Shown here: in pieces, positions 1 to 55,483 of the stretch
Numbering within the stretch: the first letter of the stretch is position 1
How the letters are laid out: each line of letters begins with the position of its first letter
Assembly (NCBI GenBank): GCA_900320565.1
Contig: ONSR01000010.1
Location: 1 to 55,483, forward strand
From: an uncultured Prevotellaceae bacterium
GTDB lineage: Bacteria > Bacteroidota > Bacteroidia > Bacteroidales > Bacteroidaceae
Direction of reading: 5' to 3'
Length of the DNA: 55,483 nucleotides
Program-made: the position numbers and the translations under genes
Notes under the pieces: generated by a model
What the model was told of the DNA's origin: nothing
The model's input: only the letters and a program-made list of their open reading frames with translations
Database searches by the model: none

Positions 1-77
1 CTTCAGTATGACTTCGGTATGAGTTCAATATGAATTTAATATGACTTCAATATGAGTTTAATATGAGATCGACATGA
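1..77. repeat. 11-bp tandem array, seven units, open at the window edge
   Basis: Seven consecutive 11-mers of the form NTTNANTATGA run from base 1. TATG occurs at 7, 18, 29, 40, 51 and 62, then CATG at 73, all exactly 11 bp apart. A degenerate eighth copy (ending CTGA) follows to about 88. The array probably continues to the left of the window. The period is not a multiple of three and no reading frame uses it. It is exactly half of the 22-bp period of the other intergenic arrays here. Confidence 0.9.
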
Positions 78-102
78 ACTTTCACTGACTCTGACTAGTC
101 TT

Positions 103-151
103 TAACCGCTAACCATTAACCATTAACCGTTAACCGTTAAACATTAACCGT
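103..151. repeat. 7-bp tandem repeat (TAACCGT/TAACCAT), seven units
   Basis: Seven head-to-tail heptamers (TAACCGC, TAACCAT twice, TAACCGT twice, TAAACAT, TAACCGT) fill 103-151, between the 11-bp array and the mscS promoter. It belongs to a set of 7-bp intergenic repeats seen at about ten loci here, each with its own word. Confidence 0.9.
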
Positions 152-186
152 TATGCGCGGAACTTGGATGCTTTTTTCCGTCATCT

Positions 187-217
187 TTGGTTATGTGAAT
201 TTTTTTTTGTAACTTTG
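187..217 (+). promoter_or_regulatory. Bacteroidetes promoter of the mscS gene
   Basis: TTG at 187-189 and TAACTTTG at 210-217 with a 20-bp spacer match the Bacteroidetes primary sigma consensus (TTG, 19-21 bp, TAnnTTTG). The start codon follows 30 bp downstream. Confidence 0.75.
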
Positions 218-247
218 CCGTGATTTCATTCAAAAAACAAGACTAAT

Positions 248-1117
248 ATGACATTTTTTCTTGAAGCAGCGCCTTTGGAGGCGGGGAAAGAGGTGATTGA
301 GGCTGCGAAGAACGGGCAAGTGGATCAGCTTATTCAGCAAGTCACGACGATGGGGTTGGAGGCCGGAAAGAGCCTTCTGCTCGCTCTTGTCATTTTCGTT
401 GTGGGCCGTTACGCCATCAAGTTCATCAACAAAATGGTGGCCAGGATGCTGGAGAAGCGGAATGTGGAGCCGACGGTTCAGTCGTTCCTGAAGAGTTTCG
501 TGAACATTACCCTCATCATGCTGCTCATCATCATGGTGGTGGGTACGCTTGGCGTGAACACAACGAGCCTTGCAGCCTTGCTGGCTTCGGCTGGTTTGGC
601 GGTTGGCATGGCGTTGAGCGGCAACCTGCAGAACTTGGCTGGCGGCATCATCCTGCTGTTCCTGAAGCCTTTCAAAATAGGCGATTTCATCGAAGTTCAA
701 GGGGTTAGCGGCATCGTGAAGGCTATCCAAATCTTCCACACAATACTGACCACGACCGACAACAAGGAGCTCTACATCCCAAATGGTGCGCTTTCGAGTG
801 GTAACATCACGAATTACACGAAGAATGATTTGCGGCGAGTGGACTTTACGATAAACGTGGAGTATGGCACTGAGACAGAGAAAGTTAAAGAAGTTACGCT
901 GGAACTCCTGAAACAAGATGAGCGCATCATGCAAGAGCCTGCACCTTTCATTGCGGTGAAAGAACTGGCTAGCAGTAGCGTGGACTTCGTGCTTCGCGTC
1001 TGGACGACTGCTCCCGAGTACTGGAACGTCTTTTTCGACACGAACGAGCGCATCTATAAGGAGTTCAACAAGCAAGGCATCAAGTTCCCGTTCCCGCAGA
1101 TACAGGTTCACCAGTAG
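248..1117 (+). CDS. mscS: Small-conductance mechanosensitive channel, MscS family
   Basis: A 289-residue MscS-type channel that opens under membrane tension and releases solutes in osmotic downshock. Three membrane segments are visible: about residues 41-62, 84-103 and 107-138. The last is rich in Gly and Ala (AGLAVGMALSGNLQNLAGG), the pattern of the pore-lining TM3 helix. The beta domain follows (KPFKIGDFIEVQGVSGIV) and the protein ends FPFPQIQVH, a typical MscS C-terminus. Length matches the small E. coli-type subfamily. It has its own promoter; the downstream sugar genes are separated by a 7-bp repeat and may be transcribed from it. Family assignment is secure. Confidence 0.95.
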   Translation: MTFFLEAAPLEAGKEVIEAAKNGQVDQLIQQVTTMGLEAGKSLLLALVIFVVGRYAIKFINKMVARMLEKRNVEPTVQSFLKSFVNITLIMLLIIMVVGTLGVNTTSLAALLASAGLAVGMALSGNLQNLAGGIILLFLKPFKIGDFIEVQGVSGIVKAIQIFHTILTTTDNKELYIPNGALSSGNITNYTKNDLRRVDFTINVEYGTETEKVKEVTLELLKQDERIMQEPAPFIAVKELASSSVDFVLRVWTTAPEYWNVFFDTNERIYKEFNKQGIKFPFPQIQVHQ

Positions 1118-1119
1118 CC

Positions 1120-1150
1120 ATTGAACATTGAATATTGAACATTGAACATT
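1120..1150. repeat. 7-bp tandem repeat (ATTGAAC) abutting a start codon
   Basis: ATTGAAC, ATTGAAT, ATTGAAC, ATTGAAC and a partial ATT occupy almost the whole gap between the mscS stop and the ATG at 1152. The translation initiation region of the next gene is therefore made of repeat. Confidence 0.9.
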
Positions 1151-1151
1151 T

Positions 1152-1526
1152 ATGGAAGGATACATTCAAAAGCAGCATCAAAGCAGGACGAAGCGGTTTG
1201 TGCAAACGCTGACGCTACGCTCCGACGAAGAAGCAAGGCGCGAATACATCAAGTGGCACTCGCAGGAATACAACTGGAAAGAGGTTCGCGAGGGCATTCG
1301 AGAGGTTGGCATCCTCGAGATGGAAATATACATTCTGGGCAACACATTGGTGATGATAGTGGATGCTCCAGCCGATTTCAACTGGGACGAAGCGATGGCC
1401 AAGCTCGCCACCTTGCCCCGCCAAGCTGAATGGGAAGCCTTCGTAAGCCAGTTTCAAGGCTGCAGCCCCGATGCAACAAGCGACGAGAAATGGCAGATGA
1501 TGGAAAGGATGTTCTACCTGTATTGA
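1152..1526 (+). CDS. L-rhamnose/L-fucose mutarotase family protein (RhaM-like, DUF718)
   Basis: A 124-residue protein of the RhaM (DUF718) family, which interconverts the anomers of 6-deoxyhexoses. The family pattern is visible: REYIKWHS, with the His expected in the active site near residue 36, then MEIYILGNTLVMIVDAP, AEWEAFVSQF and the C-terminal MERMFYLY, which matches the RhaM ending EVFYLP in shape. The family was named for rhamnose, but the next gene is a FucP-type permease, so L-fucose or a related sugar is at least as likely here. The ATG is preceded directly by ATTGAAC repeats. It is the first gene of a set on one strand running to 6476. Confidence 0.85.
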   Translation: MEGYIQKQHQSRTKRFVQTLTLRSDEEARREYIKWHSQEYNWKEVREGIREVGILEMEIYILGNTLVMIVDAPADFNWDEAMAKLATLPRQAEWEAFVSQFQGCSPDATSDEKWQMMERMFYLY

Positions 1527-1540
1527 CAAAAAAAATGGGG

Positions 1541-1665
1541 GAGTTAAAGAAGTTAAAGGGAGTTAAAGAAGTTAAAAGACGATACCGATGGCTGTTGCCA
1601 AAACTATTGTCCTTTAACTCCCAGCGAGCGCAGCGAACGATAACTTCTTTAACTTCTTTAACTTC
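1541..1665. repeat. Composite inverted element E1: repeat arms around a GATACC...TTGCCAAAAC centre
   Basis: The left arm (1541-1577) is a tandem repeat of GTTAAAGAA-like words. The right arm (1611-1665) carries the reverse complement, AACTTCTTT, repeated. GGGAGTTAAAG at 1558-1568 pairs with CTTTAACTCCC at 1612-1622. The centre holds GATACC (1581) and TTGCCAAAAC (1595). A second element with the same plan but different arm words lies at 43211-43318. A strong RNA hairpin between the two flanking genes is possible. Confidence 0.75.
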
Positions 1666-1684
1666 CAATCAAATATAAACAAAC

Positions 1685-2890
1685 ATGAAAACACTCGAAA
1701 AAAGATACCTCTTGCCGTTTGCGCTGGTCTCTATACTGTTTCTTTTATGGGGATTGGCGAACAACATGACGGACACTTTGCTGGCAGCATTCAAGAAAGT
1801 GATGAGGATGAGCGACACAGAGACTTCCCTCATCCAGTTTGCCTTCTACGGTTCCTACTTCTGCTTTGCTTTGCCGGCAGCCCTTTTCATCAGGAAAGTG
1901 TCCTACAAAGCCGGCATCATTCTGGGACTTCTGCTCTATGCTGGAGGTGCCATGCTGTTCTATCCGGCAGCCCTGACCGAGAGTTATCTGTTCTATCTCA
2001 TTGCCATCTACATCCTTGCTGGCGGTTGCTCTGTGCTCGAAACGACGGCCAATCCATACATCCTCTCAATGGGAGCACCCGAAACTGCGACTCGCAGGCT
2101 CAACATAGCCCAGTCGTTCAACCCGATTGGAAGCATTACAGGCATCCTCTTGAGCCAGCAATTCATCCTTCGCGACATCTCTCTGAACAGCATTTCAGAG
2201 ACTTATATGGGCCTCGGATTTGTGCTGATTGCCATAATGATTGTGATGGCTTTCTCGAAGATGCCAGCCGGAAAAGACAACGAGCAAGGCAGTGTGAGCG
2301 CATCCTTTGCCCGATTGCTCAAGAACAAACGCTATGTGTGGGGTGTTGTGGCGCAGTTCTTCTATGTGGGAGCCCAGATATGTGTCTGGTCGTTCACTAT
2401 CAGGCTGGTAATGCAAGAGTTAGGCATTGAGGAAGCAAGTGCGGCAACTTACTACCTGGCCAGCATCATCTGCTTCTGTGTGGCTCGCTTCTTCTTCACT
2501 TGGCTGATGAAGTTCTTCCAGCCTGCAAAGTTGATGGCTTGGGCTGCAGCGTTTGATATCGTGCTCTGTCTCATCGTGATACTGATGAGCGGAAGCGGCA
2601 TGATTGCCGTCATAGCCCTGGTTCTCATCAGTTTCTTCATGTCGCTTCAATTCCCCACCATCTACGGCATAGCCCTCGAAGGTGTGGGAGAAGATGCCAA
2701 GATTGGTGCATCGGGTCTCATCATGGCTATTCTTGGAGGCGCTATCCTGACACCACTTCAGGGAATGGTCAGCGATAAGTTCGGCATCTCTGTATCGTAT
2801 GTTGTGCCACTCATCTGCTTCGTCGTGGTGCTGTGGTACAGCATATATAGTCAAAGGAAAGGTCAATGTTCAATGGTCAATGTTCAATGA
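1685..2890 (+). CDS. fucP: FucP-type sugar:proton symporter, major facilitator superfamily
   Basis: A 401-residue inner-membrane transporter with about 12 hydrophobic segments, of the FucP (L-fucose:H+ symporter) branch of the MFS. N-terminal features FLLWGLANNMTDTLLAAFKKVM and the TM4-region ETTANPYI are characteristic of FucP and its relatives. Substrate is inferred from the family and from the mutarotase upstream; some FucP relatives carry other sugars. The C-terminal tail QCSMVNVQ is encoded by a 7-bp repeat (2861-2888) that also supplies the stop codon, so the natural C-terminus has probably been extended by repeat growth. The next gene overlaps by 4 bp (ATGA). Confidence 0.88.
   Translation: MKTLEKRYLLPFALVSILFLLWGLANNMTDTLLAAFKKVMRMSDTETSLIQFAFYGSYFCFALPAALFIRKVSYKAGIILGLLLYAGGAMLFYPAALTESYLFYLIAIYILAGGCSVLETTANPYILSMGAPETATRRLNIAQSFNPIGSITGILLSQQFILRDISLNSISETYMGLGFVLIAIMIVMAFSKMPAGKDNEQGSVSASFARLLKNKRYVWGVVAQFFYVGAQICVWSFTIRLVMQELGIEEASAATYYLASIICFCVARFFFTWLMKFFQPAKLMAWAAAFDIVLCLIVILMSGSGMIAVIALVLISFFMSLQFPTIYGIALEGVGEDAKIGASGLIMAILGGAILTPLQGMVSDKFGISVSYVVPLICFVVVLWYSIYSQRKGQCSMVNVQ
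2861..2888. repeat. 7-bp tandem repeat (GTTCAAT/GGTCAAT) at a stop/start junction
   Basis: Four heptamers alternate GGTCAAT and GTTCAAT. They encode the last residues of the FucP-like protein and reach into its TGA and the ATG of the following gene. GTTCAAT is the reverse complement of the ATTGAAC word found at 1120-1150. Confidence 0.9.
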
Positions 2891-4056
2891 GTAAAAAGGT
2901 TTTTGTTAGCGGTTGCTATGACCTCTTGCATAGCGGTCACGTAGAGTTCTTCAAGCAGGCTGCCGGGTATGGTGACCTGTATGTGGGCATCGGGTCGGAT
3001 GCCACGATATTGAAGTATAAGAACCACAAGACCGTCTATCCCGAGCAGGAACGACTCTTCATGGTGCAGAGCATCAAATACGTCAAAGAGGCCTACATCA
3101 ACAAGGGTAGCGGTGTGATGGACTTCGTGCCGACAGTAGAATGGCTCAAGCCAGACATATTCGTCGTGAATGCTGACGGTTCAAGCGAAGAGAAGCGTCG
3201 CTTCTGCGAAGAGCATGGAATCGAGTACATCGTACTTGAAAGGACACCAGCAGAAGGACTGGATGCTCGCTCTAGTACAGGCTTGAAGGCTCAGATTTGC
3301 GAGATACCGACCCGACTCGACCTTGCTGGGACATGGATTGACCAGCCTTATGTCAGTTGCTTTGCTCCAGGCTGGGCACTGACCATCTCGCTCATTCCGA
3401 ACTTTGAGGTAAGGGAACGATGCGGCCTCTCCACCTCTACTCGCAAACAGATACAGAGGATTTGGCCAATAAAACTGCCCGACATGGATGCTGAGATGCT
3501 GGCAAAGCTCGTCTTTTGCTTCGAGAACGACCCAGAACGAAGTGACGGCATCATTTCCGGAGCACAAGATGCTATCGGAATCTGTGTTCCAGGTCTTTGC
3601 CGACACCATTACGATGCGCGTTATTGGCCTGACAAGATAGAGACATGCAACGACGAGAAGGTGCTCAGCTGGCTGGAAAGTCATCTTTGCCTCATACCCA
3701 TGTTCCCACGCAGACCGGGTTGCTCTGTAGTAGAAGGCAAGGACATCACAGAGCCGAAGGTAAGGGCGCTTGCCAAAGCTGCCGACGATTGTTGGGAAGG
3801 CATCATGAAGCTCGACCTCAAAGCCTTTGCCGAAGCCTACAAAGCCTCGTTCGAAGCTCAGATTGCCATGTTCCCAGCCATGATTCAACCAGGAGTTCAG
3901 GACTACATCGACGAGTATTCAGCGATGGATGGCGTACTGGCTTGGAAGATGCCGGGAGCCGGTGGTGGAGGCTATTTGGCCCTCGTCCTCGATGATGCCG
4001 AAGCATTCTGCCAAACACATAAAGAAGCTATTCAACTCACTATTCGTAGAACCTAA
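2887..4056 (+). CDS. Cytidylyltransferase-like domain fused to a GHMP-kinase-like domain
   Basis: A 389-residue two-domain protein. Residues 1 to about 135 are a nucleotidyltransferase of the glycerol-3-phosphate cytidylyltransferase/RfaE type: VFVSGCYDLLHSGHVEFF contains the HxxH nucleotide-binding motif. From about residue 140 the sequence resembles GHMP sugar kinases: IPTRLDLAGTWID at the start of the fold, GAQDAIGICVPG in the middle, and the glycine-rich MPGAGGGGYLALVLDD near residue 355. The usual phosphate loop (PxGxGLSSSA) is only weakly matched by CGLSTSTRK. Start chosen at the ATG overlapping the fucP stop, which begins directly before the Rossmann strand. I infer a sugar 1-kinase/nucleotidyltransferase for salvage of the imported deoxysugar; the reaction is not established. 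Confidence 0.75.
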   Translation: MSKKVFVSGCYDLLHSGHVEFFKQAAGYGDLYVGIGSDATILKYKNHKTVYPEQERLFMVQSIKYVKEAYINKGSGVMDFVPTVEWLKPDIFVVNADGSSEEKRRFCEEHGIEYIVLERTPAEGLDARSSTGLKAQICEIPTRLDLAGTWIDQPYVSCFAPGWALTISLIPNFEVRERCGLSTSTRKQIQRIWPIKLPDMDAEMLAKLVFCFENDPERSDGIISGAQDAIGICVPGLCRHHYDARYWPDKIETCNDEKVLSWLESHLCLIPMFPRRPGCSVVEGKDITEPKVRALAKAADDCWEGIMKLDLKAFAEAYKASFEAQIAMFPAMIQPGVQDYIDEYSAMDGVLAWKMPGAGGGGYLALVLDDAEAFCQTHKEAIQLTIRRT

Positions 4057-4068
4057 ACATAAACACTT

Positions 4069-5517
4069 ATGCTACACATTAAAGAAGAGGCTGCTCGCTG
4101 CCTATTGTGCGAAGATGCTCCTTGCACGAAAGCTTGCATTAAAGGTGACCCTGCTCGTGCCATTTGTGCCATTCGTTTCGACAACAGCAAGAATGCAAGC
4201 AGATGGATTGCAGACTGCTCTGATGCCGACTTGGAAAGAGCGGAACAAGCTTGCATCCACTATGACCAGCCTATCCGAATCCGCGAGCTGCTTCGTTCAG
4301 CTTGTCAAGACTGCAAACTGACAAACACAAACCCATCTTTGCAAATCACTTTCTGCGGCATCAAATGCGAGAACCCATTCTTCCTGGCTTCATCAGCCAT
4401 TTGTACCAACTATGAGATGGTGGCGCGAGCCTTCGATATGGGCTGGGGCGGCGTTTTCTACAAGACCATTTGCAAGCAGGACATCCGAGAGGTATCGCCC
4501 AGATTCGATGCCATCAAGGAGAACACTTCCTTCGCTGGCTTCCGTAACATGGAACAGCTGAGCGAGAACCCTTACGAAGTGGACTTCGACATCCTGAAGC
4601 GCTTGAAGCAGAACTATCCGTCGAAGATTGTCATTGCAAGCATCATGGGTCAGTTCGAGGAGGAGTGGATAGAGCTTGCCAAGATGGCTGAGTTTGCGGG
4701 CTGCGATGCAGTAGAGCTGAACTTCTCATGCCCCCAAATGCGACTGGCTGGCATGGGTAGCGATGTGGGACAAGACCACGAACTCGTCACAGCCTATACT
4801 GCCTACGTCAAGCAGAATGTGAAGATTCCCGTCATTCCTAAGATGACGCCGAACATCACACATATGAGAGAGCCTGCTTTGGGTGCTTACTTTGCCGGAG
4901 CAGACGCCATTTCGGCCATCAACACCATCAAGAGCGTCACCTTCTCACCAGAGGCTGAGGTCAGCGAGAAGAAGACGGTGTCGGGCTACTCTGGTCGTGC
5001 AGTGAAGCCCATTGCTCAGCGTTTCATCCTCGAAATGGCGCAGAACCAGATCATGAAGGGCATCGAGTTGAGCGGCATTGGCGGCATTGAGACATGGCGG
5101 GACGCTTTGGAGTACATCCAGATAGGTTGCCGAAATGTGCAGGTCTGCACGGCTGTCATGGAGTACGGCTACCGCATCATCGACGACCTCATCCTAGGCA
5201 TGACGACCTACATGGCTGAGCGTGGCATCGAGCATTTGGAGGACCTTGTCGGCGAGCAACTGCCTTCGTTTGTCCAACCTTCTGAGCTCGACAGAGAGAC
5301 GATGGTGCTGCCCAAGATTGACCGCGAGAAATGCATGGGCTGCGGACGCTGCCACATCTCTTGTACCGATGGCGGACACCAAGCTATCAGCTTCGACCTG
5401 ACAGAAAGGAAGCCGCACATCATCGGCCAGAAATGCGTGGGCTGCCACCTCTGCCGACTCGTCTGCCCAACCGGTGCAATAGGAATGTCAAAGAGATTCA
5501 ACAAAGCAAAGCCATGA
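4069..5517 (+). CDS. preA: PreA-like dihydropyrimidine dehydrogenase/DHOD-fold protein with Fe-S domains at both ends
   Basis: A 482-residue protein. The N-terminus carries CLLCEDAPCTKAC (Cys 11, 14, 19, 23), an Fe-S motif normally found on the partner subunit PreT or the N-terminus of mammalian DPD. Residues from about 95 to 400 form a dihydroorotate-dehydrogenase-like FMN barrel (ENPFFLASS, ELNFSCPQM, PKMTPNI, SGIGGIETW). Two ferredoxin motifs follow, CMGCGRCHISC near 421 and CVGCHLCRLVC near 456. No PreT-like NAD(P)H/FAD subunit is in the window, so the electron donor is unknown. Position between a sugar-salvage gene and a hydroxyacid dehydrogenase may mean a role other than pyrimidine reduction. 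Confidence 0.82.
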   Translation: MLHIKEEAARCLLCEDAPCTKACIKGDPARAICAIRFDNSKNASRWIADCSDADLERAEQACIHYDQPIRIRELLRSACQDCKLTNTNPSLQITFCGIKCENPFFLASSAICTNYEMVARAFDMGWGGVFYKTICKQDIREVSPRFDAIKENTSFAGFRNMEQLSENPYEVDFDILKRLKQNYPSKIVIASIMGQFEEEWIELAKMAEFAGCDAVELNFSCPQMRLAGMGSDVGQDHELVTAYTAYVKQNVKIPVIPKMTPNITHMREPALGAYFAGADAISAINTIKSVTFSPEAEVSEKKTVSGYSGRAVKPIAQRFILEMAQNQIMKGIELSGIGGIETWRDALEYIQIGCRNVQVCTAVMEYGYRIIDDLILGMTTYMAERGIEHLEDLVGEQLPSFVQPSELDRETMVLPKIDREKCMGCGRCHISCTDGGHQAISFDLTERKPHIIGQKCVGCHLCRLVCPTGAIGMSKRFNKAKP

Positions 5518-6476
5518 ACAAAAGCCTGGTTATCCTTGATGGTTTCACTGCCAATCCGGGCGATTTGTCGTGGGATGGGCTCAAGCAGTTTGGCGAACTC
5601 ACGGTCTATGAGCGCACCAAGCCGGAAGAGTTGCTCGAAAGAGCTAAAGGTGCCGAAGTGTTGCTGACGAACAAGGTCATCATCGATGCTGACGCGATGG
5701 CTGCCCTACCCGACCTGCGATACATCGGCGTTCTGGCAACGGGCTACAACGTAGTGGACATCGCGGAAGCCCATCGCCGAGGCATTGCCGTGACGAACAT
5801 CCCAGCCTACAGCACAATGTCGGTAGCCCAAATGGTGATGGCACACCTTCTGAACATCACTAATCAGGTAGCGCTCCATGCCGAAGCCGTCAAGAAAGGC
5901 GAATGGCAGAACTGCAAGGACTTTTCGTTCACGAAGGCTCCTCTCATCGAACTGGATGGCCTCACTTTTGGCATAGTCGGTCTCGGCAATATCGGCAAGC
6001 AAGTGGCTAAGATGGTGCAAACCTTTGGCATGAAGGTCTTGGCCGTCAGCAGCAAGTCAGAAGCGGAACTTCGACAGCTAAACATCAGAAAGGCAACTGG
6101 TTATGAGCAACTTTTCAGCGAAGCAGACGTGGTGAGTCTGCATTGTCCGCTGACCGACGAGACCCACCATCTTGTCAATCGCGAACGTCTTGCCCTGATG
6201 AAGCCCACAGCCATCCTCATCAACACAGGCCGAGGTCCCTTGCTCGACGAACAGGCTGTCAGCGAGGCACTTTCGGCAGGAAAACTCTATGCGGTTGGCA
6301 TTGATGTGCTGACCGAAGAGCCACCCAGAAAGGTCAATCCGCTCATCTCTGCCCCCAACTGCTTCATCACGCCCCACATAGCCTGGGCATCAAAGGCAGC
6401 AAGACGCCGACTCATTGACATCGCAACAAGCAACGTCGCCGCCTTCCTGCAGGGAAAGGAACAGAACAGAATATAA
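5514..6476 (+). CDS. D-2-hydroxyacid dehydrogenase (glycerate dehydrogenase/hydroxypyruvate reductase type)
   Basis: A 320-residue NAD-dependent D-isomer-specific 2-hydroxyacid dehydrogenase. The Rossmann motif GIVGLGNIGKQVA lies near residues 150-160. Catalytic residues of the family are visible: Arg in INTGRGPLLDE, Glu in GIDVLTEEPP, and His in ITPHIAWAS. The open frame extends farther upstream, but the true start is the ATG that overlaps the preceding stop by 4 bp (ATGA). The substrate could be glycerate/hydroxypyruvate or another 2-keto acid; the sequence alone does not decide. It is the last gene of the run beginning at 1152. Confidence 0.88.
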   Translation: MNKSLVILDGFTANPGDLSWDGLKQFGELTVYERTKPEELLERAKGAEVLLTNKVIIDADAMAALPDLRYIGVLATGYNVVDIAEAHRRGIAVTNIPAYSTMSVAQMVMAHLLNITNQVALHAEAVKKGEWQNCKDFSFTKAPLIELDGLTFGIVGLGNIGKQVAKMVQTFGMKVLAVSSKSEAELRQLNIRKATGYEQLFSEADVVSLHCPLTDETHHLVNRERLALMKPTAILINTGRGPLLDEQAVSEALSAGKLYAVGIDVLTEEPPRKVNPLISAPNCFITPHIAWASKAARRRLIDIATSNVAAFLQGKEQNRI

Positions 6477-6514
6477 GAAAAACCTCGTTTAACCTTTGGG
6501 AATAACCATCACGA

Positions 6515-6624
6515 CGTGCCAGGTTGCAAAACGCGGCACGCCATCTTTGTTGAATCATCATGATAAATCAATTGCTGCATCATGATAAATCAATCAACTA
6601 AGCACGCCGACCTGAGTGATGCCT
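6515..6624. repeat. 22-bp array A1, five units
   Basis: Cores CGTG (6515), CACG (6537), CATG (6559), CATG (6581) and CACG (6603) are exactly 22 bp apart. Dyads are seen around some cores: GGC-AC-GCC and ATC-AT-GAT. Units 3 and 4 share CATGATAAATCAAT. The array begins 39 bp after the dehydrogenase stop and lies upstream of the TPR-AraC promoter. Confidence 0.85.
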
Positions 6625-6669
6625 GCAGCCGAATCAGGCATTACAACCTGTAAAAATGCCGGAATGCCC

Positions 6670-6699
6670 TTGCATATTCCACATTTTTTCGTATCTTTG
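6670..6699 (+). promoter_or_regulatory. Promoter of the TPR-AraC regulator
   Basis: TTG at 6670-6672, a 19-bp spacer, and TATCTTTG at 6692-6699. The ATG is 25 bp further on. Confidence 0.75.
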
Positions 6700-6724
6700 T
6701 GGGCGGAAACTAAACAAAAACAAA

Positions 6725-8353
6725 ATGAAACGAGGTTTGACAACGATACTGCTGGCATGGCTGATGAGCATCTGCGCGATGGCACAGGATGTGGAGTCGG
6801 CATTGACTAAGTTCGACAAGCAAACGAGCGTGGCTGCCGCTAACCTGTTCTTCAGCGAACTGCTTAAGGCTGAGTTCGTTGACGAGGAGACTGTGTTCCC
6901 TGACGGGACACCTGCCGACTCGCTCAAGCAGCAGGTATGGTACTGGGCTGGCGAGTGGATGTACGACCAGCAGCAGTATGAGCAGGCTGAGGCGTATGCG
7001 CTGAAGGCTCTGCCGCTGTGTCATGTAGGGAACGACTTCAAGGCTGACTGCTTGAACCTGCTGGGCCTCATCTACGTGCGAATGGGCGATGTGAAGAATG
7101 CTGCCAACTATGCCAAGCAGTGCCTCGAAATTGACATGAAGAGTGGCGATGACGACCGCATCTCGTCGAGCATGAACACGGTGGCTGGCATCTATATGGC
7201 TGGTTATCAGGCGAAAGAGGCGGAGCAGTACATCCTCGAAGCGCTGGAGCATGCCAACAAGGTGGACAACCCTGCCAGAAAAGCCGTCCTGCTCGGCATG
7301 GCCTCCGAGGTCTATCACACGCTTGGACAAGACGAGAAGGCCCTGACTTATGCCGAACAGGCCATTGAGACCGAGGAGAAACTTGGACGCTCGCCCAAAC
7401 TCATGATTCGCCTCTCACAAAAGGGTTCGGCCTTGCTCGGCTTGCATCGATACAAGGAGGCTGAGGACATCTACCGTCAGGTTGTGCCAGAGATGAAGGC
7501 GATGGGCGACTACCATTCCTATGCCATTGCCCTGAACCGATTGGGCATGTCGTTGCTCTGTCAGGAGCGGCAGCAGGAAGCCATCCCTTACTATCGCGAG
7601 GCAGCCGGCCTCTTCTCGAAGATGGGCGACCTCTACAACGAGATACACTCGCACAAAGGACTTTACGAGAGCTATTGGGCGCTGAATCCCGACTCGGCGA
7701 AGCTGGAGCTGGACCTCTTCGACCTGCTGAAGGACTCGCTCTACACGCACTCCACAGCCGATGCTCTGTCGCGCTACAATGCTGAGTTTGGCAACGACCA
7801 GCTGCAACAGGAGAACGCTGAAGTGCGTCAGGCTCATCGTCGCACCATCATCATTGCCACCTTGCTCGTCCTGCTGATTGCAGCCCTGGCCTGGTTCATC
7901 ATCCGTCGCAACCATCGTCGCTGGCAGAGGCAGATGCAGGAGCTGATACGGGAAATTGAGTTGCTCCAATCGAAGCGCGAAGCGGACACTGCAGAGCAGC
8001 CGAAGACAACGGAGGCACTGGACGAGAACGAGAAACTCTTCCTGATGCGAGTCATCGAAGCCGTGAACGCTGCAATGCCTCATGGAAACTTCGGCGTAGA
8101 GCAGATTGCTGCCGAGCTGAACATGAGTGTGCAGACCTTCCGACGCAAGGTGCAGAGTGCGGCTGGCGAGTCACCAAAGGCTTACATCCAAGCCATTCAA
8201 ATGGAAAAGGCCATCGTCTTGCTCAAAAACAAGCCCGACATATCCGTTGCACAAGTTGCCAATCTGTGTGGCTTCGACGAGACAAGTTCCTTCGGCCACA
8301 CCTTCAAACGGATTTATGGCTGCTCACCCTCGGAATACCGAGACAAACAATGA
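6725..8353 (+). CDS. Membrane-anchored TPR sensor with cytoplasmic AraC-type DNA-binding domain
   Basis: A 542-residue one-piece regulator. A signal peptide (MKRGLTTILLAWLMSICAMA) is followed by a periplasmic stretch of tetratricopeptide repeats (about residues 60-330, several with YxxAExxxxxAL patterns), a membrane helix (about 374-394, IIIATLLVLLIAALAWFII), a basic/coiled linker and a C-terminal AraC/HTH_18 domain ending FGHTFKRIYGCSPSEYR. The family links a periplasmic or envelope signal to transcription. Start chosen at the ATG beginning the signal peptide; an upstream in-frame ATG lies before the promoter box. Its target is unknown; the neighbours are a tiny lipoprotein and unrelated genes. 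A shorter protein of the same plan lacking the TPRs is at 30286. Confidence 0.88.
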   Translation: MKRGLTTILLAWLMSICAMAQDVESALTKFDKQTSVAAANLFFSELLKAEFVDEETVFPDGTPADSLKQQVWYWAGEWMYDQQQYEQAEAYALKALPLCHVGNDFKADCLNLLGLIYVRMGDVKNAANYAKQCLEIDMKSGDDDRISSSMNTVAGIYMAGYQAKEAEQYILEALEHANKVDNPARKAVLLGMASEVYHTLGQDEKALTYAEQAIETEEKLGRSPKLMIRLSQKGSALLGLHRYKEAEDIYRQVVPEMKAMGDYHSYAIALNRLGMSLLCQERQQEAIPYYREAAGLFSKMGDLYNEIHSHKGLYESYWALNPDSAKLELDLFDLLKDSLYTHSTADALSRYNAEFGNDQLQQENAEVRQAHRRTIIIATLLVLLIAALAWFIIRRNHRRWQRQMQELIREIELLQSKREADTAEQPKTTEALDENEKLFLMRVIEAVNAAMPHGNFGVEQIAAELNMSVQTFRRKVQSAAGESPKAYIQAIQMEKAIVLLKNKPDISVAQVANLCGFDETSSFGHTFKRIYGCSPSEYRDKQ

Positions 8354-8407
8354 GAGCAGCAGCAGCTCAGGAACAACCAGACGCTCAAAAATAATACAAA
8401 AAAAAAG

Positions 8408-8440
8408 AGAGCCGCACCTATCGGTACGGCTCTTTGCGTC
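8408..8440. terminator. Bidirectional intrinsic terminator
   Basis: AGAGCCG-CACC-TATC-GGTA-CGGCTCT forms a hairpin at 8408-8433, flanked by an A tract on the left and a T tract on the right. It can end both the regulator gene (plus) and the small lipoprotein gene (minus). Confidence 0.85.
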
Positions 8441-8460
8441 TTTTTTTGCTCGGCTGTTGA

Positions 8461-8643
8461 TTATTCAGCTACGGGGCAAGCGCAAGTGTCACATGCGCAA
8501 GTGTCGCAAGCGCAAGTGTCAACTACTGTCTCTTCAACAACTACAGTGTCGCTATCGCAGGTGGTACCCTGCTCAGTCTTCTGACCACAAGATGCGAAAG
8601 ATACAGCAACAACAGCTGCGAACAAAAATGCTAACTTTTTCAT
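8461..8643 (-). CDS. Tiny Cys-rich repeat lipoprotein
   Basis: A 60-residue predicted lipoprotein of unknown function. The signal peptide MKKLAFLFAAVVAVSFASC ends in a lipobox, with the Cys lipidated. The mature part is about 42 residues: an acidic/Val stretch, then CACDT repeated (DTCACDTCACDTCAC) and PVAE. It has eight cysteines including the lipidated one. At the DNA level the repeat has a 15-bp period. Start placed at the Met opening the signal peptide; an upstream in-frame Met adds 10 unlikely residues. It has its own promoter and a shared terminator, so it is a stand-alone gene. The repeated Cys pairs could bind metal or form disulphides; that is speculation. Confidence 0.8.
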   Translation of the reverse strand: MKKLAFLFAAVVAVSFASCGQKTEQGTTCDSDTVVVEETVVDTCACDTCACDTCACPVAE

Positions 8644-8695
8644 TTCTTTTTGCTTTTTAAACTTGTAAAACAATCAATTGTTCTTTAAAACGCTG

Positions 8696-8728
8696 CAAAG
8701 GTACGGCGATTTTTCGAATTACGTGCAA
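8696..8728 (-). promoter_or_regulatory. Promoter of the tiny lipoprotein gene
   Basis: On the minus strand TACCTTTG lies at 8703-8696, with a TTG at 8728-8726. The spacer is 22 bp, slightly long. The start codon is about 52 bp downstream. Confidence 0.6.
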
Positions 8729-8941
8729 CTTTTCAAGGATTTTTTTCATCTTTTTTGCAAGATTTTTTCTAAGTGCTTGAAAATCAGTATAGCGTTTTTC
8801 TCGTCAAAAAGCGATTTTCAGGCATTTTGCACCTAAAATGGCAAAAAAGTGACTTTAAGGCTTCGTCCTCGCAGACCAGCCCGCAATCTTAAGAAACTGT
8901 AATTTTTTTATATACATTATTCTTTGTTCGATGAATTTTCG

Positions 8942-8949
8942 TATCTTTG
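8942..8949 (+). promoter_or_regulatory. -7 box almost touching the start codon of the methylthiotransferase gene
   Basis: TATCTTTG at 8942-8949 is only four bases from the GTG at 8954. In Bacteroidetes transcription begins a few bases after this box, so the mRNA would begin at or beside the start codon. Confidence 0.65.
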
Positions 8950-8953
8950 CAGC

Positions 8954-10249
8954 GTGAATACATTAAAAGGTAAGAAGGCCGTTTACTATACCCTCGGCTG
9001 CAAGTTGAACTTCGCCGAGACAAGCACCATCCAAAAGCAATTGGAAGCTGTCGGTATAGAAACTGCCAAGAATGGCGAAGCGGCAGACATCTGCATCGTG
9101 AACACTTGCAGCGTCACAGAGGTGGCCGACAGCAAGAGCCGCCAAGCCATAAGCCGACTGCACCGCAAGCACCCAGAAGCACGCATCATCGTTACAGGAT
9201 GCTACGCGCAACTGCACCCCGAAAAGATTGCGGCTCTGGAAGGCGTAAGCCTCGTTATTGGAAAAGAGGAACTCCGCAACAACGTCATAGCGCTATTACA
9301 AGATAACGTCCTAACGAAAGAAGAGAATCCGAAAGTCCAACCCTTCGTCCCTGCTTGTGCTCGTGGTGAACGGACGCGCTTCTTCCTGAAAGTACAAGAC
9401 GGCTGCAACTACTTCTGCACATACTGCACCATCCCCTTCGCAAGAGGAAGGAGCAGGAACGGCAGTATCGCCTCACTCGTCAAGCAGGCTGAAGAGGCTG
9501 CTCAGCAAGGTGGCAAGGAGATTGTGCTGACCGGTGTCAACATCGGCGACTTCGGCAAGACGACAGGAGAGAGTTTCCTCGATCTGCTGAAAGCACTCGA
9601 CAAGGTGGAAGACATCCAGCGCTATCGCATCAGCAGCATAGAGCCCAACCTGCTCACAGAAGACATCATCCGCTTTTGCAGCCAGAGCCGAGCCTTCATG
9701 CCGCACTTCCACATCCCTCTCCAAAGTGGCAGCGACGAAGTGCTCAAACTTATGCATCGCCGCTACGACACAAAGTTCTTCGCTCAGAAGATAGAAGAGG
9801 TCAGGAAGTACATCCCAGATGCCTTCATCGGCGTGGATGTCATCGTGGGTATGCGAGGCGAGACAGACGAGCTGTTTGCTCAGGCTCGCGAGTTCATGCA
9901 GGCATTGCCCGTCAGTCAGTACCATGTATTCAGCTACAGCGAACGACCTGGTACAAAGGCTCTGCAGATTCCAGGCATCGTCACACCACAGCAGAAACAC
10001 GAACGCAGTCAGCAAATCCTGTCAATCAGCGACGACAAACTGCGCACATACTATAATAAATATAAAGGTCAGACACGACCAGTCCTGCTGGAACACAGCA
10101 TAAAGGGCGGCGTGATGCATGGCTTCACAGACAACTACATCCGCGTCGAAGTGCAGACAAAAGGGCTCGACAACACCATCGTCCCTGTTCAGTTGGGCGA
10201 ATGGAACGAAAAGGGAGACGCACTGATTGGGAAACTCAAGAAGAGTTAG
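8954..10249 (+). CDS. mtaB: tRNA t6A37 methylthiotransferase, MtaB type
   Basis: A 431-residue radical-SAM enzyme of the MiaB/RimO/MtaB family, which inserts a methylthio group into modified A37 of tRNA. The N-terminal UPF0004 domain begins VYYTLGCKLNFAE and includes IVNTCSVTEVAD. The radical-SAM cluster motif CNYFCTYC lies near residue 151, followed by IPFARGRSRN. A TRAM-like C-terminus is present (RPVLLEHS...FTDNYIRVEV). TLGCKLN and the overall length fit MtaB rather than MiaB. The start is GTG at 8954: no Met occurs between the promoter box and the conserved KKAVYYTLGCK. Confidence 0.9.
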   Translation: MNTLKGKKAVYYTLGCKLNFAETSTIQKQLEAVGIETAKNGEAADICIVNTCSVTEVADSKSRQAISRLHRKHPEARIIVTGCYAQLHPEKIAALEGVSLVIGKEELRNNVIALLQDNVLTKEENPKVQPFVPACARGERTRFFLKVQDGCNYFCTYCTIPFARGRSRNGSIASLVKQAEEAAQQGGKEIVLTGVNIGDFGKTTGESFLDLLKALDKVEDIQRYRISSIEPNLLTEDIIRFCSQSRAFMPHFHIPLQSGSDEVLKLMHRRYDTKFFAQKIEEVRKYIPDAFIGVDVIVGMRGETDELFAQAREFMQALPVSQYHVFSYSERPGTKALQIPGIVTPQQKHERSQQILSISDDKLRTYYNKYKGQTRPVLLEHSIKGGVMHGFTDNYIRVEVQTKGLDNTIVPVQLGEWNEKGDALIGKLKKS

Positions 10250-10264
10250 GAGTTAAGAATTAGC

Positions 10265-11278
10265 ATGAGTTTGAGCATCATCATATTGAATTGGAATGGT
10301 GAAGAGATGCTGCGTCGTTTCTTGCCTTCAGTCATCGAGCACTCGCCCGAAGCTGAGGTCGTTGTGGCAGACAATGGCAGCACCGATGGCTCGCTCAAAC
10401 TGATGGCCGAGCAGTTCCCCAACATCCGCACTATCATATTCGACCATAATTACGGCTTTGCCGAAGGCTACAACAAAGCCATCGCCGAAGTGGATAGCGA
10501 CCTCTGTCTCTTGCTCAACAGCGATGTCAGGGTTGAGGCAGGCTGGCTGAAGCCCATGCTCGATTACATGGAACAGAACCCCGGTATCGCAGCCTGTCAA
10601 CCCAAGATTCGATGCGAATGGGCTCCAGAGATGCTGGAATATGCAGGAGCTTGCGGTGGCTACATTGGTCGGCTGGGATTCCCGTTCTGTCGAGGCCGCA
10701 TCCTTGGCACAGTAGAACGCGACGAAGGACAGTACGACACCATAGCCTCTGTGGCTTGGGCAACAGGAGCAGCCCTGCTCATCCGTCGCAATGTCTATAT
10801 CGAGGCAGGCGGACTGGATGGCCGTTTCTTTGCTCATCAAGAAGAGATTGACCTGTGCTGGCGACTCAGAAGTCGTGGTTACGGCATAGTCTGCATTCCC
10901 GAAAGCGTCGTCTATCACGTTGGTGGCGGCACACTTCCTAAAGAGAGTCCACGAAAGGCTTACCTCAACTTCCGCAACAACCTGCTCCTCCTCTACAAGA
11001 ATATGCCAAAGGAGAGGTTCAGTTGCGTCATGTTTTGGCGTCGTTTGCTTGATGCAGCAGCAGCATTGCACTTCCTTGTTGGCGGGCATTGGGCTGCTTG
11101 CAAGGCTGTACTGAAAGCGCATCTCGACTTCCGTCGCATACAAAAGGACTTCAAGGAAGACAGAGACAAGAATCAGGCTGCAACCGTCGTGCCATACAAC
11201 GAGATACTCTCGCCCATAAACCTTCTTTGGGAATACTATGTCAAACGACACCATACATTTAAAGATTTAGGATTGTAG
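10265..11278 (+). CDS. Family 2 glycosyltransferase (rhamnosyltransferase-like)
   Basis: A 337-residue GT2 enzyme that transfers a sugar from a nucleotide donor, probably to a cell-surface glycan. The GT-A fold motifs are visible: SIIILNWNGEEML at the N-terminus, VVADNGSTDGS, the metal-site region LLLNSDVRVEAGW, and FFAHQEEIDLCWRLRSRG near the acceptor site. The layout matches WbbL-like enzymes. It follows the methylthiotransferase by 15 bp, where three degenerate heptamers (AGAGTTA, GGAGTTA, AGAATTA; 10242-10262) include the upstream stop codon. It may be co-transcribed with the exporter genes starting 13 bp downstream. Confidence 0.88.
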   Translation: MSLSIIILNWNGEEMLRRFLPSVIEHSPEAEVVVADNGSTDGSLKLMAEQFPNIRTIIFDHNYGFAEGYNKAIAEVDSDLCLLLNSDVRVEAGWLKPMLDYMEQNPGIAACQPKIRCEWAPEMLEYAGACGGYIGRLGFPFCRGRILGTVERDEGQYDTIASVAWATGAALLIRRNVYIEAGGLDGRFFAHQEEIDLCWRLRSRGYGIVCIPESVVYHVGGGTLPKESPRKAYLNFRNNLLLLYKNMPKERFSCVMFWRRLLDAAAALHFLVGGHWAACKAVLKAHLDFRRIQKDFKEDRDKNQAATVVPYNEILSPINLLWEYYVKRHHTFKDLGL

Positions 11279-11291
11279 ATAATAAGACAAT

Positions 11292-12623
11292 ATGAGAATA
11301 AGAACTTTATTCCTTCTAATGCTCTTCGCAGGAACAGTCTCAGCCCAACAGGCTTGGACGTTGCAGGACTGCTTGGATTATGCGCTGCAGCACAACATTC
11401 AAGTGCAGAAGAACCGCATCAGCGAAGAGCGAGGCGAGGTAAGTCTCTGGCAAGATAAGGGAGCTCTCTTCCCCAGCCTCAGCTTCAGCACGAACCATGG
11501 CGTGGGCTATCGTCCCTTTACTCAGGTAATGGCTGTAGTGCAAGGCGACCAAGTGACAAGTACCAGAAGCAATGTGACCTATCAGGGCACTTACGGACTC
11601 AATGCCAATGTCACCCTTTGGAATGGTGGCGTCAACTACAAGAACATCAAGGAACAGGAACTGCAGAACCGCATCTCTGCCCTTACCACAGAGCAGAGCG
11701 AGCTCACCATTCAGGAACAGATAGCCCAGCTCTATGTGCAAATCATGTACACGAAGGAAGCCAAACGCGTCAACGAGTTGTTGCTCTCCACCGCTCAAAG
11801 CCAATATGACAGAGGTGTGGAGATGATGAATCAGGGACAGATGGCAAGGGCAGATGTCGTGCAACTTGAGGCACAACTCAGCAGCGCCCAATACTCTGTG
11901 GTCAACACAGAGACACAGCTTGCCAACTACAAGCGTCAGCTCAAGGCTCTCCTTGAACTCGACCTCAACACACCTTTCGATGTGTCGGGCAACATCCCAA
12001 CTGATGAACAAGTGCTGGCTCTCGTTCCAAGCGCTCAAGAAGCTTATGCAAAGGCACTTGAGACGAGACCCGAGATAAAGAGTGCCGAGTTGAGCATCGA
12101 AGCAGCCGACATGCAACTTGACATCGCAAAGCGTGGCTTCTACCCTACCATCGGTGCAAGTGCAAGTCTGGGAAGCAATCACTCGACTGGTAGCAACAAT
12201 GGCTGGGGCGAGCAAATGAAGACGAACCTCAACATGAGTGCTGGCCTCAACTTCAGCGTGCCCATCTTCGACAACCGTCGCAACATGTCGAATGTCAAGA
12301 CGGCAAAGCTGCAGCAACTCTCCTCGAAGCTCGACTTGCAGGACAAGAAGAACACGCTCTCCAGCACTATCGAGCAGTACTGGCTCAATGCCAATAGTGG
12401 TCAGCAGAACTACATTGCTGCCAAGAGTCGCGTCAAGAGTCAGGAAGCAAGCTACGAGTTGCTCAACGAACAATTCCAGAACGGCTTGAAGAACACGGTT
12501 GATGTGCTGCAAGGTCGCGACAACGTCATCAGCGCAGAACAAGACATGTTGCAAAGCAAGTACATGGCCCTGCTCAACATACAGCTCCTAAAGTTCTATA
12601 CAGGAGAGAAGATTGAACTATAA
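11292..12623 (+). CDS. TolC-family outer membrane efflux protein
   Basis: A 443-residue outer-membrane factor with a signal peptide (MRIRTLFLLMLFAGTVSA) and the typical opening WTLQDCLDYALQHNIQVQKNRI. Two internally similar halves of long helices with Gln/Ala-rich coiled-coil stretches form the trimeric tunnel in this family. It is followed by a MacA-like adaptor, an ABC ATPase and a MacB-like permease, which together predict a complete tripartite ABC exporter. The cargo could be a drug, siderophore, peptide or lipid; the sequence does not say. Confidence 0.92.
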   Translation: MRIRTLFLLMLFAGTVSAQQAWTLQDCLDYALQHNIQVQKNRISEERGEVSLWQDKGALFPSLSFSTNHGVGYRPFTQVMAVVQGDQVTSTRSNVTYQGTYGLNANVTLWNGGVNYKNIKEQELQNRISALTTEQSELTIQEQIAQLYVQIMYTKEAKRVNELLLSTAQSQYDRGVEMMNQGQMARADVVQLEAQLSSAQYSVVNTETQLANYKRQLKALLELDLNTPFDVSGNIPTDEQVLALVPSAQEAYAKALETRPEIKSAELSIEAADMQLDIAKRGFYPTIGASASLGSNHSTGSNNGWGEQMKTNLNMSAGLNFSVPIFDNRRNMSNVKTAKLQQLSSKLDLQDKKNTLSSTIEQYWLNANSGQQNYIAAKSRVKSQEASYELLNEQFQNGLKNTVDVLQGRDNVISAEQDMLQSKYMALLNIQLLKFYTGEKIEL

Positions 12624-12652
12624 AACGCTATACATATTATATATTATATAAG

Positions 12653-13822
12653 ATGAGACATCACACATTCATCAAAGCTGCGATGCTGATACTGGCAGTA
12701 AGCATCGTGAGCAGCTGCAAAAAGAAGGTCGAATTCACTTATACTGAGGTCGAGGCTACAGTGCAGGATGTCATGACAAGCGTGACGGCAACTGGCACCA
12801 TCGAACCCGTAACGAGTGTCGATGTCGGCACACAGGTCAGCGGTATCGTAAGCAAGCTCTATGTTGACTACAACAGCGTGGTCAAGGCTGGGCAAATCAT
12901 TGCCGAGCTGGACCGCACAAACCTCATCAGCGAACTGAGCAGTGCGCAGGCTAACCTGAAGAGTGCCCAAAGCGACCTCGATTATCAGAAGACCAACTAC
13001 GAGCGCTTCAAGGCTCTCCACGACAAAGGCCTCATCTCTGCCAACGACTATGAGCAGGCTCGCCTCTCATACATCAAGGCTCAGCAGACTGTAACGCATC
13101 AGAAAGAGAGCGTCAAGAAGGCTCAGACCAACCTGGGTTATGCCACAATCACAAGCCCTATCGATGGCGTCGTGCTGAAGAAGGAGGTGGAAGAAGGGCA
13201 GACTGTTGCTTCGAGCTTCAACACGCCAACGCTCTTCACGATTGCCAAGGACTTGACCGACATGCGCGTCATCGCTGATGTGGACGAAGCAGACATAGGC
13301 GAAGTGAAGGAAGGACAGCGCGTCAGCTTCACAGTCGATGCTTTCCCCAACGACACATTCGAAGGTGCTGTGACTCAGGTTCGTCAGCAACCCACGACAG
13401 AGAGCAATGTGGTGACCTACGAAGTGGTCATCAGCGCACCCAATCAGGACCTCAAGCTCAAGCCAGGTCTTACAGCAAACGTCAACATCTACACACTCGA
13501 GATGCCTGGCGTGCTTGCCATTCCCACCAAGGCTCTCCGCTTCAAGCCAAGCGAGGCAATGCTCAACGAAGGCGAGACAATTACGGACGTGGAGAGCCCA
13601 ATGAAGGTGTGGACAAAGGAAGGCCCCAACCTGAAAGCCATCGCTATACAGACTGGCGTCACGAACGGCACGCTGACTCAAGTGACGAGCGGTTTGACGG
13701 CAGGCACAAAGGTCATCATCGACGTGCAGAGCAGCGAGCTCGAAGAAGAGGCTCAGCAGCAGAGCAACCCCTTCATGCCTAAGCCAAGGAACAGAAACAA
13801 CGAGAAAGACAAGAAGAAATAG
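12653..13822 (+). CDS. MacA-like periplasmic adaptor lipoprotein
   Basis: A 389-residue HlyD/MacA membrane-fusion protein. The signal peptide ends in the lipobox IVSSC. It has a split biotinyl-lipoyl domain (GTIEPVTSVDVGTQVSGIV and ITSPIDGVVLKKEVEEGQTV), an alpha-hairpin of about residues 90-160, beta-barrel sections and a charged C-terminal tail (RNRNNEKDKKK). It would bridge the TolC-like protein and the MacB-like permease. TTATATA-like heptamers lie directly before the ATG (about 12633-12653). Confidence 0.92.
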   Translation: MRHHTFIKAAMLILAVSIVSSCKKKVEFTYTEVEATVQDVMTSVTATGTIEPVTSVDVGTQVSGIVSKLYVDYNSVVKAGQIIAELDRTNLISELSSAQANLKSAQSDLDYQKTNYERFKALHDKGLISANDYEQARLSYIKAQQTVTHQKESVKKAQTNLGYATITSPIDGVVLKKEVEEGQTVASSFNTPTLFTIAKDLTDMRVIADVDEADIGEVKEGQRVSFTVDAFPNDTFEGAVTQVRQQPTTESNVVTYEVVISAPNQDLKLKPGLTANVNIYTLEMPGVLAIPTKALRFKPSEAMLNEGETITDVESPMKVWTKEGPNLKAIAIQTGVTNGTLTQVTSGLTAGTKVIIDVQSSELEEEAQQQSNPFMPKPRNRNNEKDKKK

Positions 13823-13923
13823 ACCCCCTAGCCCCCTTTAGGGGGAAATAATATTACTAATACACATAACATGTCAGACGTAAGCAATAAGCAAGAGTCC
13901 CCCCTAAAGGGGGATAGGGGGTC
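13822..13923. repeat. 24-bp GC-rich inverted repeat straddling the ATPase start codon
   Basis: The left arm (13822-13845) begins GACCCCCTAGCCCCCTTTAG and starts at the last base of the adaptor stop codon. The right arm (13900-13923) is its reverse complement with one mismatch (23 of 24) and lies inside the ATPase reading frame. C5/G5 relatives without a distant partner occur at 45391-45412 and 50384-50418. Confidence 0.85.
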
Positions 13924-14665
13924 TAAGGTCGTCATCGAGCTGCGAGACGTGCGTCGTGAGTTCCATGTAGGCAGCGAAGTGGTGAAGGCGCTCCGAGGTG
14001 TCAGCTTCAAGATACACGAGGGCGAGTTCGTCACCATCATGGGTACTTCGGGCTCTGGCAAGAGCACATTGCTCAACCAGCTTGGCTGCCTCGACACACC
14101 TACCAGCGGTGAGTACATTCTGGACGGCGTTCCTGTCCGCAAGATGCGTCGCAGCGAAAGAGCAGTCCTCCGCAATCGTAAGATAGGATTCATCTTCCAG
14201 AACTACAACTTGCTTGCCAAGACGACCGCAGTAGAAAACGTGGAGTTGCCCTTGATGTACAACAAGACGTACAACGCACGACAGCGCAGAGAAGCAGCCA
14301 TCAAGGCTCTGCAGGCTGTGGGGCTGGGCGACCGCCTCGACCACAAGAGCAATCAGATGTCTGGCGGACAGATGCAGCGCGTCGCCATCGCAAGAGCGTT
14401 GGTCAACAACCCAGCCGTCATTCTGGCCGACGAAGCAACAGGTAACCTCGACACACACACCTCGTTCGAGATTCTCTGCCTCTTCCAAGAGTTGCACAGG
14501 CAAGGTCGCACCATCATCTTCGTCACTCACAACCCCGAAATAGCACAATACAGCAGCCGCAACATCATGCTTCGCGACGGCAAGATATGCGACGACAAAG
14601 AGAACACAAACATCCTCGATGCCCGAGATGCGCTGGCAGCATTGCCAAAAACGAACGATGACTGA
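13871..14665 (+). CDS. ABC transporter ATP-binding protein, MacB/LolD type
   Basis: A 264-residue ABC ATPase. Walker A is GTSGSGKST, the signature MSGGQMQRVAIARAL, Walker B VILADEATGNLD, and the switch His is in FVTHN. In E. coli MacB this domain is fused to the permease; here they are separate genes. Family members normally begin close to IELRDVRREF; this protein has about 18 extra residues, of which SPLKGDRGS is encoded by the right arm of the GC-rich inverted repeat. No alternative start lies downstream, so the repeat appears to have become part of the coding region. Confidence 0.92.
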   Translation: MSDVSNKQESPLKGDRGSKVVIELRDVRREFHVGSEVVKALRGVSFKIHEGEFVTIMGTSGSGKSTLLNQLGCLDTPTSGEYILDGVPVRKMRRSERAVLRNRKIGFIFQNYNLLAKTTAVENVELPLMYNKTYNARQRREAAIKALQAVGLGDRLDHKSNQMSGGQMQRVAIARALVNNPAVILADEATGNLDTHTSFEILCLFQELHRQGRTIIFVTHNPEIAQYSSRNIMLRDGKICDDKENTNILDARDALAALPKTNDD

Positions 14666-14697
14666 CCCAACATAACACAGCAAGTTGATTGCATGTA

Positions 14698-14807
14698 CAT
14701 GTATATGCAATTGCACATACATGTAGTTGCAATTGCATATACATGTAGTTGCAATTGCATATACATGTAGTTGCAAAGAATTTGGCACGTTAAACGACAA
14801 AACTCAA
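14698..14807. repeat. 22-bp array A2, five units, inside the exporter operon
   Basis: CATG at 14698, 14720, 14742 and 14764, then CACG at 14786, are exactly 22 bp apart. The middle copies are nearly identical and contain TACATGTA and TGCAATTGCA, both perfect palindromes. The array fills the gap between the ATPase stop (33 bp upstream) and the permease start. Confidence 0.95.
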
Positions 14808-14815
14808 AACGAGAA

Positions 14816-16039
14816 ATGAGCATAACCAACCTATTGAAAGTGGCCATGACTGCCATCATGAGCAACAAGTTCCGCTCCTTCCTGAGCATGCTTGGCATCA
14901 TCATCGGTGTGGCGGCAGTCATCATCATGATGGCTATCGGACAGGGCTCGAAGCAAAGCATCCGCGCTGACCTGAGCAAGATGGGCACCAACCTGCTCAC
15001 CATAAGACCTGGCGGAGAGATGCGAGGCGGTGTCCGTCTCGACCCTTCTGCCATGCAAACGCTCAAACAGGCTGACTACGAAAGTATCCTCAACGAGGCA
15101 ACCCTCGTCACGCACGTCAGCCCTGAAGTGACCAGCGGCGGCCAAGTCATCTATGGCTCCAAGAATACCAACAGTACGATGTACGGCGAAAGCCCCGACT
15201 ACATGACCATCAAGCTCTGGGACATCAAGAGTGGCGACTGCTTTACGGAAGAAGATGTGATGAAGAGCGCCAAGGTGTGTGTCGTAGGTACCACTATCGT
15301 GAAGGAACTTTTCGGCAGCGAGGATGCCGATTGCGTCGGCAAGGTTGTCCGCTTCAAAAGCATTCCGTTCCGCATCGTGGGCGTCCTGAAGTCCAAAGGC
15401 TACAATAATTGGGGCATGGATCAAGACAATGTGATGATTGCTCCCTACACGACCGTGATGAAACGAATCGCGGCACAGACCTTCTTCAGCAGCATCGTGA
15501 TGAGCGCTCTGACAGAAGAACTGAGCGACAAGGCCATCGAGGAAGTGACACAGATACTGCGCAGGAACCATAAGTTAAAGGATGATGCAGAAGATGACTT
15601 CACGATTCGTTCGCAAGCAGAATGGATGGAAACGATGTCCACAACGATGGATACCATCACACTCATCCTGGTTGTTGCGGCAGCATTCTCGCTCTTGGTG
15701 GCTGGCATAGGCATCATGAACATCATGCTCGTCAGCGTGACCGAACGAACTAAGGAAATCGGATTGCGCATGAGTGTAGGCGCAAGAGGCATAGACATCA
15801 TGAGTCAGTTCCTCATCGAGAGTGTGATGATATCGCTTACGGGAGCCTTCCTTGGCGTGGCCCTCGGGTATGGAGGCAGTTGGCTGGCAAGCAATGTGCT
15901 GATGATGCCCAGCAGCGTGCCCTTCTGGAGCGTGGGTCTGAGCTTCTGCATCTGTGCCTTCATCGGCATCTTCTTTGGCTACGTTCCTGCCCGAAAAGCA
16001 GCGCTCATGGACCCCATCGAAGCAATAAGATACGAATAA
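14816..16039 (+). CDS. MacB-like ABC transporter permease (FtsX family)
   Basis: A 407-residue permease with one N-terminal membrane helix (FLSMLGIIIGVAAVIIMMAIGQGS), a long periplasmic MacB-PCD domain (about residues 45-270) and a C-terminal FtsX domain with three helices (about 275-400), ending ARKAALMDPIEAIRYE, the standard ending of the family. The frame is open further upstream, but the ATG at 14816 gives the canonical N-terminus and lies just after the 22-bp array. It works with the ATPase at 13871. Confidence 0.93.
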   Translation: MSITNLLKVAMTAIMSNKFRSFLSMLGIIIGVAAVIIMMAIGQGSKQSIRADLSKMGTNLLTIRPGGEMRGGVRLDPSAMQTLKQADYESILNEATLVTHVSPEVTSGGQVIYGSKNTNSTMYGESPDYMTIKLWDIKSGDCFTEEDVMKSAKVCVVGTTIVKELFGSEDADCVGKVVRFKSIPFRIVGVLKSKGYNNWGMDQDNVMIAPYTTVMKRIAAQTFFSSIVMSALTEELSDKAIEEVTQILRRNHKLKDDAEDDFTIRSQAEWMETMSTTMDTITLILVVAAAFSLLVAGIGIMNIMLVSVTERTKEIGLRMSVGARGIDIMSQFLIESVMISLTGAFLGVALGYGGSWLASNVLMMPSSVPFWSVGLSFCICAFIGIFFGYVPARKAALMDPIEAIRYE

Positions 16040-16051
16040 AACTATATAATT

Positions 16052-16702
16052 ATGAAAAAGAACATTCTATTTGCAGCACTTCTTTGCTTGCCACTTATCC
16101 TGATGGCACACAAGGACGACAAGAACCCCAAGTATCTGCTTGGAGCTGTGCCTGAGGTGGACGGCGTCGTAACCTTCCAAAAGAACTTCAGCGTTACTGA
16201 TAAGAACGAGCAGCAGATCTATGATGTTATGCTCGCATACATCAAGAACTCCCTCATTGGCAACGCCATCCAGTTCCCTAAGTCCGAGTACACACGCATC
16301 ATCTCAGAGGAAAAGGAGAACAGCACCATCGTGGCTCGCGTTGATGAGTACATGACCTTCCACAAGATGTTCTTCAGTCTGGACCGCACTCGCTTCCGCT
16401 ATCTGCTGTCGGCCAGCGTTAAGGGACAGAAGGTAAGCCTCATTATCACGCAAATTTCTTATTATTATAACGAGGATATGGACGGCAAAAACGGCGTCCA
16501 CTACAGAGCTGAAGAGTGGATTACGGACAAAGCTGCCGTCAACAAGAAAGGCACAAAACTCTATCCTCGCAGCGGCAAGTTCCGTCGTTTAACTGTTGAC
16601 CGCACTCAGGAAATCTTCGAAGGCTTCATGGATGCCCTCTCCACAATGGAGGTCGAAGAACAGGTCATCACGAAGAAGAGAAAGGGAATTGTTGAAGAAT
16701 AA
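16052..16702 (+). CDS. DUF4468 domain protein, secreted
   Basis: A 216-residue protein with a cleavable signal peptide (MKKNILFAALLCLPLILMA). The body resembles DUF4468 (TBP-like fold) proteins, common and uncharacterised in Bacteroidetes: VDGVVTFQKNFSVTDKNEQQIYD at the start and RFRYLLSASVKGQKVSLIITQISYYY in the middle. It sits 12 bp after the MacB permease and 11 bp before a GH43 gene, so it is likely co-transcribed with one or both. No function can be assigned. Confidence 0.75.
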   Translation: MKKNILFAALLCLPLILMAHKDDKNPKYLLGAVPEVDGVVTFQKNFSVTDKNEQQIYDVMLAYIKNSLIGNAIQFPKSEYTRIISEEKENSTIVARVDEYMTFHKMFFSLDRTRFRYLLSASVKGQKVSLIITQISYYYNEDMDGKNGVHYRAEEWITDKAAVNKKGTKLYPRSGKFRRLTVDRTQEIFEGFMDALSTMEVEEQVITKKRKGIVEE

Positions 16703-16713
16703 AACGTCAAACT

Positions 16714-17697
16714 ATGAACTATAAAGCGCTCATCCTTGCCCTTTCGTTGGGCTGCATCGCGACAACGGCTGATGCCAAGAAGAAAAAGACCAGTGGAAAT
16801 CCCATCTTCCAGGGTTGGTATGCCGATCCCGAAGGTGCTGTGCTCGACGGGAAGTACTGGGTGTTCCCCACATTTAGTGCTCCCTACGACGAGCAGCTGC
16901 ACTTCGATGCTTTCTCGAGCAAAGACCTCGTGAACTGGACAAAGCACGAGAACGTCATCACGAAGGCTGATATTCCCTGGCTGCGCCGCGCGCTTTGGGC
17001 ACCCGCCATCATCGAGGCGAACGGCAAGTTCTACCTTTTCTTTGGTGGAAACGACGTACACGAAGGCGAAGTTGGAGGCATCGGAGTTGCTGTAAGCGAC
17101 CGTCCCGAAGGCCCTTACAAAGACGCTCTTGGCAAGCCGCTCATCAATGAAATCGTGAACGGAGCACAGCCTATCGACCAATTCGTCTTCCGTGATGACG
17201 ACGGACAGTACTATATGTTCTACGGCGGCTGGCGTCATTGTAACGTCTGCAAGTTGAGTCCCGACCTGCTTTCCATCGTTCCATGGGAAGACGGACAGAA
17301 GTTCCACGAGATTACTCCCAGCAAGGAATACGTCGAAGGCCCCTTCATGTTGAAGCGAAACGGCAAGTACTATTTCATGTGGAGCCAAGGTGGTTGGACA
17401 GGTCCCGACTATTGCGTGGCTTACGCAATCAGCGACAGTCCCTTCGGACCCTTTACGCTCAAGGGAAAGATTCTGCAGAGAGACGAGAGTATCGCTCGTG
17501 GAGCAGGTCATCATAGCGTAATACAAGTGCCGGGAAAGGACGAGTACTACATCATCTACCATCGTCGTCCGCTCGAGGAACGCGATGGAAATCACCGCGT
17601 TACCTGCATCGACAAGCTCGTCTTCAATGAGGACGGAACCATTCAACCCGTTAAGATGACGTTCGAGGGGGTAAAGAAAAGTAAGATAAGGAAATAG
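16714..17697 (+). CDS. Glycoside hydrolase family 43 enzyme
   Basis: A 327-residue secreted or periplasmic five-bladed beta-propeller glycosidase, of the family that removes arabinose, xylose or galactose units. A signal sequence ends near TTADA. The three GH43 catalytic positions are visible: base Asp in GWYADPEGAV, pKa-modulating Asp in QPIDQFVFRDDDG, and acid Glu in YVEGPFMLKRNGKYYFMWS. The propeller blades show repeating DGQYYMFYGG and GKYYFMWSQGG strands. No carbohydrate-binding module is attached, so the protein is little more than the catalytic domain. Exact specificity cannot be read. Confidence 0.92.
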   Translation: MNYKALILALSLGCIATTADAKKKKTSGNPIFQGWYADPEGAVLDGKYWVFPTFSAPYDEQLHFDAFSSKDLVNWTKHENVITKADIPWLRRALWAPAIIEANGKFYLFFGGNDVHEGEVGGIGVAVSDRPEGPYKDALGKPLINEIVNGAQPIDQFVFRDDDGQYYMFYGGWRHCNVCKLSPDLLSIVPWEDGQKFHEITPSKEYVEGPFMLKRNGKYYFMWSQGGWTGPDYCVAYAISDSPFGPFTLKGKILQRDESIARGAGHHSVIQVPGKDEYYIIYHRRPLEERDGNHRVTCIDKLVFNEDGTIQPVKMTFEGVKKSKIRK

Positions 17698-17714
17698 GTC
17701 GTCCGAAAACTAGG

Positions 17715-17802
17715 CGTGGTTAAATGCAAAACTTAACGTGTTAAGTTGGCAAAGTTAACGTGTTAAGTTTGGCATTTTAACGTGTTAAGTTTGGTGACTT
17801 GA
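17715..17802. repeat. 22-bp array A3, four units
   Basis: CGTG at 17715, 17737, 17759 and 17781. The second and third copies show near-perfect dyads (CTTAACGTGTTAAG is a 14-bp dyad around GT). Starts 18 bp after the GH43 stop. On the minus strand one copy contains TAACTTTG (17757-17750), a match to the -7 promoter box. Confidence 0.95.
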
Positions 17803-17842
17803 CTGGGGATGTTTTTATAGGCAACAAGGAAAGGGATAAAAG

Positions 17843-18490
17843 ATGACGCGGAAACAGCTTTATCGCGAGGTTGCGGCTTATTTCAAAGAGGCTATGCCAA
17901 ACGCAAAGACGGAGTTGCACTACGACAATCCCTTCCAGTTGCTCGTGGCCGTCATCCTCAGTGCACAATGTACTGACAAACGCATCAATCAGGTCACACC
18001 CCGCCTCTTCGAGGACTATCCCTGTGCCGAAGCGATGGCTTTGGCGAGTCCTGAAGTCATCTACGACTACATCCGGAGCGTTTCCTACCCTAACAACAAG
18101 GCCAAGCATCTGGTCGAAATGGCTCGAATGCTTTGGGAAAAGTATGGCGGAGAAGTGCCCCAAGACCTGAAGCAACTGACTGAACTTCCGGGAGTTGGCC
18201 GCAAGACTGCAAACGTTGTGCTAAGTGTTGTTTGGGGCGAGGCACGCATGGCAGTCGATACCCACGTCTTTCGCGTCAGCCATCGACTCGGACTTGTGCC
18301 CGATTCATGCAAGACTCCACTCTCGGTTGAGCAGATGCTCACCAAACATTTCACAGAGGAGGAGATTCCCGATGCACATCATTGGCTCATCCTCCACGGG
18401 CGATATACCTGCACAGCCTTGCGTCCGAAGTGCGACAAATGCGGCCTTGTTCACCTCTGCAAAACGTATCGAGGGAATATTCGGAGTTAA
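17843..18490 (+). CDS. nth: Endonuclease III (base-excision DNA glycosylase/AP lyase)
   Basis: A 215-residue Nth protein that removes oxidised pyrimidines and nicks AP sites. The helix-hairpin-helix motif ELPGVGRKTANVVLSV is followed by the catalytic Asp in MAVDTHVFRVSHRLG; the catalytic Lys lies in AQCTDKRIN. The C-terminal 4Fe-4S cluster ligands are present as CTALRPKCDKCGLVHLC (C-x6-C-x2-C-x5-C). Length is standard. Confidence 0.96.
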   Translation: MTRKQLYREVAAYFKEAMPNAKTELHYDNPFQLLVAVILSAQCTDKRINQVTPRLFEDYPCAEAMALASPEVIYDYIRSVSYPNNKAKHLVEMARMLWEKYGGEVPQDLKQLTELPGVGRKTANVVLSVVWGEARMAVDTHVFRVSHRLGLVPDSCKTPLSVEQMLTKHFTEEEIPDAHHWLILHGRYTCTALRPKCDKCGLVHLCKTYRGNIRS

Positions 18491-18494
18491 AACT

Positions 18495-18524
18495 TGCACA
18501 TTTCGAAGAAATGTCGTACCTTTG
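18495..18524 (+). promoter_or_regulatory. Promoter of pgk
   Basis: TTG at 18495-18497, a 19-bp spacer and TACCTTTG at 18517-18524, a textbook Bacteroidetes promoter. The leader to the ATG is about 30 nt. Confidence 0.85.
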
Positions 18525-18562
18525 CCGGGCAATTTAAACCAACAACATAACACATTAACATT

Positions 18563-19831
18563 ATGACTATTTCTGATTACAACTTTGCCGGTAAAAAGGC
18601 AATCGTGCGCGTTGACTTCAACGTGCCCTTGAATGAGAATGGTGAGATTACGGACGATACCCGCATTCGCGGCGCCCTCCCCACCCTGAAAAAGATTATC
18701 GCAGACGGTGGTGCAGCCATCATTATGAGTCACATGGGTAAGCCCAAAGGCAAGGTAAATCCCAAACTTTCCTTGGGCCAGATTCGTGGTGCCGTGGAGA
18801 AAGCCCTCGGTTGTCCCGTTTCTTTTGCTCCCGATTGCGCTAAGGCTCAGGACGCTGCCAAGGCTCTGAAGATGGGCGAGGCTCTCATGCTCGAGAACCT
18901 CCGCTACTATCCCGAAGAGGAAGGCAAGCCCGTCGGCATCGAAAAGGACGATCCAGCTTACGAAGAAGCCAAGAAGGCCATGAAGGCAAGCCAGAAGGAA
19001 TTTGCCAAGACACTTGCCAGCTATGCTGACTGCTACGTGATGGATGCCTTCGGTACGGCTCACAGAAAGCACGCTTCGACTGCCGTCATCGCTGACTACT
19101 TCGATGCAGACAACAAGATGCTCGGTTTCCTGATGGAAAAGGAGGTACAGGCTGTTGACAATGTTCTCTCGAACATCAAGCGTCCCTTCGTAGCCATCAT
19201 GGGTGGCTCAAAGGTGAGCAGCAAGATTGGCATCATTCAGAACTTGCTCGGCAAGGTAGATAAGCTCATCCTTTGTGGCGGTATGACCTACACATTCTCC
19301 AAGGCTCACGGCGGCGAGATTGGTGACTCGATTGTCGAACTCGACAAACTCGACGTTGCTCTCGACGTGGAAAAGACTGCAAAGGAGAACGGCGTGGAAC
19401 TCGTTCTGGGCGTGGACAGCGTTTGCTGCAACGGCTATGACTTCGGCACGTTCAGTGTGAAGCCAGGCGCACAGATTAAGGTATTCCCCAGCAACGCCAT
19501 TGAGGCAGGTTGGGATGGACTGGATGCAGGTCCAGAAAGTCGCAAGAAGTTTGCTGAAGCCATCAAGGGTGCAAAGACCATCCTCTGGAATGGTCCTGCA
19601 GGATGCTTTGAGTGCGAAGACTTCACAGCCGGCTCTCGTGCAGTAGGTGAGGCAGTTGCTCAGGCAACAGCAGAAGGTGCCTTCTCCCTGATTGGCGGTG
19701 GTGACAGCGTAGCTTGCTGCACCAAGTTTGGTCTGACAGACAAGGTTAGCTACATCTCTACCGGTGGTGGTGCTCTTCTCGAGGCCATCGAAGGTAAGGT
19801 TCTTCCTGGTGTGGCTGCCATCAAAGGCTAA
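18563..19831 (+). CDS. pgk: Phosphoglycerate kinase
   Basis: A 422-residue glycolytic enzyme transferring phosphate between 1,3-bisphosphoglycerate and ADP in the cytoplasm. The substrate-binding N-terminal motif [19 protein letters not shown], the SHMGKPKGK loop, the [10 protein letters not shown] region and the C-terminal nucleotide-site loop [15 protein letters not shown] are all intact. Single-gene unit with a strong promoter. Confidence 0.98.
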
Positions 19832-19835
19832 TCGT

Positions 19836-19923
19836 AATTCATAATTCTCAATTCATAATTCATAATTAAGTCGAGGATTAGGTATTAGGATAACTTTGAA
19901 CTATGAATTATGAACTATGAACT
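19836..19923. repeat. Composite inverted heptamer element E3 ending in a start codon
   Basis: The left arm (19836-19867) is AATTCAT-type heptamers; the right arm (19900-19923) is ACTATGA/ATTATGA heptamers. TTCATAATT pairs with AATTATGAA. The centre includes TAACTTTG (19891-19898), a possible -7 promoter box. The ATG of the next gene (19917) is one of the repeat units. Confidence 0.8.
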
Positions 19924-20837
19924 GTAGACATTCACTACTGGCAATCATAGCCACAATCATGCTGGCCTCCTGCTCTCACAGACAGGAGGCCACGCAATTT
20001 GATGCAGACAGTACGGGCATCGACACTACCCTCTTGTGCGTTGCCGTCATGCCTGCCATGAATTGTTTGCCAGTCTATTATGCGGAAAGAACTGGCCTCG
20101 CCGATAGTCTTGGCTTGGAGATGGAGATTCTTCGATACAAGGCACAGATGGACATCGACACAGCTATCATCAACGGATATGCAGACATCGCTTTCACAGA
20201 CCTGATTCGTTGCGCAAAGCTTGGCAAGCAGGGTGTCACGATTACACCTTTCGTGAGCCTTGACGAACCGCTTTCCCTCATCTCACTTAAGACAAAACGT
20301 GTGAAGCAGGTCAACCAGATGAAGGAGCAAATGATTGCCATCAGTCGCCTTTCCGCCACAGATTATTGGTGCGACCGAGTGCTCGACGAGACGCATACAA
20401 GCTACGACGAGATCTATCGTCCGCAAATAAATGACGTTCAACTCCGTGCCGACATGCTTCGCCTGGGCCTCATCGATGCCGCCATAATGGGGGAACCTTA
20501 CGCTACTTGGATGACGATGTTGGGGCACAAACGACTCTTCCAATCGAAGGACAAGCAGCCTCGACTCTACGCTTGGGCAGCCAGAAATTCAGCAACCAAG
20601 CATCAACAAAGGTTGTTCCGCACGCTTCTGGACGAAGCCACCCAGCGCATGAGCAGAGCAAGTGAAGCAGATCTGCTGCGAGACATCCTGAAGCAGGACT
20701 TCGGAATGCCTGCCGAAGCAGTCGATTCGCTTGAGTTGCAGCCGCTTAAACCGCTTTCAAACGTTCGCCAAAGCGATGTCGAGGAAGCCGAGAACTGGCT
20801 TAAGAATAAAAGTATTATTAAGAGAGTGAAACGATAA
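19917..20837 (+). CDS. Lipoprotein resembling SsuA/NMT1-type substrate-binding proteins
   Basis: A 306-residue lipoprotein (signal peptide with lipobox MLASC). The body begins LLCVAVMPAMNCLPVYYAERTGLADSLGLEMEI and continues INGYADIAFTDLIRC, the pattern of periplasmic type 2 binding proteins of the NitT/TauT and NMT1/THI5 group. A MGEPYATWM segment also fits that fold. No ABC permease or ATPase partner is adjacent, so it may act as an orphan binding or sensing protein. The ligand is unknown. The start codon lies inside a heptamer repeat. Confidence 0.7.
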   Translation: MNCRHSLLAIIATIMLASCSHRQEATQFDADSTGIDTTLLCVAVMPAMNCLPVYYAERTGLADSLGLEMEILRYKAQMDIDTAIINGYADIAFTDLIRCAKLGKQGVTITPFVSLDEPLSLISLKTKRVKQVNQMKEQMIAISRLSATDYWCDRVLDETHTSYDEIYRPQINDVQLRADMLRLGLIDAAIMGEPYATWMTMLGHKRLFQSKDKQPRLYAWAARNSATKHQQRLFRTLLDEATQRMSRASEADLLRDILKQDFGMPAEAVDSLELQPLKPLSNVRQSDVEEAENWLKNKSIIKRVKR

Positions 20838-20885
20838 GAAACGCGACCATTTTTCTTATCCTCCACATCTATACATTTCTTATTT
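20833..20885. repeat. Leader element X1 with ATAAGAAA/TTTCTTAT inverted repeat
   Basis: GATAAGAAA pairs with TTTCTTATC across a short loop; then CTCCACATCTATACATTTCT runs to just before the ATG at 20890. A similar element (X2) occurs at 24437-24507. The left arm overlaps the stop region of the preceding gene. Confidence 0.55.
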
Positions 20886-20889
20886 TATT

Positions 20890-23010
20890 ATGATAGACGC
20901 CAAGACACTTCGTCTCGTCACGCAAAACGGGCTTCAAGGGTTCGCCCAAGGTTGCATCTTGGACGGCATTGCTGCTCTTCGCACGCTCCTTCCCTATTGT
21001 GCTGCGGAGACAATCCTCTGTGCCGAAGCCGAAAGTCTTGAGAAGAACTATCATTACATGCTTTCGTTTCTGCGTGGCGGAGGCAGCGACGAGAAGCGAA
21101 ACGACGTGCAGGCAAAGATTCAGAGACAAGGTGTAGCACTCTTGGAGCAAGCCAACAGAGCCATTCGAATCAGCCTTGGCGGCGACCTTTACTGCAATGC
21201 CTTGAGCCGATTGAATGAGACTTATGGCGCACAAAACGTGCTCCTCGACAAGTGGAACAGCATCCTCACGCCCGAAGAAACCAATGATGTGCAGGACGAC
21301 CTCTTTGACCTCCTTTGGACTTCACCTTTGTGGACGGCCGAGGACACTGCTTTCTGGTACGACTTCCTCATGCGGCAACGGGAGATGGTGCAGCAACATC
21401 TCGAGGGAGCAATCTTCCTTTCCTTGTGGGAACACTATGATGCCGAGAAGATGCAACTGCTTAATCTTCTGGCAGAAAGCGAGTGCCAACGCACACACAT
21501 TCAGGCCGCCAGCCACCTCTTGCTGTTGAGGATTCGCCACAAAGAAGTGGCATCCTTAATGCTCTCACTACCCAAAAGTCTCCTTTCCCGCAAAGGGAAG
21601 AAACAGGTCGTTCAGGTGCAATACGAATTCCTGCTGATGCTCATCTCCGAAAAGGACTTGGAGAAGGAAGTGAGAGAGGCGGAATCCGTCACGAAAGAAC
21701 TGCTCTCGGGCAAAGATGCAGTGAATGCCGACAACATCAAGAACATTATTTCCCTGCGCGGACGATACCTGAGAAACCGCCTCCAACGCGGCCTCGACAT
21801 CAATCTCTCCAAGATACCCTTGCTCCACAACTGCAAGTATTTGCGGCGAGAGGCACATTGGTTCATGCCTTTCGACAAGACGCATCCCCTCTTCCAATCG
21901 GTCATGATAGACGAGAAAGGCAACGAGAAGCGTCATCTCTCCACTATGGTCGATTTCATTCTGGATTGCGATATTGACAAGATGGCGACCCTCTACCTCG
22001 TCAGCCACGACAATGACTTCTCGAGAGCCATCAAGCAATTGGACGAGCAGGAACTGCCCAACATGGAGAATGCCGTGATACCCGAGTACACGTTCCGTTT
22101 CGTCATGCAGGACCTCTTCCGCTTCTTCGGACATTCTCCCCTGCATTCCCAACTCATCAACCCTTTCCGAGACAACGTCACGCTGTTCGACTTCCCAGAG
22201 ATTGCCGCGTTGTTCACCATCGAAGATACCGTCAACTGCTGCAAATTGCTCTTCGAAATTGGTCGATACAAGCAGACGATAGCCATCCTCGATGATGCCA
22301 TCAATCGTTTGGGAGCCAGCGCCGCGGCCTTGCTTCTCAAGGGACAAGTGCTGAAAGAACTGAAGAAATATGCCGAAGCCATCAGTTGCGGGCGAAGTGC
22401 AGAAATGCTGGAGCCTGAGAACGACGACATCCTTCGCTTCCTCATCGAGTGCTACGCCTGGTTGGGACGCCACGAAGAAGAGCTCGAATACCTGCAGAAA
22501 CTCTCCGAAGTCATGCCCGAAAACAAGTCGCTACCCCGCCTTATCGCATCCGCAATAGATAAGGTGGGACGACGCGAGGAAGCCCTCGCCCTCTTCTTCA
22601 AACTTGATTATGAGGCCTCAGAGGACGACAAGGACTACGAAAATCTTGTCTCCTCCATTGCCAACACAGCGTTGGCCCTCGACAAACTCGACATTGCAGA
22701 GCGTTACACGAAGAAAGAACTGGACCTCAGCAACAGCAAGAAATGGGAGGCTCACCTCAGATTGGGACACATCCGGCTGCTCCAAAACGACTGGAAAAGC
22801 GCAATTGACAGCTACGAACAATTCGTCAACAACTTCGTCGAGCAACTTGTACCCGATGCAACCATCGCGATTGCCAAGCTCCGCGACAGTTGGGAAGTGC
22901 TCATTCAGAAAGGCATCAAGAGGGAAGACCTCCTGCTCATCCACGACATCCTGCAGGCCTCTACAGACACCACTTCCAAGCCCGATTCTTCACAACCCAC
23001 AAAAGGGTAG
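20890..23010 (+). CDS. Large cytoplasmic tetratricopeptide-repeat protein of unknown function
   Basis: A 706-residue protein with no signal peptide or membrane helix. The N-terminal half (about 1-430) is helical and not recognisable to me. From about residue 450 to 690 it carries TPR-like pairs (YKQTIAILDDAINRLG, KYAEAISCGRSAEMLEPEN, HEEELEYLQKLSEVMPENK, DWKSAIDSYEQFVNNF). The protein is of the kind conserved in Bacteroidales genomes without assigned function. The gene ends 10 bp before 22-bp array A4. Confidence 0.7.
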   Translation: MIDAKTLRLVTQNGLQGFAQGCILDGIAALRTLLPYCAAETILCAEAESLEKNYHYMLSFLRGGGSDEKRNDVQAKIQRQGVALLEQANRAIRISLGGDLYCNALSRLNETYGAQNVLLDKWNSILTPEETNDVQDDLFDLLWTSPLWTAEDTAFWYDFLMRQREMVQQHLEGAIFLSLWEHYDAEKMQLLNLLAESECQRTHIQAASHLLLLRIRHKEVASLMLSLPKSLLSRKGKKQVVQVQYEFLLMLISEKDLEKEVREAESVTKELLSGKDAVNADNIKNIISLRGRYLRNRLQRGLDINLSKIPLLHNCKYLRREAHWFMPFDKTHPLFQSVMIDEKGNEKRHLSTMVDFILDCDIDKMATLYLVSHDNDFSRAIKQLDEQELPNMENAVIPEYTFRFVMQDLFRFFGHSPLHSQLINPFRDNVTLFDFPEIAALFTIEDTVNCCKLLFEIGRYKQTIAILDDAINRLGASAAALLLKGQVLKELKKYAEAISCGRSAEMLEPENDDILRFLIECYAWLGRHEEELEYLQKLSEVMPENKSLPRLIASAIDKVGRREEALALFFKLDYEASEDDKDYENLVSSIANTALALDKLDIAERYTKKELDLSNSKKWEAHLRLGHIRLLQNDWKSAIDSYEQFVNNFVEQLVPDATIAIAKLRDSWEVLIQKGIKREDLLLIHDILQASTDTTSKPDSSQPTKG

Positions 23011-23019
23011 AAAACTCGG

Positions 23020-23107
23020 CACGTCGTCTTTGCAAACTCGACACGTTATCTTTGCGAACTTAACACGTTATCTTTGCAAGGTTAACACGTGTACCTTTCA
23101 GAATAGG
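23020..23107. repeat. 22-bp array A4, four units
   Basis: CACG at 23020, 23042, 23064 and 23086. Copies read like CGACACGTTATCTTTGCGAA, with TAAC-AC-GTTA dyads. Two copies contain a perfect TATCTTTG (23047-23054 and 23069-23076), identical to the -7 promoter box and pointing to the efflux operon. Starts 10 bp after the TPR gene stop. Confidence 0.95.
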
Positions 23108-23226
23108 TTAATCTCTTTGAATGGATAGGTTAGCGAGATTATAGTGGGCGAAGCATTAAAATATCTTAAATATTTTATTAAAATAAGACATTTAGGACAA
23201 TTCTGTGTGCCATTTGGGTTACCCTA

Positions 23227-23260
23227 TTGCTCCCGATTTCATATTTTTTTCGTACCTTTG
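23227..23260 (+). promoter_or_regulatory. Promoter of the RND efflux operon
   Basis: TACCTTTG at 23253-23260, with TTG at 23227-23229. The 23-bp spacer is a little long. The ATG of the adaptor gene is 44 bp downstream. Confidence 0.65.
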
Positions 23261-23304
23261 CCGCGCAAAATTAGCAAAAATAACCAATCAAGACTACATA
23301 TTCT

Positions 23305-24438
23305 ATGAGAAAAACATCAAATCTTATCATGACTTTGTCATTGATAACTATGGCTTTTCTGTCTTCTTGCAGCGGCAACAAGACTCAACAACAGATGCCA
23401 AGCGCCAACTTTAAGACGATGACCGTCCAGACACAAGAGGTGACCATGACCACGAACTACAGCGCGACTATTCGCGGCCGTCAGGACATCGAGGTCTATC
23501 CGCAAGTGGCCGGCACCCTGCAAAGGCTGTGCGTTACGGAAGGTCAGAAGGTTGCGAAGGGTCAGACGCTCTTCATCATCGACCAGGTTCCCTATCAGGC
23601 TGCCTTGAACACGGCTTTGGCTTCGCAGCAGGCTGCCAATGCAAGCCTCGCTACTGCCCAGCTGAACTACGACAGCAAGAAGAAACTTTTCGACGACGGC
23701 ATCATCAGCGACGTTGAACTTCAAACGGCTCAGAACACGCTTCTCAGTGCCAAGGCTCAGGTTGCTCAAGCAAACGCTACGGTTGTCAACGCTCGTAATA
23801 GCCTCAGCTATACAGTTGTGAAGAGTCCCGCAAATGGCGTTGTAGGCACACTTCCCTACCGTCAGGGCGCCTTGGTGAGCAGCGCTATGCCCCAACCTCT
23901 CACAACTGTCAGCGACAACAACCAGATGTATGTCTATTTCTCGATTGCCGAAGGTCAGCTCCTTAACATGACTCGCGAGAGCGGAAGCGCAGAAGCGGCT
24001 ATCGGAGCAATGCCCGACGTGAAGCTCCTGCTCGTGGATGGAAGCGAATATCCCTACAAGGGAAAAGTGGAGAGCGTGAGCGGCGTTGTTGACCGCAGCA
24101 CTGGAACTGTTCAGGTTCGTGCCGTCTTCGACAACCCCGAGAAACTCCTGCACAGCGGAAGCACCGGCACTGTCGTCATTCCCACAACTTACAAGGACAA
24201 GATTGTCGTGCCCGTAACTGCCACAGTTCAAATGCAGGACAAGTTCAAGGTCTATCTCGTGGATAAGGACAATATTGCTCACGAGCAACTCGTCACCACA
24301 GAACCTCTCTCGAACGGAAAGGAATATGTGATTAAGGACGGCTTAAAGGTAGGCGACGTCATCGTGGCAGAAGGTGCTGGCATGCTGAGAGACGGACAAG
24401 ACATAAAGCCCAACAAGGAGGACAATAAGACATTGTGA
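23305..24438 (+). CDS. RND efflux periplasmic adaptor (AcrA/MexA type)
   Basis: A 377-residue membrane-fusion lipoprotein (lipobox FLSSC). The lipoyl half-motifs are GRQDIEVYPQVAGTLQRLCVTEGQKVAKGQ and VKSPANGVVGTLPYRQGALV; an alpha hairpin and a beta-barrel with YKGKVESVSGVVDRSTGTVQVRA follow. First gene of a three-gene RND tripartite pump with the transporter at 24515 and the outer-membrane factor at 28043. Confidence 0.94.
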   Translation: MRKTSNLIMTLSLITMAFLSSCSGNKTQQQMPSANFKTMTVQTQEVTMTTNYSATIRGRQDIEVYPQVAGTLQRLCVTEGQKVAKGQTLFIIDQVPYQAALNTALASQQAANASLATAQLNYDSKKKLFDDGIISDVELQTAQNTLLSAKAQVAQANATVVNARNSLSYTVVKSPANGVVGTLPYRQGALVSSAMPQPLTTVSDNNQMYVYFSIAEGQLLNMTRESGSAEAAIGAMPDVKLLLVDGSEYPYKGKVESVSGVVDRSTGTVQVRAVFDNPEKLLHSGSTGTVVIPTTYKDKIVVPVTATVQMQDKFKVYLVDKDNIAHEQLVTTEPLSNGKEYVIKDGLKVGDVIVAEGAGMLRDGQDIKPNKEDNKTL

Positions 24439-24507
24439 AAATAAGAAAATAAGAGAAAAGTGAGGCTCGTCCCTTTTCTTATTCTCTTCATTTCTACATT
24501 TCTAATT
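24437..24507. repeat. Leader element X2 with AT-rich inverted repeat
   Basis: AAAATAAG-type repeats and AAGAGAAAAG on the left face CTTTTCTTATTCTCTT on the right; then CATTTCTACATTTCT leads to the ATG at 24515. It resembles element X1 at 20833-20885 in the order of its parts and in the final TACATTTCT. Confidence 0.55.
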
Positions 24508-24514
24508 ATCAGAC

Positions 24515-27500
24515 ATGAAAGGTAACATCTTTATCAAGCGACCCGTGATGGCGATTTCGATTGCCATTATGATTCTTCTGGTCGGCGCCATATCATTCAG
24601 TTCCCTGCCTTTGGAACAGTATCCGGACATCGCTCCGCCAACGGTTAGCGTATATACCACCTACACAGGTGCAAGTGCAGATGCCGTGATGAACGCCGTC
24701 ATTCAGCCACTTGAGGAAGCTATCAACGGCGTGGAGAACATGTTGTACATGAGCAGTACGGCCACAAACTCAGGTTCTGCCACTATAAACGTCATCTTCA
24801 AGCAAGGCACCGATCCGGACATGGCTGCCGTCAACGTACAGAACCGTGTTTCGAGGGCGCAAGGTTTGCTGCCATCCGACGTAACGAGGGTTGGCGTACA
24901 GACCATGAAACGCCAGACATCTTTCTTGCAGATTGACGCGCTGTGCAGCGAGGACGGCAAGTACGACGAGGACTTCATCTCGAACTATCTGGACATTAAC
25001 GTCATCCCTCAAATCAAACGTGTTGAGGGCGTGGGCGATGTCATGCTGCTTGGCGGCACATATTCGCTGCGCATCTGGATGAAGCCCGAACTGATGGCGC
25101 AATACGATGTTATTCCTACCGACATCTCGAATGCTTTGGCAGAGCAGAACTTGGAGTCGCCTGCCGGACAACTTGGCGAGAAACCCGTGAACGGTACCCA
25201 TGGCGACGGCATCGGTAACTACTATCAATATACCCTGAAGTACAAGGGACGTCTGAAGGAAATATCTGAGTTCGAGGACATCGTGATACGCGCCAATCCG
25301 GACGGCACGCTACTTCGGCTCAAGGATATCGCCGACGTGGAACTTGGTGCCGTTAGCTACGCCTTCCATGGTGAAGCGAATGGTCATCCTGGCGTCACTT
25401 TCCTTTGCTTCCAGCTGGCTGGTGCCAACGCAAAGGAGACGAACGACCGTGTAAGTGCCAAACTGGAAGAATTGAGCAAAGACCTGCCGAAAGGCATGAA
25501 GTTCGTCAAGATGATGTCGAGCAACGACTTCCTGTTGGCATCCATCTCGAATGTCGAAGAGACCTTGTTGGTTGCCATCCTCCTGGTTGTACTCGTGGTT
25601 TACTTCTTCCTGCAGGACTTCAAGGCGACCCTCATCCCTTCGATATCTATTATCGTATCCTTGGTCGGAACGTTTGCCTGCCTTTCCATGGCTGGCTTTA
25701 CGCTTAACCTGCTGACGCTCTTTGCCCTGGTGCTTGCCATCGGTACGGTGGTCGATGACGCCATTGTCGTCGTGGAAGCCGTGCAAGCGAAGTTCGATGC
25801 TGGCTACACAAGTCCTTACGAAGCCACAAAGGATGCAATGAGCGATGTGACGATGGCCGTCATTTCCTGTACGTTTGTCTTCATGGCGGTGTTCATTCCT
25901 GTCAGCTTCACAGGCGGAACAGCCGGTATCTTCTACACGCAATTCGGTTTGACGCTGGCAACGGCCGTAGGTCTGTCTTGCGTCAGTGCCCTTGTGCTCT
26001 GCCCCGCGCTTTGTGCCATGATGATGCGTCCTGCAAGCGAGGAACGTCGCAAAGGTTTCTTCGGAGCCATCAACTACCGTACCCGCCTCGCTTATGAAGC
26101 GACCTATACGGCCATGATGGAAAAGTATGCGAACGTCTTGCGACGCATGGTTTCGCGCAAGGTCAGGTTCTATGTTTGCTTCGGAGCCTTGGCTGTTGCC
26201 ATTGTCGGCATGCTGTTCTTCGGCAGTCATCTGCCTGGCGGCCTTGTTCCAAGTGAAGACCAGGGCGTCTGCATGATGAACGTGAGTGCAGTTCCTGGCA
26301 GTAATGTGGCTTCGACCTACGACGTCATGAACAAGGCACAGAAGATTATCGAGGAAGTGCCCGAGGTGAAGGACTACACGAAGGTGGCCGGTTATGGCTT
26401 CATGTCTGGTCAAGGCACCAGCTACGGCATGTCCGTCATCCGAATGAAGCCTTGGGGCGAACGTCAATACGGCATTGGTTTCGGCATCGCTACACTGGCT
26501 CTTCTGGCATTCATCATAGCCTTGATAGTCTTTGTCAGAGGCCTAATCAAGCGGAAGAACATCGGCAAGAAGGCTTTGGCATTTGCCATCATTACAGTCT
26601 TGACTGCCTTTGCTTTCCTGAACTACCATCCACTCGACAACATGATGAGTTCGAGCACGATGGTGGCCAACGCAAAACTGAATGCCCGACTGCTGAAAGA
26701 GATACCCGAGGCACAGTGCTTCGTCTTCGAGCCTGGCATGATTCCCGGCTACGGCATGGGCTCCATCGAGCTTCAGTTGCAAGACAAGACGGGTAGTGAC
26801 GACAAGGCACTCTTCTTTGATTACACCAAGAAGTTCATTGCAAAACTGAGCGAACATCCTGAGGTTGGCCGATGCATCACAACCTACGAACGCAACTTCC
26901 CGCAGTTCCAGGTCGAGGTCGATGCAGCACAATGCAAACGTGCAGGCATTTCGCCAGCTACCGTATTGAGCGCTTTGGCAAGTTATTGCGGCGGTTCGTA
27001 CGTGAGCAACATGAACCAGTTCTCGAAGGTTTATCGTGTCATGCTGCAGAGCAATCCGCAAAGCAGAACGACCGAGAGCGACCTGAGCAACATGTTCATC
27101 CGCAACAACGGGCAGATGGCTCCCTTGAGCCAGTTCGTAAAACTGACGCCCGTTCTTGGTCCTGAGATTGACAACCGCTTTAACCTGTTCAGCTCTATCT
27201 CCGTCAACGTGACAGCCAACACGGGCGTCAGCAACACGGAAGTCATGAAGGTCATCAAGGATGTGCACAAGGAAGTGTTCCCCGAAGGCTACAGCTACGA
27301 GTATGGCGGCATGGCTCGCGAGGAGGCAGGAACCCTCGACAGCTACGATACCTACCTCACCTACGCCATTTGCGTGATACTTATCTTCCTTATCTTGAGT
27401 TGCTTGTACGAGAGCTTCCTTATTCCCTTCGCCGTCATCTTCTCGGTTCCCGCAGGTCTGATGGGAACCTATGGATTCGCTTGGCTGTGGAATACGGGCT

Positions 27501-28000
27501 TCAACTGGACAATAACCATGAACGGACAGGCAGCCCCGATTGGACGCATGCTGTTCATGGGACAGATTGAGAACAACATTTACCTGCAGACGGGCGTCAT
27601 CATGTTGATTGGCTTGCTTGCCAAGACCGCCATCCTTATCACAGAGTTCGCCTTGGAGCGTCGCCGCAAAGGCATGGGCATCGTGGAAGCAGCCTTTGCT
27701 GCTGCCGAAGCACGTTTACGCCCAATCCTCATGACGGTGTTGACGATGATATTCGGTATGATACCTCTCGTCTTTGCAACCGGAGCCGGTGCCAACGGTA
27801 ACCGTACCATCGGCATTGGTGTGATAGGCGGTATGACAGTTGGCACACTTGCCATCCTCTTCACCGTGCCTCTCTTCTTCATTATCTTCGAATACCTGCA
27901 GGAAAAGATTCGTCCCGTCTTGCACGAAGAAGCCGACCAGCAGTTTCTACAGGAGAATGAAAGAATGAAAAATGAGAGAATGAAAGGAGCAAACGCTTAG
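24515..28000 (+). CDS. RND multidrug efflux transporter (AcrB/HAE1 family) with an extra two-helix insertion
   Basis: A 1161-residue inner-membrane proton-driven pump, about 110 residues longer than AcrB. The family order is clear: MKGNIFIKRPVMAISIAIMI, the TM4 region GTVVDDAIVVVEAV with the paired Asp residues of the proton relay, repeated porter domains and the C-terminal GLLAKTAILITEFALERR. Between KPWGER and MMSSSTMVANAKLNARL in the second porter domain (about residues 648-712) lies a predicted helical hairpin (FGIATLALLAFIIALIVFVR and ALAFAIITVLTAFAFLNY) absent from AcrB. A second insertion of about 20 residues (WNTGFNWTITMNGQ...) precedes the TM11 region. The tail NERMKNERMKGANA is repeat-encoded. 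Confidence 0.93.
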   Translation: MKGNIFIKRPVMAISIAIMILLVGAISFSSLPLEQYPDIAPPTVSVYTTYTGASADAVMNAVIQPLEEAINGVENMLYMSSTATNSGSATINVIFKQGTDPDMAAVNVQNRVSRAQGLLPSDVTRVGVQTMKRQTSFLQIDALCSEDGKYDEDFISNYLDINVIPQIKRVEGVGDVMLLGGTYSLRIWMKPELMAQYDVIPTDISNALAEQNLESPAGQLGEKPVNGTHGDGIGNYYQYTLKYKGRLKEISEFEDIVIRANPDGTLLRLKDIADVELGAVSYAFHGEANGHPGVTFLCFQLAGANAKETNDRVSAKLEELSKDLPKGMKFVKMMSSNDFLLASISNVEETLLVAILLVVLVVYFFLQDFKATLIPSISIIVSLVGTFACLSMAGFTLNLLTLFALVLAIGTVVDDAIVVVEAVQAKFDAGYTSPYEATKDAMSDVTMAVISCTFVFMAVFIPVSFTGGTAGIFYTQFGLTLATAVGLSCVSALVLCPALCAMMMRPASEERRKGFFGAINYRTRLAYEATYTAMMEKYANVLRRMVSRKVRFYVCFGALAVAIVGMLFFGSHLPGGLVPSEDQGVCMMNVSAVPGSNVASTYDVMNKAQKIIEEVPEVKDYTKVAGYGFMSGQGTSYGMSVIRMKPWGERQYGIGFGIATLALLAFIIALIVFVRGLIKRKNIGKKALAFAIITVLTAFAFLNYHPLDNMMSSSTMVANAKLNARLLKEIPEAQCFVFEPGMIPGYGMGSIELQLQDKTGSDDKALFFDYTKKFIAKLSEHPEVGRCITTYERNFPQFQVEVDAAQCKRAGISPATVLSALASYCGGSYVSNMNQFSKVYRVMLQSNPQSRTTESDLSNMFIRNNGQMAPLSQFVKLTPVLGPEIDNRFNLFSSISVNVTANTGVSNTEVMKVIKDVHKEVFPEGYSYEYGGMAREEAGTLDSYDTYLTYAICVILIFLILSCLYESFLIPFAVIFSVPAGLMGTYGFAWLWNTGFNWTITMNGQAAPIGRMLFMGQIENNIYLQTGVIMLIGLLAKTAILITEFALERRRKGMGIVEAAFAAAEARLRPILMTVLTMIFGMIPLVFATGAGANGNRTIGIGVIGGMTVGTLAILFTVPLFFIIFEYLQEKIRPVLHEEADQQFLQENERMKNERMKGANA

Positions 28001-28006
28001 TGTCTG

Positions 28007-28040
28007 GATTAAAGATTAAAGATTAAGGATTAAAGATTGA
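28007..28040. repeat. 7-bp tandem repeat (GATTAAA), about five units, before a start codon
   Basis: GATTAAA, GATTAAA, GATTAAG, GATTAAA and a partial GATTGA occupy the gap between the pump gene and the ATG at 28043. The arms of element E2 at 43211 use the same word. Confidence 0.9.
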
Positions 28041-28042
28041 TT

Positions 28043-29422
28043 ATGAAACGCATATCATTATTTCATTTTCTCATTATTTCATTTTTGATGAGTTCCTGCC
28101 AGCTCTACAAGAACTACGAGCGCCCTGCCGACATCATTACCGACGGCATCTACGGCGACATGCAAACAGCTGGCGACAACAGCCTCGGCGACTTGAAGTG
28201 GCGCGACATCTTTACCGACCCGAAGTTACAGGCACTCATTGAAAAAGGTCTGCAAAACAGCGACATGAAGAATGCCGAGCTGAGAATCCAGGAAGCCGAC
28301 TATGCCCTGAAGTGCGCCAAACTGGCCTACATCCCAAGCCTCTACTTCAATCCGAGCGGTACCATCAGCAAGGCATGGGACCCTTACGACCGTAATGACT
28401 ATGCTGCCAGCAAAACCTACTCCCTGCCGGTTCAGATGAGCTGGCAAGTGGGAAGCATCGGTTCGCTGCGCAACAACAAGAAGAAGGCCGAAGTGACGCG
28501 CGACCAGCTCCGCAACGCCAAGCAAGCCATTCAGGCTCAACTCGTTGCAAGTATCGCCTCTATGTACTACAACCTCTCGATGCTCGACGAGCAACGGCTC
28601 TTAACGGTGCAGACGGAAGAGAACTGGGGCAAATACCTGCAGATGCAAAAGCAGTTGATGGACGCAGGTCAGAGCAATCTGGCAGCCGTGGCAAGCATAG
28701 AAGCCACCTATTACAGCATCCAAACATCTGTCGTTTCCATCGATAACAGCATACATGCCTTAGAGAATGCCCTCTCAACACTTCTCGGCGAAACACAATT
28801 CCACATCGACAGGAACCCATTGGCCTCCTTCCAGACGCCTGCTGTTTGTTCTACAGGTATGCCCATCACAATACTCGACCGCCGTCCGGATGTCCGCGAC
28901 GCCGAGTACAAACTGGCAGCCGCTTTCTACGACAAGAACATTGCCTACAGCAACTTCTTCCCGCAGCTCAACATCACAGCTAACGGCCAGTTTACCAACT
29001 CCTTAGGAGCCGCTGTTAATCCAGGCGTGTTCATCGGTGCTGCTGTTGCAAGTCTTGCCCAGCCACTCTTCGAAAACGGAAGAATCCGTGCCAAGTACAA
29101 GGTATCGAAAGCAGAAATGGAGATTGCCACAAACGACTTCAAGCAGGCAGTCATCAAGGCTGGCAACGAGGTGAATCTGGCAATGGACGACATCTACGTC
29201 TCCCGCTTAATGCAGGAACTCATCGACAAGCAAGTGGAATCTCTTTCCAAGGCACTCGATGCCACCCAGAAGCTCTATCAGAATACTGGCACGAACTACC
29301 TGAATGTCATCACCGCACAGAACTCCCTGCTCACTGCCCAGATGAGCCAGATCAGCAACCGCATGGATGCCATCTCCGCAACCATCTCACTCTACCAGGC
29401 ACTTGGCGGCGGAGCAGAATAA
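28043..29422 (+). CDS. Outer-membrane efflux lipoprotein (NodT/OprM type) of the RND pump
   Basis: A 459-residue TolC-superfamily protein with a lipobox (FLMSSC). It has WRDIFTDPKLQALIEKGLQNSDMKNAELRIQEA near the start and the RRPDVRDAEYKLAAAFYDKNIAYSNFFPQLNI segment of the NodT subfamily. It completes the adaptor-pump-channel operon. The open frame begins at a TTG six bases upstream, but ATG at 28043 gives the natural signal peptide. Confidence 0.93.
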   Translation: MKRISLFHFLIISFLMSSCQLYKNYERPADIITDGIYGDMQTAGDNSLGDLKWRDIFTDPKLQALIEKGLQNSDMKNAELRIQEADYALKCAKLAYIPSLYFNPSGTISKAWDPYDRNDYAASKTYSLPVQMSWQVGSIGSLRNNKKKAEVTRDQLRNAKQAIQAQLVASIASMYYNLSMLDEQRLLTVQTEENWGKYLQMQKQLMDAGQSNLAAVASIEATYYSIQTSVVSIDNSIHALENALSTLLGETQFHIDRNPLASFQTPAVCSTGMPITILDRRPDVRDAEYKLAAAFYDKNIAYSNFFPQLNITANGQFTNSLGAAVNPGVFIGAAVASLAQPLFENGRIRAKYKVSKAEMEIATNDFKQAVIKAGNEVNLAMDDIYVSRLMQELIDKQVESLSKALDATQKLYQNTGTNYLNVITAQNSLLTAQMSQISNRMDAISATISLYQALGGGAE

Positions 29423-29467
29423 AGAGAACTATAGCACTAAACCAAAGATTGACGATAGTCAAGATGT

Positions 29468-29510
29468 GAAAGACCATAGACGGGAGAGCCGCCTATGGTC
29501 TTTCTTTTTT
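29468..29510 (+). terminator. Intrinsic terminator of the RND operon
   Basis: GAAAGACCATAG (29468-29479) pairs with CTATGGTCTTTC (29493-29504); T residues follow. The 12-bp stem is perfect. Confidence 0.9.
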
Positions 29511-30250
29511 TGTGGTTTGTTGGAGTTATTTTTCTCCGAACAAACCATTTTGAAACTTTGACAAAATGAAAGCTTTTCGGCAGTTTTGCTTACAGGCAAC
29601 TTTTTCCCGAACGCGTCAGAATCGCTTCTTTTGCCTCTGACCTTGTTTTTCGACCCTCGAGCAAAAATATGGGCTTAAATCGAAGACGGTTTCTCAACTG
29701 TCTCTGCCACAGATTGTTAGAAGAACCTCCACGCGACTGCCATTTTATCACGATTCATCGTTTTGCTATCTGTGGATGGCAAAATGGGCCGTTTTGACCC
29801 GAAATTGCACACTTTTTGACGTGAAGTCTCCACCAATTTCACACGAGAAATTTTCAAACGCGACACGTGAACTTTTCAAACTTCACGTGTGAACTTTTGA
29901 AAGTCCTCACGTCGAGTCGGCAAAATCGACGTGAAAAGCGCCCTTTTTCGACACTTTTCAATGTGTGCAATTTCTGACACTTTGACGGCATCTTATGCAT
30001 TTTGCTTACATTTTATCAAATACGGTATAGCATTTACCGCCTGACATCCCAGAAGATACTATAAGGAATCACACATTAATATTGTTTTCGTCGAACTGAC
30101 GTTAACGTAAGGACTTTTTCATCGGAAAGCAAATCTGAATTTCCACGCGCCGCTGAAAAAAATGCGATGAAACGGCAAAAAAGTGCACTATACGCACGAA
30201 ATGATAAATCTTTTTAATTTTCTGCTAACAATGGGTAGGACAAATAAATG
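29511..30250. other. Long intergenic region without a recognisable gene
   Basis: About 740 bp between the RND terminator and the next promoter. I see no conserved protein in any frame and no tRNA-like fold. It contains 22-bp array A5 (29820-29951). The rest is AT-rich unique sequence with CGTTTT-, TTTTCAAA- and CAAAAT-type words that give a loosely repetitive look. It could hide a decayed gene or an sRNA, but nothing in the sequence shows either. Confidence 0.6.
29820..29951. repeat. 22-bp array A5, six units
   Basis: Cores CGTG (29820), CACG (29842), CACG (29864), CGTG (29886), CACG (29908) and CGTG (29930), all 22 bp apart, with a near-match CACT at 29952. CTTCACGTGTGAAC is a dyad. AACTTTTCAAA/AACTTTTGAAA words lie between some cores. 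This is the array farthest from a stop codon. Confidence 0.88.
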
Positions 30251-30258
30251 TAACTTTG
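30251..30258 (+). promoter_or_regulatory. Promoter box of the short AraC-type gene
   Basis: TAACTTTG, with no good TTG at the expected distance upstream. The ATG used is 28 bp downstream. Confidence 0.55.
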
Positions 30259-30285
30259 CAGACGAAACCATGAAAAAGACGACTG

Positions 30286-30930
30286 ATGAATCATCTGTTT
30301 GTATCTATCATTCTATTCTTTTATCTATCAATCCTCTTACCCTTACCCCTTGCGCTGGAGAAGCAGCAGGTCGAGCAACGGAACCGCTTCATGCTCATCG
30401 CTTTTGGCTTCATCCTGGCCCTCGTACTCATGCTCATCACGACAGGCATCATCTTCACGCTGCGCCGCCATTGGCGGAGGAAGAAGGCATACGAACAGGA
30501 CATCACATCGCTGCGGGACCAGTACGATGCCATCAGCCGACAATATCAGAACATGGTGACAGGCATGATGCAAGAGTCGAAAGGCCTGGCCGAAGGCGAC
30601 AAGGCGTTTCTCGAGAAGCTTACCGCCACCATCAGCACGACAGCGGAGCTGGGCGCACCCGACATCAATACAATCTGCACACAGATGAGAATCAGCATCA
30701 ACACCCTGCGACGCCGACTCTCGCAGACACTGGACACAACGCCAAAGGCATATATCCTGAAGGTGCGCATGAACAAGGCGAAGTACCTGCTGCAAAACGA
30801 TCACAAGTTGAGCATCACCGACGTGGCCTACCGATGCGGCTATGCACAAGTGCCCAACTTCACCCGCGCCTTCAAAGGCTTCTTCGGCATCATGCCGTCG
30901 GAGTTGAGGAAGAATGAAACCGTGAAATAA
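30286..30930 (+). CDS. Short membrane AraC-family regulator lacking a sensor domain
   Basis: A 214-residue protein. An N-terminal signal-like helix (LFVSIILFFYLSILLPLPLA) is followed by only about 12 polar residues (LEKQQVEQRNRF), a second membrane helix (MLIAFGFILALVLMLITTGIIFTL), a basic linker, a short coiled coil (EQDITSLRDQYDAISRQYQNM) and an AraC/HTH_18 domain ending FTRAFKGFFGIMPSELRKN. The plan is that of the TPR-AraC protein at 6725 with the whole periplasmic repeat domain missing; the EKQQVEQRNRF segment looks like the end of such a domain. It lies 47 bp upstream of the LRR protein gene and may control it. Confidence 0.82.
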   Translation: MNHLFVSIILFFYLSILLPLPLALEKQQVEQRNRFMLIAFGFILALVLMLITTGIIFTLRRHWRRKKAYEQDITSLRDQYDAISRQYQNMVTGMMQESKGLAEGDKAFLEKLTATISTTAELGAPDINTICTQMRISINTLRRRLSQTLDTTPKAYILKVRMNKAKYLLQNDHKLSITDVAYRCGYAQVPNFTRAFKGFFGIMPSELRKNETVK

Positions 30931-30977
30931 CAAAACAACTTAATTACCTTTATTTATTAACTTAAATTTCAATAACT

Positions 30978-33900
30978 ATGAAGAAGAAATTACTACTGCT
31001 CCTCTGTCTGTTGGTGACGATGGGAGCAAGCGGAAAGGTGAAGTCAGGCACCTTTTCGACAGGTGGCACATGGAGGCTCGACACCGAGACGGGCGAACTC
31101 TACATCGATGCAGAGACCGTGCCTAACTACCACATGTGGGAAAATACCAAGAAACATCACGAATGGTTTTGGGAGGTAACTGTTGGTGAAGGTATATGTA
31201 TATGCGACCATGAGGAAACCTATGACAAGACCAATGCCCCATGGTGGGAATACCGAGCTGACATCGTGAGCATCCGCTTTTCTTCCAAGGTGAAGACCAT
31301 CGGCACGTGGGCCTTTGCCGGACTCTGGTACGACAAATACAAATGGGACAGAGAAGCGGCAGTACATTCGTGGGAATACCATGATTATGGGATGTACAAT
31401 GGACACTATCATGATCATGGCTGGTATGTAGATAAGACGTACGGAGTGGAAAAGGTAACCTTCGACGGCGACACGCCCGTGAAAATCCTTGATGGGGCGT
31501 TCGAGCACAACTACCTTCTCGACGAGTTCGACTTCCATTCGGTCCAGGAGATTGGCGATCATGCCTTCTATGATACACCTGCGTTTAATACCCATTTCCC
31601 CGCTCTGGAATATATGCATCCTGATGCGTTCGACATATCTACTACAGCAAGGAATATGTATAAGCACGGCATTGTGCTTGACAAGGAGATGGATTATCTC
31701 ATGGAGACTTGTATGGTTAACTTCGCAAAAAACGTGTGGGAGTATCAGTACAAGTATTATGGTGAGAACCTTGACCCGATGGATATCACCGTGCCCTACG
31801 AGCTATATCTCGACGACGAGGTAAAGTTCAATGGCTTGATGACCAGGCTGAAAGGCTCCCACATCAACCTCCCAATAGGAAGCAATGGTTGGAGCTGGGA
31901 TAGCCAAAGCAAACGCTTCAATCTGTTCGAGACCAAAAACTTCGACAGTCCCGAGGACAGACCCTGGCATGCGTTGCGCAATCAAATCACCAAAGTCATA
32001 CTGCATCAAGCTCCAGGCAAGAACTGCTTCAACGGCTGCACCAACCTCGAGGTGGTACAAGTGACGTCCATGAGTGGCGATATCAAAATTTGGGGCCATG
32101 ATTACGTCTATCCCATCGGCGAGAAGGCTTTCTATGGATGCACGAACTTATGGTCTTACGGCACACAGAGCTTGTCGAATAAATCCATATATGAATATCC
32201 CTCCATCATTGGAGACGACGCCTTCAACGGATGCACGAAGCTCTATGATTTTGATCATGGGCTTAAGTGTGCAAAGCAGATAGGCGCCCGTGCCTTCTCG
32301 GGATGCGACTTCGGAAGGATAGATATGGACGATATAGAGAGCATAGGCAGCAAGGCATTCGAGAATGCCATGCGTACGTATGGCGGTCTCTACATGAACT
32401 GCCGCAGACCCGAGACAGCCTCCGATGCCTTCAGCGGCGTAGCGGAAACCGTCACTCTCTTCATCCCTGCCAAATATGGCGACGAATATGCCGTGGCTCC
32501 CTGGAACAAATTCAAGTTGAACAAGCAACTCCCGGATTTCCCCATCAAGGACGGCGTCTGGTCGCTCAGCAGCGAAGGCACACTGAAGGTGGAACAGGTG
32601 AACAAGGGCTTCGAGAAGCCAGAAGACGCTCCCTGGTACGCCTATCGTGAATATGTACGCGACATCATCGTCGATGCCGGCATTGAAATCGGTGACTATG
32701 CCTTCTGCGACATGGCGAATGTGAGGAGCGTCAGCGTACCACGCGTCTGCACCACCATCGGCAAGTGCGCCTTCAAGGGCTGCTCCTCGCTGGTAAACAT
32801 CTACCTCTACAAGATACAGAAGATACGCGACCAGGCCTTCGAAGGCTGCTCCGCACTGGAAGCCGTCGAGCTTGGCAGCGACATCACCCAGATGGGCGAC
32901 TATGTGTTCCGCGGTTGCGTCAATCTTAACACCATCGAGAACATGACGAAGGAACCCGGCATTGCCACGGACAATACCTTCGCAGCAATAGGCTCCACGT
33001 CTTACGCCGCACCGCAGCACCGCAGAAAGGCTGCACGCACGGCAAGTGTGCTTTGTACCGTTCCCGAGCAGTCACTCACGAAGTACTTGGTTGCCGACGG
33101 ATGGAAGAGCCTCGCCTATGCTTGTGACGGCGAACGCGGCAACATTATTGGCAGCGGCAGGTACTACGACGGCTATTGGGTCATCTACGAAGACGGCACA
33201 CTCATTGCCAGCTCCGATACGAAGGAGGGAGAGGTTGACTTCTTCTCGCCGAGAGAAGCTGTGAAGCGCATCGAGTTCAAAGGCAACTCAGATGAGCTCG
33301 GCATTTCTACCTTCAGCAACTTCCCCAACCTGGAGGAAGTCGTGCTGGGCGAAAGAGTCAAGAATATCGGCTCTGAATACTTCAAGAACTGCACAAAGCT
33401 GAAGAGCATCAACCTGGAGAACGTTGACACCATCGGCGTCCGCAGCTTCATGGGCTGTACTGCTCTGGAGAAGGTAAACCTGAAGAGGGCCGACCAGATT
33501 GGTACTCATGCTTTCGATGGCTGCACCAGCCTTACCGAAGTAGAAATCACGACAGCCGACCTGATGCTTGGCTACGGTGCCTTCGTGGGCTGCACCTCAC
33601 TCAAGAGCATCGACATCAGCGGTCTGCACATCAAGAGCAACAACAGCGGTGCCTTCGAGGGCTGTACAGCCTTGGAGACAGTCGTCTTCGACAACTGGGA
33701 CGTAAGCACCAACATGTTCAAGGACTGCAAATCGCTCCAGAGCATCGACCTCAAGGACCAGTGCCGCTACATCTATCCCGGAGCTTTTGCAGGTACAGGC
33801 ATGAGGACCATCTTCTGCTCCCGTCCCACACCTCCAAAGGCACTGAACGGCTCGTTTGGCGACCTCGACCTGAGCAGCATCACGGCCTACGTGCCTGCCG

Positions 33901-35861
33901 ACGTCATTCGTCTCTACAAGAATGCTGCCATCTGGAAAGACATGGACATACAGGCCGACTCGTCGCAGTGCGAGCCGATGCTTCCCGTGAGCGGTTCCTT
34001 GGGCGAAAACGGTTCATGGGAGATTGACAGGAACTACACATTGACCATCGACGGCCAGGGCGCAATGCCTTATGCCAGTCCTGACAATCACAACTGGTTC
34101 GCCATCTTCGATCCTTGGATACTGTTCATCGAGAACGTTGTCTATAGCGACGGCATTACCTCCATTACCCATGACATTACCAACACCAACGCAGATGCAG
34201 GCACCTATGACCTCGTCAAGACCGTCGAGATAGGTGCGGACGTGGAGAAAATCGAGTATAATGCGATGCGCTACACTGGCTTGAAGGATGTCTATTGCTT
34301 TGCTCCCGAGCCTCCCGCCATTGCTACAAGCGACGATGGTGGCACCTTCGACAAGGCCTCCATCCTTGCCAACGGCACGACGCTTCATGTCATTGACTTC
34401 GAGGGAACACTTCGGAAGTATAAGAATGATTCTCGCTGGAACTGGTTCCCACACATCGTAGCAGACCTGCCGACACGTAGGCCAGGCACCATCATGGCAA
34501 CGCAGGTTGTCGTTGACCCGAAGTTCAAGACGCTCCAAGTGCACAAGAACGAGCTGGGCAGCTTCACCTGTCAGTTGAAAGCCACTGTCAGCCCCGCCAA
34601 TGCGACGAACCTCGGTGTGAAGTGGACCTCGTCTGACGAGTCTGTCGCTAGGGTCGATCAGAATGGTCTCGTCACGGTGGTCGGCTATCCGACGGAAGGC
34701 GAGGTGGAGATTACCGCAACTACCGTGGACGGCTCCAACAAGTGGGATGCAGCAGTGTTCTACATCACCGACCCCGACGAATACCAAGAGGAGATACTTG
34801 CCACCGGCTTCGATGCGAGCAAAAAGACTTTCACTGTGATGCGCTCGCAGACTACCGACCTGCCACAGTTCTCGGTGCAGCTGACACCTGCCAACTCCAC
34901 CTCGCGCAGCTTCATTGTGGAATGTGACAATGACACCCTTGTGAATGTCGGCAACACGTTCGACCCGCAGACCTTCGAGATGGACTGGTACAACTTCAAC
35001 ATCGTGCCTACAGGAATGGGTACGGGCACGGTCAACGTGAAGATTACCCTGATGGACTACGACAGGGGAGACTTCGACGATCCGATGAATATACCTGAGC
35101 CGCCATCTGTTGACATCACGGTGAACGTCATCGAGGACGTCATCTTCACAGAGCCTACGGTTGAAGGTGTGCCCGTAACGTATCGCGTTCTCAGCCTCGA
35201 CCGCAACATCTGCGAGGTGTACGGCGATAGGGGCGACCCATTCTACGTTGACCCGGAGACGGGCGTGGCGGGCATCTTCTACACTGGCATACCGACCGAC
35301 ACCAGGGGTTGCGTGACGGTTCCCACTACGGCACGTGGCTACAACGTGATAGGCACGGCAAGCGAAGCCTACCGTGGGTGCAGGCAACTGAACTTGGCTG
35401 AGTTCGCCATAGGTACTGAGTACATTGGCGATGGCCTCAGCGATGGTTGCGATGAGTTGAATACCGTTGTGCTTCCGAGCACCATCAAGACACTGGGCAG
35501 CTACTGTTTCGCTAACCTGTGGAACCTGAAGGACGTGCACATCAATGCCACCACGCCTCCCGCCGGTCCCGACTGGAACGATGGAAACGGCCCGTCACCG
35601 GTGGCCGACACGTATGCCTTCGACGGCCTTGAGAACGCTAGACTGCACGTTCCGGCAGGCTGCAAGGAAGCTTACAATGTGTCGCCCTGGACAGAGTGGT
35701 TCGCCTCGATTCAGGAAGATGCTGTCACAGCCGTTGATGAAGTCATCACGAGCAAGCCTTCCGTGCCCGACGTATGGTACACACTGGACGGCATCAGGAT
35801 AAATAAGCCCACAAAGGCAGGCATCTACATCAAGGGTGGAAGGAAGTATATTGTGAAGTAA
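30978..35861 (+). CDS. Giant secreted BspA-like leucine-rich-repeat protein with Ig-like domain
   Basis: A 1627-residue surface or secreted protein. A signal peptide (MKKKLLLLLCLLVTMGASG) is followed by many LRR_5-type units (about residues 100-1000), such as IGEKAFYGCTNLWSYG, IGARAFSGCDFGRI, IGTHAFDGCTSLTEVEI. Around 1194-1262 is a bacterial Ig-like domain (KATVSPANATNLGVKWTSSDESVARVDQNGLVTV), then a related second beta domain, and a last LRR cluster near 1446-1560. The C-terminus (YTLDGIRINKPTKAGIYIKGGRKYIVK) is a short motif shared with the protein at 54396. LRR proteins of this family bind host proteins or other bacteria; a specific ligand cannot be assigned. A strong terminator follows. 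Confidence 0.9.
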   Translation: MKKKLLLLLCLLVTMGASGKVKSGTFSTGGTWRLDTETGELYIDAETVPNYHMWENTKKHHEWFWEVTVGEGICICDHEETYDKTNAPWWEYRADIVSIRFSSKVKTIGTWAFAGLWYDKYKWDREAAVHSWEYHDYGMYNGHYHDHGWYVDKTYGVEKVTFDGDTPVKILDGAFEHNYLLDEFDFHSVQEIGDHAFYDTPAFNTHFPALEYMHPDAFDISTTARNMYKHGIVLDKEMDYLMETCMVNFAKNVWEYQYKYYGENLDPMDITVPYELYLDDEVKFNGLMTRLKGSHINLPIGSNGWSWDSQSKRFNLFETKNFDSPEDRPWHALRNQITKVILHQAPGKNCFNGCTNLEVVQVTSMSGDIKIWGHDYVYPIGEKAFYGCTNLWSYGTQSLSNKSIYEYPSIIGDDAFNGCTKLYDFDHGLKCAKQIGARAFSGCDFGRIDMDDIESIGSKAFENAMRTYGGLYMNCRRPETASDAFSGVAETVTLFIPAKYGDEYAVAPWNKFKLNKQLPDFPIKDGVWSLSSEGTLKVEQVNKGFEKPEDAPWYAYREYVRDIIVDAGIEIGDYAFCDMANVRSVSVPRVCTTIGKCAFKGCSSLVNIYLYKIQKIRDQAFEGCSALEAVELGSDITQMGDYVFRGCVNLNTIENMTKEPGIATDNTFAAIGSTSYAAPQHRRKAARTASVLCTVPEQSLTKYLVADGWKSLAYACDGERGNIIGSGRYYDGYWVIYEDGTLIASSDTKEGEVDFFSPREAVKRIEFKGNSDELGISTFSNFPNLEEVVLGERVKNIGSEYFKNCTKLKSINLENVDTIGVRSFMGCTALEKVNLKRADQIGTHAFDGCTSLTEVEITTADLMLGYGAFVGCTSLKSIDISGLHIKSNNSGAFEGCTALETVVFDNWDVSTNMFKDCKSLQSIDLKDQCRYIYPGAFAGTGMRTIFCSRPTPPKALNGSFGDLDLSSITAYVPADVIRLYKNAAIWKDMDIQADSSQCEPMLPVSGSLGENGSWEIDRNYTLTIDGQGAMPYASPDNHNWFAIFDPWILFIENVVYSDGITSITHDITNTNADAGTYDLVKTVEIGADVEKIEYNAMRYTGLKDVYCFAPEPPAIATSDDGGTFDKASILANGTTLHVIDFEGTLRKYKNDSRWNWFPHIVADLPTRRPGTIMATQVVVDPKFKTLQVHKNELGSFTCQLKATVSPANATNLGVKWTSSDESVARVDQNGLVTVVGYPTEGEVEITATTVDGSNKWDAAVFYITDPDEYQEEILATGFDASKKTFTVMRSQTTDLPQFSVQLTPANSTSRSFIVECDNDTLVNVGNTFDPQTFEMDWYNFNIVPTGMGTGTVNVKITLMDYDRGDFDDPMNIPEPPSVDITVNVIEDVIFTEPTVEGVPVTYRVLSLDRNICEVYGDRGDPFYVDPETGVAGIFYTGIPTDTRGCVTVPTTARGYNVIGTASEAYRGCRQLNLAEFAIGTEYIGDGLSDGCDELNTVVLPSTIKTLGSYCFANLWNLKDVHINATTPPAGPDWNDGNGPSPVADTYAFDGLENARLHVPAGCKEAYNVSPWTEWFASIQEDAVTAVDEVITSKPSVPDVWYTLDGIRINKPTKAGIYIKGGRKYIVK

Positions 35862-35893
35862 AGCCCCCTCCCCCGAGAAGGAGGAGTGAACAG

Positions 35894-35929
35894 AAAAGCC
35901 CGGAGCACATCGCTGTGCTTCGGGCTTTT
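35894..35929. terminator. Bidirectional intrinsic terminator
   Basis: AAAAGCCCG-G-AGCACA pairs with TGTGCT-T-CGGGCTTTT around a TCGC loop. It lies between the convergent LRR (plus) and GH92 (minus) genes and can serve both. Confidence 0.9.
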
Positions 35930-35973
35930 GCTTTGATGGGAGCGTAGACGGACTGCCAGCACTCCAAGGCTGC

Positions 35974-38289
35974 TTATTTCTTCATGGTCAGTTCGAGTGT
36001 GCCGCCCTTGACAACGTCCGAGAACTTGATGCTGCCGGCAGTTGTCTTCTTGCCGTTGATAAGCTTAGCGGGCTTCACATAAACGTTCTGCTTCGAGTTG
36101 TTCTTTGCAGTGATGACGAACTTGTCGCCGCCGTAATACTGCTTGTCGAGCTTGATGGTCACTTTGTCGAAGATGGGACTGCCGATAGAGAACGAGGGGT
36201 CTGGCGAAGTAAGTCCATCAACAGCAAACAGTCCGATGCCTGCCATCACGTACCATGAGCCCAACTGTCCCTGGTCTTCATCCTGTCCGTAGCCGTAGCC
36301 GTGGATGCCGTCGGTGCCGTAGAACTCGTCGCATATCGCGCGAACCCACTTCTGGGACAAGTCCGGGCGACCACTATGATTGAAGAGCCACGAGATGTGC
36401 AGGCATGGCTGATTGCCCTGATTGTAGTACGTGCGAAGTCCTGCGAAAGCGTCAATCTCCTTGCCACCCGAGAAGATTTGGGGCTGCGAGGCTGTGAAGA
36501 TGTCGTTCAAGCGCTTGTTGAACTCGTCACGACCGACTTTCTTGATGAGTTCCTCGGGCATGTGAGGAACATAGAAAGTGTACTGCACGGCATTGCCTTC
36601 CTGGAAGCCTCGCCAGACTTGCATGGGGTCGAAGTTCGCGATAAACTCGCCATTCCTCAGACGCGGATGCATGTAGCCGGTCTTTTCATCAAAGATGCGC
36701 TCCCATCCGCGAGCCATCCACATCAGTTTTTCCAGGTGTTCCATCTTGCCGAGACTCTTGGCGAGCATAGCCGTGGCGTAGGCCGAGAAGGAATATTCCA
36801 GCGTGTGAGAGCCGGAGAAGTAGAAGTCTTCGCCGCGCTCGCCAAGGTTCTTGTGCGGAGCATACCCGAGTTCCACGAAGTCGGCGGTGTCGTCCTTACC
36901 TGCTCCGGAAGGGCGATGATTGCCGTCCATCTCGTTCTTCAGGCAAGCCTCGTATGCGAGGTCAAGGTCGAAGTCACGGATGCCGCATTGATAGGCCGCG
37001 TCGATCATGAGGGGTAACTGGTTCGTGCCTACTCCGGAAACGTATTTCGAGTTGGCCAGACCATCGGCAAGCCAGCCGCAGTCCTTGTATTCCTGAAGCG
37101 TCGAGGAGACGAATTCCGACAGATGATCCGGGTAAGCGAGGGCCCAGAGCTGTGTCAAGTTCCATTGTCCGCCCCACATCGCATCGGTATTGAACATGTG
37201 ATACTTCGGCATTCCATGCTCCACAGGCACTTGGCCGATGGTGCCGTCGTGCTTGGGATAAGCACCGTTCACGTCGCTCATCACGCCTCTGCCGAGCAAC
37301 GCATGGTAGAGGCCTGTATAGAACTTCTTGAGGTCGTCCTCGTTCTTGCCTTCCACGCGGATGCGTCCGAGAGCTTCCCCCCAAATCATCTGCGAGGCGT
37401 CACGTGCCTGGTCGAAGCTCACGCCAGTTGCCTCTGCCTTGAGATTGATGCGGGCATTCTGCACAGAAGTGTAGCTGATGCCAACCTTGACGGTAATCTG
37501 CTCACCTTCTTTCGTGTGAAAGTTCAGGTAGGCTCCTGCTCCGACGCCATGCGCGTAGGTACGGTCGTCGTATGCCTCATCGCCATTAAACGTGCCGACA
37601 AATACGGGTTTCTTATCCACGACGGCCGAGAAATAGATGCGCTGGTCGGCATTCGGCTGATACTTCTTGATGTATTCGGGTCGCGTGATAACGTATCCCT
37701 CAACGGTTCCGTCCTCATTCACCCAGACTTCCGAGTCCTTCACCTTGCCGCTCTCGCCCTGCTGATGACCGATATCGAAGATGAGATGCGCCATTTGTGT
37801 CTCGGGATAGGTAAAGCGGAGATAAGCCACGCGCTGGGTAGCCGTCACTTCCGCATTGATGTCGTACTCGTCGAGCAACACCCGATAGTAACCTGCAGTT
37901 GCATATTCGTTGTCGTGAGAAAAGCCGGAACGATAGCCGCGAGGTCCCGTACCGTCTGGGTTGCCGGGTGTTGTCAGCAGAAGGCCTGTGGAGGGAGCAA
38001 CCGTGATGCCTCCCACCTGGAACTCGTGGGTGCAGACAAATCCCTCGATGGACGTGTCGCGATAGTCGTAGCCTGTTGCTTGCCAGCCGTCGGCATTACC
38101 GAGAGAGCCGTTGGTTGACGGACCTGGCTTTGCCATTCCGAAAGGCATGGAGCCTGGAGCGAAGTGGAACGAACGACAATGAGCCGTACCGATGCGAGGC
38201 TCAACATACTGTAGGAGCGACTGCGAGGGCTGTGCCGTCGAGCCGAAAGCGCAAGCCAAAAAGGCTGCGAAAAGCAGGTTTCTTTTCAT
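35974..38289 (-). CDS. GH92 family alpha-mannosidase (first copy)
   Basis: A 771-residue exported enzyme (signal MKRNLLFAAFLACAFGSTAQ) of glycoside hydrolase family 92, calcium-dependent exo-alpha-mannosidases that trim N-glycans or yeast mannan. Visible family features: YVEPRIGTAHCRSFHFAPGSMPFGM near the mature N-terminus, SHTLEYSFSAYATAMLAKSLG in the helical domain, and the GYGYGQDEDQGQLGSWYVMAGIGLFAVDG loop carrying the Asp residues of the active site. The open frame extends 18 residues upstream, but that part overlaps the promoter, so the start is at 38289. The linkage preference cannot be read safely. Confidence 0.93.
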   Translation of the reverse strand: MKRNLLFAAFLACAFGSTAQPSQSLLQYVEPRIGTAHCRSFHFAPGSMPFGMAKPGPSTNGSLGNADGWQATGYDYRDTSIEGFVCTHEFQVGGITVAPSTGLLLTTPGNPDGTGPRGYRSGFSHDNEYATAGYYRVLLDEYDINAEVTATQRVAYLRFTYPETQMAHLIFDIGHQQGESGKVKDSEVWVNEDGTVEGYVITRPEYIKKYQPNADQRIYFSAVVDKKPVFVGTFNGDEAYDDRTYAHGVGAGAYLNFHTKEGEQITVKVGISYTSVQNARINLKAEATGVSFDQARDASQMIWGEALGRIRVEGKNEDDLKKFYTGLYHALLGRGVMSDVNGAYPKHDGTIGQVPVEHGMPKYHMFNTDAMWGGQWNLTQLWALAYPDHLSEFVSSTLQEYKDCGWLADGLANSKYVSGVGTNQLPLMIDAAYQCGIRDFDLDLAYEACLKNEMDGNHRPSGAGKDDTADFVELGYAPHKNLGERGEDFYFSGSHTLEYSFSAYATAMLAKSLGKMEHLEKLMWMARGWERIFDEKTGYMHPRLRNGEFIANFDPMQVWRGFQEGNAVQYTFYVPHMPEELIKKVGRDEFNKRLNDIFTASQPQIFSGGKEIDAFAGLRTYYNQGNQPCLHISWLFNHSGRPDLSQKWVRAICDEFYGTDGIHGYGYGQDEDQGQLGSWYVMAGIGLFAVDGLTSPDPSFSIGSPIFDKVTIKLDKQYYGGDKFVITAKNNSKQNVYVKPAKLINGKKTTAGSIKFSDVVKGGTLELTMKK

Positions 38290-38320
38290 ATAAATAATAT
38301 ATAATGTGTGACTTTCTGTG

Positions 38321-38351
38321 CAAAGATACACATATTCCTGCAATAATACAA
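38321..38351 (-). promoter_or_regulatory. Promoter of the first GH92 gene
   Basis: Minus-strand TATCTTTG at 38328-38321, TTG at 38351-38349, 20-bp spacer. The start codon is about 31 bp downstream. Confidence 0.75.
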
Positions 38352-38403
38352 CAAGTCAGGCACAGAAAATGCAGAAGCATTTGTGAAGCGTTGAAAAATT
38401 AGG

Positions 38404-38491
38404 CGTGCTTAATGGGGAATTTAGGCGTGTCGAATTGAAGAACTTGACGTGTCGAGTTGGAGAACTTGACATGTCGAGTTGAAGAAGCCGA
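38404..38491. repeat. 22-bp array A6, four units
   Basis: CGTG at 38404, 38426 and 38448, then CATG at 38470. The last two copies share AACTTGAC-N-TGTCGAGTT, dyads whose centre changes from GT to AT between otherwise equal copies. It lies 15 bp beyond the flippase stop on that gene's 3' side, and upstream of the GH92 promoter. Confidence 0.95.
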
Positions 38492-38505
38492 CTGCAGTAG
38501 TTTCT

Positions 38506-40020
38506 CTACTTCCTGAGTTTGCGAACCAAACACTTCATGCAATCCGACCGATGCAGCAAGCGAGAGACACTCAAAGCGACTGATGCAATGAAGGCAATTG
38601 CGCCGGCTGTGTACCGCTCCTCGTCAGAAGGAGAAACAAGATAACAGTACTCCACAGCCACAAGCAAGCAAGCAAGTTGCCCGAGGCAGAACAGGAATGT
38701 GCTGCTGCGGAAAGCAAATCCATAGCGGAAATGGCAGTAAATGAAATAGACGATAACGTCGTAGAGTGCTCCGACAGAGAACGCAATTCCGGCACCAACA
38801 AGTCCCCAAGAGTTGTAGCACCACCAGATGAGCAAGCCGAAGAACACATCAAAGCACACCTCAAGCACGAGATATGTGATGCTGTGACCTTTCGCCAGAA
38901 CGCTGTAACCCATTGGCAGAGAGATGCATCGCAGGAAAGAATAGAAGACAGAAAGCGTTGCCATGCCCGTCACGACAAGGAACTCGTCCTTGTAAAGCAG
39001 TTGCAACACAAACGGCATGAGCACGACAAGCAGAATCAACATAGGCGTGATGAGCAACGTACACACGTCAATCTGCTGATTGATGGTGTCGTTCATGCGT
39101 TGCCTGTCGTTATTCACGGCCGAGAGACGCGGGAAATAATCGGACTCCAAAGCAAGGAAGACCAGTCCCGAATAACCGACCATCACCTTCCAACCTGCGC
39201 TATAATAACCCAACTCTGCCTCCGAATGACTGGAAAGGATGATAGCCACGATGGCAATCGGCAGGAAGGAATTGGCCACGCCTGCCAGCACGTAAGGTAT
39301 GCCGACTTTTATGAGCGGCAAACCCTCGCAAAAGGTTTTCTGCGAGAGGGGTTTCACCTTGTACGACACCAAACGAAGCGAGAAAGAGAAATGCACGATT
39401 GCCGACAGGAAACCACAGGCAATCAGTCCAACTATAACGCCTCGAATGCCCAATAAATAGTAAAGAGGTATCGTGCAGAACAACGTTCCGAGAGCAAGAA
39501 TCGTCTCGATGACAGCCACCTTCCGCACCTGTCTGAGGCCTTTCAGAATAGCACATTCGCCTTCCGCAATGATGTTACTGACCGCCACCAACGAGGTGAG
39601 CATTACTGCAGGCCAGCGAGTCCAGTCGTGATTGAAATAGAAATAACTGATGATGGGCGAGAAGAAAAGGCAAATCAGGACAGACAGCATGGCCGACCAC
39701 AACACCCAGGTACGAATAACCATCACTTGATGTTCTATCTGCTCCTCTGTTCCGTTCTCGAACAACTCACTCGTCTTTCGCGTGGCATTCAAGGGAATAC
39801 CCATATTGCTGGCGTTGCTCAGAAACTCGAAGACAGCATTATAAGCCGTGATGAGGCCAATACCCCAACTGCCCAGGATTATAGCCGTAAGCTTCTCACG
39901 CACGACGCTGACCGACATCTTCAAGCCTTGTACACCACCAAAGATGCCCGTGTACTTCAATACATGGTCAAATGAGGTGTCGCTCGTCTCGGGGTTATGA
40001 AGATTCTTCAGCTCGTCCAT
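38506..40020 (-). CDS. Polysaccharide flippase, Wzx/MATE-like
   Basis: A 504-residue membrane protein with about 12-14 hydrophobic helices, of the oligosaccharide flippase group that moves lipid-linked O-antigen or capsule units across the inner membrane. The opening is typical (HVLKYTGIFGGVQGLKMSVSVVREKLTAIILGSWGIGLI). The neighbouring glycosyltransferase gene upstream supports a role in surface glycan synthesis. Start chosen at the second Met (40020), because the first would be leaderless relative to the promoter box at 40051-40044. Confidence 0.88.
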   Translation of the reverse strand: MDELKNLHNPETSDTSFDHVLKYTGIFGGVQGLKMSVSVVREKLTAIILGSWGIGLITAYNAVFEFLSNASNMGIPLNATRKTSELFENGTEEQIEHQVMVIRTWVLWSAMLSVLICLFFSPIISYFYFNHDWTRWPAVMLTSLVAVSNIIAEGECAILKGLRQVRKVAVIETILALGTLFCTIPLYYLLGIRGVIVGLIACGFLSAIVHFSFSLRLVSYKVKPLSQKTFCEGLPLIKVGIPYVLAGVANSFLPIAIVAIILSSHSEAELGYYSAGWKVMVGYSGLVFLALESDYFPRLSAVNNDRQRMNDTINQQIDVCTLLITPMLILLVVLMPFVLQLLYKDEFLVVTGMATLSVFYSFLRCISLPMGYSVLAKGHSITYLVLEVCFDVFFGLLIWWCYNSWGLVGAGIAFSVGALYDVIVYFIYCHFRYGFAFRSSTFLFCLGQLACLLVAVEYCYLVSPSDEERYTAGAIAFIASVALSVSRLLHRSDCMKCLVRKLRK

Positions 40021-40043
40021 CGCTTCTTTTTGCATTCGGGCTG

Positions 40044-40051
40044 CAAAGATA
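40044..40051 (-). promoter_or_regulatory. Promoter box of the flippase gene
   Basis: Minus-strand TATCTTTG directly upstream of the flippase, with no clear TTG partner. It lies in the short gap after the glycosyltransferase fragment. Confidence 0.6.
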
Positions 40052-40073
40052 CAAAATAAATCTGGATTAGAGA

Positions 40074-41061
40074 TTACCTGTTAGGGATTATTTTCTCTAA
40101 CCCATCGAATAGCGACACATACTGGCGCGCAACCTTCAGGTAATGGTGGTGTTTCTGAACAAAGGCAACAGACTGACGCTTAGCCTCGGCAAGCCTTTCC
40201 GGATGCAGGACATATTGTTCCAACTGACGATATATTCCCTCCTCATCGCACGGCAGGTCAATCATCGGAAACGACTCCTTCTCCGAAAGCAGCTCATAAG
40301 CCTCGGGAATCGCAACAGTAGCAGCCACAATGCCCTTCGACATAGCAATCAAGGCATTCATGGCATAGCAAGTGTATAGCTGATCGACGAGAATGTCGCT
40401 TCCCTCCATCATGCGGCAGTACTCGTCATACGGCACATTCTCCGCCTTGACGAGCGTAACCTTGTCGGGATAGTCGTCCCTTAACTTCTGCAACACCTTC
40501 CAGAGGATGTCCGTTCCCTTTTCCTCGTCACGCTCCTTCTGTATCCCTATAAAGAAACGCACAGGACCTTCTGTGTTTTGAATGCATACAAGCTCCTCGG
40601 AAACCTCCATTGGCAAAGGAACGAAACGTGTCTTCTCAGGGAAGTAATGATGCAGGCTTGCCCAGTATTCGTAGCCTGTACCGACGAGCAGATGGCTCCG
40701 CCTCAATGCAGCCCTTGACATAGTAATGGCCAATTCCCAGCAAAGAAGTTACCGTATAGCGGTTGTGCTTACGGATGAAATCAAAGAAGAAGCGCTTCAG
40801 GCCGGGCTTGAAGTCCATCATGAATTGTCCGTTGAAGTCAACCACATCATAACCTCTAAGCCTAGGCAACAACACAAGCCAGCGGAACAGATAGACTATG
40901 GCTCCCCAGCGGCCAGCACCCCGCTCAATGTACTTATCCACATGCATTTGCCGCCACTTCCCGCCTGTGCCTATAACCAGAGCCTCGTGTCCTAGTTCAC
41001 GCAACCCTTTTGCCAAAGTGTAGCGTGCATTGCTGGCATCGCCTATAAAAAGAAACTTCAT
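40074..41061 (-). pseudogene. Glycosyltransferase (GT-B type) broken by one frameshift
   Basis: Two overlapping frames on the minus strand make one protein of about 329 residues. The first part (from 41061) begins MKFLFIGDASNARYTLAKGLRELGHEALVIG, a GT-B N-terminal Rossmann start, and ends out of frame after GIGHYYVKGCIEA. The second part (to 40074) reads LRRSHLLVGTGYEYWASLHHYFPEKTRFVPLPM and has the donor-domain features (FFIGIQKERDEEKGTDILW, MEGSDILVDQLYTCYAMNALIAMSKGIVAA). The shift is a one-base change near 40690-40720. It could be a real mutation, a sequencing error or, less likely, programmed frameshifting. Confidence 0.82.
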
Positions 41062-41091
41062 TCCTTTCTCGAAATTCAAGAGATTTAATCG

Positions 41092-41099
41092 CAAAGGTA
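41092..41099 (-). promoter_or_regulatory. Promoter box of the frameshifted glycosyltransferase
   Basis: Minus-strand TACCTTTG about 31 bp before the ATG at 41061. No convincing TTG at the standard distance. Confidence 0.55.
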
Positions 41100-41172
41100 A
41101 CAAAAAAATGGCGCCATATTATGTAAAACATAAAAATAAGCATGCCAAGAAGAAAAAAAGTCTTGCCTGTGC

Positions 41173-41202
41173 TTGCAGAATTGGGAAAAAGTTGTACCTT
41201 TG
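41173..41202 (+). promoter_or_regulatory. Promoter of the rplM operon
   Basis: TTG at 41173-41175, a 19-bp spacer and TACCTTTG at 41195-41202, a full consensus. Confidence 0.85.
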
Positions 41203-41207
41203 CACGC

Positions 41208-41347
41208 CGATTATTATCAAAGGACCCCTAAAGGGCCCTCTCGAAGCGTGTGAATAGTCCGCATCATTGGCCTGAACGGACGGTTCGTGAATCGCTCGAC
41301 AAAATGAGAAATAAACTAGGTAGAAACAAACAAAAGTAAGACAAAGA
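41208..41347 (+). promoter_or_regulatory. Long 5' leader of rplM, possibly autoregulatory
   Basis: About 140 nt separate the predicted transcription start from the rplM ATG, much longer than other leaders here. It contains a GGACCCCTAAAGGGCCC hairpin-forming stretch (about 41222-41238) and GAACGGACGGTTCGTGAATCG, which can form a second small stem. Ribosomal-protein operons are often regulated by product binding to such leaders. No known leader motif was recognised. Confidence 0.35.
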
Positions 41348-41809
41348 ATGGATACTTTGAGTTACAAGACCATCTCGATGAACAAGAACACCGTCAAGAA
41401 GGAATGGGTCGTAGTTGACGCTACAGATCAGGTTCTCGGTCGTCTCTGTTCGAAGGTGGCAAAATTGCTGAGAGGCAAGTACAAGGCTGAGTTCACTCCC
41501 AACGTGGACTGCGGTGACAACGTAATCATCGTAAATGCCGACAAGATTATCATCACTGGTAAGAAGATGACAGACCGCACTTATCTGTCATACACAGGCT
41601 ACCCCGGTGGCCAGCGCGCAACAAATCCTGCCGAGATTCTGGCTAAGCCCAACGGCGCAGAGAAGTTGCTTCGCCGCACAGTAAAGGGCATGCTGCCCAA
41701 GAATAAGCTGGCTGACAAGCTCATCACCAACCTCTACATCTATGGTGGCGCAGAGCACAAGCAGCAGGCACAGAGCCCCAAGGCTATTGATATTAACCAG
41801 TATAAATAA
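41348..41809 (+). CDS. rplM: 50S ribosomal protein L13
   Basis: A 153-residue L13. The Bacteroidetes N-terminus MDTLSYKTISMNKNTVKKEW precedes the conserved VVDATDQVLGRLCSKVAKLLRGKYKAEFTP; NADKIIITGKK and TVKGMLPKNKLA follow. First gene of the L13-S9-S2-EF-Ts operon. Confidence 0.98.
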   Translation: MDTLSYKTISMNKNTVKKEWVVVDATDQVLGRLCSKVAKLLRGKYKAEFTPNVDCGDNVIIVNADKIIITGKKMTDRTYLSYTGYPGGQRATNPAEILAKPNGAEKLLRRTVKGMLPKNKLADKLITNLYIYGGAEHKQQAQSPKAIDINQYK

Positions 41810-41818
41810 TCACCAAAC

Positions 41819-42214
41819 ATGGATACGAAATACATAGCTAATGCATTGGGCCGCCGCAAGTGCGCCGTTGCCCGTGTGTACGTCAGCGAAGGTAATGGCA
41901 AGATTACCATCAACAAGCGCGACCTCACCGAGTACTTCCCCAGCACCATCCTGCAGTTCGTGGTTAAGCAGCCTCTGACTCTGCTCGACGTTGCCGAGAA
42001 GTATGACATCAACGTTAACCTTTATGGTGGCGGTTACACAGGTCAGTCTCAGGCTCTTCGCCTCGCTATTGCCCGCGCTCTCGTGAAGATTAATGCTGAG
42101 GACAAGAAGGCACTCCGTGCTGAAGGTTTCATGACACGCGACAGCCGCGAGGTCGAGAGAAAGAAGCCAGGTCGTCCAAAGGCACGTCGTCGCTTCCAGT
42201 TCAGCAAGCGTTAA
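41819..42214 (+). CDS. rpsI: 30S ribosomal protein S9
   Basis: A 131-residue S9 with the standard GRRKCAVARVYV start, GGGYTGQSQALRLAIARAL middle and the basic tail KKPGRPKARRRFQFSKR that reaches the ribosomal P site. The gene starts 9 bp after rplM. Confidence 0.98.
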   Translation: MDTKYIANALGRRKCAVARVYVSEGNGKITINKRDLTEYFPSTILQFVVKQPLTLLDVAEKYDINVNLYGGGYTGQSQALRLAIARALVKINAEDKKALRAEGFMTRDSREVERKKPGRPKARRRFQFSKR

Positions 42215-42280
42215 TCGCTGCATAACATACTGGACCGCGAAAAGCTGTTTAGCATCTAAATCTGCCTGACTCCCTTTCCT

Positions 42281-42301
42281 TATATATTATATATAATGTA
42301 T
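42281..42301. repeat. TTATATA-type repeat in the rpsI-rpsB gap
   Basis: TTATATA, TTATATA and TAATGTA in tandem, flanked by a possible CTTTCC/GGGAAG stem. The gap (42215-42391, 177 bp) otherwise shows no gene. The open frame of rpsB extends into it, but the conserved protein starts at 42392. Confidence 0.6.
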
Positions 42302-42391
42302 AGGGAAGTCATGGGGACTACTCGCAGATTGGTTCTAAAACACAAAAGAATTAACAAAGAAAGTAAACAACACACAAAACAAACAAGAACA

Positions 42392-43201
42392 ATGTCAAGA
42401 ACTAATTTTGAGACTTTATTGGAGGCCGGATGTCACTTCGGTCACCTCAAGAGAAAGTGGAACCCCGCTATGGCTCCTTACATCTTCATGGAGCGCAACG
42501 GCATTCATATCCTCGACCTGCACAAGACTGTTGCTAAGGTTGACGAAGCTGCTGAAGCTTTGAAGCAGATTGCCAAGAGCGGTAAGAAGATCCTCTTTGT
42601 CGCTACCAAGAAACAGGCCAAGCAATGCGTTGCCGACCTCGCTACTTCCGTAGGCATGCCCTACGTTATCGAGCGCTGGCCCGGCGGCATGCTCACCAAC
42701 TTCCCCACAATCCGCAAGGCTGTGAAGAAGATGAGCAACATCGATAAGCTCATTGCCGACGGTACTTTCAGCAACCTCTCCAAGCGTGAGATCCTGCAGG
42801 TAAGCCGCCAGCGTGCTAAGCTCGAGAAGAACCTCGGTTCTATCGCCGACCTCAACCGCCTGCCCTCTGCACTCTTCGTCGTTGACGTACTGAAGGAGCA
42901 GATTGCCGTGCGTGAGGCAAACCGCCTGGGTATTCCCGTGTTCGGTATCGTTGATACAAACAGCAACCCCGACAACATCGACTTCGTAATCCCCGCAAAC
43001 GACGATGCAAGCAAGAGCATCGAGGTTATTCTCCAGGCTTGCTGCGCTGCCATCAACGAGGGTCTCGAAGAGCGTAAGGCTGAGAAGGCCGACAGCGACG
43101 CTGCTGCCGAGCAGGAAGACCAGCCCGTGAAGAAGGGTCGTCGCAGCGGTAAGGCTCGCGAAGAGGCTGAAGAAGCTCCTGAAGCTCCCGAGGCTGAGTA
43201 A
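42392..43201 (+). CDS. rpsB: 30S ribosomal protein S2
   Basis: A 269-residue S2. MSRTNFETLLEAGCHFGHLKRKWNPAMAPYIF is the conserved start, which fixes the ATG at 42392 rather than the earlier in-frame ATG. The core is complete through IPVFGIVDTNSNPDNIDFVIPANDDA. The last 35-40 residues are a low-complexity charged tail (KKGRRSGKAREEAEEAPEAPEAE), as in other Bacteroidales. Confidence 0.98.
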   Translation: MSRTNFETLLEAGCHFGHLKRKWNPAMAPYIFMERNGIHILDLHKTVAKVDEAAEALKQIAKSGKKILFVATKKQAKQCVADLATSVGMPYVIERWPGGMLTNFPTIRKAVKKMSNIDKLIADGTFSNLSKREILQVSRQRAKLEKNLGSIADLNRLPSALFVVDVLKEQIAVREANRLGIPVFGIVDTNSNPDNIDFVIPANDDASKSIEVILQACCAAINEGLEERKAEKADSDAAAEQEDQPVKKGRRSGKAREEAEEAPEAPEAE

Positions 43202-43210
43202 ATAAATACA

Positions 43211-43318
43211 GAGATTAAAGATTAGAGATTAAGGATTAAAGCTTGATACCATTTGGATTGTCTATTGCCAAAACAACTAAACTTTAATCCTTATTCTTTA
43301 ATCCTTAATCCTTATTTT
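43211..43318. repeat. Composite inverted element E2: GATTAAA arms around a GATACC...TTGCCAAAAC centre
   Basis: The left arm (43211-43241) is GATTAAA/GATTAGA heptamers. The right arm (43282-43318) is CTTTAAT/CCTTATT heptamers, the reverse complement. The centre (43242-43281) contains GATACC (43245), TGG-TTGT and TTGCCAAAAC (43265), shared with E1 at 1541-1665. It fills the gap between rpsB and tsf. Confidence 0.78.
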
Positions 43319-43349
43319 AAATCCAAAACTTTTAAAAACAGATACTACT

Positions 43350-44342
43350 ATGGAAGTTACAATGAATGACATCAAGAAGCTCCGCGAGATGACGGGCGCT
43401 GGTCTGGCAGACTGCAAGAAGGCTCTGGCAGAAAGCGACGACATGGACGGTGCTGTTGCATACCTGCGCAAGAAGGGTCAGGCTGTTGCTGCTAAGCGTA
43501 GCGACCGCGAGGCTGCTGAGGGTTGCGTGCTCGTGAAGGCTGAGAATGGCTTCGGCGCCATCATCGCCCTCAAGTGCGAGACCGACTTCGTGGCAAACAA
43601 CGCCGACTTCGTGGCTCTGACACAGAGCATCCTCGACGCTGCCGTTGCCGCTAAGTGCAAGACTCTGGACGAGGTGAAGGCTCTGCCCATGGGCGAAGGT
43701 ACCATTCAGGACGCCGTTACCGCTCGCAGCGGTATCACAGGCGAGAAGATGGAGCTCGACGGCTATTGCACCATCGAGGGCGAGAACATCGCTACCTACA
43801 ACCACATGAACCGCAACGGACTCTGCACCATGCTCAACCTGAGCAAGAAGGTGGAGGACGAAACTGTAGGCAAGAACATTGCCATGCAGATTGCAAGTGC
43901 TGCTCCCGTGGCAATCGACGAGACTGGCGTTCCTCAGAGCGTTAAGGACAACGAGTTCGCTGTTGCCATCGAGAAGTCTAAGGCTGAGCAAGTGCAGAAG
44001 GCTGTAGAGGCTGCCATCAAGAAGGCTGGCTTCAACCCCGCACACTTCGACAGCGAGGACCACATGGAGAGCAACCAGGCCAAGGGCTGGATCACAGCCG
44101 AGGACGTTGCCAAGGTGAAGGAGATCATCGCAACCGTTTCTACTGAGAAGGCTGCAAACCTGAACCCCACCATGATCGAGAACATCGCAAAGGGTCGTGT
44201 GAACAAGTTCCTCAAAGAGAACTGCCTGATGAGTCAGGAGTACATCTGGGACAAGAACCTTACCGTTGCCTCTTATCTTCAGAGCATCGACAAGGATCTC
44301 ACAGTCACCGACTTCAAGCGTTTCACTCTCCGCGCAGAGTAA
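43350..44342 (+). CDS. tsf: Translation elongation factor Ts
   Basis: A 330-residue EF-Ts, the nucleotide exchange factor of EF-Tu. The N-terminal UBA-like domain IKKLREMTGAGLADCKKALAESD and the core motif ALKCETDFVANNADFVALTQ are intact. The length and the ending DFKRFTLRAE are those of Bacteroidales EF-Ts. Last gene of the operon; a terminator follows 25 bp downstream. Confidence 0.98.
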   Translation: MEVTMNDIKKLREMTGAGLADCKKALAESDDMDGAVAYLRKKGQAVAAKRSDREAAEGCVLVKAENGFGAIIALKCETDFVANNADFVALTQSILDAAVAAKCKTLDEVKALPMGEGTIQDAVTARSGITGEKMELDGYCTIEGENIATYNHMNRNGLCTMLNLSKKVEDETVGKNIAMQIASAAPVAIDETGVPQSVKDNEFAVAIEKSKAEQVQKAVEAAIKKAGFNPAHFDSEDHMESNQAKGWITAEDVAKVKEIIATVSTEKAANLNPTMIENIAKGRVNKFLKENCLMSQEYIWDKNLTVASYLQSIDKDLTVTDFKRFTLRAE

Positions 44343-44367
44343 TCGCAAACGATACTGAATCAGTAAT

Positions 44368-44401
44368 GCCCCATGAGCCGCAAGCTTGTGGGGCTTTTTT
44401 G
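44368..44401 (+). terminator. Intrinsic terminator after tsf
   Basis: GCCCCA-T-GAGC pairs with GCTT-G-TGGGGC, followed by seven T residues. Confidence 0.9.
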
Positions 44402-44405
44402 TGAT

Positions 44406-44442
44406 GGAAGATGGAAGAGGGAAGATGGAAGAGGGAAGATGG
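44406..44442. repeat. 7-bp tandem repeat (GGAAGAT/GGAAGAG), five units
   Basis: GGAAGAT and GGAAGAG alternate five times directly behind the tsf terminator. The 427-bp gap 44343-44769 holds this repeat, the terminator, two 22-bp arrays and a promoter, but no gene. Confidence 0.9.
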
Positions 44443-44481
44443 CTCCGCGCATAAAAAAAGCGCGTCTTGCAGAAGTCGGAA

Positions 44482-44569
44482 AAATCCTCCAGAGGATTTG
44501 CCCAAATCCTGCAGTGGATTTGATGAAATCCTCACGTGGATTTTGCCAAATCCTCACGTCGATTTTAGG
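44482..44569. repeat. 22-bp array A7a, four units with AAATCC...GGATTT dyads
   Basis: AAATCC at 44482, 44504, 44526 and 44548. Each copy is an 18-bp dyad: AAATCCTCCAGAGGATTT (perfect arms), AAATCCTGCAGTGGATTT, AAATCCTCACGTGGATTT and AAATCCTCACGTCGATTT. The cores at 44489 (CCAG) and 44511 (GCAG) deviate from C-R-Y-G; those at 44533 and 44555 are CACG. Confidence 0.95.
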
Positions 44570-44661
44570 AACGAGTCCCTCTTGCCTTAGGGACGTGTCC
44601 CTCTCCTCATAGGGACGTGTCCTTATTGCCATAGGGACGCGTCCCTCTCGCCAAAGGGACT
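44570..44661. repeat. 22-bp array A7b, AGGGAC-GT-GTCCCT type
   Basis: Cores CGAG (44572), CGTG (44594), CGTG (44616) and CGCG (44638), 22 bp apart, with a half unit AAAGGGAC closing the series at 44660. AGGGACGTGTCCCT and AGGGACGCGTCCCT are near-perfect and perfect dyads. It directly follows A7a with a phase change: 17 bp instead of 22 between the last core of A7a and the first of A7b. Confidence 0.95.
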
Positions 44662-44754
44662 CTTAAACCTTTAAACCCATACGAATCTGTGTCATCTGTG
44701 TGCGCTTTTTCTCACTTTTTCACCTTTCAATCTTCCATTTTCAATTAATTTTCG

Positions 44755-44762
44755 TATCTTTG
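44755..44762 (+). promoter_or_regulatory. -7 box seven bases before the FAH-family start codon
   Basis: TATCTTTG at 44755-44762 and ATG at 44770. The expected transcription start falls on or next to the ATG, giving a leaderless or nearly leaderless mRNA. No clear TTG partner. Confidence 0.6.
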
Positions 44763-44769
44763 TCGCGCA

Positions 44770-45390
44770 ATGAAGATATTCGGTATAGGAATGAACTATG
44801 CGGCACACAATAAAGAGCTGCAAAATTCGTTATTAAATATAGAAGCCCCTGTGGTCTTCACGAAGGCGGACTCTGCGCTGCTCTCGGGCGGCAAGCCGTT
44901 CTTCATCCCTGCATACACGAAGCGCTGCGACTACGAGACGGAGCTTTGTGTACGCATTAACCATTTGGGCAGGAGCATCCCCGAACGCTTTGCTCATCGC
45001 TACTACGACGAAGTGACGGTAGGCATCGACTTCACGGCAAGGGATTTGCAGGAGGAGCTACGGCAGAAAGGACTGCCCTGGGACCTCTGCAAAGGCTTCG
45101 ACGGAAGTGCCGCCATCGGCAAATGGATGCCACTCTCCCACTACGGGAAAGACATTCAGGACCTGCACTTCCACCTGCTCCTGGGCGGCGAGAAGGTGCA
45201 AGAAGGTCACACGGCCGACATGCTCTTCGGAGTCGATAAACTGGTGAGCTTCATCAGCCAGTTCTTCACGCTCAAGACGGGCGACATCATCTTCACAGGC
45301 ACGCCTGTGGGAGTAGGCCCAGTCAACGTGGAAGACCATCTGGAGGGCTACCTCGAAGGAGAAAAAGTGTTGGAATTTAACGTGAAATAA
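44770..45390 (+). CDS. Fumarylacetoacetate hydrolase family protein
   Basis: A 206-residue FAH-fold enzyme of the small bacterial type (YcgM/FAHD1-like acylpyruvase or oxaloacetate decarboxylase group). The N-terminus MKIFGIGMNYAAHNKE, the metal ligands in YETELCVRINHLGRSIPE and the GIDFTARDLQEELRQKGLPWDLCKGFDGSAAIG block are typical; GDIIFTGTPVGVGPV is the C-terminal signature. The substrate of this subgroup varies, so I do not name one. Its stop is followed by a GC-rich repeat and porU, 38 bp away. Confidence 0.9.
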   Translation: MKIFGIGMNYAAHNKELQNSLLNIEAPVVFTKADSALLSGGKPFFIPAYTKRCDYETELCVRINHLGRSIPERFAHRYYDEVTVGIDFTARDLQEELRQKGLPWDLCKGFDGSAAIGKWMPLSHYGKDIQDLHFHLLLGGEKVQEGHTADMLFGVDKLVSFISQFFTLKTGDIIFTGTPVGVGPVNVEDHLEGYLEGEKVLEFNVK

Positions 45391-45412
45391 GGCCCCCTAC
45401 CCCCCTGGGGGA
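45391..45412. repeat. GC-rich CCCCC/GGGGG intergenic repeat
   Basis: GGCCCCCTACCCCCCTGGGG fills most of the gap between the FAH gene and porU. It is a relative of the arms at 13822-13923 and of 50384-50418. Confidence 0.6.
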
Positions 45413-45428
45413 ACAAATATCAACTCGT

Positions 45429-48400
45429 ATGAAACGAATTTATACTATATGCCTGATGCTTATTGCTTTGACACAAGGCATCATCGCTCAACAGGAGAAA
45501 GACTTGGCCTTCACCAGCCTCGACTGGAACGAGATGAAGATTGACTCAGTCCTGCCCGTATATACTGAAGTCGTGCCACTCGAGACAGACTACAGGACAC
45601 ACACCTACACCGTCTCCCTGCTCTACCCGGAGTATGCAGCACTCAGCTCGAAGGAGGCAGAAGTGGCTGCACGTTTCGACAGTCTGCTGAGCGAGACGAT
45701 TGATGTGGAGACGTTCGTCGGCATCGAACGCGGCAAGGGATTGCTCGACATCTCGTTCATCCCCATCCGTCGCCAAGGCTCGAAGTACGAGAAACTCATC
45801 AGCGCACAGATTGTCATCAACGCCAACAGAAGCGGCAGGCTCAATGCTCCCAGGCAGGGAGCCGGCAGCGAAGGACGCTACGCCGCAAACTCCAAGCTGG
45901 CAAGCGGCAAATGGGTGAAGGTAAGCATCAAAGAGGATGGTCTCTATCAGTTCTCGCGCGCCACACTCAAGAAGATGGGCTTCAACACTCCCGAGAATGT
46001 GCACCTATACGGCTACGGCGGTCACCTGCTGCCCGAACTCATACGTCAGGGAACACACTTTGACGACATGGCCGAAGTGCCTCTCTACTATAACAGTCAG
46101 ACAGACAGCTGGGTATTCTGGGGCAATGGCCTCGTACATTGGGACGGTGACACACGCGTCAGCAACACCTATGCCCGCAACGCCTATTACTTCCTGACAC
46201 AAGAAGATGCGCCCTCCAAAATGGAGACACTCTCCTTCGACCCCGCTCTTCCTCGCCAGACCTACAACACAGGAAGGGCACACACCCTCTACGAGAAAGA
46301 CGAAGTGTCATGGTTTACAGGTGGACGGCACCTCTTTGACGGAGAAAACTATATCAACAACACCTCACACAACTATGCCCTCAATGCAATTGACCCTGCA
46401 GGAGGCGGCAAACTTACTGTAGTCTTTACGGGTTCTGACGGTTTGACAAACAAAGTCCATGTCACCGCAAACGGAACTGAACTTGGCACCATGAGTGTAA
46501 CACCTCCAGGCGACTACACTTATGCGACGTCTGCTACACGCACATTCGACCTGGCAACTCTAAACACTCCAGCAAAACTCAACATCAACCTGCGCTCAGA
46601 CGCTGGCAAGAACGCTCGCTTGGACTATCTGGCTTACAGCTACGACCGCAAGCTCAACACCGCCACCAAAGGTTACGTCGATTTCTTATACTCTGGAACA
46701 GATGCTGCCAGATTCAGCATCACAGGCACAAACGTAAAGGTCATCCGTACAGGCAGTATGAACAAGAAAGACGCTTTGGTTCCTGGCACTCAGGAGGGCA
46801 ATACATACACCATCAACGTCGATAACGGCGGAGACCATTATGTAGCATTCAACTCTGCAATCTCATTCCCAGAGCCTACCATCGTAGGGAACATCGAAAA
46901 CCAAAACCTGCATAGCCTTTCTGCTATCGACATGGTCATCATCGTGCCTGCCAGTGGCAAGCTGCTTTCCGAAGCACAACGCCTTGCAGATGCACACACC
47001 CAATACGATGGCCTGCGAGTAGCCGTTGTTCGTGCCGACCAGGTTTATAACGAGTTCTCCAGCGGCACACCTGACCCCACAGCCTATCGTCTCCTCATGA
47101 AGATGCTTTACGACAAGGCAGCCAACGAGAACGATGCTCCACGATACCTCCTGCTCTTCGGTGACTGCGCTTGGGACAATCGCATGATCTCTACAACCTG
47201 GCGAAACTTTTCCCCCGACGACTTCCTGCTCTGCTATGAGAGTGAAAACAGCTTCAGCGACACCAAGAGCTACGTCATGGAGGATTACTTCGGATTGCTC
47301 GACGATGGCGAAGGTTACAACCCCATCCGCGAGAAGAGTGATTTGGGCATCGGGCGCTTCCCCGTCACTCAAGTCTCTGAGGCTAAGGCTATGACGGATA
47401 AATGTATCGCATTCCTTAGCAACCAGAATGCCGGCCCATGGAAAAACCTCATTTACATGATGGGCGATGATGGAGACGAGAACTCACACATGCGCTATGC
47501 CAACAATGTAGCAGAGAACATCATCTCCAGGTTCCCCGCTATGGAAGTGCACAAAATCATGTGGGATTCATACACACGAGTCAGTTCCGCAAACAGTAAC
47601 ACCTATCCGGAAGTCGTGCAACAAATCAAGAAACAGATGAGCGACGGAGCACTGGTGATGAACTACACAGGTCATGCCGGCCCAGCCACATTCAGCCATG
47701 AGTATGTGCTCATTCGCGAAGACTTCGAGACTATCAAGAGCACAAAGCTGCCACTTTGGGTGACATGTGCCTGCGACGTCATGCCCTTCGATACGAACAA
47801 AGACAATATAGGCGAATACGCCGTACTCAACCCAAACGGTGGTGCCCTGGCCTTCTACGGAACAACACGTACGGTTTATGCAAGCCAAAACTATAATATG
47901 AATCGTTACCTCATGCAGTACCTCTTTGCCCAAAGCACCCGTGCTAACAAGGAGCGTAACCGCATAGGCGATGCAATCCGTCTGGCCAAGAACAGCATCA
48001 TCAGCGACGGCAGGGAGGCAGGCTACCTGGAGAACAAACTGCAGTATGCTCTCCTTGGCGACCCTGCTCTCACTTTGGGCAACCCTGTTCAGAAGATTGT
48101 TGTGGACAAGATTAACGACAAGGAAGTCAACGGCATTCCCATTCCTCTCAAGGCTGGCGAGCGCGTCAAGCTCTCCGGACATGTGGAGCAAGCTGACGGA
48201 ACAACCATGACAACCTTCAACGGCATCCTCAACACCCGTCTCTTCGACAACAAAGAGACAATCGTGTGCCACAACAACGCTGGAGCCTCCGAGACCTTTA
48301 CATTCACCGACCGCAACGCCATTCTGTATGAGTCGCAGGACAGCATCCGAGCCGGACTGTTTAGCGAAGAGTTCTTAATCCCCATTGATATCAACTTCAG

Positions 48401-49178
48401 CAACGAAGCTGGCCGACTTGTCTTCTATGCCATCAACGATGAAGGAAACATCGAAGCCAATGGTTATAACGAAGACATCCCTCTTGGCGGCATCGTAGAT
48501 AATACAGACTTCGACAAGGACGGCCCGCAAATCTTTGCATACCTCAACGACGAGGACTTCCAGAATGGAGGCACAGTCAATGCCACACCACTCTTCGTGG
48601 CACAACTCAATGATGTCAGCGGCATCAGCTCCAGCGGTAACGGCATCGGACATGACCTCTCGCTTTGTATCGACGGCCGAAGCGACCTGACGTATAACAT
48701 TAATGAATATTATTCGCACGAGTTTGGCGACTTCACGAAAGGCACTGTCGCATTCAGCATTCCAGCACTGCCGAACGGCTCCCACAGCCTAACCTTCCGT
48801 GCATGGGACGTATTGAACAACACAAGCCAGACAAGCCTTGACTTTGTCGTTGATGAAGCCATACCGACCAACATCATTAGTCTTATGGCAAGTCAGAACC
48901 CTGCTATAACAAGCACGAACTTCATGGTAAGTTATGATTTGCCTGGCAGCAACTGCGACTTCGTCATCGAGGTCTTCGACTTTGCAGGCCGTCGCATTTG
49001 GATGCACGAAGAAAGCGCGATAGAAGCCAGTGGCATCCACACTGTCACATGGAACTTGACCAATGGCGCAGGTGGCAAAGTTGATACTGGAATCTATCTT
49101 TATCGCTGCAGAGTGAGGTGCGGACAAAGCAAATGGACCTCAAAGACACAAAAAATCATGGTTCGGAACAATAAATGA
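45429..49178 (+). CDS. porU: Type IX secretion system sortase PorU (C25 gingipain-like peptidase)
   Basis: A 1249-residue outer-membrane-associated cysteine protease that cleaves the C-terminal sorting domains of T9SS cargo and attaches cargo to the surface. A signal peptide (MKRIYTICLMLIALTQGIIA) is followed by a prodomain-like N-terminus, the C25 domain (about residues 500-860) and beta domains. The catalytic His is in MNYTGHAGPATF (about 749) and the Cys in WVTCACDVMPFD (about 782); the 33-residue spacing agrees with P. gingivalis PorU as I remember it. The C-terminus (IYLYRCRVRCGQSKWTSKTQKIMV) resembles a sorting-type domain. porV follows 26 bp downstream, the usual pair. Confidence 0.93.
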   Translation: MKRIYTICLMLIALTQGIIAQQEKDLAFTSLDWNEMKIDSVLPVYTEVVPLETDYRTHTYTVSLLYPEYAALSSKEAEVAARFDSLLSETIDVETFVGIERGKGLLDISFIPIRRQGSKYEKLISAQIVINANRSGRLNAPRQGAGSEGRYAANSKLASGKWVKVSIKEDGLYQFSRATLKKMGFNTPENVHLYGYGGHLLPELIRQGTHFDDMAEVPLYYNSQTDSWVFWGNGLVHWDGDTRVSNTYARNAYYFLTQEDAPSKMETLSFDPALPRQTYNTGRAHTLYEKDEVSWFTGGRHLFDGENYINNTSHNYALNAIDPAGGGKLTVVFTGSDGLTNKVHVTANGTELGTMSVTPPGDYTYATSATRTFDLATLNTPAKLNINLRSDAGKNARLDYLAYSYDRKLNTATKGYVDFLYSGTDAARFSITGTNVKVIRTGSMNKKDALVPGTQEGNTYTINVDNGGDHYVAFNSAISFPEPTIVGNIENQNLHSLSAIDMVIIVPASGKLLSEAQRLADAHTQYDGLRVAVVRADQVYNEFSSGTPDPTAYRLLMKMLYDKAANENDAPRYLLLFGDCAWDNRMISTTWRNFSPDDFLLCYESENSFSDTKSYVMEDYFGLLDDGEGYNPIREKSDLGIGRFPVTQVSEAKAMTDKCIAFLSNQNAGPWKNLIYMMGDDGDENSHMRYANNVAENIISRFPAMEVHKIMWDSYTRVSSANSNTYPEVVQQIKKQMSDGALVMNYTGHAGPATFSHEYVLIREDFETIKSTKLPLWVTCACDVMPFDTNKDNIGEYAVLNPNGGALAFYGTTRTVYASQNYNMNRYLMQYLFAQSTRANKERNRIGDAIRLAKNSIISDGREAGYLENKLQYALLGDPALTLGNPVQKIVVDKINDKEVNGIPIPLKAGERVKLSGHVEQADGTTMTTFNGILNTRLFDNKETIVCHNNAGASETFTFTDRNAILYESQDSIRAGLFSEEFLIPIDINFSNEAGRLVFYAINDEGNIEANGYNEDIPLGGIVDNTDFDKDGPQIFAYLNDEDFQNGGTVNATPLFVAQLNDVSGISSSGNGIGHDLSLCIDGRSDLTYNINEYYSHEFGDFTKGTVAFSIPALPNGSHSLTFRAWDVLNNTSQTSLDFVVDEAIPTNIISLMASQNPAITSTNFMVSYDLPGSNCDFVIEVFDFAGRRIWMHEESAIEASGIHTVTWNLTNGAGGKVDTGIYLYRCRVRCGQSKWTSKTQKIMVRNNK

Positions 49179-49203
49179 GCCCTCTACTCAGTTATTATAG
49201 AGT

Positions 49204-50382
49204 ATGAAAGCACATAGAATCATCCGCATCGTGTTGCTGCTCGCCATATGCAGCACACAAACAGTCCTTGCGCAGGACAAGCAGAATATGTTCAATCCCA
49301 TACATACTGCCGTTACGTCGCTGAACATTGCTCCAGACGCACGTGCAGGTGCTATGGGCGATATGGGTGCCGCTACAGAAGCCGACATCTATTCGCAGTA
49401 TTGGAACCCTGCCAAATATCCATTTAATGTTGCCCGAGCAGGTGTAGGCGTCAGCTACACTCCCTGGCTGCGCAAGTTGGTCAACGACATCAACCTCGCC
49501 AACCTGACTGGCTTCTATCGTATTGGCAACTACAGCGCCGTGCATGCCTCTCTGCGCTATTTCAGCCTTGGTGAAGTATTTATAGATGGTATGGACGACA
49601 TGACCATCAAACCTTATGAGATGGCGATTGATGCCGGCTATAGCCGTATGCTCAGCGAGAAGTTCTCTATGGCCGTCAACCTGCGCTTCATCCTCTCCGA
49701 CATCAAATACAATTATCAAGACGATAGCAGGCCAGGCAAAGCCTTTGCTGCCGACATTGCCCTCTACCGCTTGGGCTACTTCATGGCAGGCAATCGCGAA
49801 TGCAGCTTTGGCTGGGGTATCAACATCAGCAACATTGGTTCGAAGATTTCATATGGTGGCAGCGAATACTCTGAATTCATTCCCACCAATCTGCGTATCG
49901 GTTGCAACATGACAATCCCATTCAACGAGTACAACAAGTTCAGCTTTGGCATTGACATGAACAAGCTCCTCGTGCCAACTCATCCAATGAGAGGCGAGGA
50001 CGAAACTGATGTGGACTTTGACGAGCGCGAGCGAAGGGATTACTATGAAGTATCGTCCATAGCCGGTATCTTCAAGAGCTTCGGCGATGCTCCTGGCGGT
50101 TTCAAGGAAGAGATGCAGGAGATTCAATGGAGTTTCGGTGCTGAATACACATACAACGACCGCTTCATGCTTCGTGCCGGCTATCACCACGAAGCAGAGA
50201 ACAAAGGTAACCGTAAGTATTTCACCGTCGGCGCAGGCTTCCACATGAGTGTCTTTACTATCGATGCCTCCTATGTCTTCTCTACTGCACAAAGCAATCC
50301 TCTCGACCAGACCATGCGCTTTTCGCTCGGCTTTGACCTTGATGGCATGCGCGACCTCTTCGGGAAGATGAGAAGAAGATAA
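49204..50382 (+). CDS. porV: Type IX secretion outer-membrane protein PorV (LptO)
   Basis: A 392-residue FadL-like beta-barrel that shuttles T9SS cargo from the translocon to PorU. A signal sequence (LLLAICSTQTVLAQ) is followed by the family opening MFNPIHTAVTSLNIAPDARAGAMGDMGAAT and the C-terminal FTIDASYVFSTAQSNPLDQTMRFSLGFDL. Together with porU it shows that the organism has a T9SS, although the core translocon genes are elsewhere. Confidence 0.94.
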   Translation: MKAHRIIRIVLLLAICSTQTVLAQDKQNMFNPIHTAVTSLNIAPDARAGAMGDMGAATEADIYSQYWNPAKYPFNVARAGVGVSYTPWLRKLVNDINLANLTGFYRIGNYSAVHASLRYFSLGEVFIDGMDDMTIKPYEMAIDAGYSRMLSEKFSMAVNLRFILSDIKYNYQDDSRPGKAFAADIALYRLGYFMAGNRECSFGWGINISNIGSKISYGGSEYSEFIPTNLRIGCNMTIPFNEYNKFSFGIDMNKLLVPTHPMRGEDETDVDFDERERRDYYEVSSIAGIFKSFGDAPGGFKEEMQEIQWSFGAEYTYNDRFMLRAGYHHEAENKGNRKYFTVGAGFHMSVFTIDASYVFSTAQSNPLDQTMRFSLGFDLDGMRDLFGKMRRR

Positions 50383-50383
50383 A

Positions 50384-50418
50384 AAGCCCCTCTCCTAACC
50401 TCCCCCAAAGGGGAGGAA
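50384..50418. repeat. GC-rich CCTCCCC/GGGGAGG inverted repeat
   Basis: CCCCTCTCCTAACCTCCCCC is followed by AAAGGGGAGG, a short hairpin after porV. It belongs to the same loose GC-rich intergenic family as 13822-13923 and 45391-45412. Confidence 0.6.
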
Positions 50419-50419
50419 C

Positions 50420-50447
50420 TTCAATGGTCAATATTCAATGTTCAATA
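50420..50447. repeat. 7-bp tandem repeat (TTCAATG) containing the ispF start codon
   Basis: TTCAATG, GTCAATA, TTCAATG and TTCAATA run through the porV-ispF gap. The ATG used by ispF (50438-50440) is the end of the third unit, and its second and third codons (TTC AAT) are the fourth. Confidence 0.88.
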
Positions 50448-50920
50448 AAATAAGGGTCGGTTTTGGTTTCGATGTCCATCAACTTGTGGAGGGACGTGAG
50501 TTGTGGCTGGGTGGCATACGCTTCGAGCACTCGAAGGGACTACTTGGGCACAGCGATGCCGACGTGCTTATCCATGCTATTTGCGATGCTTTGCTGGGTG
50601 CCGCCAACATGCGCGACATCGGTTATCACTTCCCCGACAATAGCGACGAGTTCCACAACATCGACAGCAAGGTGCTCCTTCGCAAGACGATTGACCTCAT
50701 CGCCACAAAAGGCTACAAGGTAGGCAACATCGATGCAACGGTTTGTGCCGAGCAGCCCAAGCTGAAAGCACGCATCCCCGAAATGCAGCAATGCCTCGCC
50801 GATGTGATGGGCATTGACGTGGACGACGTTTCCATCAAGGCTACGACTACAGAGAAGTTAGGCTTCACTGGTCGCGAAGAAGGCATCTCTGCTTATGCAA
50901 CAGTCCTCATTGAGAAATAG
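50438..50920 (+). CDS. ispF: 2-C-methyl-D-erythritol 2,4-cyclodiphosphate synthase
   Basis: A 160-residue enzyme of the MEP isoprenoid pathway. The zinc ligands and active-site motifs are present: GFGFDVHQLVEGRELWLGG (Asp and His ligands), LGHSDADVLIHAICDALLGA, and TTTEKLGFTGREEGISAYA near the C-terminus. The residues MFNK before IRVGFGFDVH are partly encoded by the heptamer repeat; the rest is a normal-length IspF. Confidence 0.97.
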   Translation: MFNKIRVGFGFDVHQLVEGRELWLGGIRFEHSKGLLGHSDADVLIHAICDALLGAANMRDIGYHFPDNSDEFHNIDSKVLLRKTIDLIATKGYKVGNIDATVCAEQPKLKARIPEMQQCLADVMGIDVDDVSIKATTTEKLGFTGREEGISAYATVLIEK

Positions 50921-50929
50921 CCCTTTCCC

Positions 50930-51973
50930 ATGAAAGAGCGCATCGAGTACATCGACCTTGCAAAAGGCATCTGCATCTTCCTGGTAGTACTGGATCATAT
51001 ATCTGTCGGAAAATACTTCTCGGGCGGGGACTATCCCATGAACGACATCTTCATGCAGACGAGGATGCCGCTTTATTTTATCCTCTCGGGCTTATTCTTC
51101 AAGGACTACGACGGCGGAATCCGCGAGTTCCTGCTGCGCAAGACGAACCGCATCCTTGTTCCATACCTCTTCTTCATGATTGTGTATCAGGCATTGGCAA
51201 AGTTGATGTCCACCCTCACAAGCATAGACACGACCGCGGCCAACATTACAGGCATCTGGGCGCCACTGTGGTTCCTGCTTTGTTTGTTTTGGATGAACGC
51301 CATCTTCGCCACGTTATATTATATCATCAAACGTTTCATTCCGAGCGGCTTGACGGCGGACGTGGCACTGGGCGGCTGCGTGCTTGCCATCGGTATTGCG
51401 GGCTACTACGCCGGAGACTTGCCGATGAACATCGGGACTGCAATGACAAGTCTGCCCTTCCTCTGGATAGGATACCTGCTGAACAGAAGACTGAGGTTTT
51501 TCCAAATGAGCATCAAGTGGCAATGGGCGCTGCTCCTTGGCATTGGTATGATTGCAGTGCTTCACTATACATACATGGGTGAGAACTTCTTCTACCTCAA
51601 TACATACAGTTCGCCATTGCTACTGGTTTACCTTGCAGGCCTGCTGGGAACGCTTGGTATATTGTTGCTAAGCCGTGTCATCAAGTGGCTGCCCATCATT
51701 TCCTACATCGGGCGCTACTCCATCATTGTGCTTTGCACCCACATGGCTGTTATGAAAGTCGTCCTCGCCCTGCTCAGCCTTTTGCCCAAGGATAGCGGAG
51801 CATCCTGTTGGTCAACGCTCTGGCAGAACAATGCCGTGCAGAGCTGGACAGTCCTGGCGCTCACGATAACGGGCTGCGTGTTCTGTTGCTGGCTCCTTCA
51901 CAACTACCTGCCTTGGTTCACAGCACAGAAAGACTTGATTAAAATAGGTAGTCAGAAAACGCAGGCAAGCTAG
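50930..51973 (+). CDS. Acyltransferase family 3 membrane protein (OafA/NodX-like)
   Basis: A 347-residue integral membrane acyltransferase with about ten helices. The N-terminus IEYIDLAKGICIFLVVLDHI carries the DxxKGxxxxxVxxxH pattern of family 3; further on, TRMPLYFILSGLFF and LWFLLCLFWMNAI are typical. Such enzymes O-acetylate or otherwise acylate surface sugars. It starts 10 bp after ispF, so the two genes are probably co-transcribed although functionally unrelated. Confidence 0.88.
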   Translation: MKERIEYIDLAKGICIFLVVLDHISVGKYFSGGDYPMNDIFMQTRMPLYFILSGLFFKDYDGGIREFLLRKTNRILVPYLFFMIVYQALAKLMSTLTSIDTTAANITGIWAPLWFLLCLFWMNAIFATLYYIIKRFIPSGLTADVALGGCVLAIGIAGYYAGDLPMNIGTAMTSLPFLWIGYLLNRRLRFFQMSIKWQWALLLGIGMIAVLHYTYMGENFFYLNTYSSPLLLVYLAGLLGTLGILLLSRVIKWLPIISYIGRYSIIVLCTHMAVMKVVLALLSLLPKDSGASCWSTLWQNNAVQSWTVLALTITGCVFCCWLLHNYLPWFTAQKDLIKIGSQKTQAS

Positions 51974-51986
51974 TTCGCAAACGTGG

Positions 51987-52096
51987 CACGTTAAGTTGGT
52001 CAAGATGGCACGTTAAGTTGGTCAAGATGGCACGCCATGTTTGCAAAGATGGCACGCCACGTTTGCAAAGATGGCACGCCACGTTTTCAACCGTCA
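51987..52096. repeat. 22-bp array A8, five units
   Basis: CACG at 51987, 52009, 52031, 52053 and 52075. Copies 3-5 read GATGGCACGCCATGTTTGCA or close to it, with a perfect ATGGC-AC-GCCAT dyad in copy 3. It starts 14 bp after the acyltransferase stop and ends over the stop codon of the convergent GH92 gene (52094-52096). Confidence 0.96.
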
Positions 52097-54382
52097 CTTC
52101 CCAAGTTCAAAAGTAAGGCTGTAGGGAGCATCCGATTTCTCCGTGCCCAACTGCTTGTTCGGCTTGTCGGACATTTGAAGAGAAAGCGTACCGCCGGACG
52201 TCAACTCGCTGTAAGTGATATAATTACGCGAGAGAGGTTGGCCATTGAGACTGCGGCTATCGACATAAACATTATCCTTCGAGTTGTCTTTTGCCTCGAT
52301 GACGAACTGCTTGCCATCTTCCATCGTGATGGTTGCCTTACGGAAAATCGGGCTGCCAAGCACGTATTGGTCGGTGCCAGGCGTAACGGCATAGAGCCCC
52401 AGAGCAGACAGAACGTACCACGATGACATGCCGCCTTGGTCCTCATCACCTGGGAAACCGTCGGGCGTGCTGTGGTAAAGGCGCTCCATAATCTGGCGAA
52501 CCCAGTACTGGGTCTTCCAAGGCTGACCGGCATAGCTGTAGAGATAAGGCATGTGCTGAATGGGTTGATTGCCATGAGCATATTGTCCCATGCCTGCTAT
52601 CTCCATTTCCGTCATCTCGTGAATCTTGCCGCCATACCAGCCTGGCTTAACCGTACTTGGCTGCGAAAAGACGCTATCCATCTTCTCCACAAAGGCTTCA
52701 TCCGAGCCGAAGAGTTCGATGAGACCCTGCACATCGTGGAAAACGCTCCAGATATAGTGCCAGGCATTACCCTCGGTATATGGTCCGCCCCATACAAGCG
52801 GGTCGAAAGGCTCCACACTCCACTTGCCGTCCTTGTCTCTTCCCCTGAAGAACTTCGTCTCAGGATCCCAGAGATTCAGGTAGTTATGGAGCACTCTTTC
52901 GAATATCTTCTCGTAGAAAGTGTTGCCACAACTGCGGGCAAGTTTCCAAGCGCACCAGTCGTCATAAGCATACTCTAGCGTTTGTGTCACACTTCCATGC
53001 GACTCCGGGAAGGTGACATAACCCAGTTGCCAATACTCTTTCCAACCGACTCGACCGTTCGCTCCACCAAGAGGTCCCTTGTTCATAGCCTCATGAGCAT
53101 AGGCAGTTAACGCAGAATCCGGATCGAAAGAGCGTATCCCTTTTGCCCACGCATCTGCCAGAAGTGATATGCTATGGTTGCCACACATGCCTCCAGTCTC
53201 GCCCGGACAAGACCAGGCGGGCAGCCATCCGAACTGCTTTTGCGCGTCGAGAAGGGCTTGCATGTAGCGGCCTTGTTGCGTGGGATGCAGGATGTTTGTC
53301 AGGGGGAACTGACTTCGGAAGGTGTCCCAAAAGCCGTTATCGGTCAGCATATAACCCTCGTAGATTTTTCCATCGTAGGGACTATAATAATAAGGTGTGC
53401 CATCCGACCTGATTTCATAGAACTTGCGAGAGAACAAGTTTGCCCTAAACAGACAACTATAGAAGGTTCGCAACTGCTCTTCGCTCCCTCCTTCCACTCG
53501 GATGCGGTTCAGCAGAGCATTCCACGTCTCGAAGCCCCGCTTCTTTGTCTGTTCCAGAGTTTTGTCCGCACCAAGTTCCGAACGCCAGTTCTGCCAGGCT
53601 TGTTCCTCAGAAATGTAGCTTGAAGCAGCCCTCGCCTGCACCTTACTGCCTGGCTTGAACTTGAGATAATAGCCGAAACGCTTGCCCTGGCCGTCTTTTT
53701 CATGCGGGAAAGTCTGCTTGTTCTCCCCTTCCCATGTGCCGTAATCGAGTATCGGCTGGTCGAACTGAACGACAAAGAAGCAGCGGAAGTTCTCGCTATG
53801 ATTGACGAAACGCTGGTTGTTGACCCAGCCCGTAACCTGCCGTTTCTCTGGATTTACATGGATTTCCGACTCGGCGGTATAGCCGTCGATGACCAAGTAA
53901 GCGTCCTGTTTCTTCGGATACGAAAAGCGAAGATGCACGCCTCGCTCTGTTGGAGCCATCTCTGTACGAATGCCGTTATCGAAGGTGACGCTGTAGTAGT
54001 GAGGCTGTCCGACCTCCTTGCAATGGCAGAAACGTGCGCCTCGTTTATCGGGATCGACCTCCAAGTTACCTGTTTCAGGGAAGAAAGTATAGACAGCATA
54101 GTCGCTAACCCAAGGCGAAGGCTGATGGCTTTGGCCAAATCCCCTGATTTGATCCGACTCATAAAGGTACTTGAAGCCCTCGCCGTTGGGTCCCGTCTGG
54201 GGCGTCCACATGTGTTGGGCATACGGCATAGCCGTAGCAGGGAAGGTGTTGCCGTGTGAGAGGCCGAAGTTTGAAAGCGTGCCTTGCAGCGTATTTACAT
54301 AGCGAACCAAGTCGGGATGGCTTGTCGCATTAACCGACAAAGCACAGAGCAAGAACCCACAGAGGGAGGAGTACAATCTCAT
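52094..54382 (-). CDS. GH92 family alpha-mannosidase (second copy)
   Basis: A 762-residue exported GH92 enzyme, only distantly similar to the copy at 35974. A signal sequence (LCGFLLCALSVNA) is followed by DLVRYVNTLQGTLSNFGLSHGNTFPATAMPYAQHMWTPQTG, the TLEYAYDDWCAWKLARSCG helix and GFPGDEDQGGMSSWYVLSALGLYAV, which carries the catalytic-loop Asp residues. The two GH92 copies differ in the N-terminal and loop segments, suggesting different mannose linkages. It lies 13 bp downstream of the secreted protein at 54396. Confidence 0.93.
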   Translation of the reverse strand: MRLYSSLCGFLLCALSVNATSHPDLVRYVNTLQGTLSNFGLSHGNTFPATAMPYAQHMWTPQTGPNGEGFKYLYESDQIRGFGQSHQPSPWVSDYAVYTFFPETGNLEVDPDKRGARFCHCKEVGQPHYYSVTFDNGIRTEMAPTERGVHLRFSYPKKQDAYLVIDGYTAESEIHVNPEKRQVTGWVNNQRFVNHSENFRCFFVVQFDQPILDYGTWEGENKQTFPHEKDGQGKRFGYYLKFKPGSKVQARAASSYISEEQAWQNWRSELGADKTLEQTKKRGFETWNALLNRIRVEGGSEEQLRTFYSCLFRANLFSRKFYEIRSDGTPYYYSPYDGKIYEGYMLTDNGFWDTFRSQFPLTNILHPTQQGRYMQALLDAQKQFGWLPAWSCPGETGGMCGNHSISLLADAWAKGIRSFDPDSALTAYAHEAMNKGPLGGANGRVGWKEYWQLGYVTFPESHGSVTQTLEYAYDDWCAWKLARSCGNTFYEKIFERVLHNYLNLWDPETKFFRGRDKDGKWSVEPFDPLVWGGPYTEGNAWHYIWSVFHDVQGLIELFGSDEAFVEKMDSVFSQPSTVKPGWYGGKIHEMTEMEIAGMGQYAHGNQPIQHMPYLYSYAGQPWKTQYWVRQIMERLYHSTPDGFPGDEDQGGMSSWYVLSALGLYAVTPGTDQYVLGSPIFRKATITMEDGKQFVIEAKDNSKDNVYVDSRSLNGQPLSRNYITYSELTSGGTLSLQMSDKPNKQLGTEKSDAPYSLTFELGK

Positions 54383-54395
54383 TATCTACCAAGTT

Positions 54396-55483
54396 TTACT
54401 TTATCAATACTTTTCTTCCATTAGTGATAACGATGCCCTTGTAGTCTTTTCTCACGCGTTGGCCAGCGAGGTTATAGGTTGCGCCATCCTCTTTCGAAGC
54501 GGAAACGAGGCTGATGCCATCGGGATCTATGCCCGTGGTGAACGTCACCTTATAGTTGTTGTCATAGCCATAGTCGCTGATACCATTGGCATATTTGTAT
54601 TTGTTGCCATTCGCGTCGCCTCCGTCGGCAAAGAACTCGAGGGTCTTTGTCACGTTCTGATCAAGCCATTCGCTCGCGACACACTCTCTTCCTTCACCCC
54701 AGTCGAGCACCCAACGACCGCCGCCTTGGTTCTCCATGGGAATCCAATCCCATGCCGTATCATCGTGCTGCCAGCCATCAACCGTGTCGTAGATGGTCGA
54801 GCAGAAGCCCATGTAGGTCAACGATTCACTCGTTTCGACCTCAACACGCATGACTTTAATGGAGGAAACCAGTCCCTCGATAGCATGAATCTCCCAGCCC
54901 TCAGACGGGAACGACTCGGTGAAGACCTGTCCGTTGCAGTTGATGGTCATCGTCATGCTGCGGATGCCTTCCGTCTGCACACTGCCGTCATCGAAGGTGA
55001 AGCGGAACTTACAATCTTCTTTGTCCTTACCAAAGACATAGTATTCCCCGTCAACAACAACCTGATAATACACCTCGAGAACATAGTTCTTATTTGGCTC
55101 CAAGCCGCTTGTCACGTTAACTCCTACGCCGTTGGCATCACAATACATGATGTTACTGCCCACATCCATGATTTGCTGTGCGTCAATCCTGTTCCAGCCA
55201 CCTTCCGTCTCCTGTCCTTCTTCATAGACTCTGTATTGAAGACTCACGTCGTTTGTCTTCACGCCATCAGCCGTCTTGAACCAGAGAGCGAACTGTTCGA
55301 TGGTAAGCGAGCTGAGTTGTCCTGGCTGGTCGCTGGGGTCTCTGTTCCCTTCTTTGTCATAAGCATAGCCATACCACCCGTTATTGGAGGCAAGACTCAG
55401 TTCGGCGGTTCTTCCCTCTTGGAATTGAATTTTATCACTCGACCCTTCGCCTGTGGAGAAAGTCACTTTGTAGTGTGCTCCGC
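54396..55483 (-). CDS. Secreted protein with Prevotella-type C-terminal motif, 5' end outside the window
   Basis: At least 361 residues, open to the right edge. The apparent start at 55466 is a GTG (Val) within AHYKVTFSTG, not a real start. The segment HYKVTFSTGEG near the edge resembles NYKVTFTTGIDPDG about 300 residues later, so it probably contains repeated beta domains of a starch- or glycan-binding outer-membrane protein type (SusE/SusF-like is one possibility). The C-terminus, ATYNLAGQRVRKDYKGIVITNGRKVLIK, is a short secretion/anchoring-type motif also seen in the LRR protein. It is upstream of the second GH92 and probably in its operon. Confidence 0.7.
   Translation of the reverse strand, partial: GAHYKVTFSTGEGSSDKIQFQEGRTAELSLASNNGWYGYAYDKEGNRDPSDQPGQLSSLTIEQFALWFKTADGVKTNDVSLQYRVYEEGQETEGGWNRIDAQQIMDVGSNIMYCDANGVGVNVTSGLEPNKNYVLEVYYQVVVDGEYYVFGKDKEDCKFRFTFDDGSVQTEGIRSMTMTINCNGQVFTESFPSEGWEIHAIEGLVSSIKVMRVEVETSESLTYMGFCSTIYDTVDGWQHDDTAWDWIPMENQGGGRWVLDWGEGRECVASEWLDQNVTKTLEFFADGGDANGNKYKYANGISDYGYDNNYKVTFTTGIDPDGISLVSASKEDGATYNLAGQRVRKDYKGIVITNGRKVLIK

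What the first reader, a model, noticed from the sequence alone, without database searches (positions are those of the whole stretch)
6515..52096. A dispersed family of intergenic arrays with an exact 22-bp period and C-R-Y-G centred dyads
Eight intergenic regions (6515, 14698, 17715, 23020, 29820, 38404, 44482 and 51987 onward) hold 4-9 tandem units each, about 41 in total, with core tetranucleotides spaced exactly 22 bp apart. Most cores are CACG, CGTG or CATG, flanked by 3-7 bp arms. Arm words differ strongly between arrays (CTTAA, ATGG, AAATCC, AGGG, TAC), yet many units remain self-complementary, so the dyad seems conserved rather than its sequence. Several arrays share a looser consensus, CACGTTA-N-CTTTGC. 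Units within an array are more alike than between arrays, which suggests local copying. The period is two helical turns, so a dimeric protein could bind each unit on the same DNA face; in RNA, each could be a small hairpin with a CRYG tetraloop. I know of no described family like this.
Basis: partly seen in the sequence, partly recalled or inferred. Interest (0 to 1): 0.88.

Follow-up and report, generated by a model that had tools for sequence, protein, structure and literature searches.

The report
Palindrome arrays on a 22-base ruler
Some gut bacteria carry, in the gaps between their genes, many short runs of small mirror-image DNA motifs repeated every 22 bases; places, spacing and symmetry tend to last while the letters themselves are replaced from species to species, and nobody yet knows what reads them.

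Summary
In 38 sequences (599 kb) of this genome 22 is the second commonest repeat lag after 7 (82 segments). A hit-independent sample extrapolates to about 275 arrays per genome. All 75 arrays kept are intergenic (71 without any overlap of a called gene, 4 overlap by 2-10 bp); 38 of 43 in co-directional gaps lie nearer the upstream stop codon. The dyad exceeds what base preferences give, and compensatory changes are in excess, though single-sided changes are commoner. In same-genus relatives the same gaps tend to hold 22-bp arrays (15 comparisons against 6; gaps without one here, 2 against 22), while units at orthologous gaps are no more alike than at unrelated gaps. The period recurs in other genera of the family; it was not seen in small samples of other Bacteroidales families or E. 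coli. No described family that I tested fits. RNA hairpins are little supported. Best reading: DNA-level, REP/BIME-like dyad satellites, copied within and between loci and held to a 22-bp ruler, perhaps by a dimeric DNA-binding protein. That protein is unknown.

The parts
6504..6614 (.). weak 22-bp array; cores CGTG/CACG/CATG/CATG/CACG at 6515, 6537, 6559, 6581, 6603
   Evidence: (score 17, below the catalogue cut-off)
14688..14776 (.). 22-bp array of near full-length palindromes (TTGCATATACATGTAGTTGCAA), core CATG; the two flanking genes lie about 3 bp apart in relatives G023 and G011
17706..17794 (.). 22-bp array, cores CGTG at 17715, 17737, 17759, 17781; top match of the 66-column model in the genome (it is also a member of the model's alignment)
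   Evidence: orthologous gap in G023 and G011 holds a GGTTAACC-type array
23012..23090 (.). 22-bp array starting right after the stop codon at 23010, cores CACG at 23020, 23042, 23064, 23086
   Evidence: orthologous gaps of G023 and G011 hold other 22-bp arrays, that of G012 none at score 14
29812..29940 (.). 22-bp array, cores CGTG/CACG from 29820 to 29930 (six in register)
   Evidence: strong part 29841-29902
38396..38486 (.). 22-bp array, arms AACTTGA/TCGAGTT, cores CGTG/CATG from 38404 to 38470; 3' of the minus-strand gene at 38506-40035
   Evidence: other 22-bp arrays in the same gap of G012, L051, G023, G011; none in G007
44482..44566 (.). 22-bp array of AAATCC...GGATTT dyads, downstream of EF-Ts and of a terminator-like hairpin (read by eye)
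44565..44660 (.). second adjacent 22-bp array of AGGGACGTGTCCCT dyads, different register
   Evidence: the same gap in G007, G023 and G011 holds other arrays
51972..52090 (.). 22-bp array filling a convergent gap, cores CACG at 51987 to 52075, unit GGCACGCCACGTTTGCAAAGAT
   Evidence: the same gap in G007, G023 and G011 holds other arrays

Best explanation
These are intergenic, DNA-level dyad satellites: short runs of imperfect 18-22 bp palindromes in head-to-tail register of 22 bp, lodged mostly just downstream of genes. SHOWN by calls: period, dyad beyond base preferences, intergenic and 3'-biased placement, recurrence at the same gaps in several congeners with replacement of unit sequence, several unit families per genome, patchy abundance of one family within the genus. 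INFERRED: units are copied within an array and between loci, as in concerted evolution of satellite DNA; ruler and symmetry are held by selection, most simply because a symmetric (dimeric) DNA-binding protein that tolerates many arm sequences docks on successive units; by position and build the arrays would act like BIMEs, as topological or boundary elements between neighbouring transcription units.
For: Lag 22: 82 segments at score 18 in 38 sequences/598,687 bp; lag 7 has 104, its multiples 14, 21, 28 have 42, 10, 8, lag 44 has 60, the other lags from 10 to 49 have 0-5. 75 of 75 kept arrays intergenic (71 with no overlap of a called gene, 4 with 2-10 bp) where 86% of the DNA is called coding. 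38 of 43 co-directional arrays nearer the upstream stop codon, p=2.5e-7. 63 of 75 arrays more dyadic than column-permuted copies at p<=0.05, 60 permutations each. Pairing at distance 4 from the centre 0.66 against 0.28 expected from independent columns, 0 of 500 shuffles reaching it. 111 cells with changes on both sides against 41 (sd 8) shuffled and 28-49 when slid. Adjacent units: 29 compensatory of 257 changed pairs (11%) against 2-5% for slid pairs. Orthologous gaps 15/6/2/22, Fisher p=1.4e-5, while array similarity equals that of non-orthologous pairs (median 8 against 8). Little sign of an RNA strand.
Against: No protein was identified. A homodimer with a fixed half-site should conserve sequence, not only symmetry; here arms differ freely between arrays. 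22 bp drifts about 34 degrees per unit from B-DNA phase. The 14688 array is absent from the orthologous gap of two relatives; in all 8 of 23 comparisons with an array here lack one there. Ortholog comparisons are not independent: by distinct gap 6 of 8 own-array gaps have an array in at least one relative, against 2 of 20 gaps without. Three of 15 orthologous pairs score above the median of unrelated pairs by a clear margin (17, 18, 21), so some may share descent. Eleven arrays lie in divergent gaps. Single-sided changes (210) far outnumber compensatory ones (29). 12 of 75 arrays do not pass the dyad test. Raw G-U exceeds A-C on the CACG strand (81 against 62).
Confidence: 0.45

Rival explanations
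1. Selfish palindromic repeats: REP- or MITE-like elements spread by a transposase acting in trans, accumulating where they do least harm, which gives the intergenic and 3' bias without function.
For: One unit family (model R1) is bimodal within the genus: 9 of 40 genomes hold 63-133 matches at E<=1e-5, 26 of 40 none (130 candidates scored per genome). 18 of 75 arrays belong to a composite cluster with shared flanks, and 12 of the other 57 share 30 bp or more of flank with another array.
Against: 45 of 57 non-composite arrays share no flank of 30 bp within 200 bp. No Y1 (REP) transposase found in the genome, which is 89% complete. GTAG/CGTC tags in 2 of 75 arrays. Arrays recur at the same gaps with different units, and unrelated units keep the 22-bp period. 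No match in phages or plasmids (one array tested).
Confidence: 0.2
2. Mutational self-organisation without function: slippage duplicates units and hairpin-templated strand switching perfects the arms.
For: Dyad kept while sequence varies; units alike within arrays; compensatory changes. Hairpin-templated correction of quasi-palindromes is known (recalled, no call).
Against: A fixed 22-bp period over unrelated sequences and species, its absence or rarity in the sampled loci of other Bacteroidales families, other orders and E. coli (0, 1 and 0 arrays), and recurrence at the same gaps are not expected of neutral slippage.
Confidence: 0.2
3. RNA-level elements: tandem 7-9 bp hairpins in 3' untranslated RNA acting as terminators or stabilisers.
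For: 3' bias. Single strands of 6 of 7 window arrays fold better than shuffles (DNA parameters, z -2.7 to -7.3; the array at 23012 does not, z 0.3). Raw G-U exceeds A-C on the CACG strand, 81 against 62 at distances 3-9, though not at 4-9 (44 against 55). A hairpin needed on both strands would show no G-U bias.
Against: On the gene-sense strand G-U pairs (86) do not exceed A-C pairs (103). On the CACG strand G-U is below the expectation from columns at the three pairs outside the CRYG core (66 against about 88, my sums). Core orientation is unrelated to gene strand, 12 against 16. TTTTT follows 3 of 43 arrays, background 0.08. Of 26 arrays 40 bp or more from the stop, 13 have a T-run between stop and array; the array after EF-Ts lies behind a terminator-like hairpin (by eye). 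No Rfam match over an array.
Confidence: 0.15

Closest known systems
REP/BIME elements (GTAG- and CGTC-tagged palindromes, RAYT-associated)
   Same: Extragenic palindromes in high copy, regularly spaced in clusters; reported to change while keeping palindromicity, and to bind proteins such as gyrase, IHF and Pol I (passages of PMC2817692; passages of PMC3733652). Placement at 3' ends of transcription units in E. coli is recalled.
   Different: GTAG/CGTC tag in 2 of 75 arrays, no Y1 transposase found in the genome, strict 22-bp head-to-tail period, several unit families per genome.
BrickBuilt and PgRS MITEs of Porphyromonas gingivalis
   Same: Intergenic minisatellites in Bacteroidales with short units, variable copy number, locus conservation between strains (PMC4596501: abstract, sections 5, 7 (part 1 of 2) and 9).
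   Different: 23- or 41-nt units, with leader, tail and IS5-type terminal inverted repeats; here 22 bp, dyadic, several families, mostly no shared flanks. The same paper notes unlocated 22-nt direct repeats in strain W83, which I could not compare.
Intergenic tandem heptamer repeats of prokaryotes
   Same: Fixed-period intergenic tandem repeats of unknown function, reported as the most abundant in a survey of 7006 genomes (passages of PMC6344855).
   Different: 7-bp period; the terms '22-bp' and '22 bp' have 0 occurrences in its main text.
Borg intergenic tandem repeats
   Same: Units unique to each locus, inferred to arise from local sequence and to turn over fast (passages of PMC9879509).
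   Different: Generally perfect repeats; 'palindrom' has 0 occurrences in its main text.

Membership tests
REP/BIME | extragenic palindromic units in high copy | tested here: met
   75 of 75 kept arrays intergenic; 63 of 75 dyadic at p<=0.05
REP/BIME | GTAG or CGTC tag at one end of the palindrome | tested here: not met
   tag outside the core in most units of 2 of 75 arrays, L032:5571 and L045:94
REP/BIME | cognate Y1 (RAYT) transposase in the genome | tested here: not met
   PF01797: 0 matches in own genome, rings in 5 of 14 control genomes; the genome is 89% complete
REP/BIME | binding of gyrase, IHF or Pol I | not testable with these tools
   needs binding experiments
BrickBuilt/PgRS MITE | 23- or 41-nt unit | tested here: not met
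   22 bp; lags 23 and 41 have 2 and 0 segments
BrickBuilt/PgRS MITE | shared leader and tail with terminal inverted repeats | tested here: inconclusive
   not met for 45 of 57 non-composite arrays (no shared flank of 30 bp within 200 bp); 12 of 57 and the 18 composite arrays do share flanks; terminal inverted repeats were not sought
CRISPR | repeats separated by unique spacers of similar length | tested here: not met
   units are contiguous, 22 bp head to tail; cas genes were not searched
plasmid iterons | array at a plasmid replication origin | tested here: not met
   arrays between ordinary genes on dozens of contigs
Rfam families | gathering-score match over an array | tested here: not met
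   one match in the window, L13-Bacteroidia leader at 41222-41293, outside the arrays
intrinsic terminators | hairpin followed by T-run | tested here: not met
   TTTTT within about 30 nt downstream of 3 of 43 co-directional arrays, background 0.08

The most novel reading that the evidence does not exclude
A bacterial counterpart of satellite DNA: a family-wide (Bacteroidaceae in the broad sense) class of intergenic arrays in which monomer length (22 bp), mirror symmetry and chromosomal address are inherited while the sequence itself is freely replaced, read by an unknown symmetric DNA-binding machine that measures spacing and dyad symmetry rather than letters.
Probability: 0.3. Interest if true: 0.9.

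Novelty: new variant of a known kind. Interest (0 to 1): 0.76.

Why it matters
Intergenic repeats in bacteria are usually defined by sequence, so this class would be split or missed by sequence-based repeat finders. If period, symmetry and place are inherited while sequence is not, something in these abundant gut bacteria reads DNA geometry between genes; finding it would link repeat evolution to chromosome organisation and give a clear test of selection against mutational bias in palindrome evolution.

Tried and rejected
RNA hairpins: tested by G-U against A-C on the gene-sense strand and on the CACG strand, by orientation and by T-runs; little supported. The alignment oriented to CACG looked G-U-rich at the pair next to the core; against column expectations G-U was not enriched.

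REP/RAYT, MITE, CRISPR, iteron and Rfam membership: see the membership test. A mobile vector in phages or plasmids: no match for one array; one exact 18-mer hit in viral contigs was a lone copy with no array round it.

A common end motif (GACTGGCG) seen by eye at several array ends was not counted and is not claimed.

Paper searches for a described family: (all 10 allowed; one search was for BIME background). None listed a description of a 22-bp dyadic array class in Bacteroidales; most subscription papers are not held, and the W83 genome paper that mentions 22-nt repeats was seen only as cited in PMC4596501. 'Not described' means these searches only. Seen: PMC4596501 abstract and sections 5, 7 (part 1 of 2), 9; PMC5771137, PMC3733652, PMC9879509, PMC12306157, PMC2817692 and PMC6344855 as passages; PMC2267715 looked up, none of the terms sought occurs; other titles as search listings.

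Structure prediction was not used, as no protein candidate emerged.
Full report
WHAT WAS CHECKED. The window is contig C43 of a 2.63 Mb, 122-contig draft genome, 89% complete. Its genes (PorV, BspA-type leucine-rich repeats, GH92, EF-Ts) and the nearest named relatives of its EF-Ts, MAGs titled Bacteroidaceae or Prevotellaceae and mostly from herbivore guts, place it in the Bacteroidaceae in the broad sense.

GENOME-WIDE. Of 41 sequences including the window, 3 that are all N were dropped, leaving 38 (598,687 bp). At score 18 lag 22 has 82 segments. Lag 7 has 104, and its multiples 14, 21 and 28 have 42, 10 and 8; lag 44 has 60 as the double of 22; lags 8 and 9 have 16 and 8; the other lags from 10 to 49 have 0-5. 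Of 92 merged arrays at score 14, 75 pass score 22 and are not mainly 11-bp repeats; the 17 dropped include the window's 6515 and 2-77 arrays. The hit-independent first sample alone has 26 arrays in 248,480 bp, which extrapolates to about 275 in the genome.

ANATOMY. Aligned on their dyad centres, the arrays fall into several unit families: CAAACTTAACACGTTAAGTTTG-like (the commonest), TTGCATATACATGTATATGCAA, TTCCCCTATAGGGCGTT, AGGGACGCGTCCCT, AAATCCTCACGTGGATTT and AACTTCTGCAGAGAAGTT. 63 of 75 arrays are more dyadic than copies with permuted unit columns at p<=0.05. In 51 CRYG-majority arrays (centre taken as the more CRYG-rich of two dyad centres), pairing at distances 4, 5 and 7 is 0.66, 0.63 and 0.49 where independent columns predict 0.28, 0.29 and 0.29 (0 of 500 shuffles each); distances 2 and 11 show no excess (185 and 79 of 500 shuffles); the innermost pair is the reverse, 0.21 against 0.46, so the core is asymmetric, CACG or CGTG. 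For an alignment I used 37 of the 52 three-unit windows listed, leaving out the 7 of the TTGC...GCAA type and 8 others (5 with only two CRYG cores, 3 with three); it aligned without gaps (A1). It has 111 cells changed on both sides against 41 (sd 8) in shuffles and 28-49 when partners are slid. Between adjacent units 29 of 257 changed pairs are compensatory (11%), against 2-5% for slid pairs; 210 are single-sided.

PLACEMENT. With a home-made codon-usage gene caller (472 genes, 86% coding) all 75 arrays are intergenic, 71 with no overlap and 4 overlapping a called gene by 2-10 bp: 43 co-directional, 9 convergent, 11 divergent, 12 at sequence ends. Gaps of 100 bp or more with an array: 41 of 131 co-directional, 9 of 25 convergent, 8 of 44 divergent. 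In co-directional gaps 38 of 43 arrays are nearer the upstream stop (median 71 bp) than the downstream start (171 bp), p=2.5e-7.

DNA OR RNA. On the gene-sense strand of the 43 co-directional arrays G-U pairs number 86 and A-C pairs 103 (CRYG centre; 85 and 113 at the best-dyad centre). CACG reads on the sense strand in 12 arrays and CGTG in 16. On the CACG strand raw counts over distances 3-9 are 81 G-U and 62 A-C (21 arrays with more G-U, 14 with more A-C), over 4-9 they are 44 and 55; against column expectations at distances 3-5, observed over expected is about 0.75 for G-U and 0.52 for A-C (my sums), so neither is favoured, A-C less so. A T-run follows 3 of 43 arrays, as in background. By eye, the window's EF-Ts gene ends in a terminator-like hairpin and the array lies beyond it, as in three relatives. 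These results favour a DNA-level dyad, though a hairpin needed on both strands would also show no G-U bias.

RELATIVES. In orthologous gaps of same-genus relatives (76 comparisons, 28 gaps), 15 have arrays on both sides, 8 only here, 2 only there, 51 neither; limited to gaps of at least 100 bp here and 60 bp there the table is 15, 6, 2, 22 (Fisher p=1.4e-5). Comparisons share gaps and are not independent; by distinct gap, 6 of 8 own-array gaps have an array in at least one relative, and 2 of 20 gaps without. The control lags 18-20 and 23-25 gave no shared arrays. Array sequences at orthologous gaps are no more alike than arrays at unrelated gaps of the same genomes (median local score 8 in 15 pairs against 8 in 46, the latter taken as the better of two strands; three orthologous pairs reach 17, 18 and 21, unrelated ones up to 34). 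After EF-Ts the window has AAATCC and AGGGAC units, G007 a GTTCACGTGGGTCGTTTGCAAA unit, G023 and G011 other words such as ACTCCAGAGAAGTT. Against conservation, the 14688 array is missing in G023 and G011, whose two genes lie about 3 bp apart, and the 38396 array is missing in G007.

SPREAD. In the genus sample 14 of 40 genomes match at 1e-5, nine of them with 63-133 matches and 26 with none (130 candidates scored per genome); in the family sample 5 of 61, three of this genus and two of one other genus with 2 and 1 matches (stricter filters); in the phylum sample 1 of 25, the own genome. So this unit family is largely genus-bound and patchy. Congeners with few or no R1 matches can have other 22-bp arrays, such as TTGCTTCATCGCGATGAAGCAA in G012 and TGGCACA..TGTGCCA in G016, while none was found in 20 kb each of G022, G015 and G010. 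The period itself is wider: 31 arrays in 20 of 57 loci whose EF-Ts is 59-70% identical (L072-L128; Bacteroides, Phocaeicola, Prevotella, Parabacteroides and others by title), 15 of the 31 dyadic at p<=0.05, where periods 21, 23 and 24 give 8, 9 and 7 arrays. In further samples there are 5 in 140 kb (7 loci) of other genera of the family, 0 in 224 kb (13 loci) of other Bacteroidales families, 1 in 340 kb (17 loci, four genomes) of other orders of the phylum, and 0 in 200 kb of E. coli K-12. These outside samples are small.

WHAT IT IS NOT. REP tags in 2 of 75 arrays, no Y1 transposase found, no shared flank in 45 of 57 non-composite arrays, no Rfam match over an array, no match of one array in phages or plasmids. 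BrickBuilt of P. gingivalis (PMC4596501) is the nearest described minisatellite that I found and differs in unit length and ends.

HOW IT MAY WORK. Shown: fixed period, dyad beyond base preferences, place often kept, letters replaced. Inferred: units are copied locally and between loci, and the ruler and symmetry are held by selection. The most likely holder is a symmetric DNA-binding protein reading spacing and symmetry with loose sequence needs, acting between transcription units as BIMEs are thought to. The weak points are that no protein is known, that arm freedom is odd for one protein, and that neutral hairpin-templated correction could make the dyads, though not easily the ruler or the address.

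Noticed in passing
window 102-153, 1119-1150, 2863-2889, 19835-19867, 19892-19923, 28007-28038, 43212-43241, 43284-43314, 44403-44442, 50420-50447: A second repeat class with period 7; 104 segments in 38 sequences, 84 intergenic and 20 genic, without the 3' bias (29 nearer the start, 22 nearer the stop). Heptamer intergenic repeats are reported as widespread (PMC6344855, passages).
   Followed up: partly
L015:1-247, L016:1-221, L020:567-897, L039:5008-5257, L040:1-298, L043:11247-11591, window 44482-44660: Composite clusters joining two or three unit families (AGGGAC, AAATCC, AACTTC) that share flanks between loci; three of them (L015, L016, L040) begin at base 1 of a contig, as a dispersed repeat that breaks assembly would.
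   Followed up: partly
window 2-77: An 11-bp array (TTCAATATGAG, six copies), half the 22-bp period; similar 11-bp-periodic stretches in L022:11696 and L023:1597.
   Followed up: no
window 41222-41293: L13-Bacteroidia ribosomal protein leader RNA, Rfam RF03127, 55.6 bits.
   Followed up: no
gap downstream of EF-Ts in G023 (L167) and G011 (L168): The two relatives keep the gap length (351 bp each) while later units of the array differ in place; G011 has a matched pair of arms (CAAATGGACGTGTCCATTTG) where G023 has another word.
   Followed up: partly
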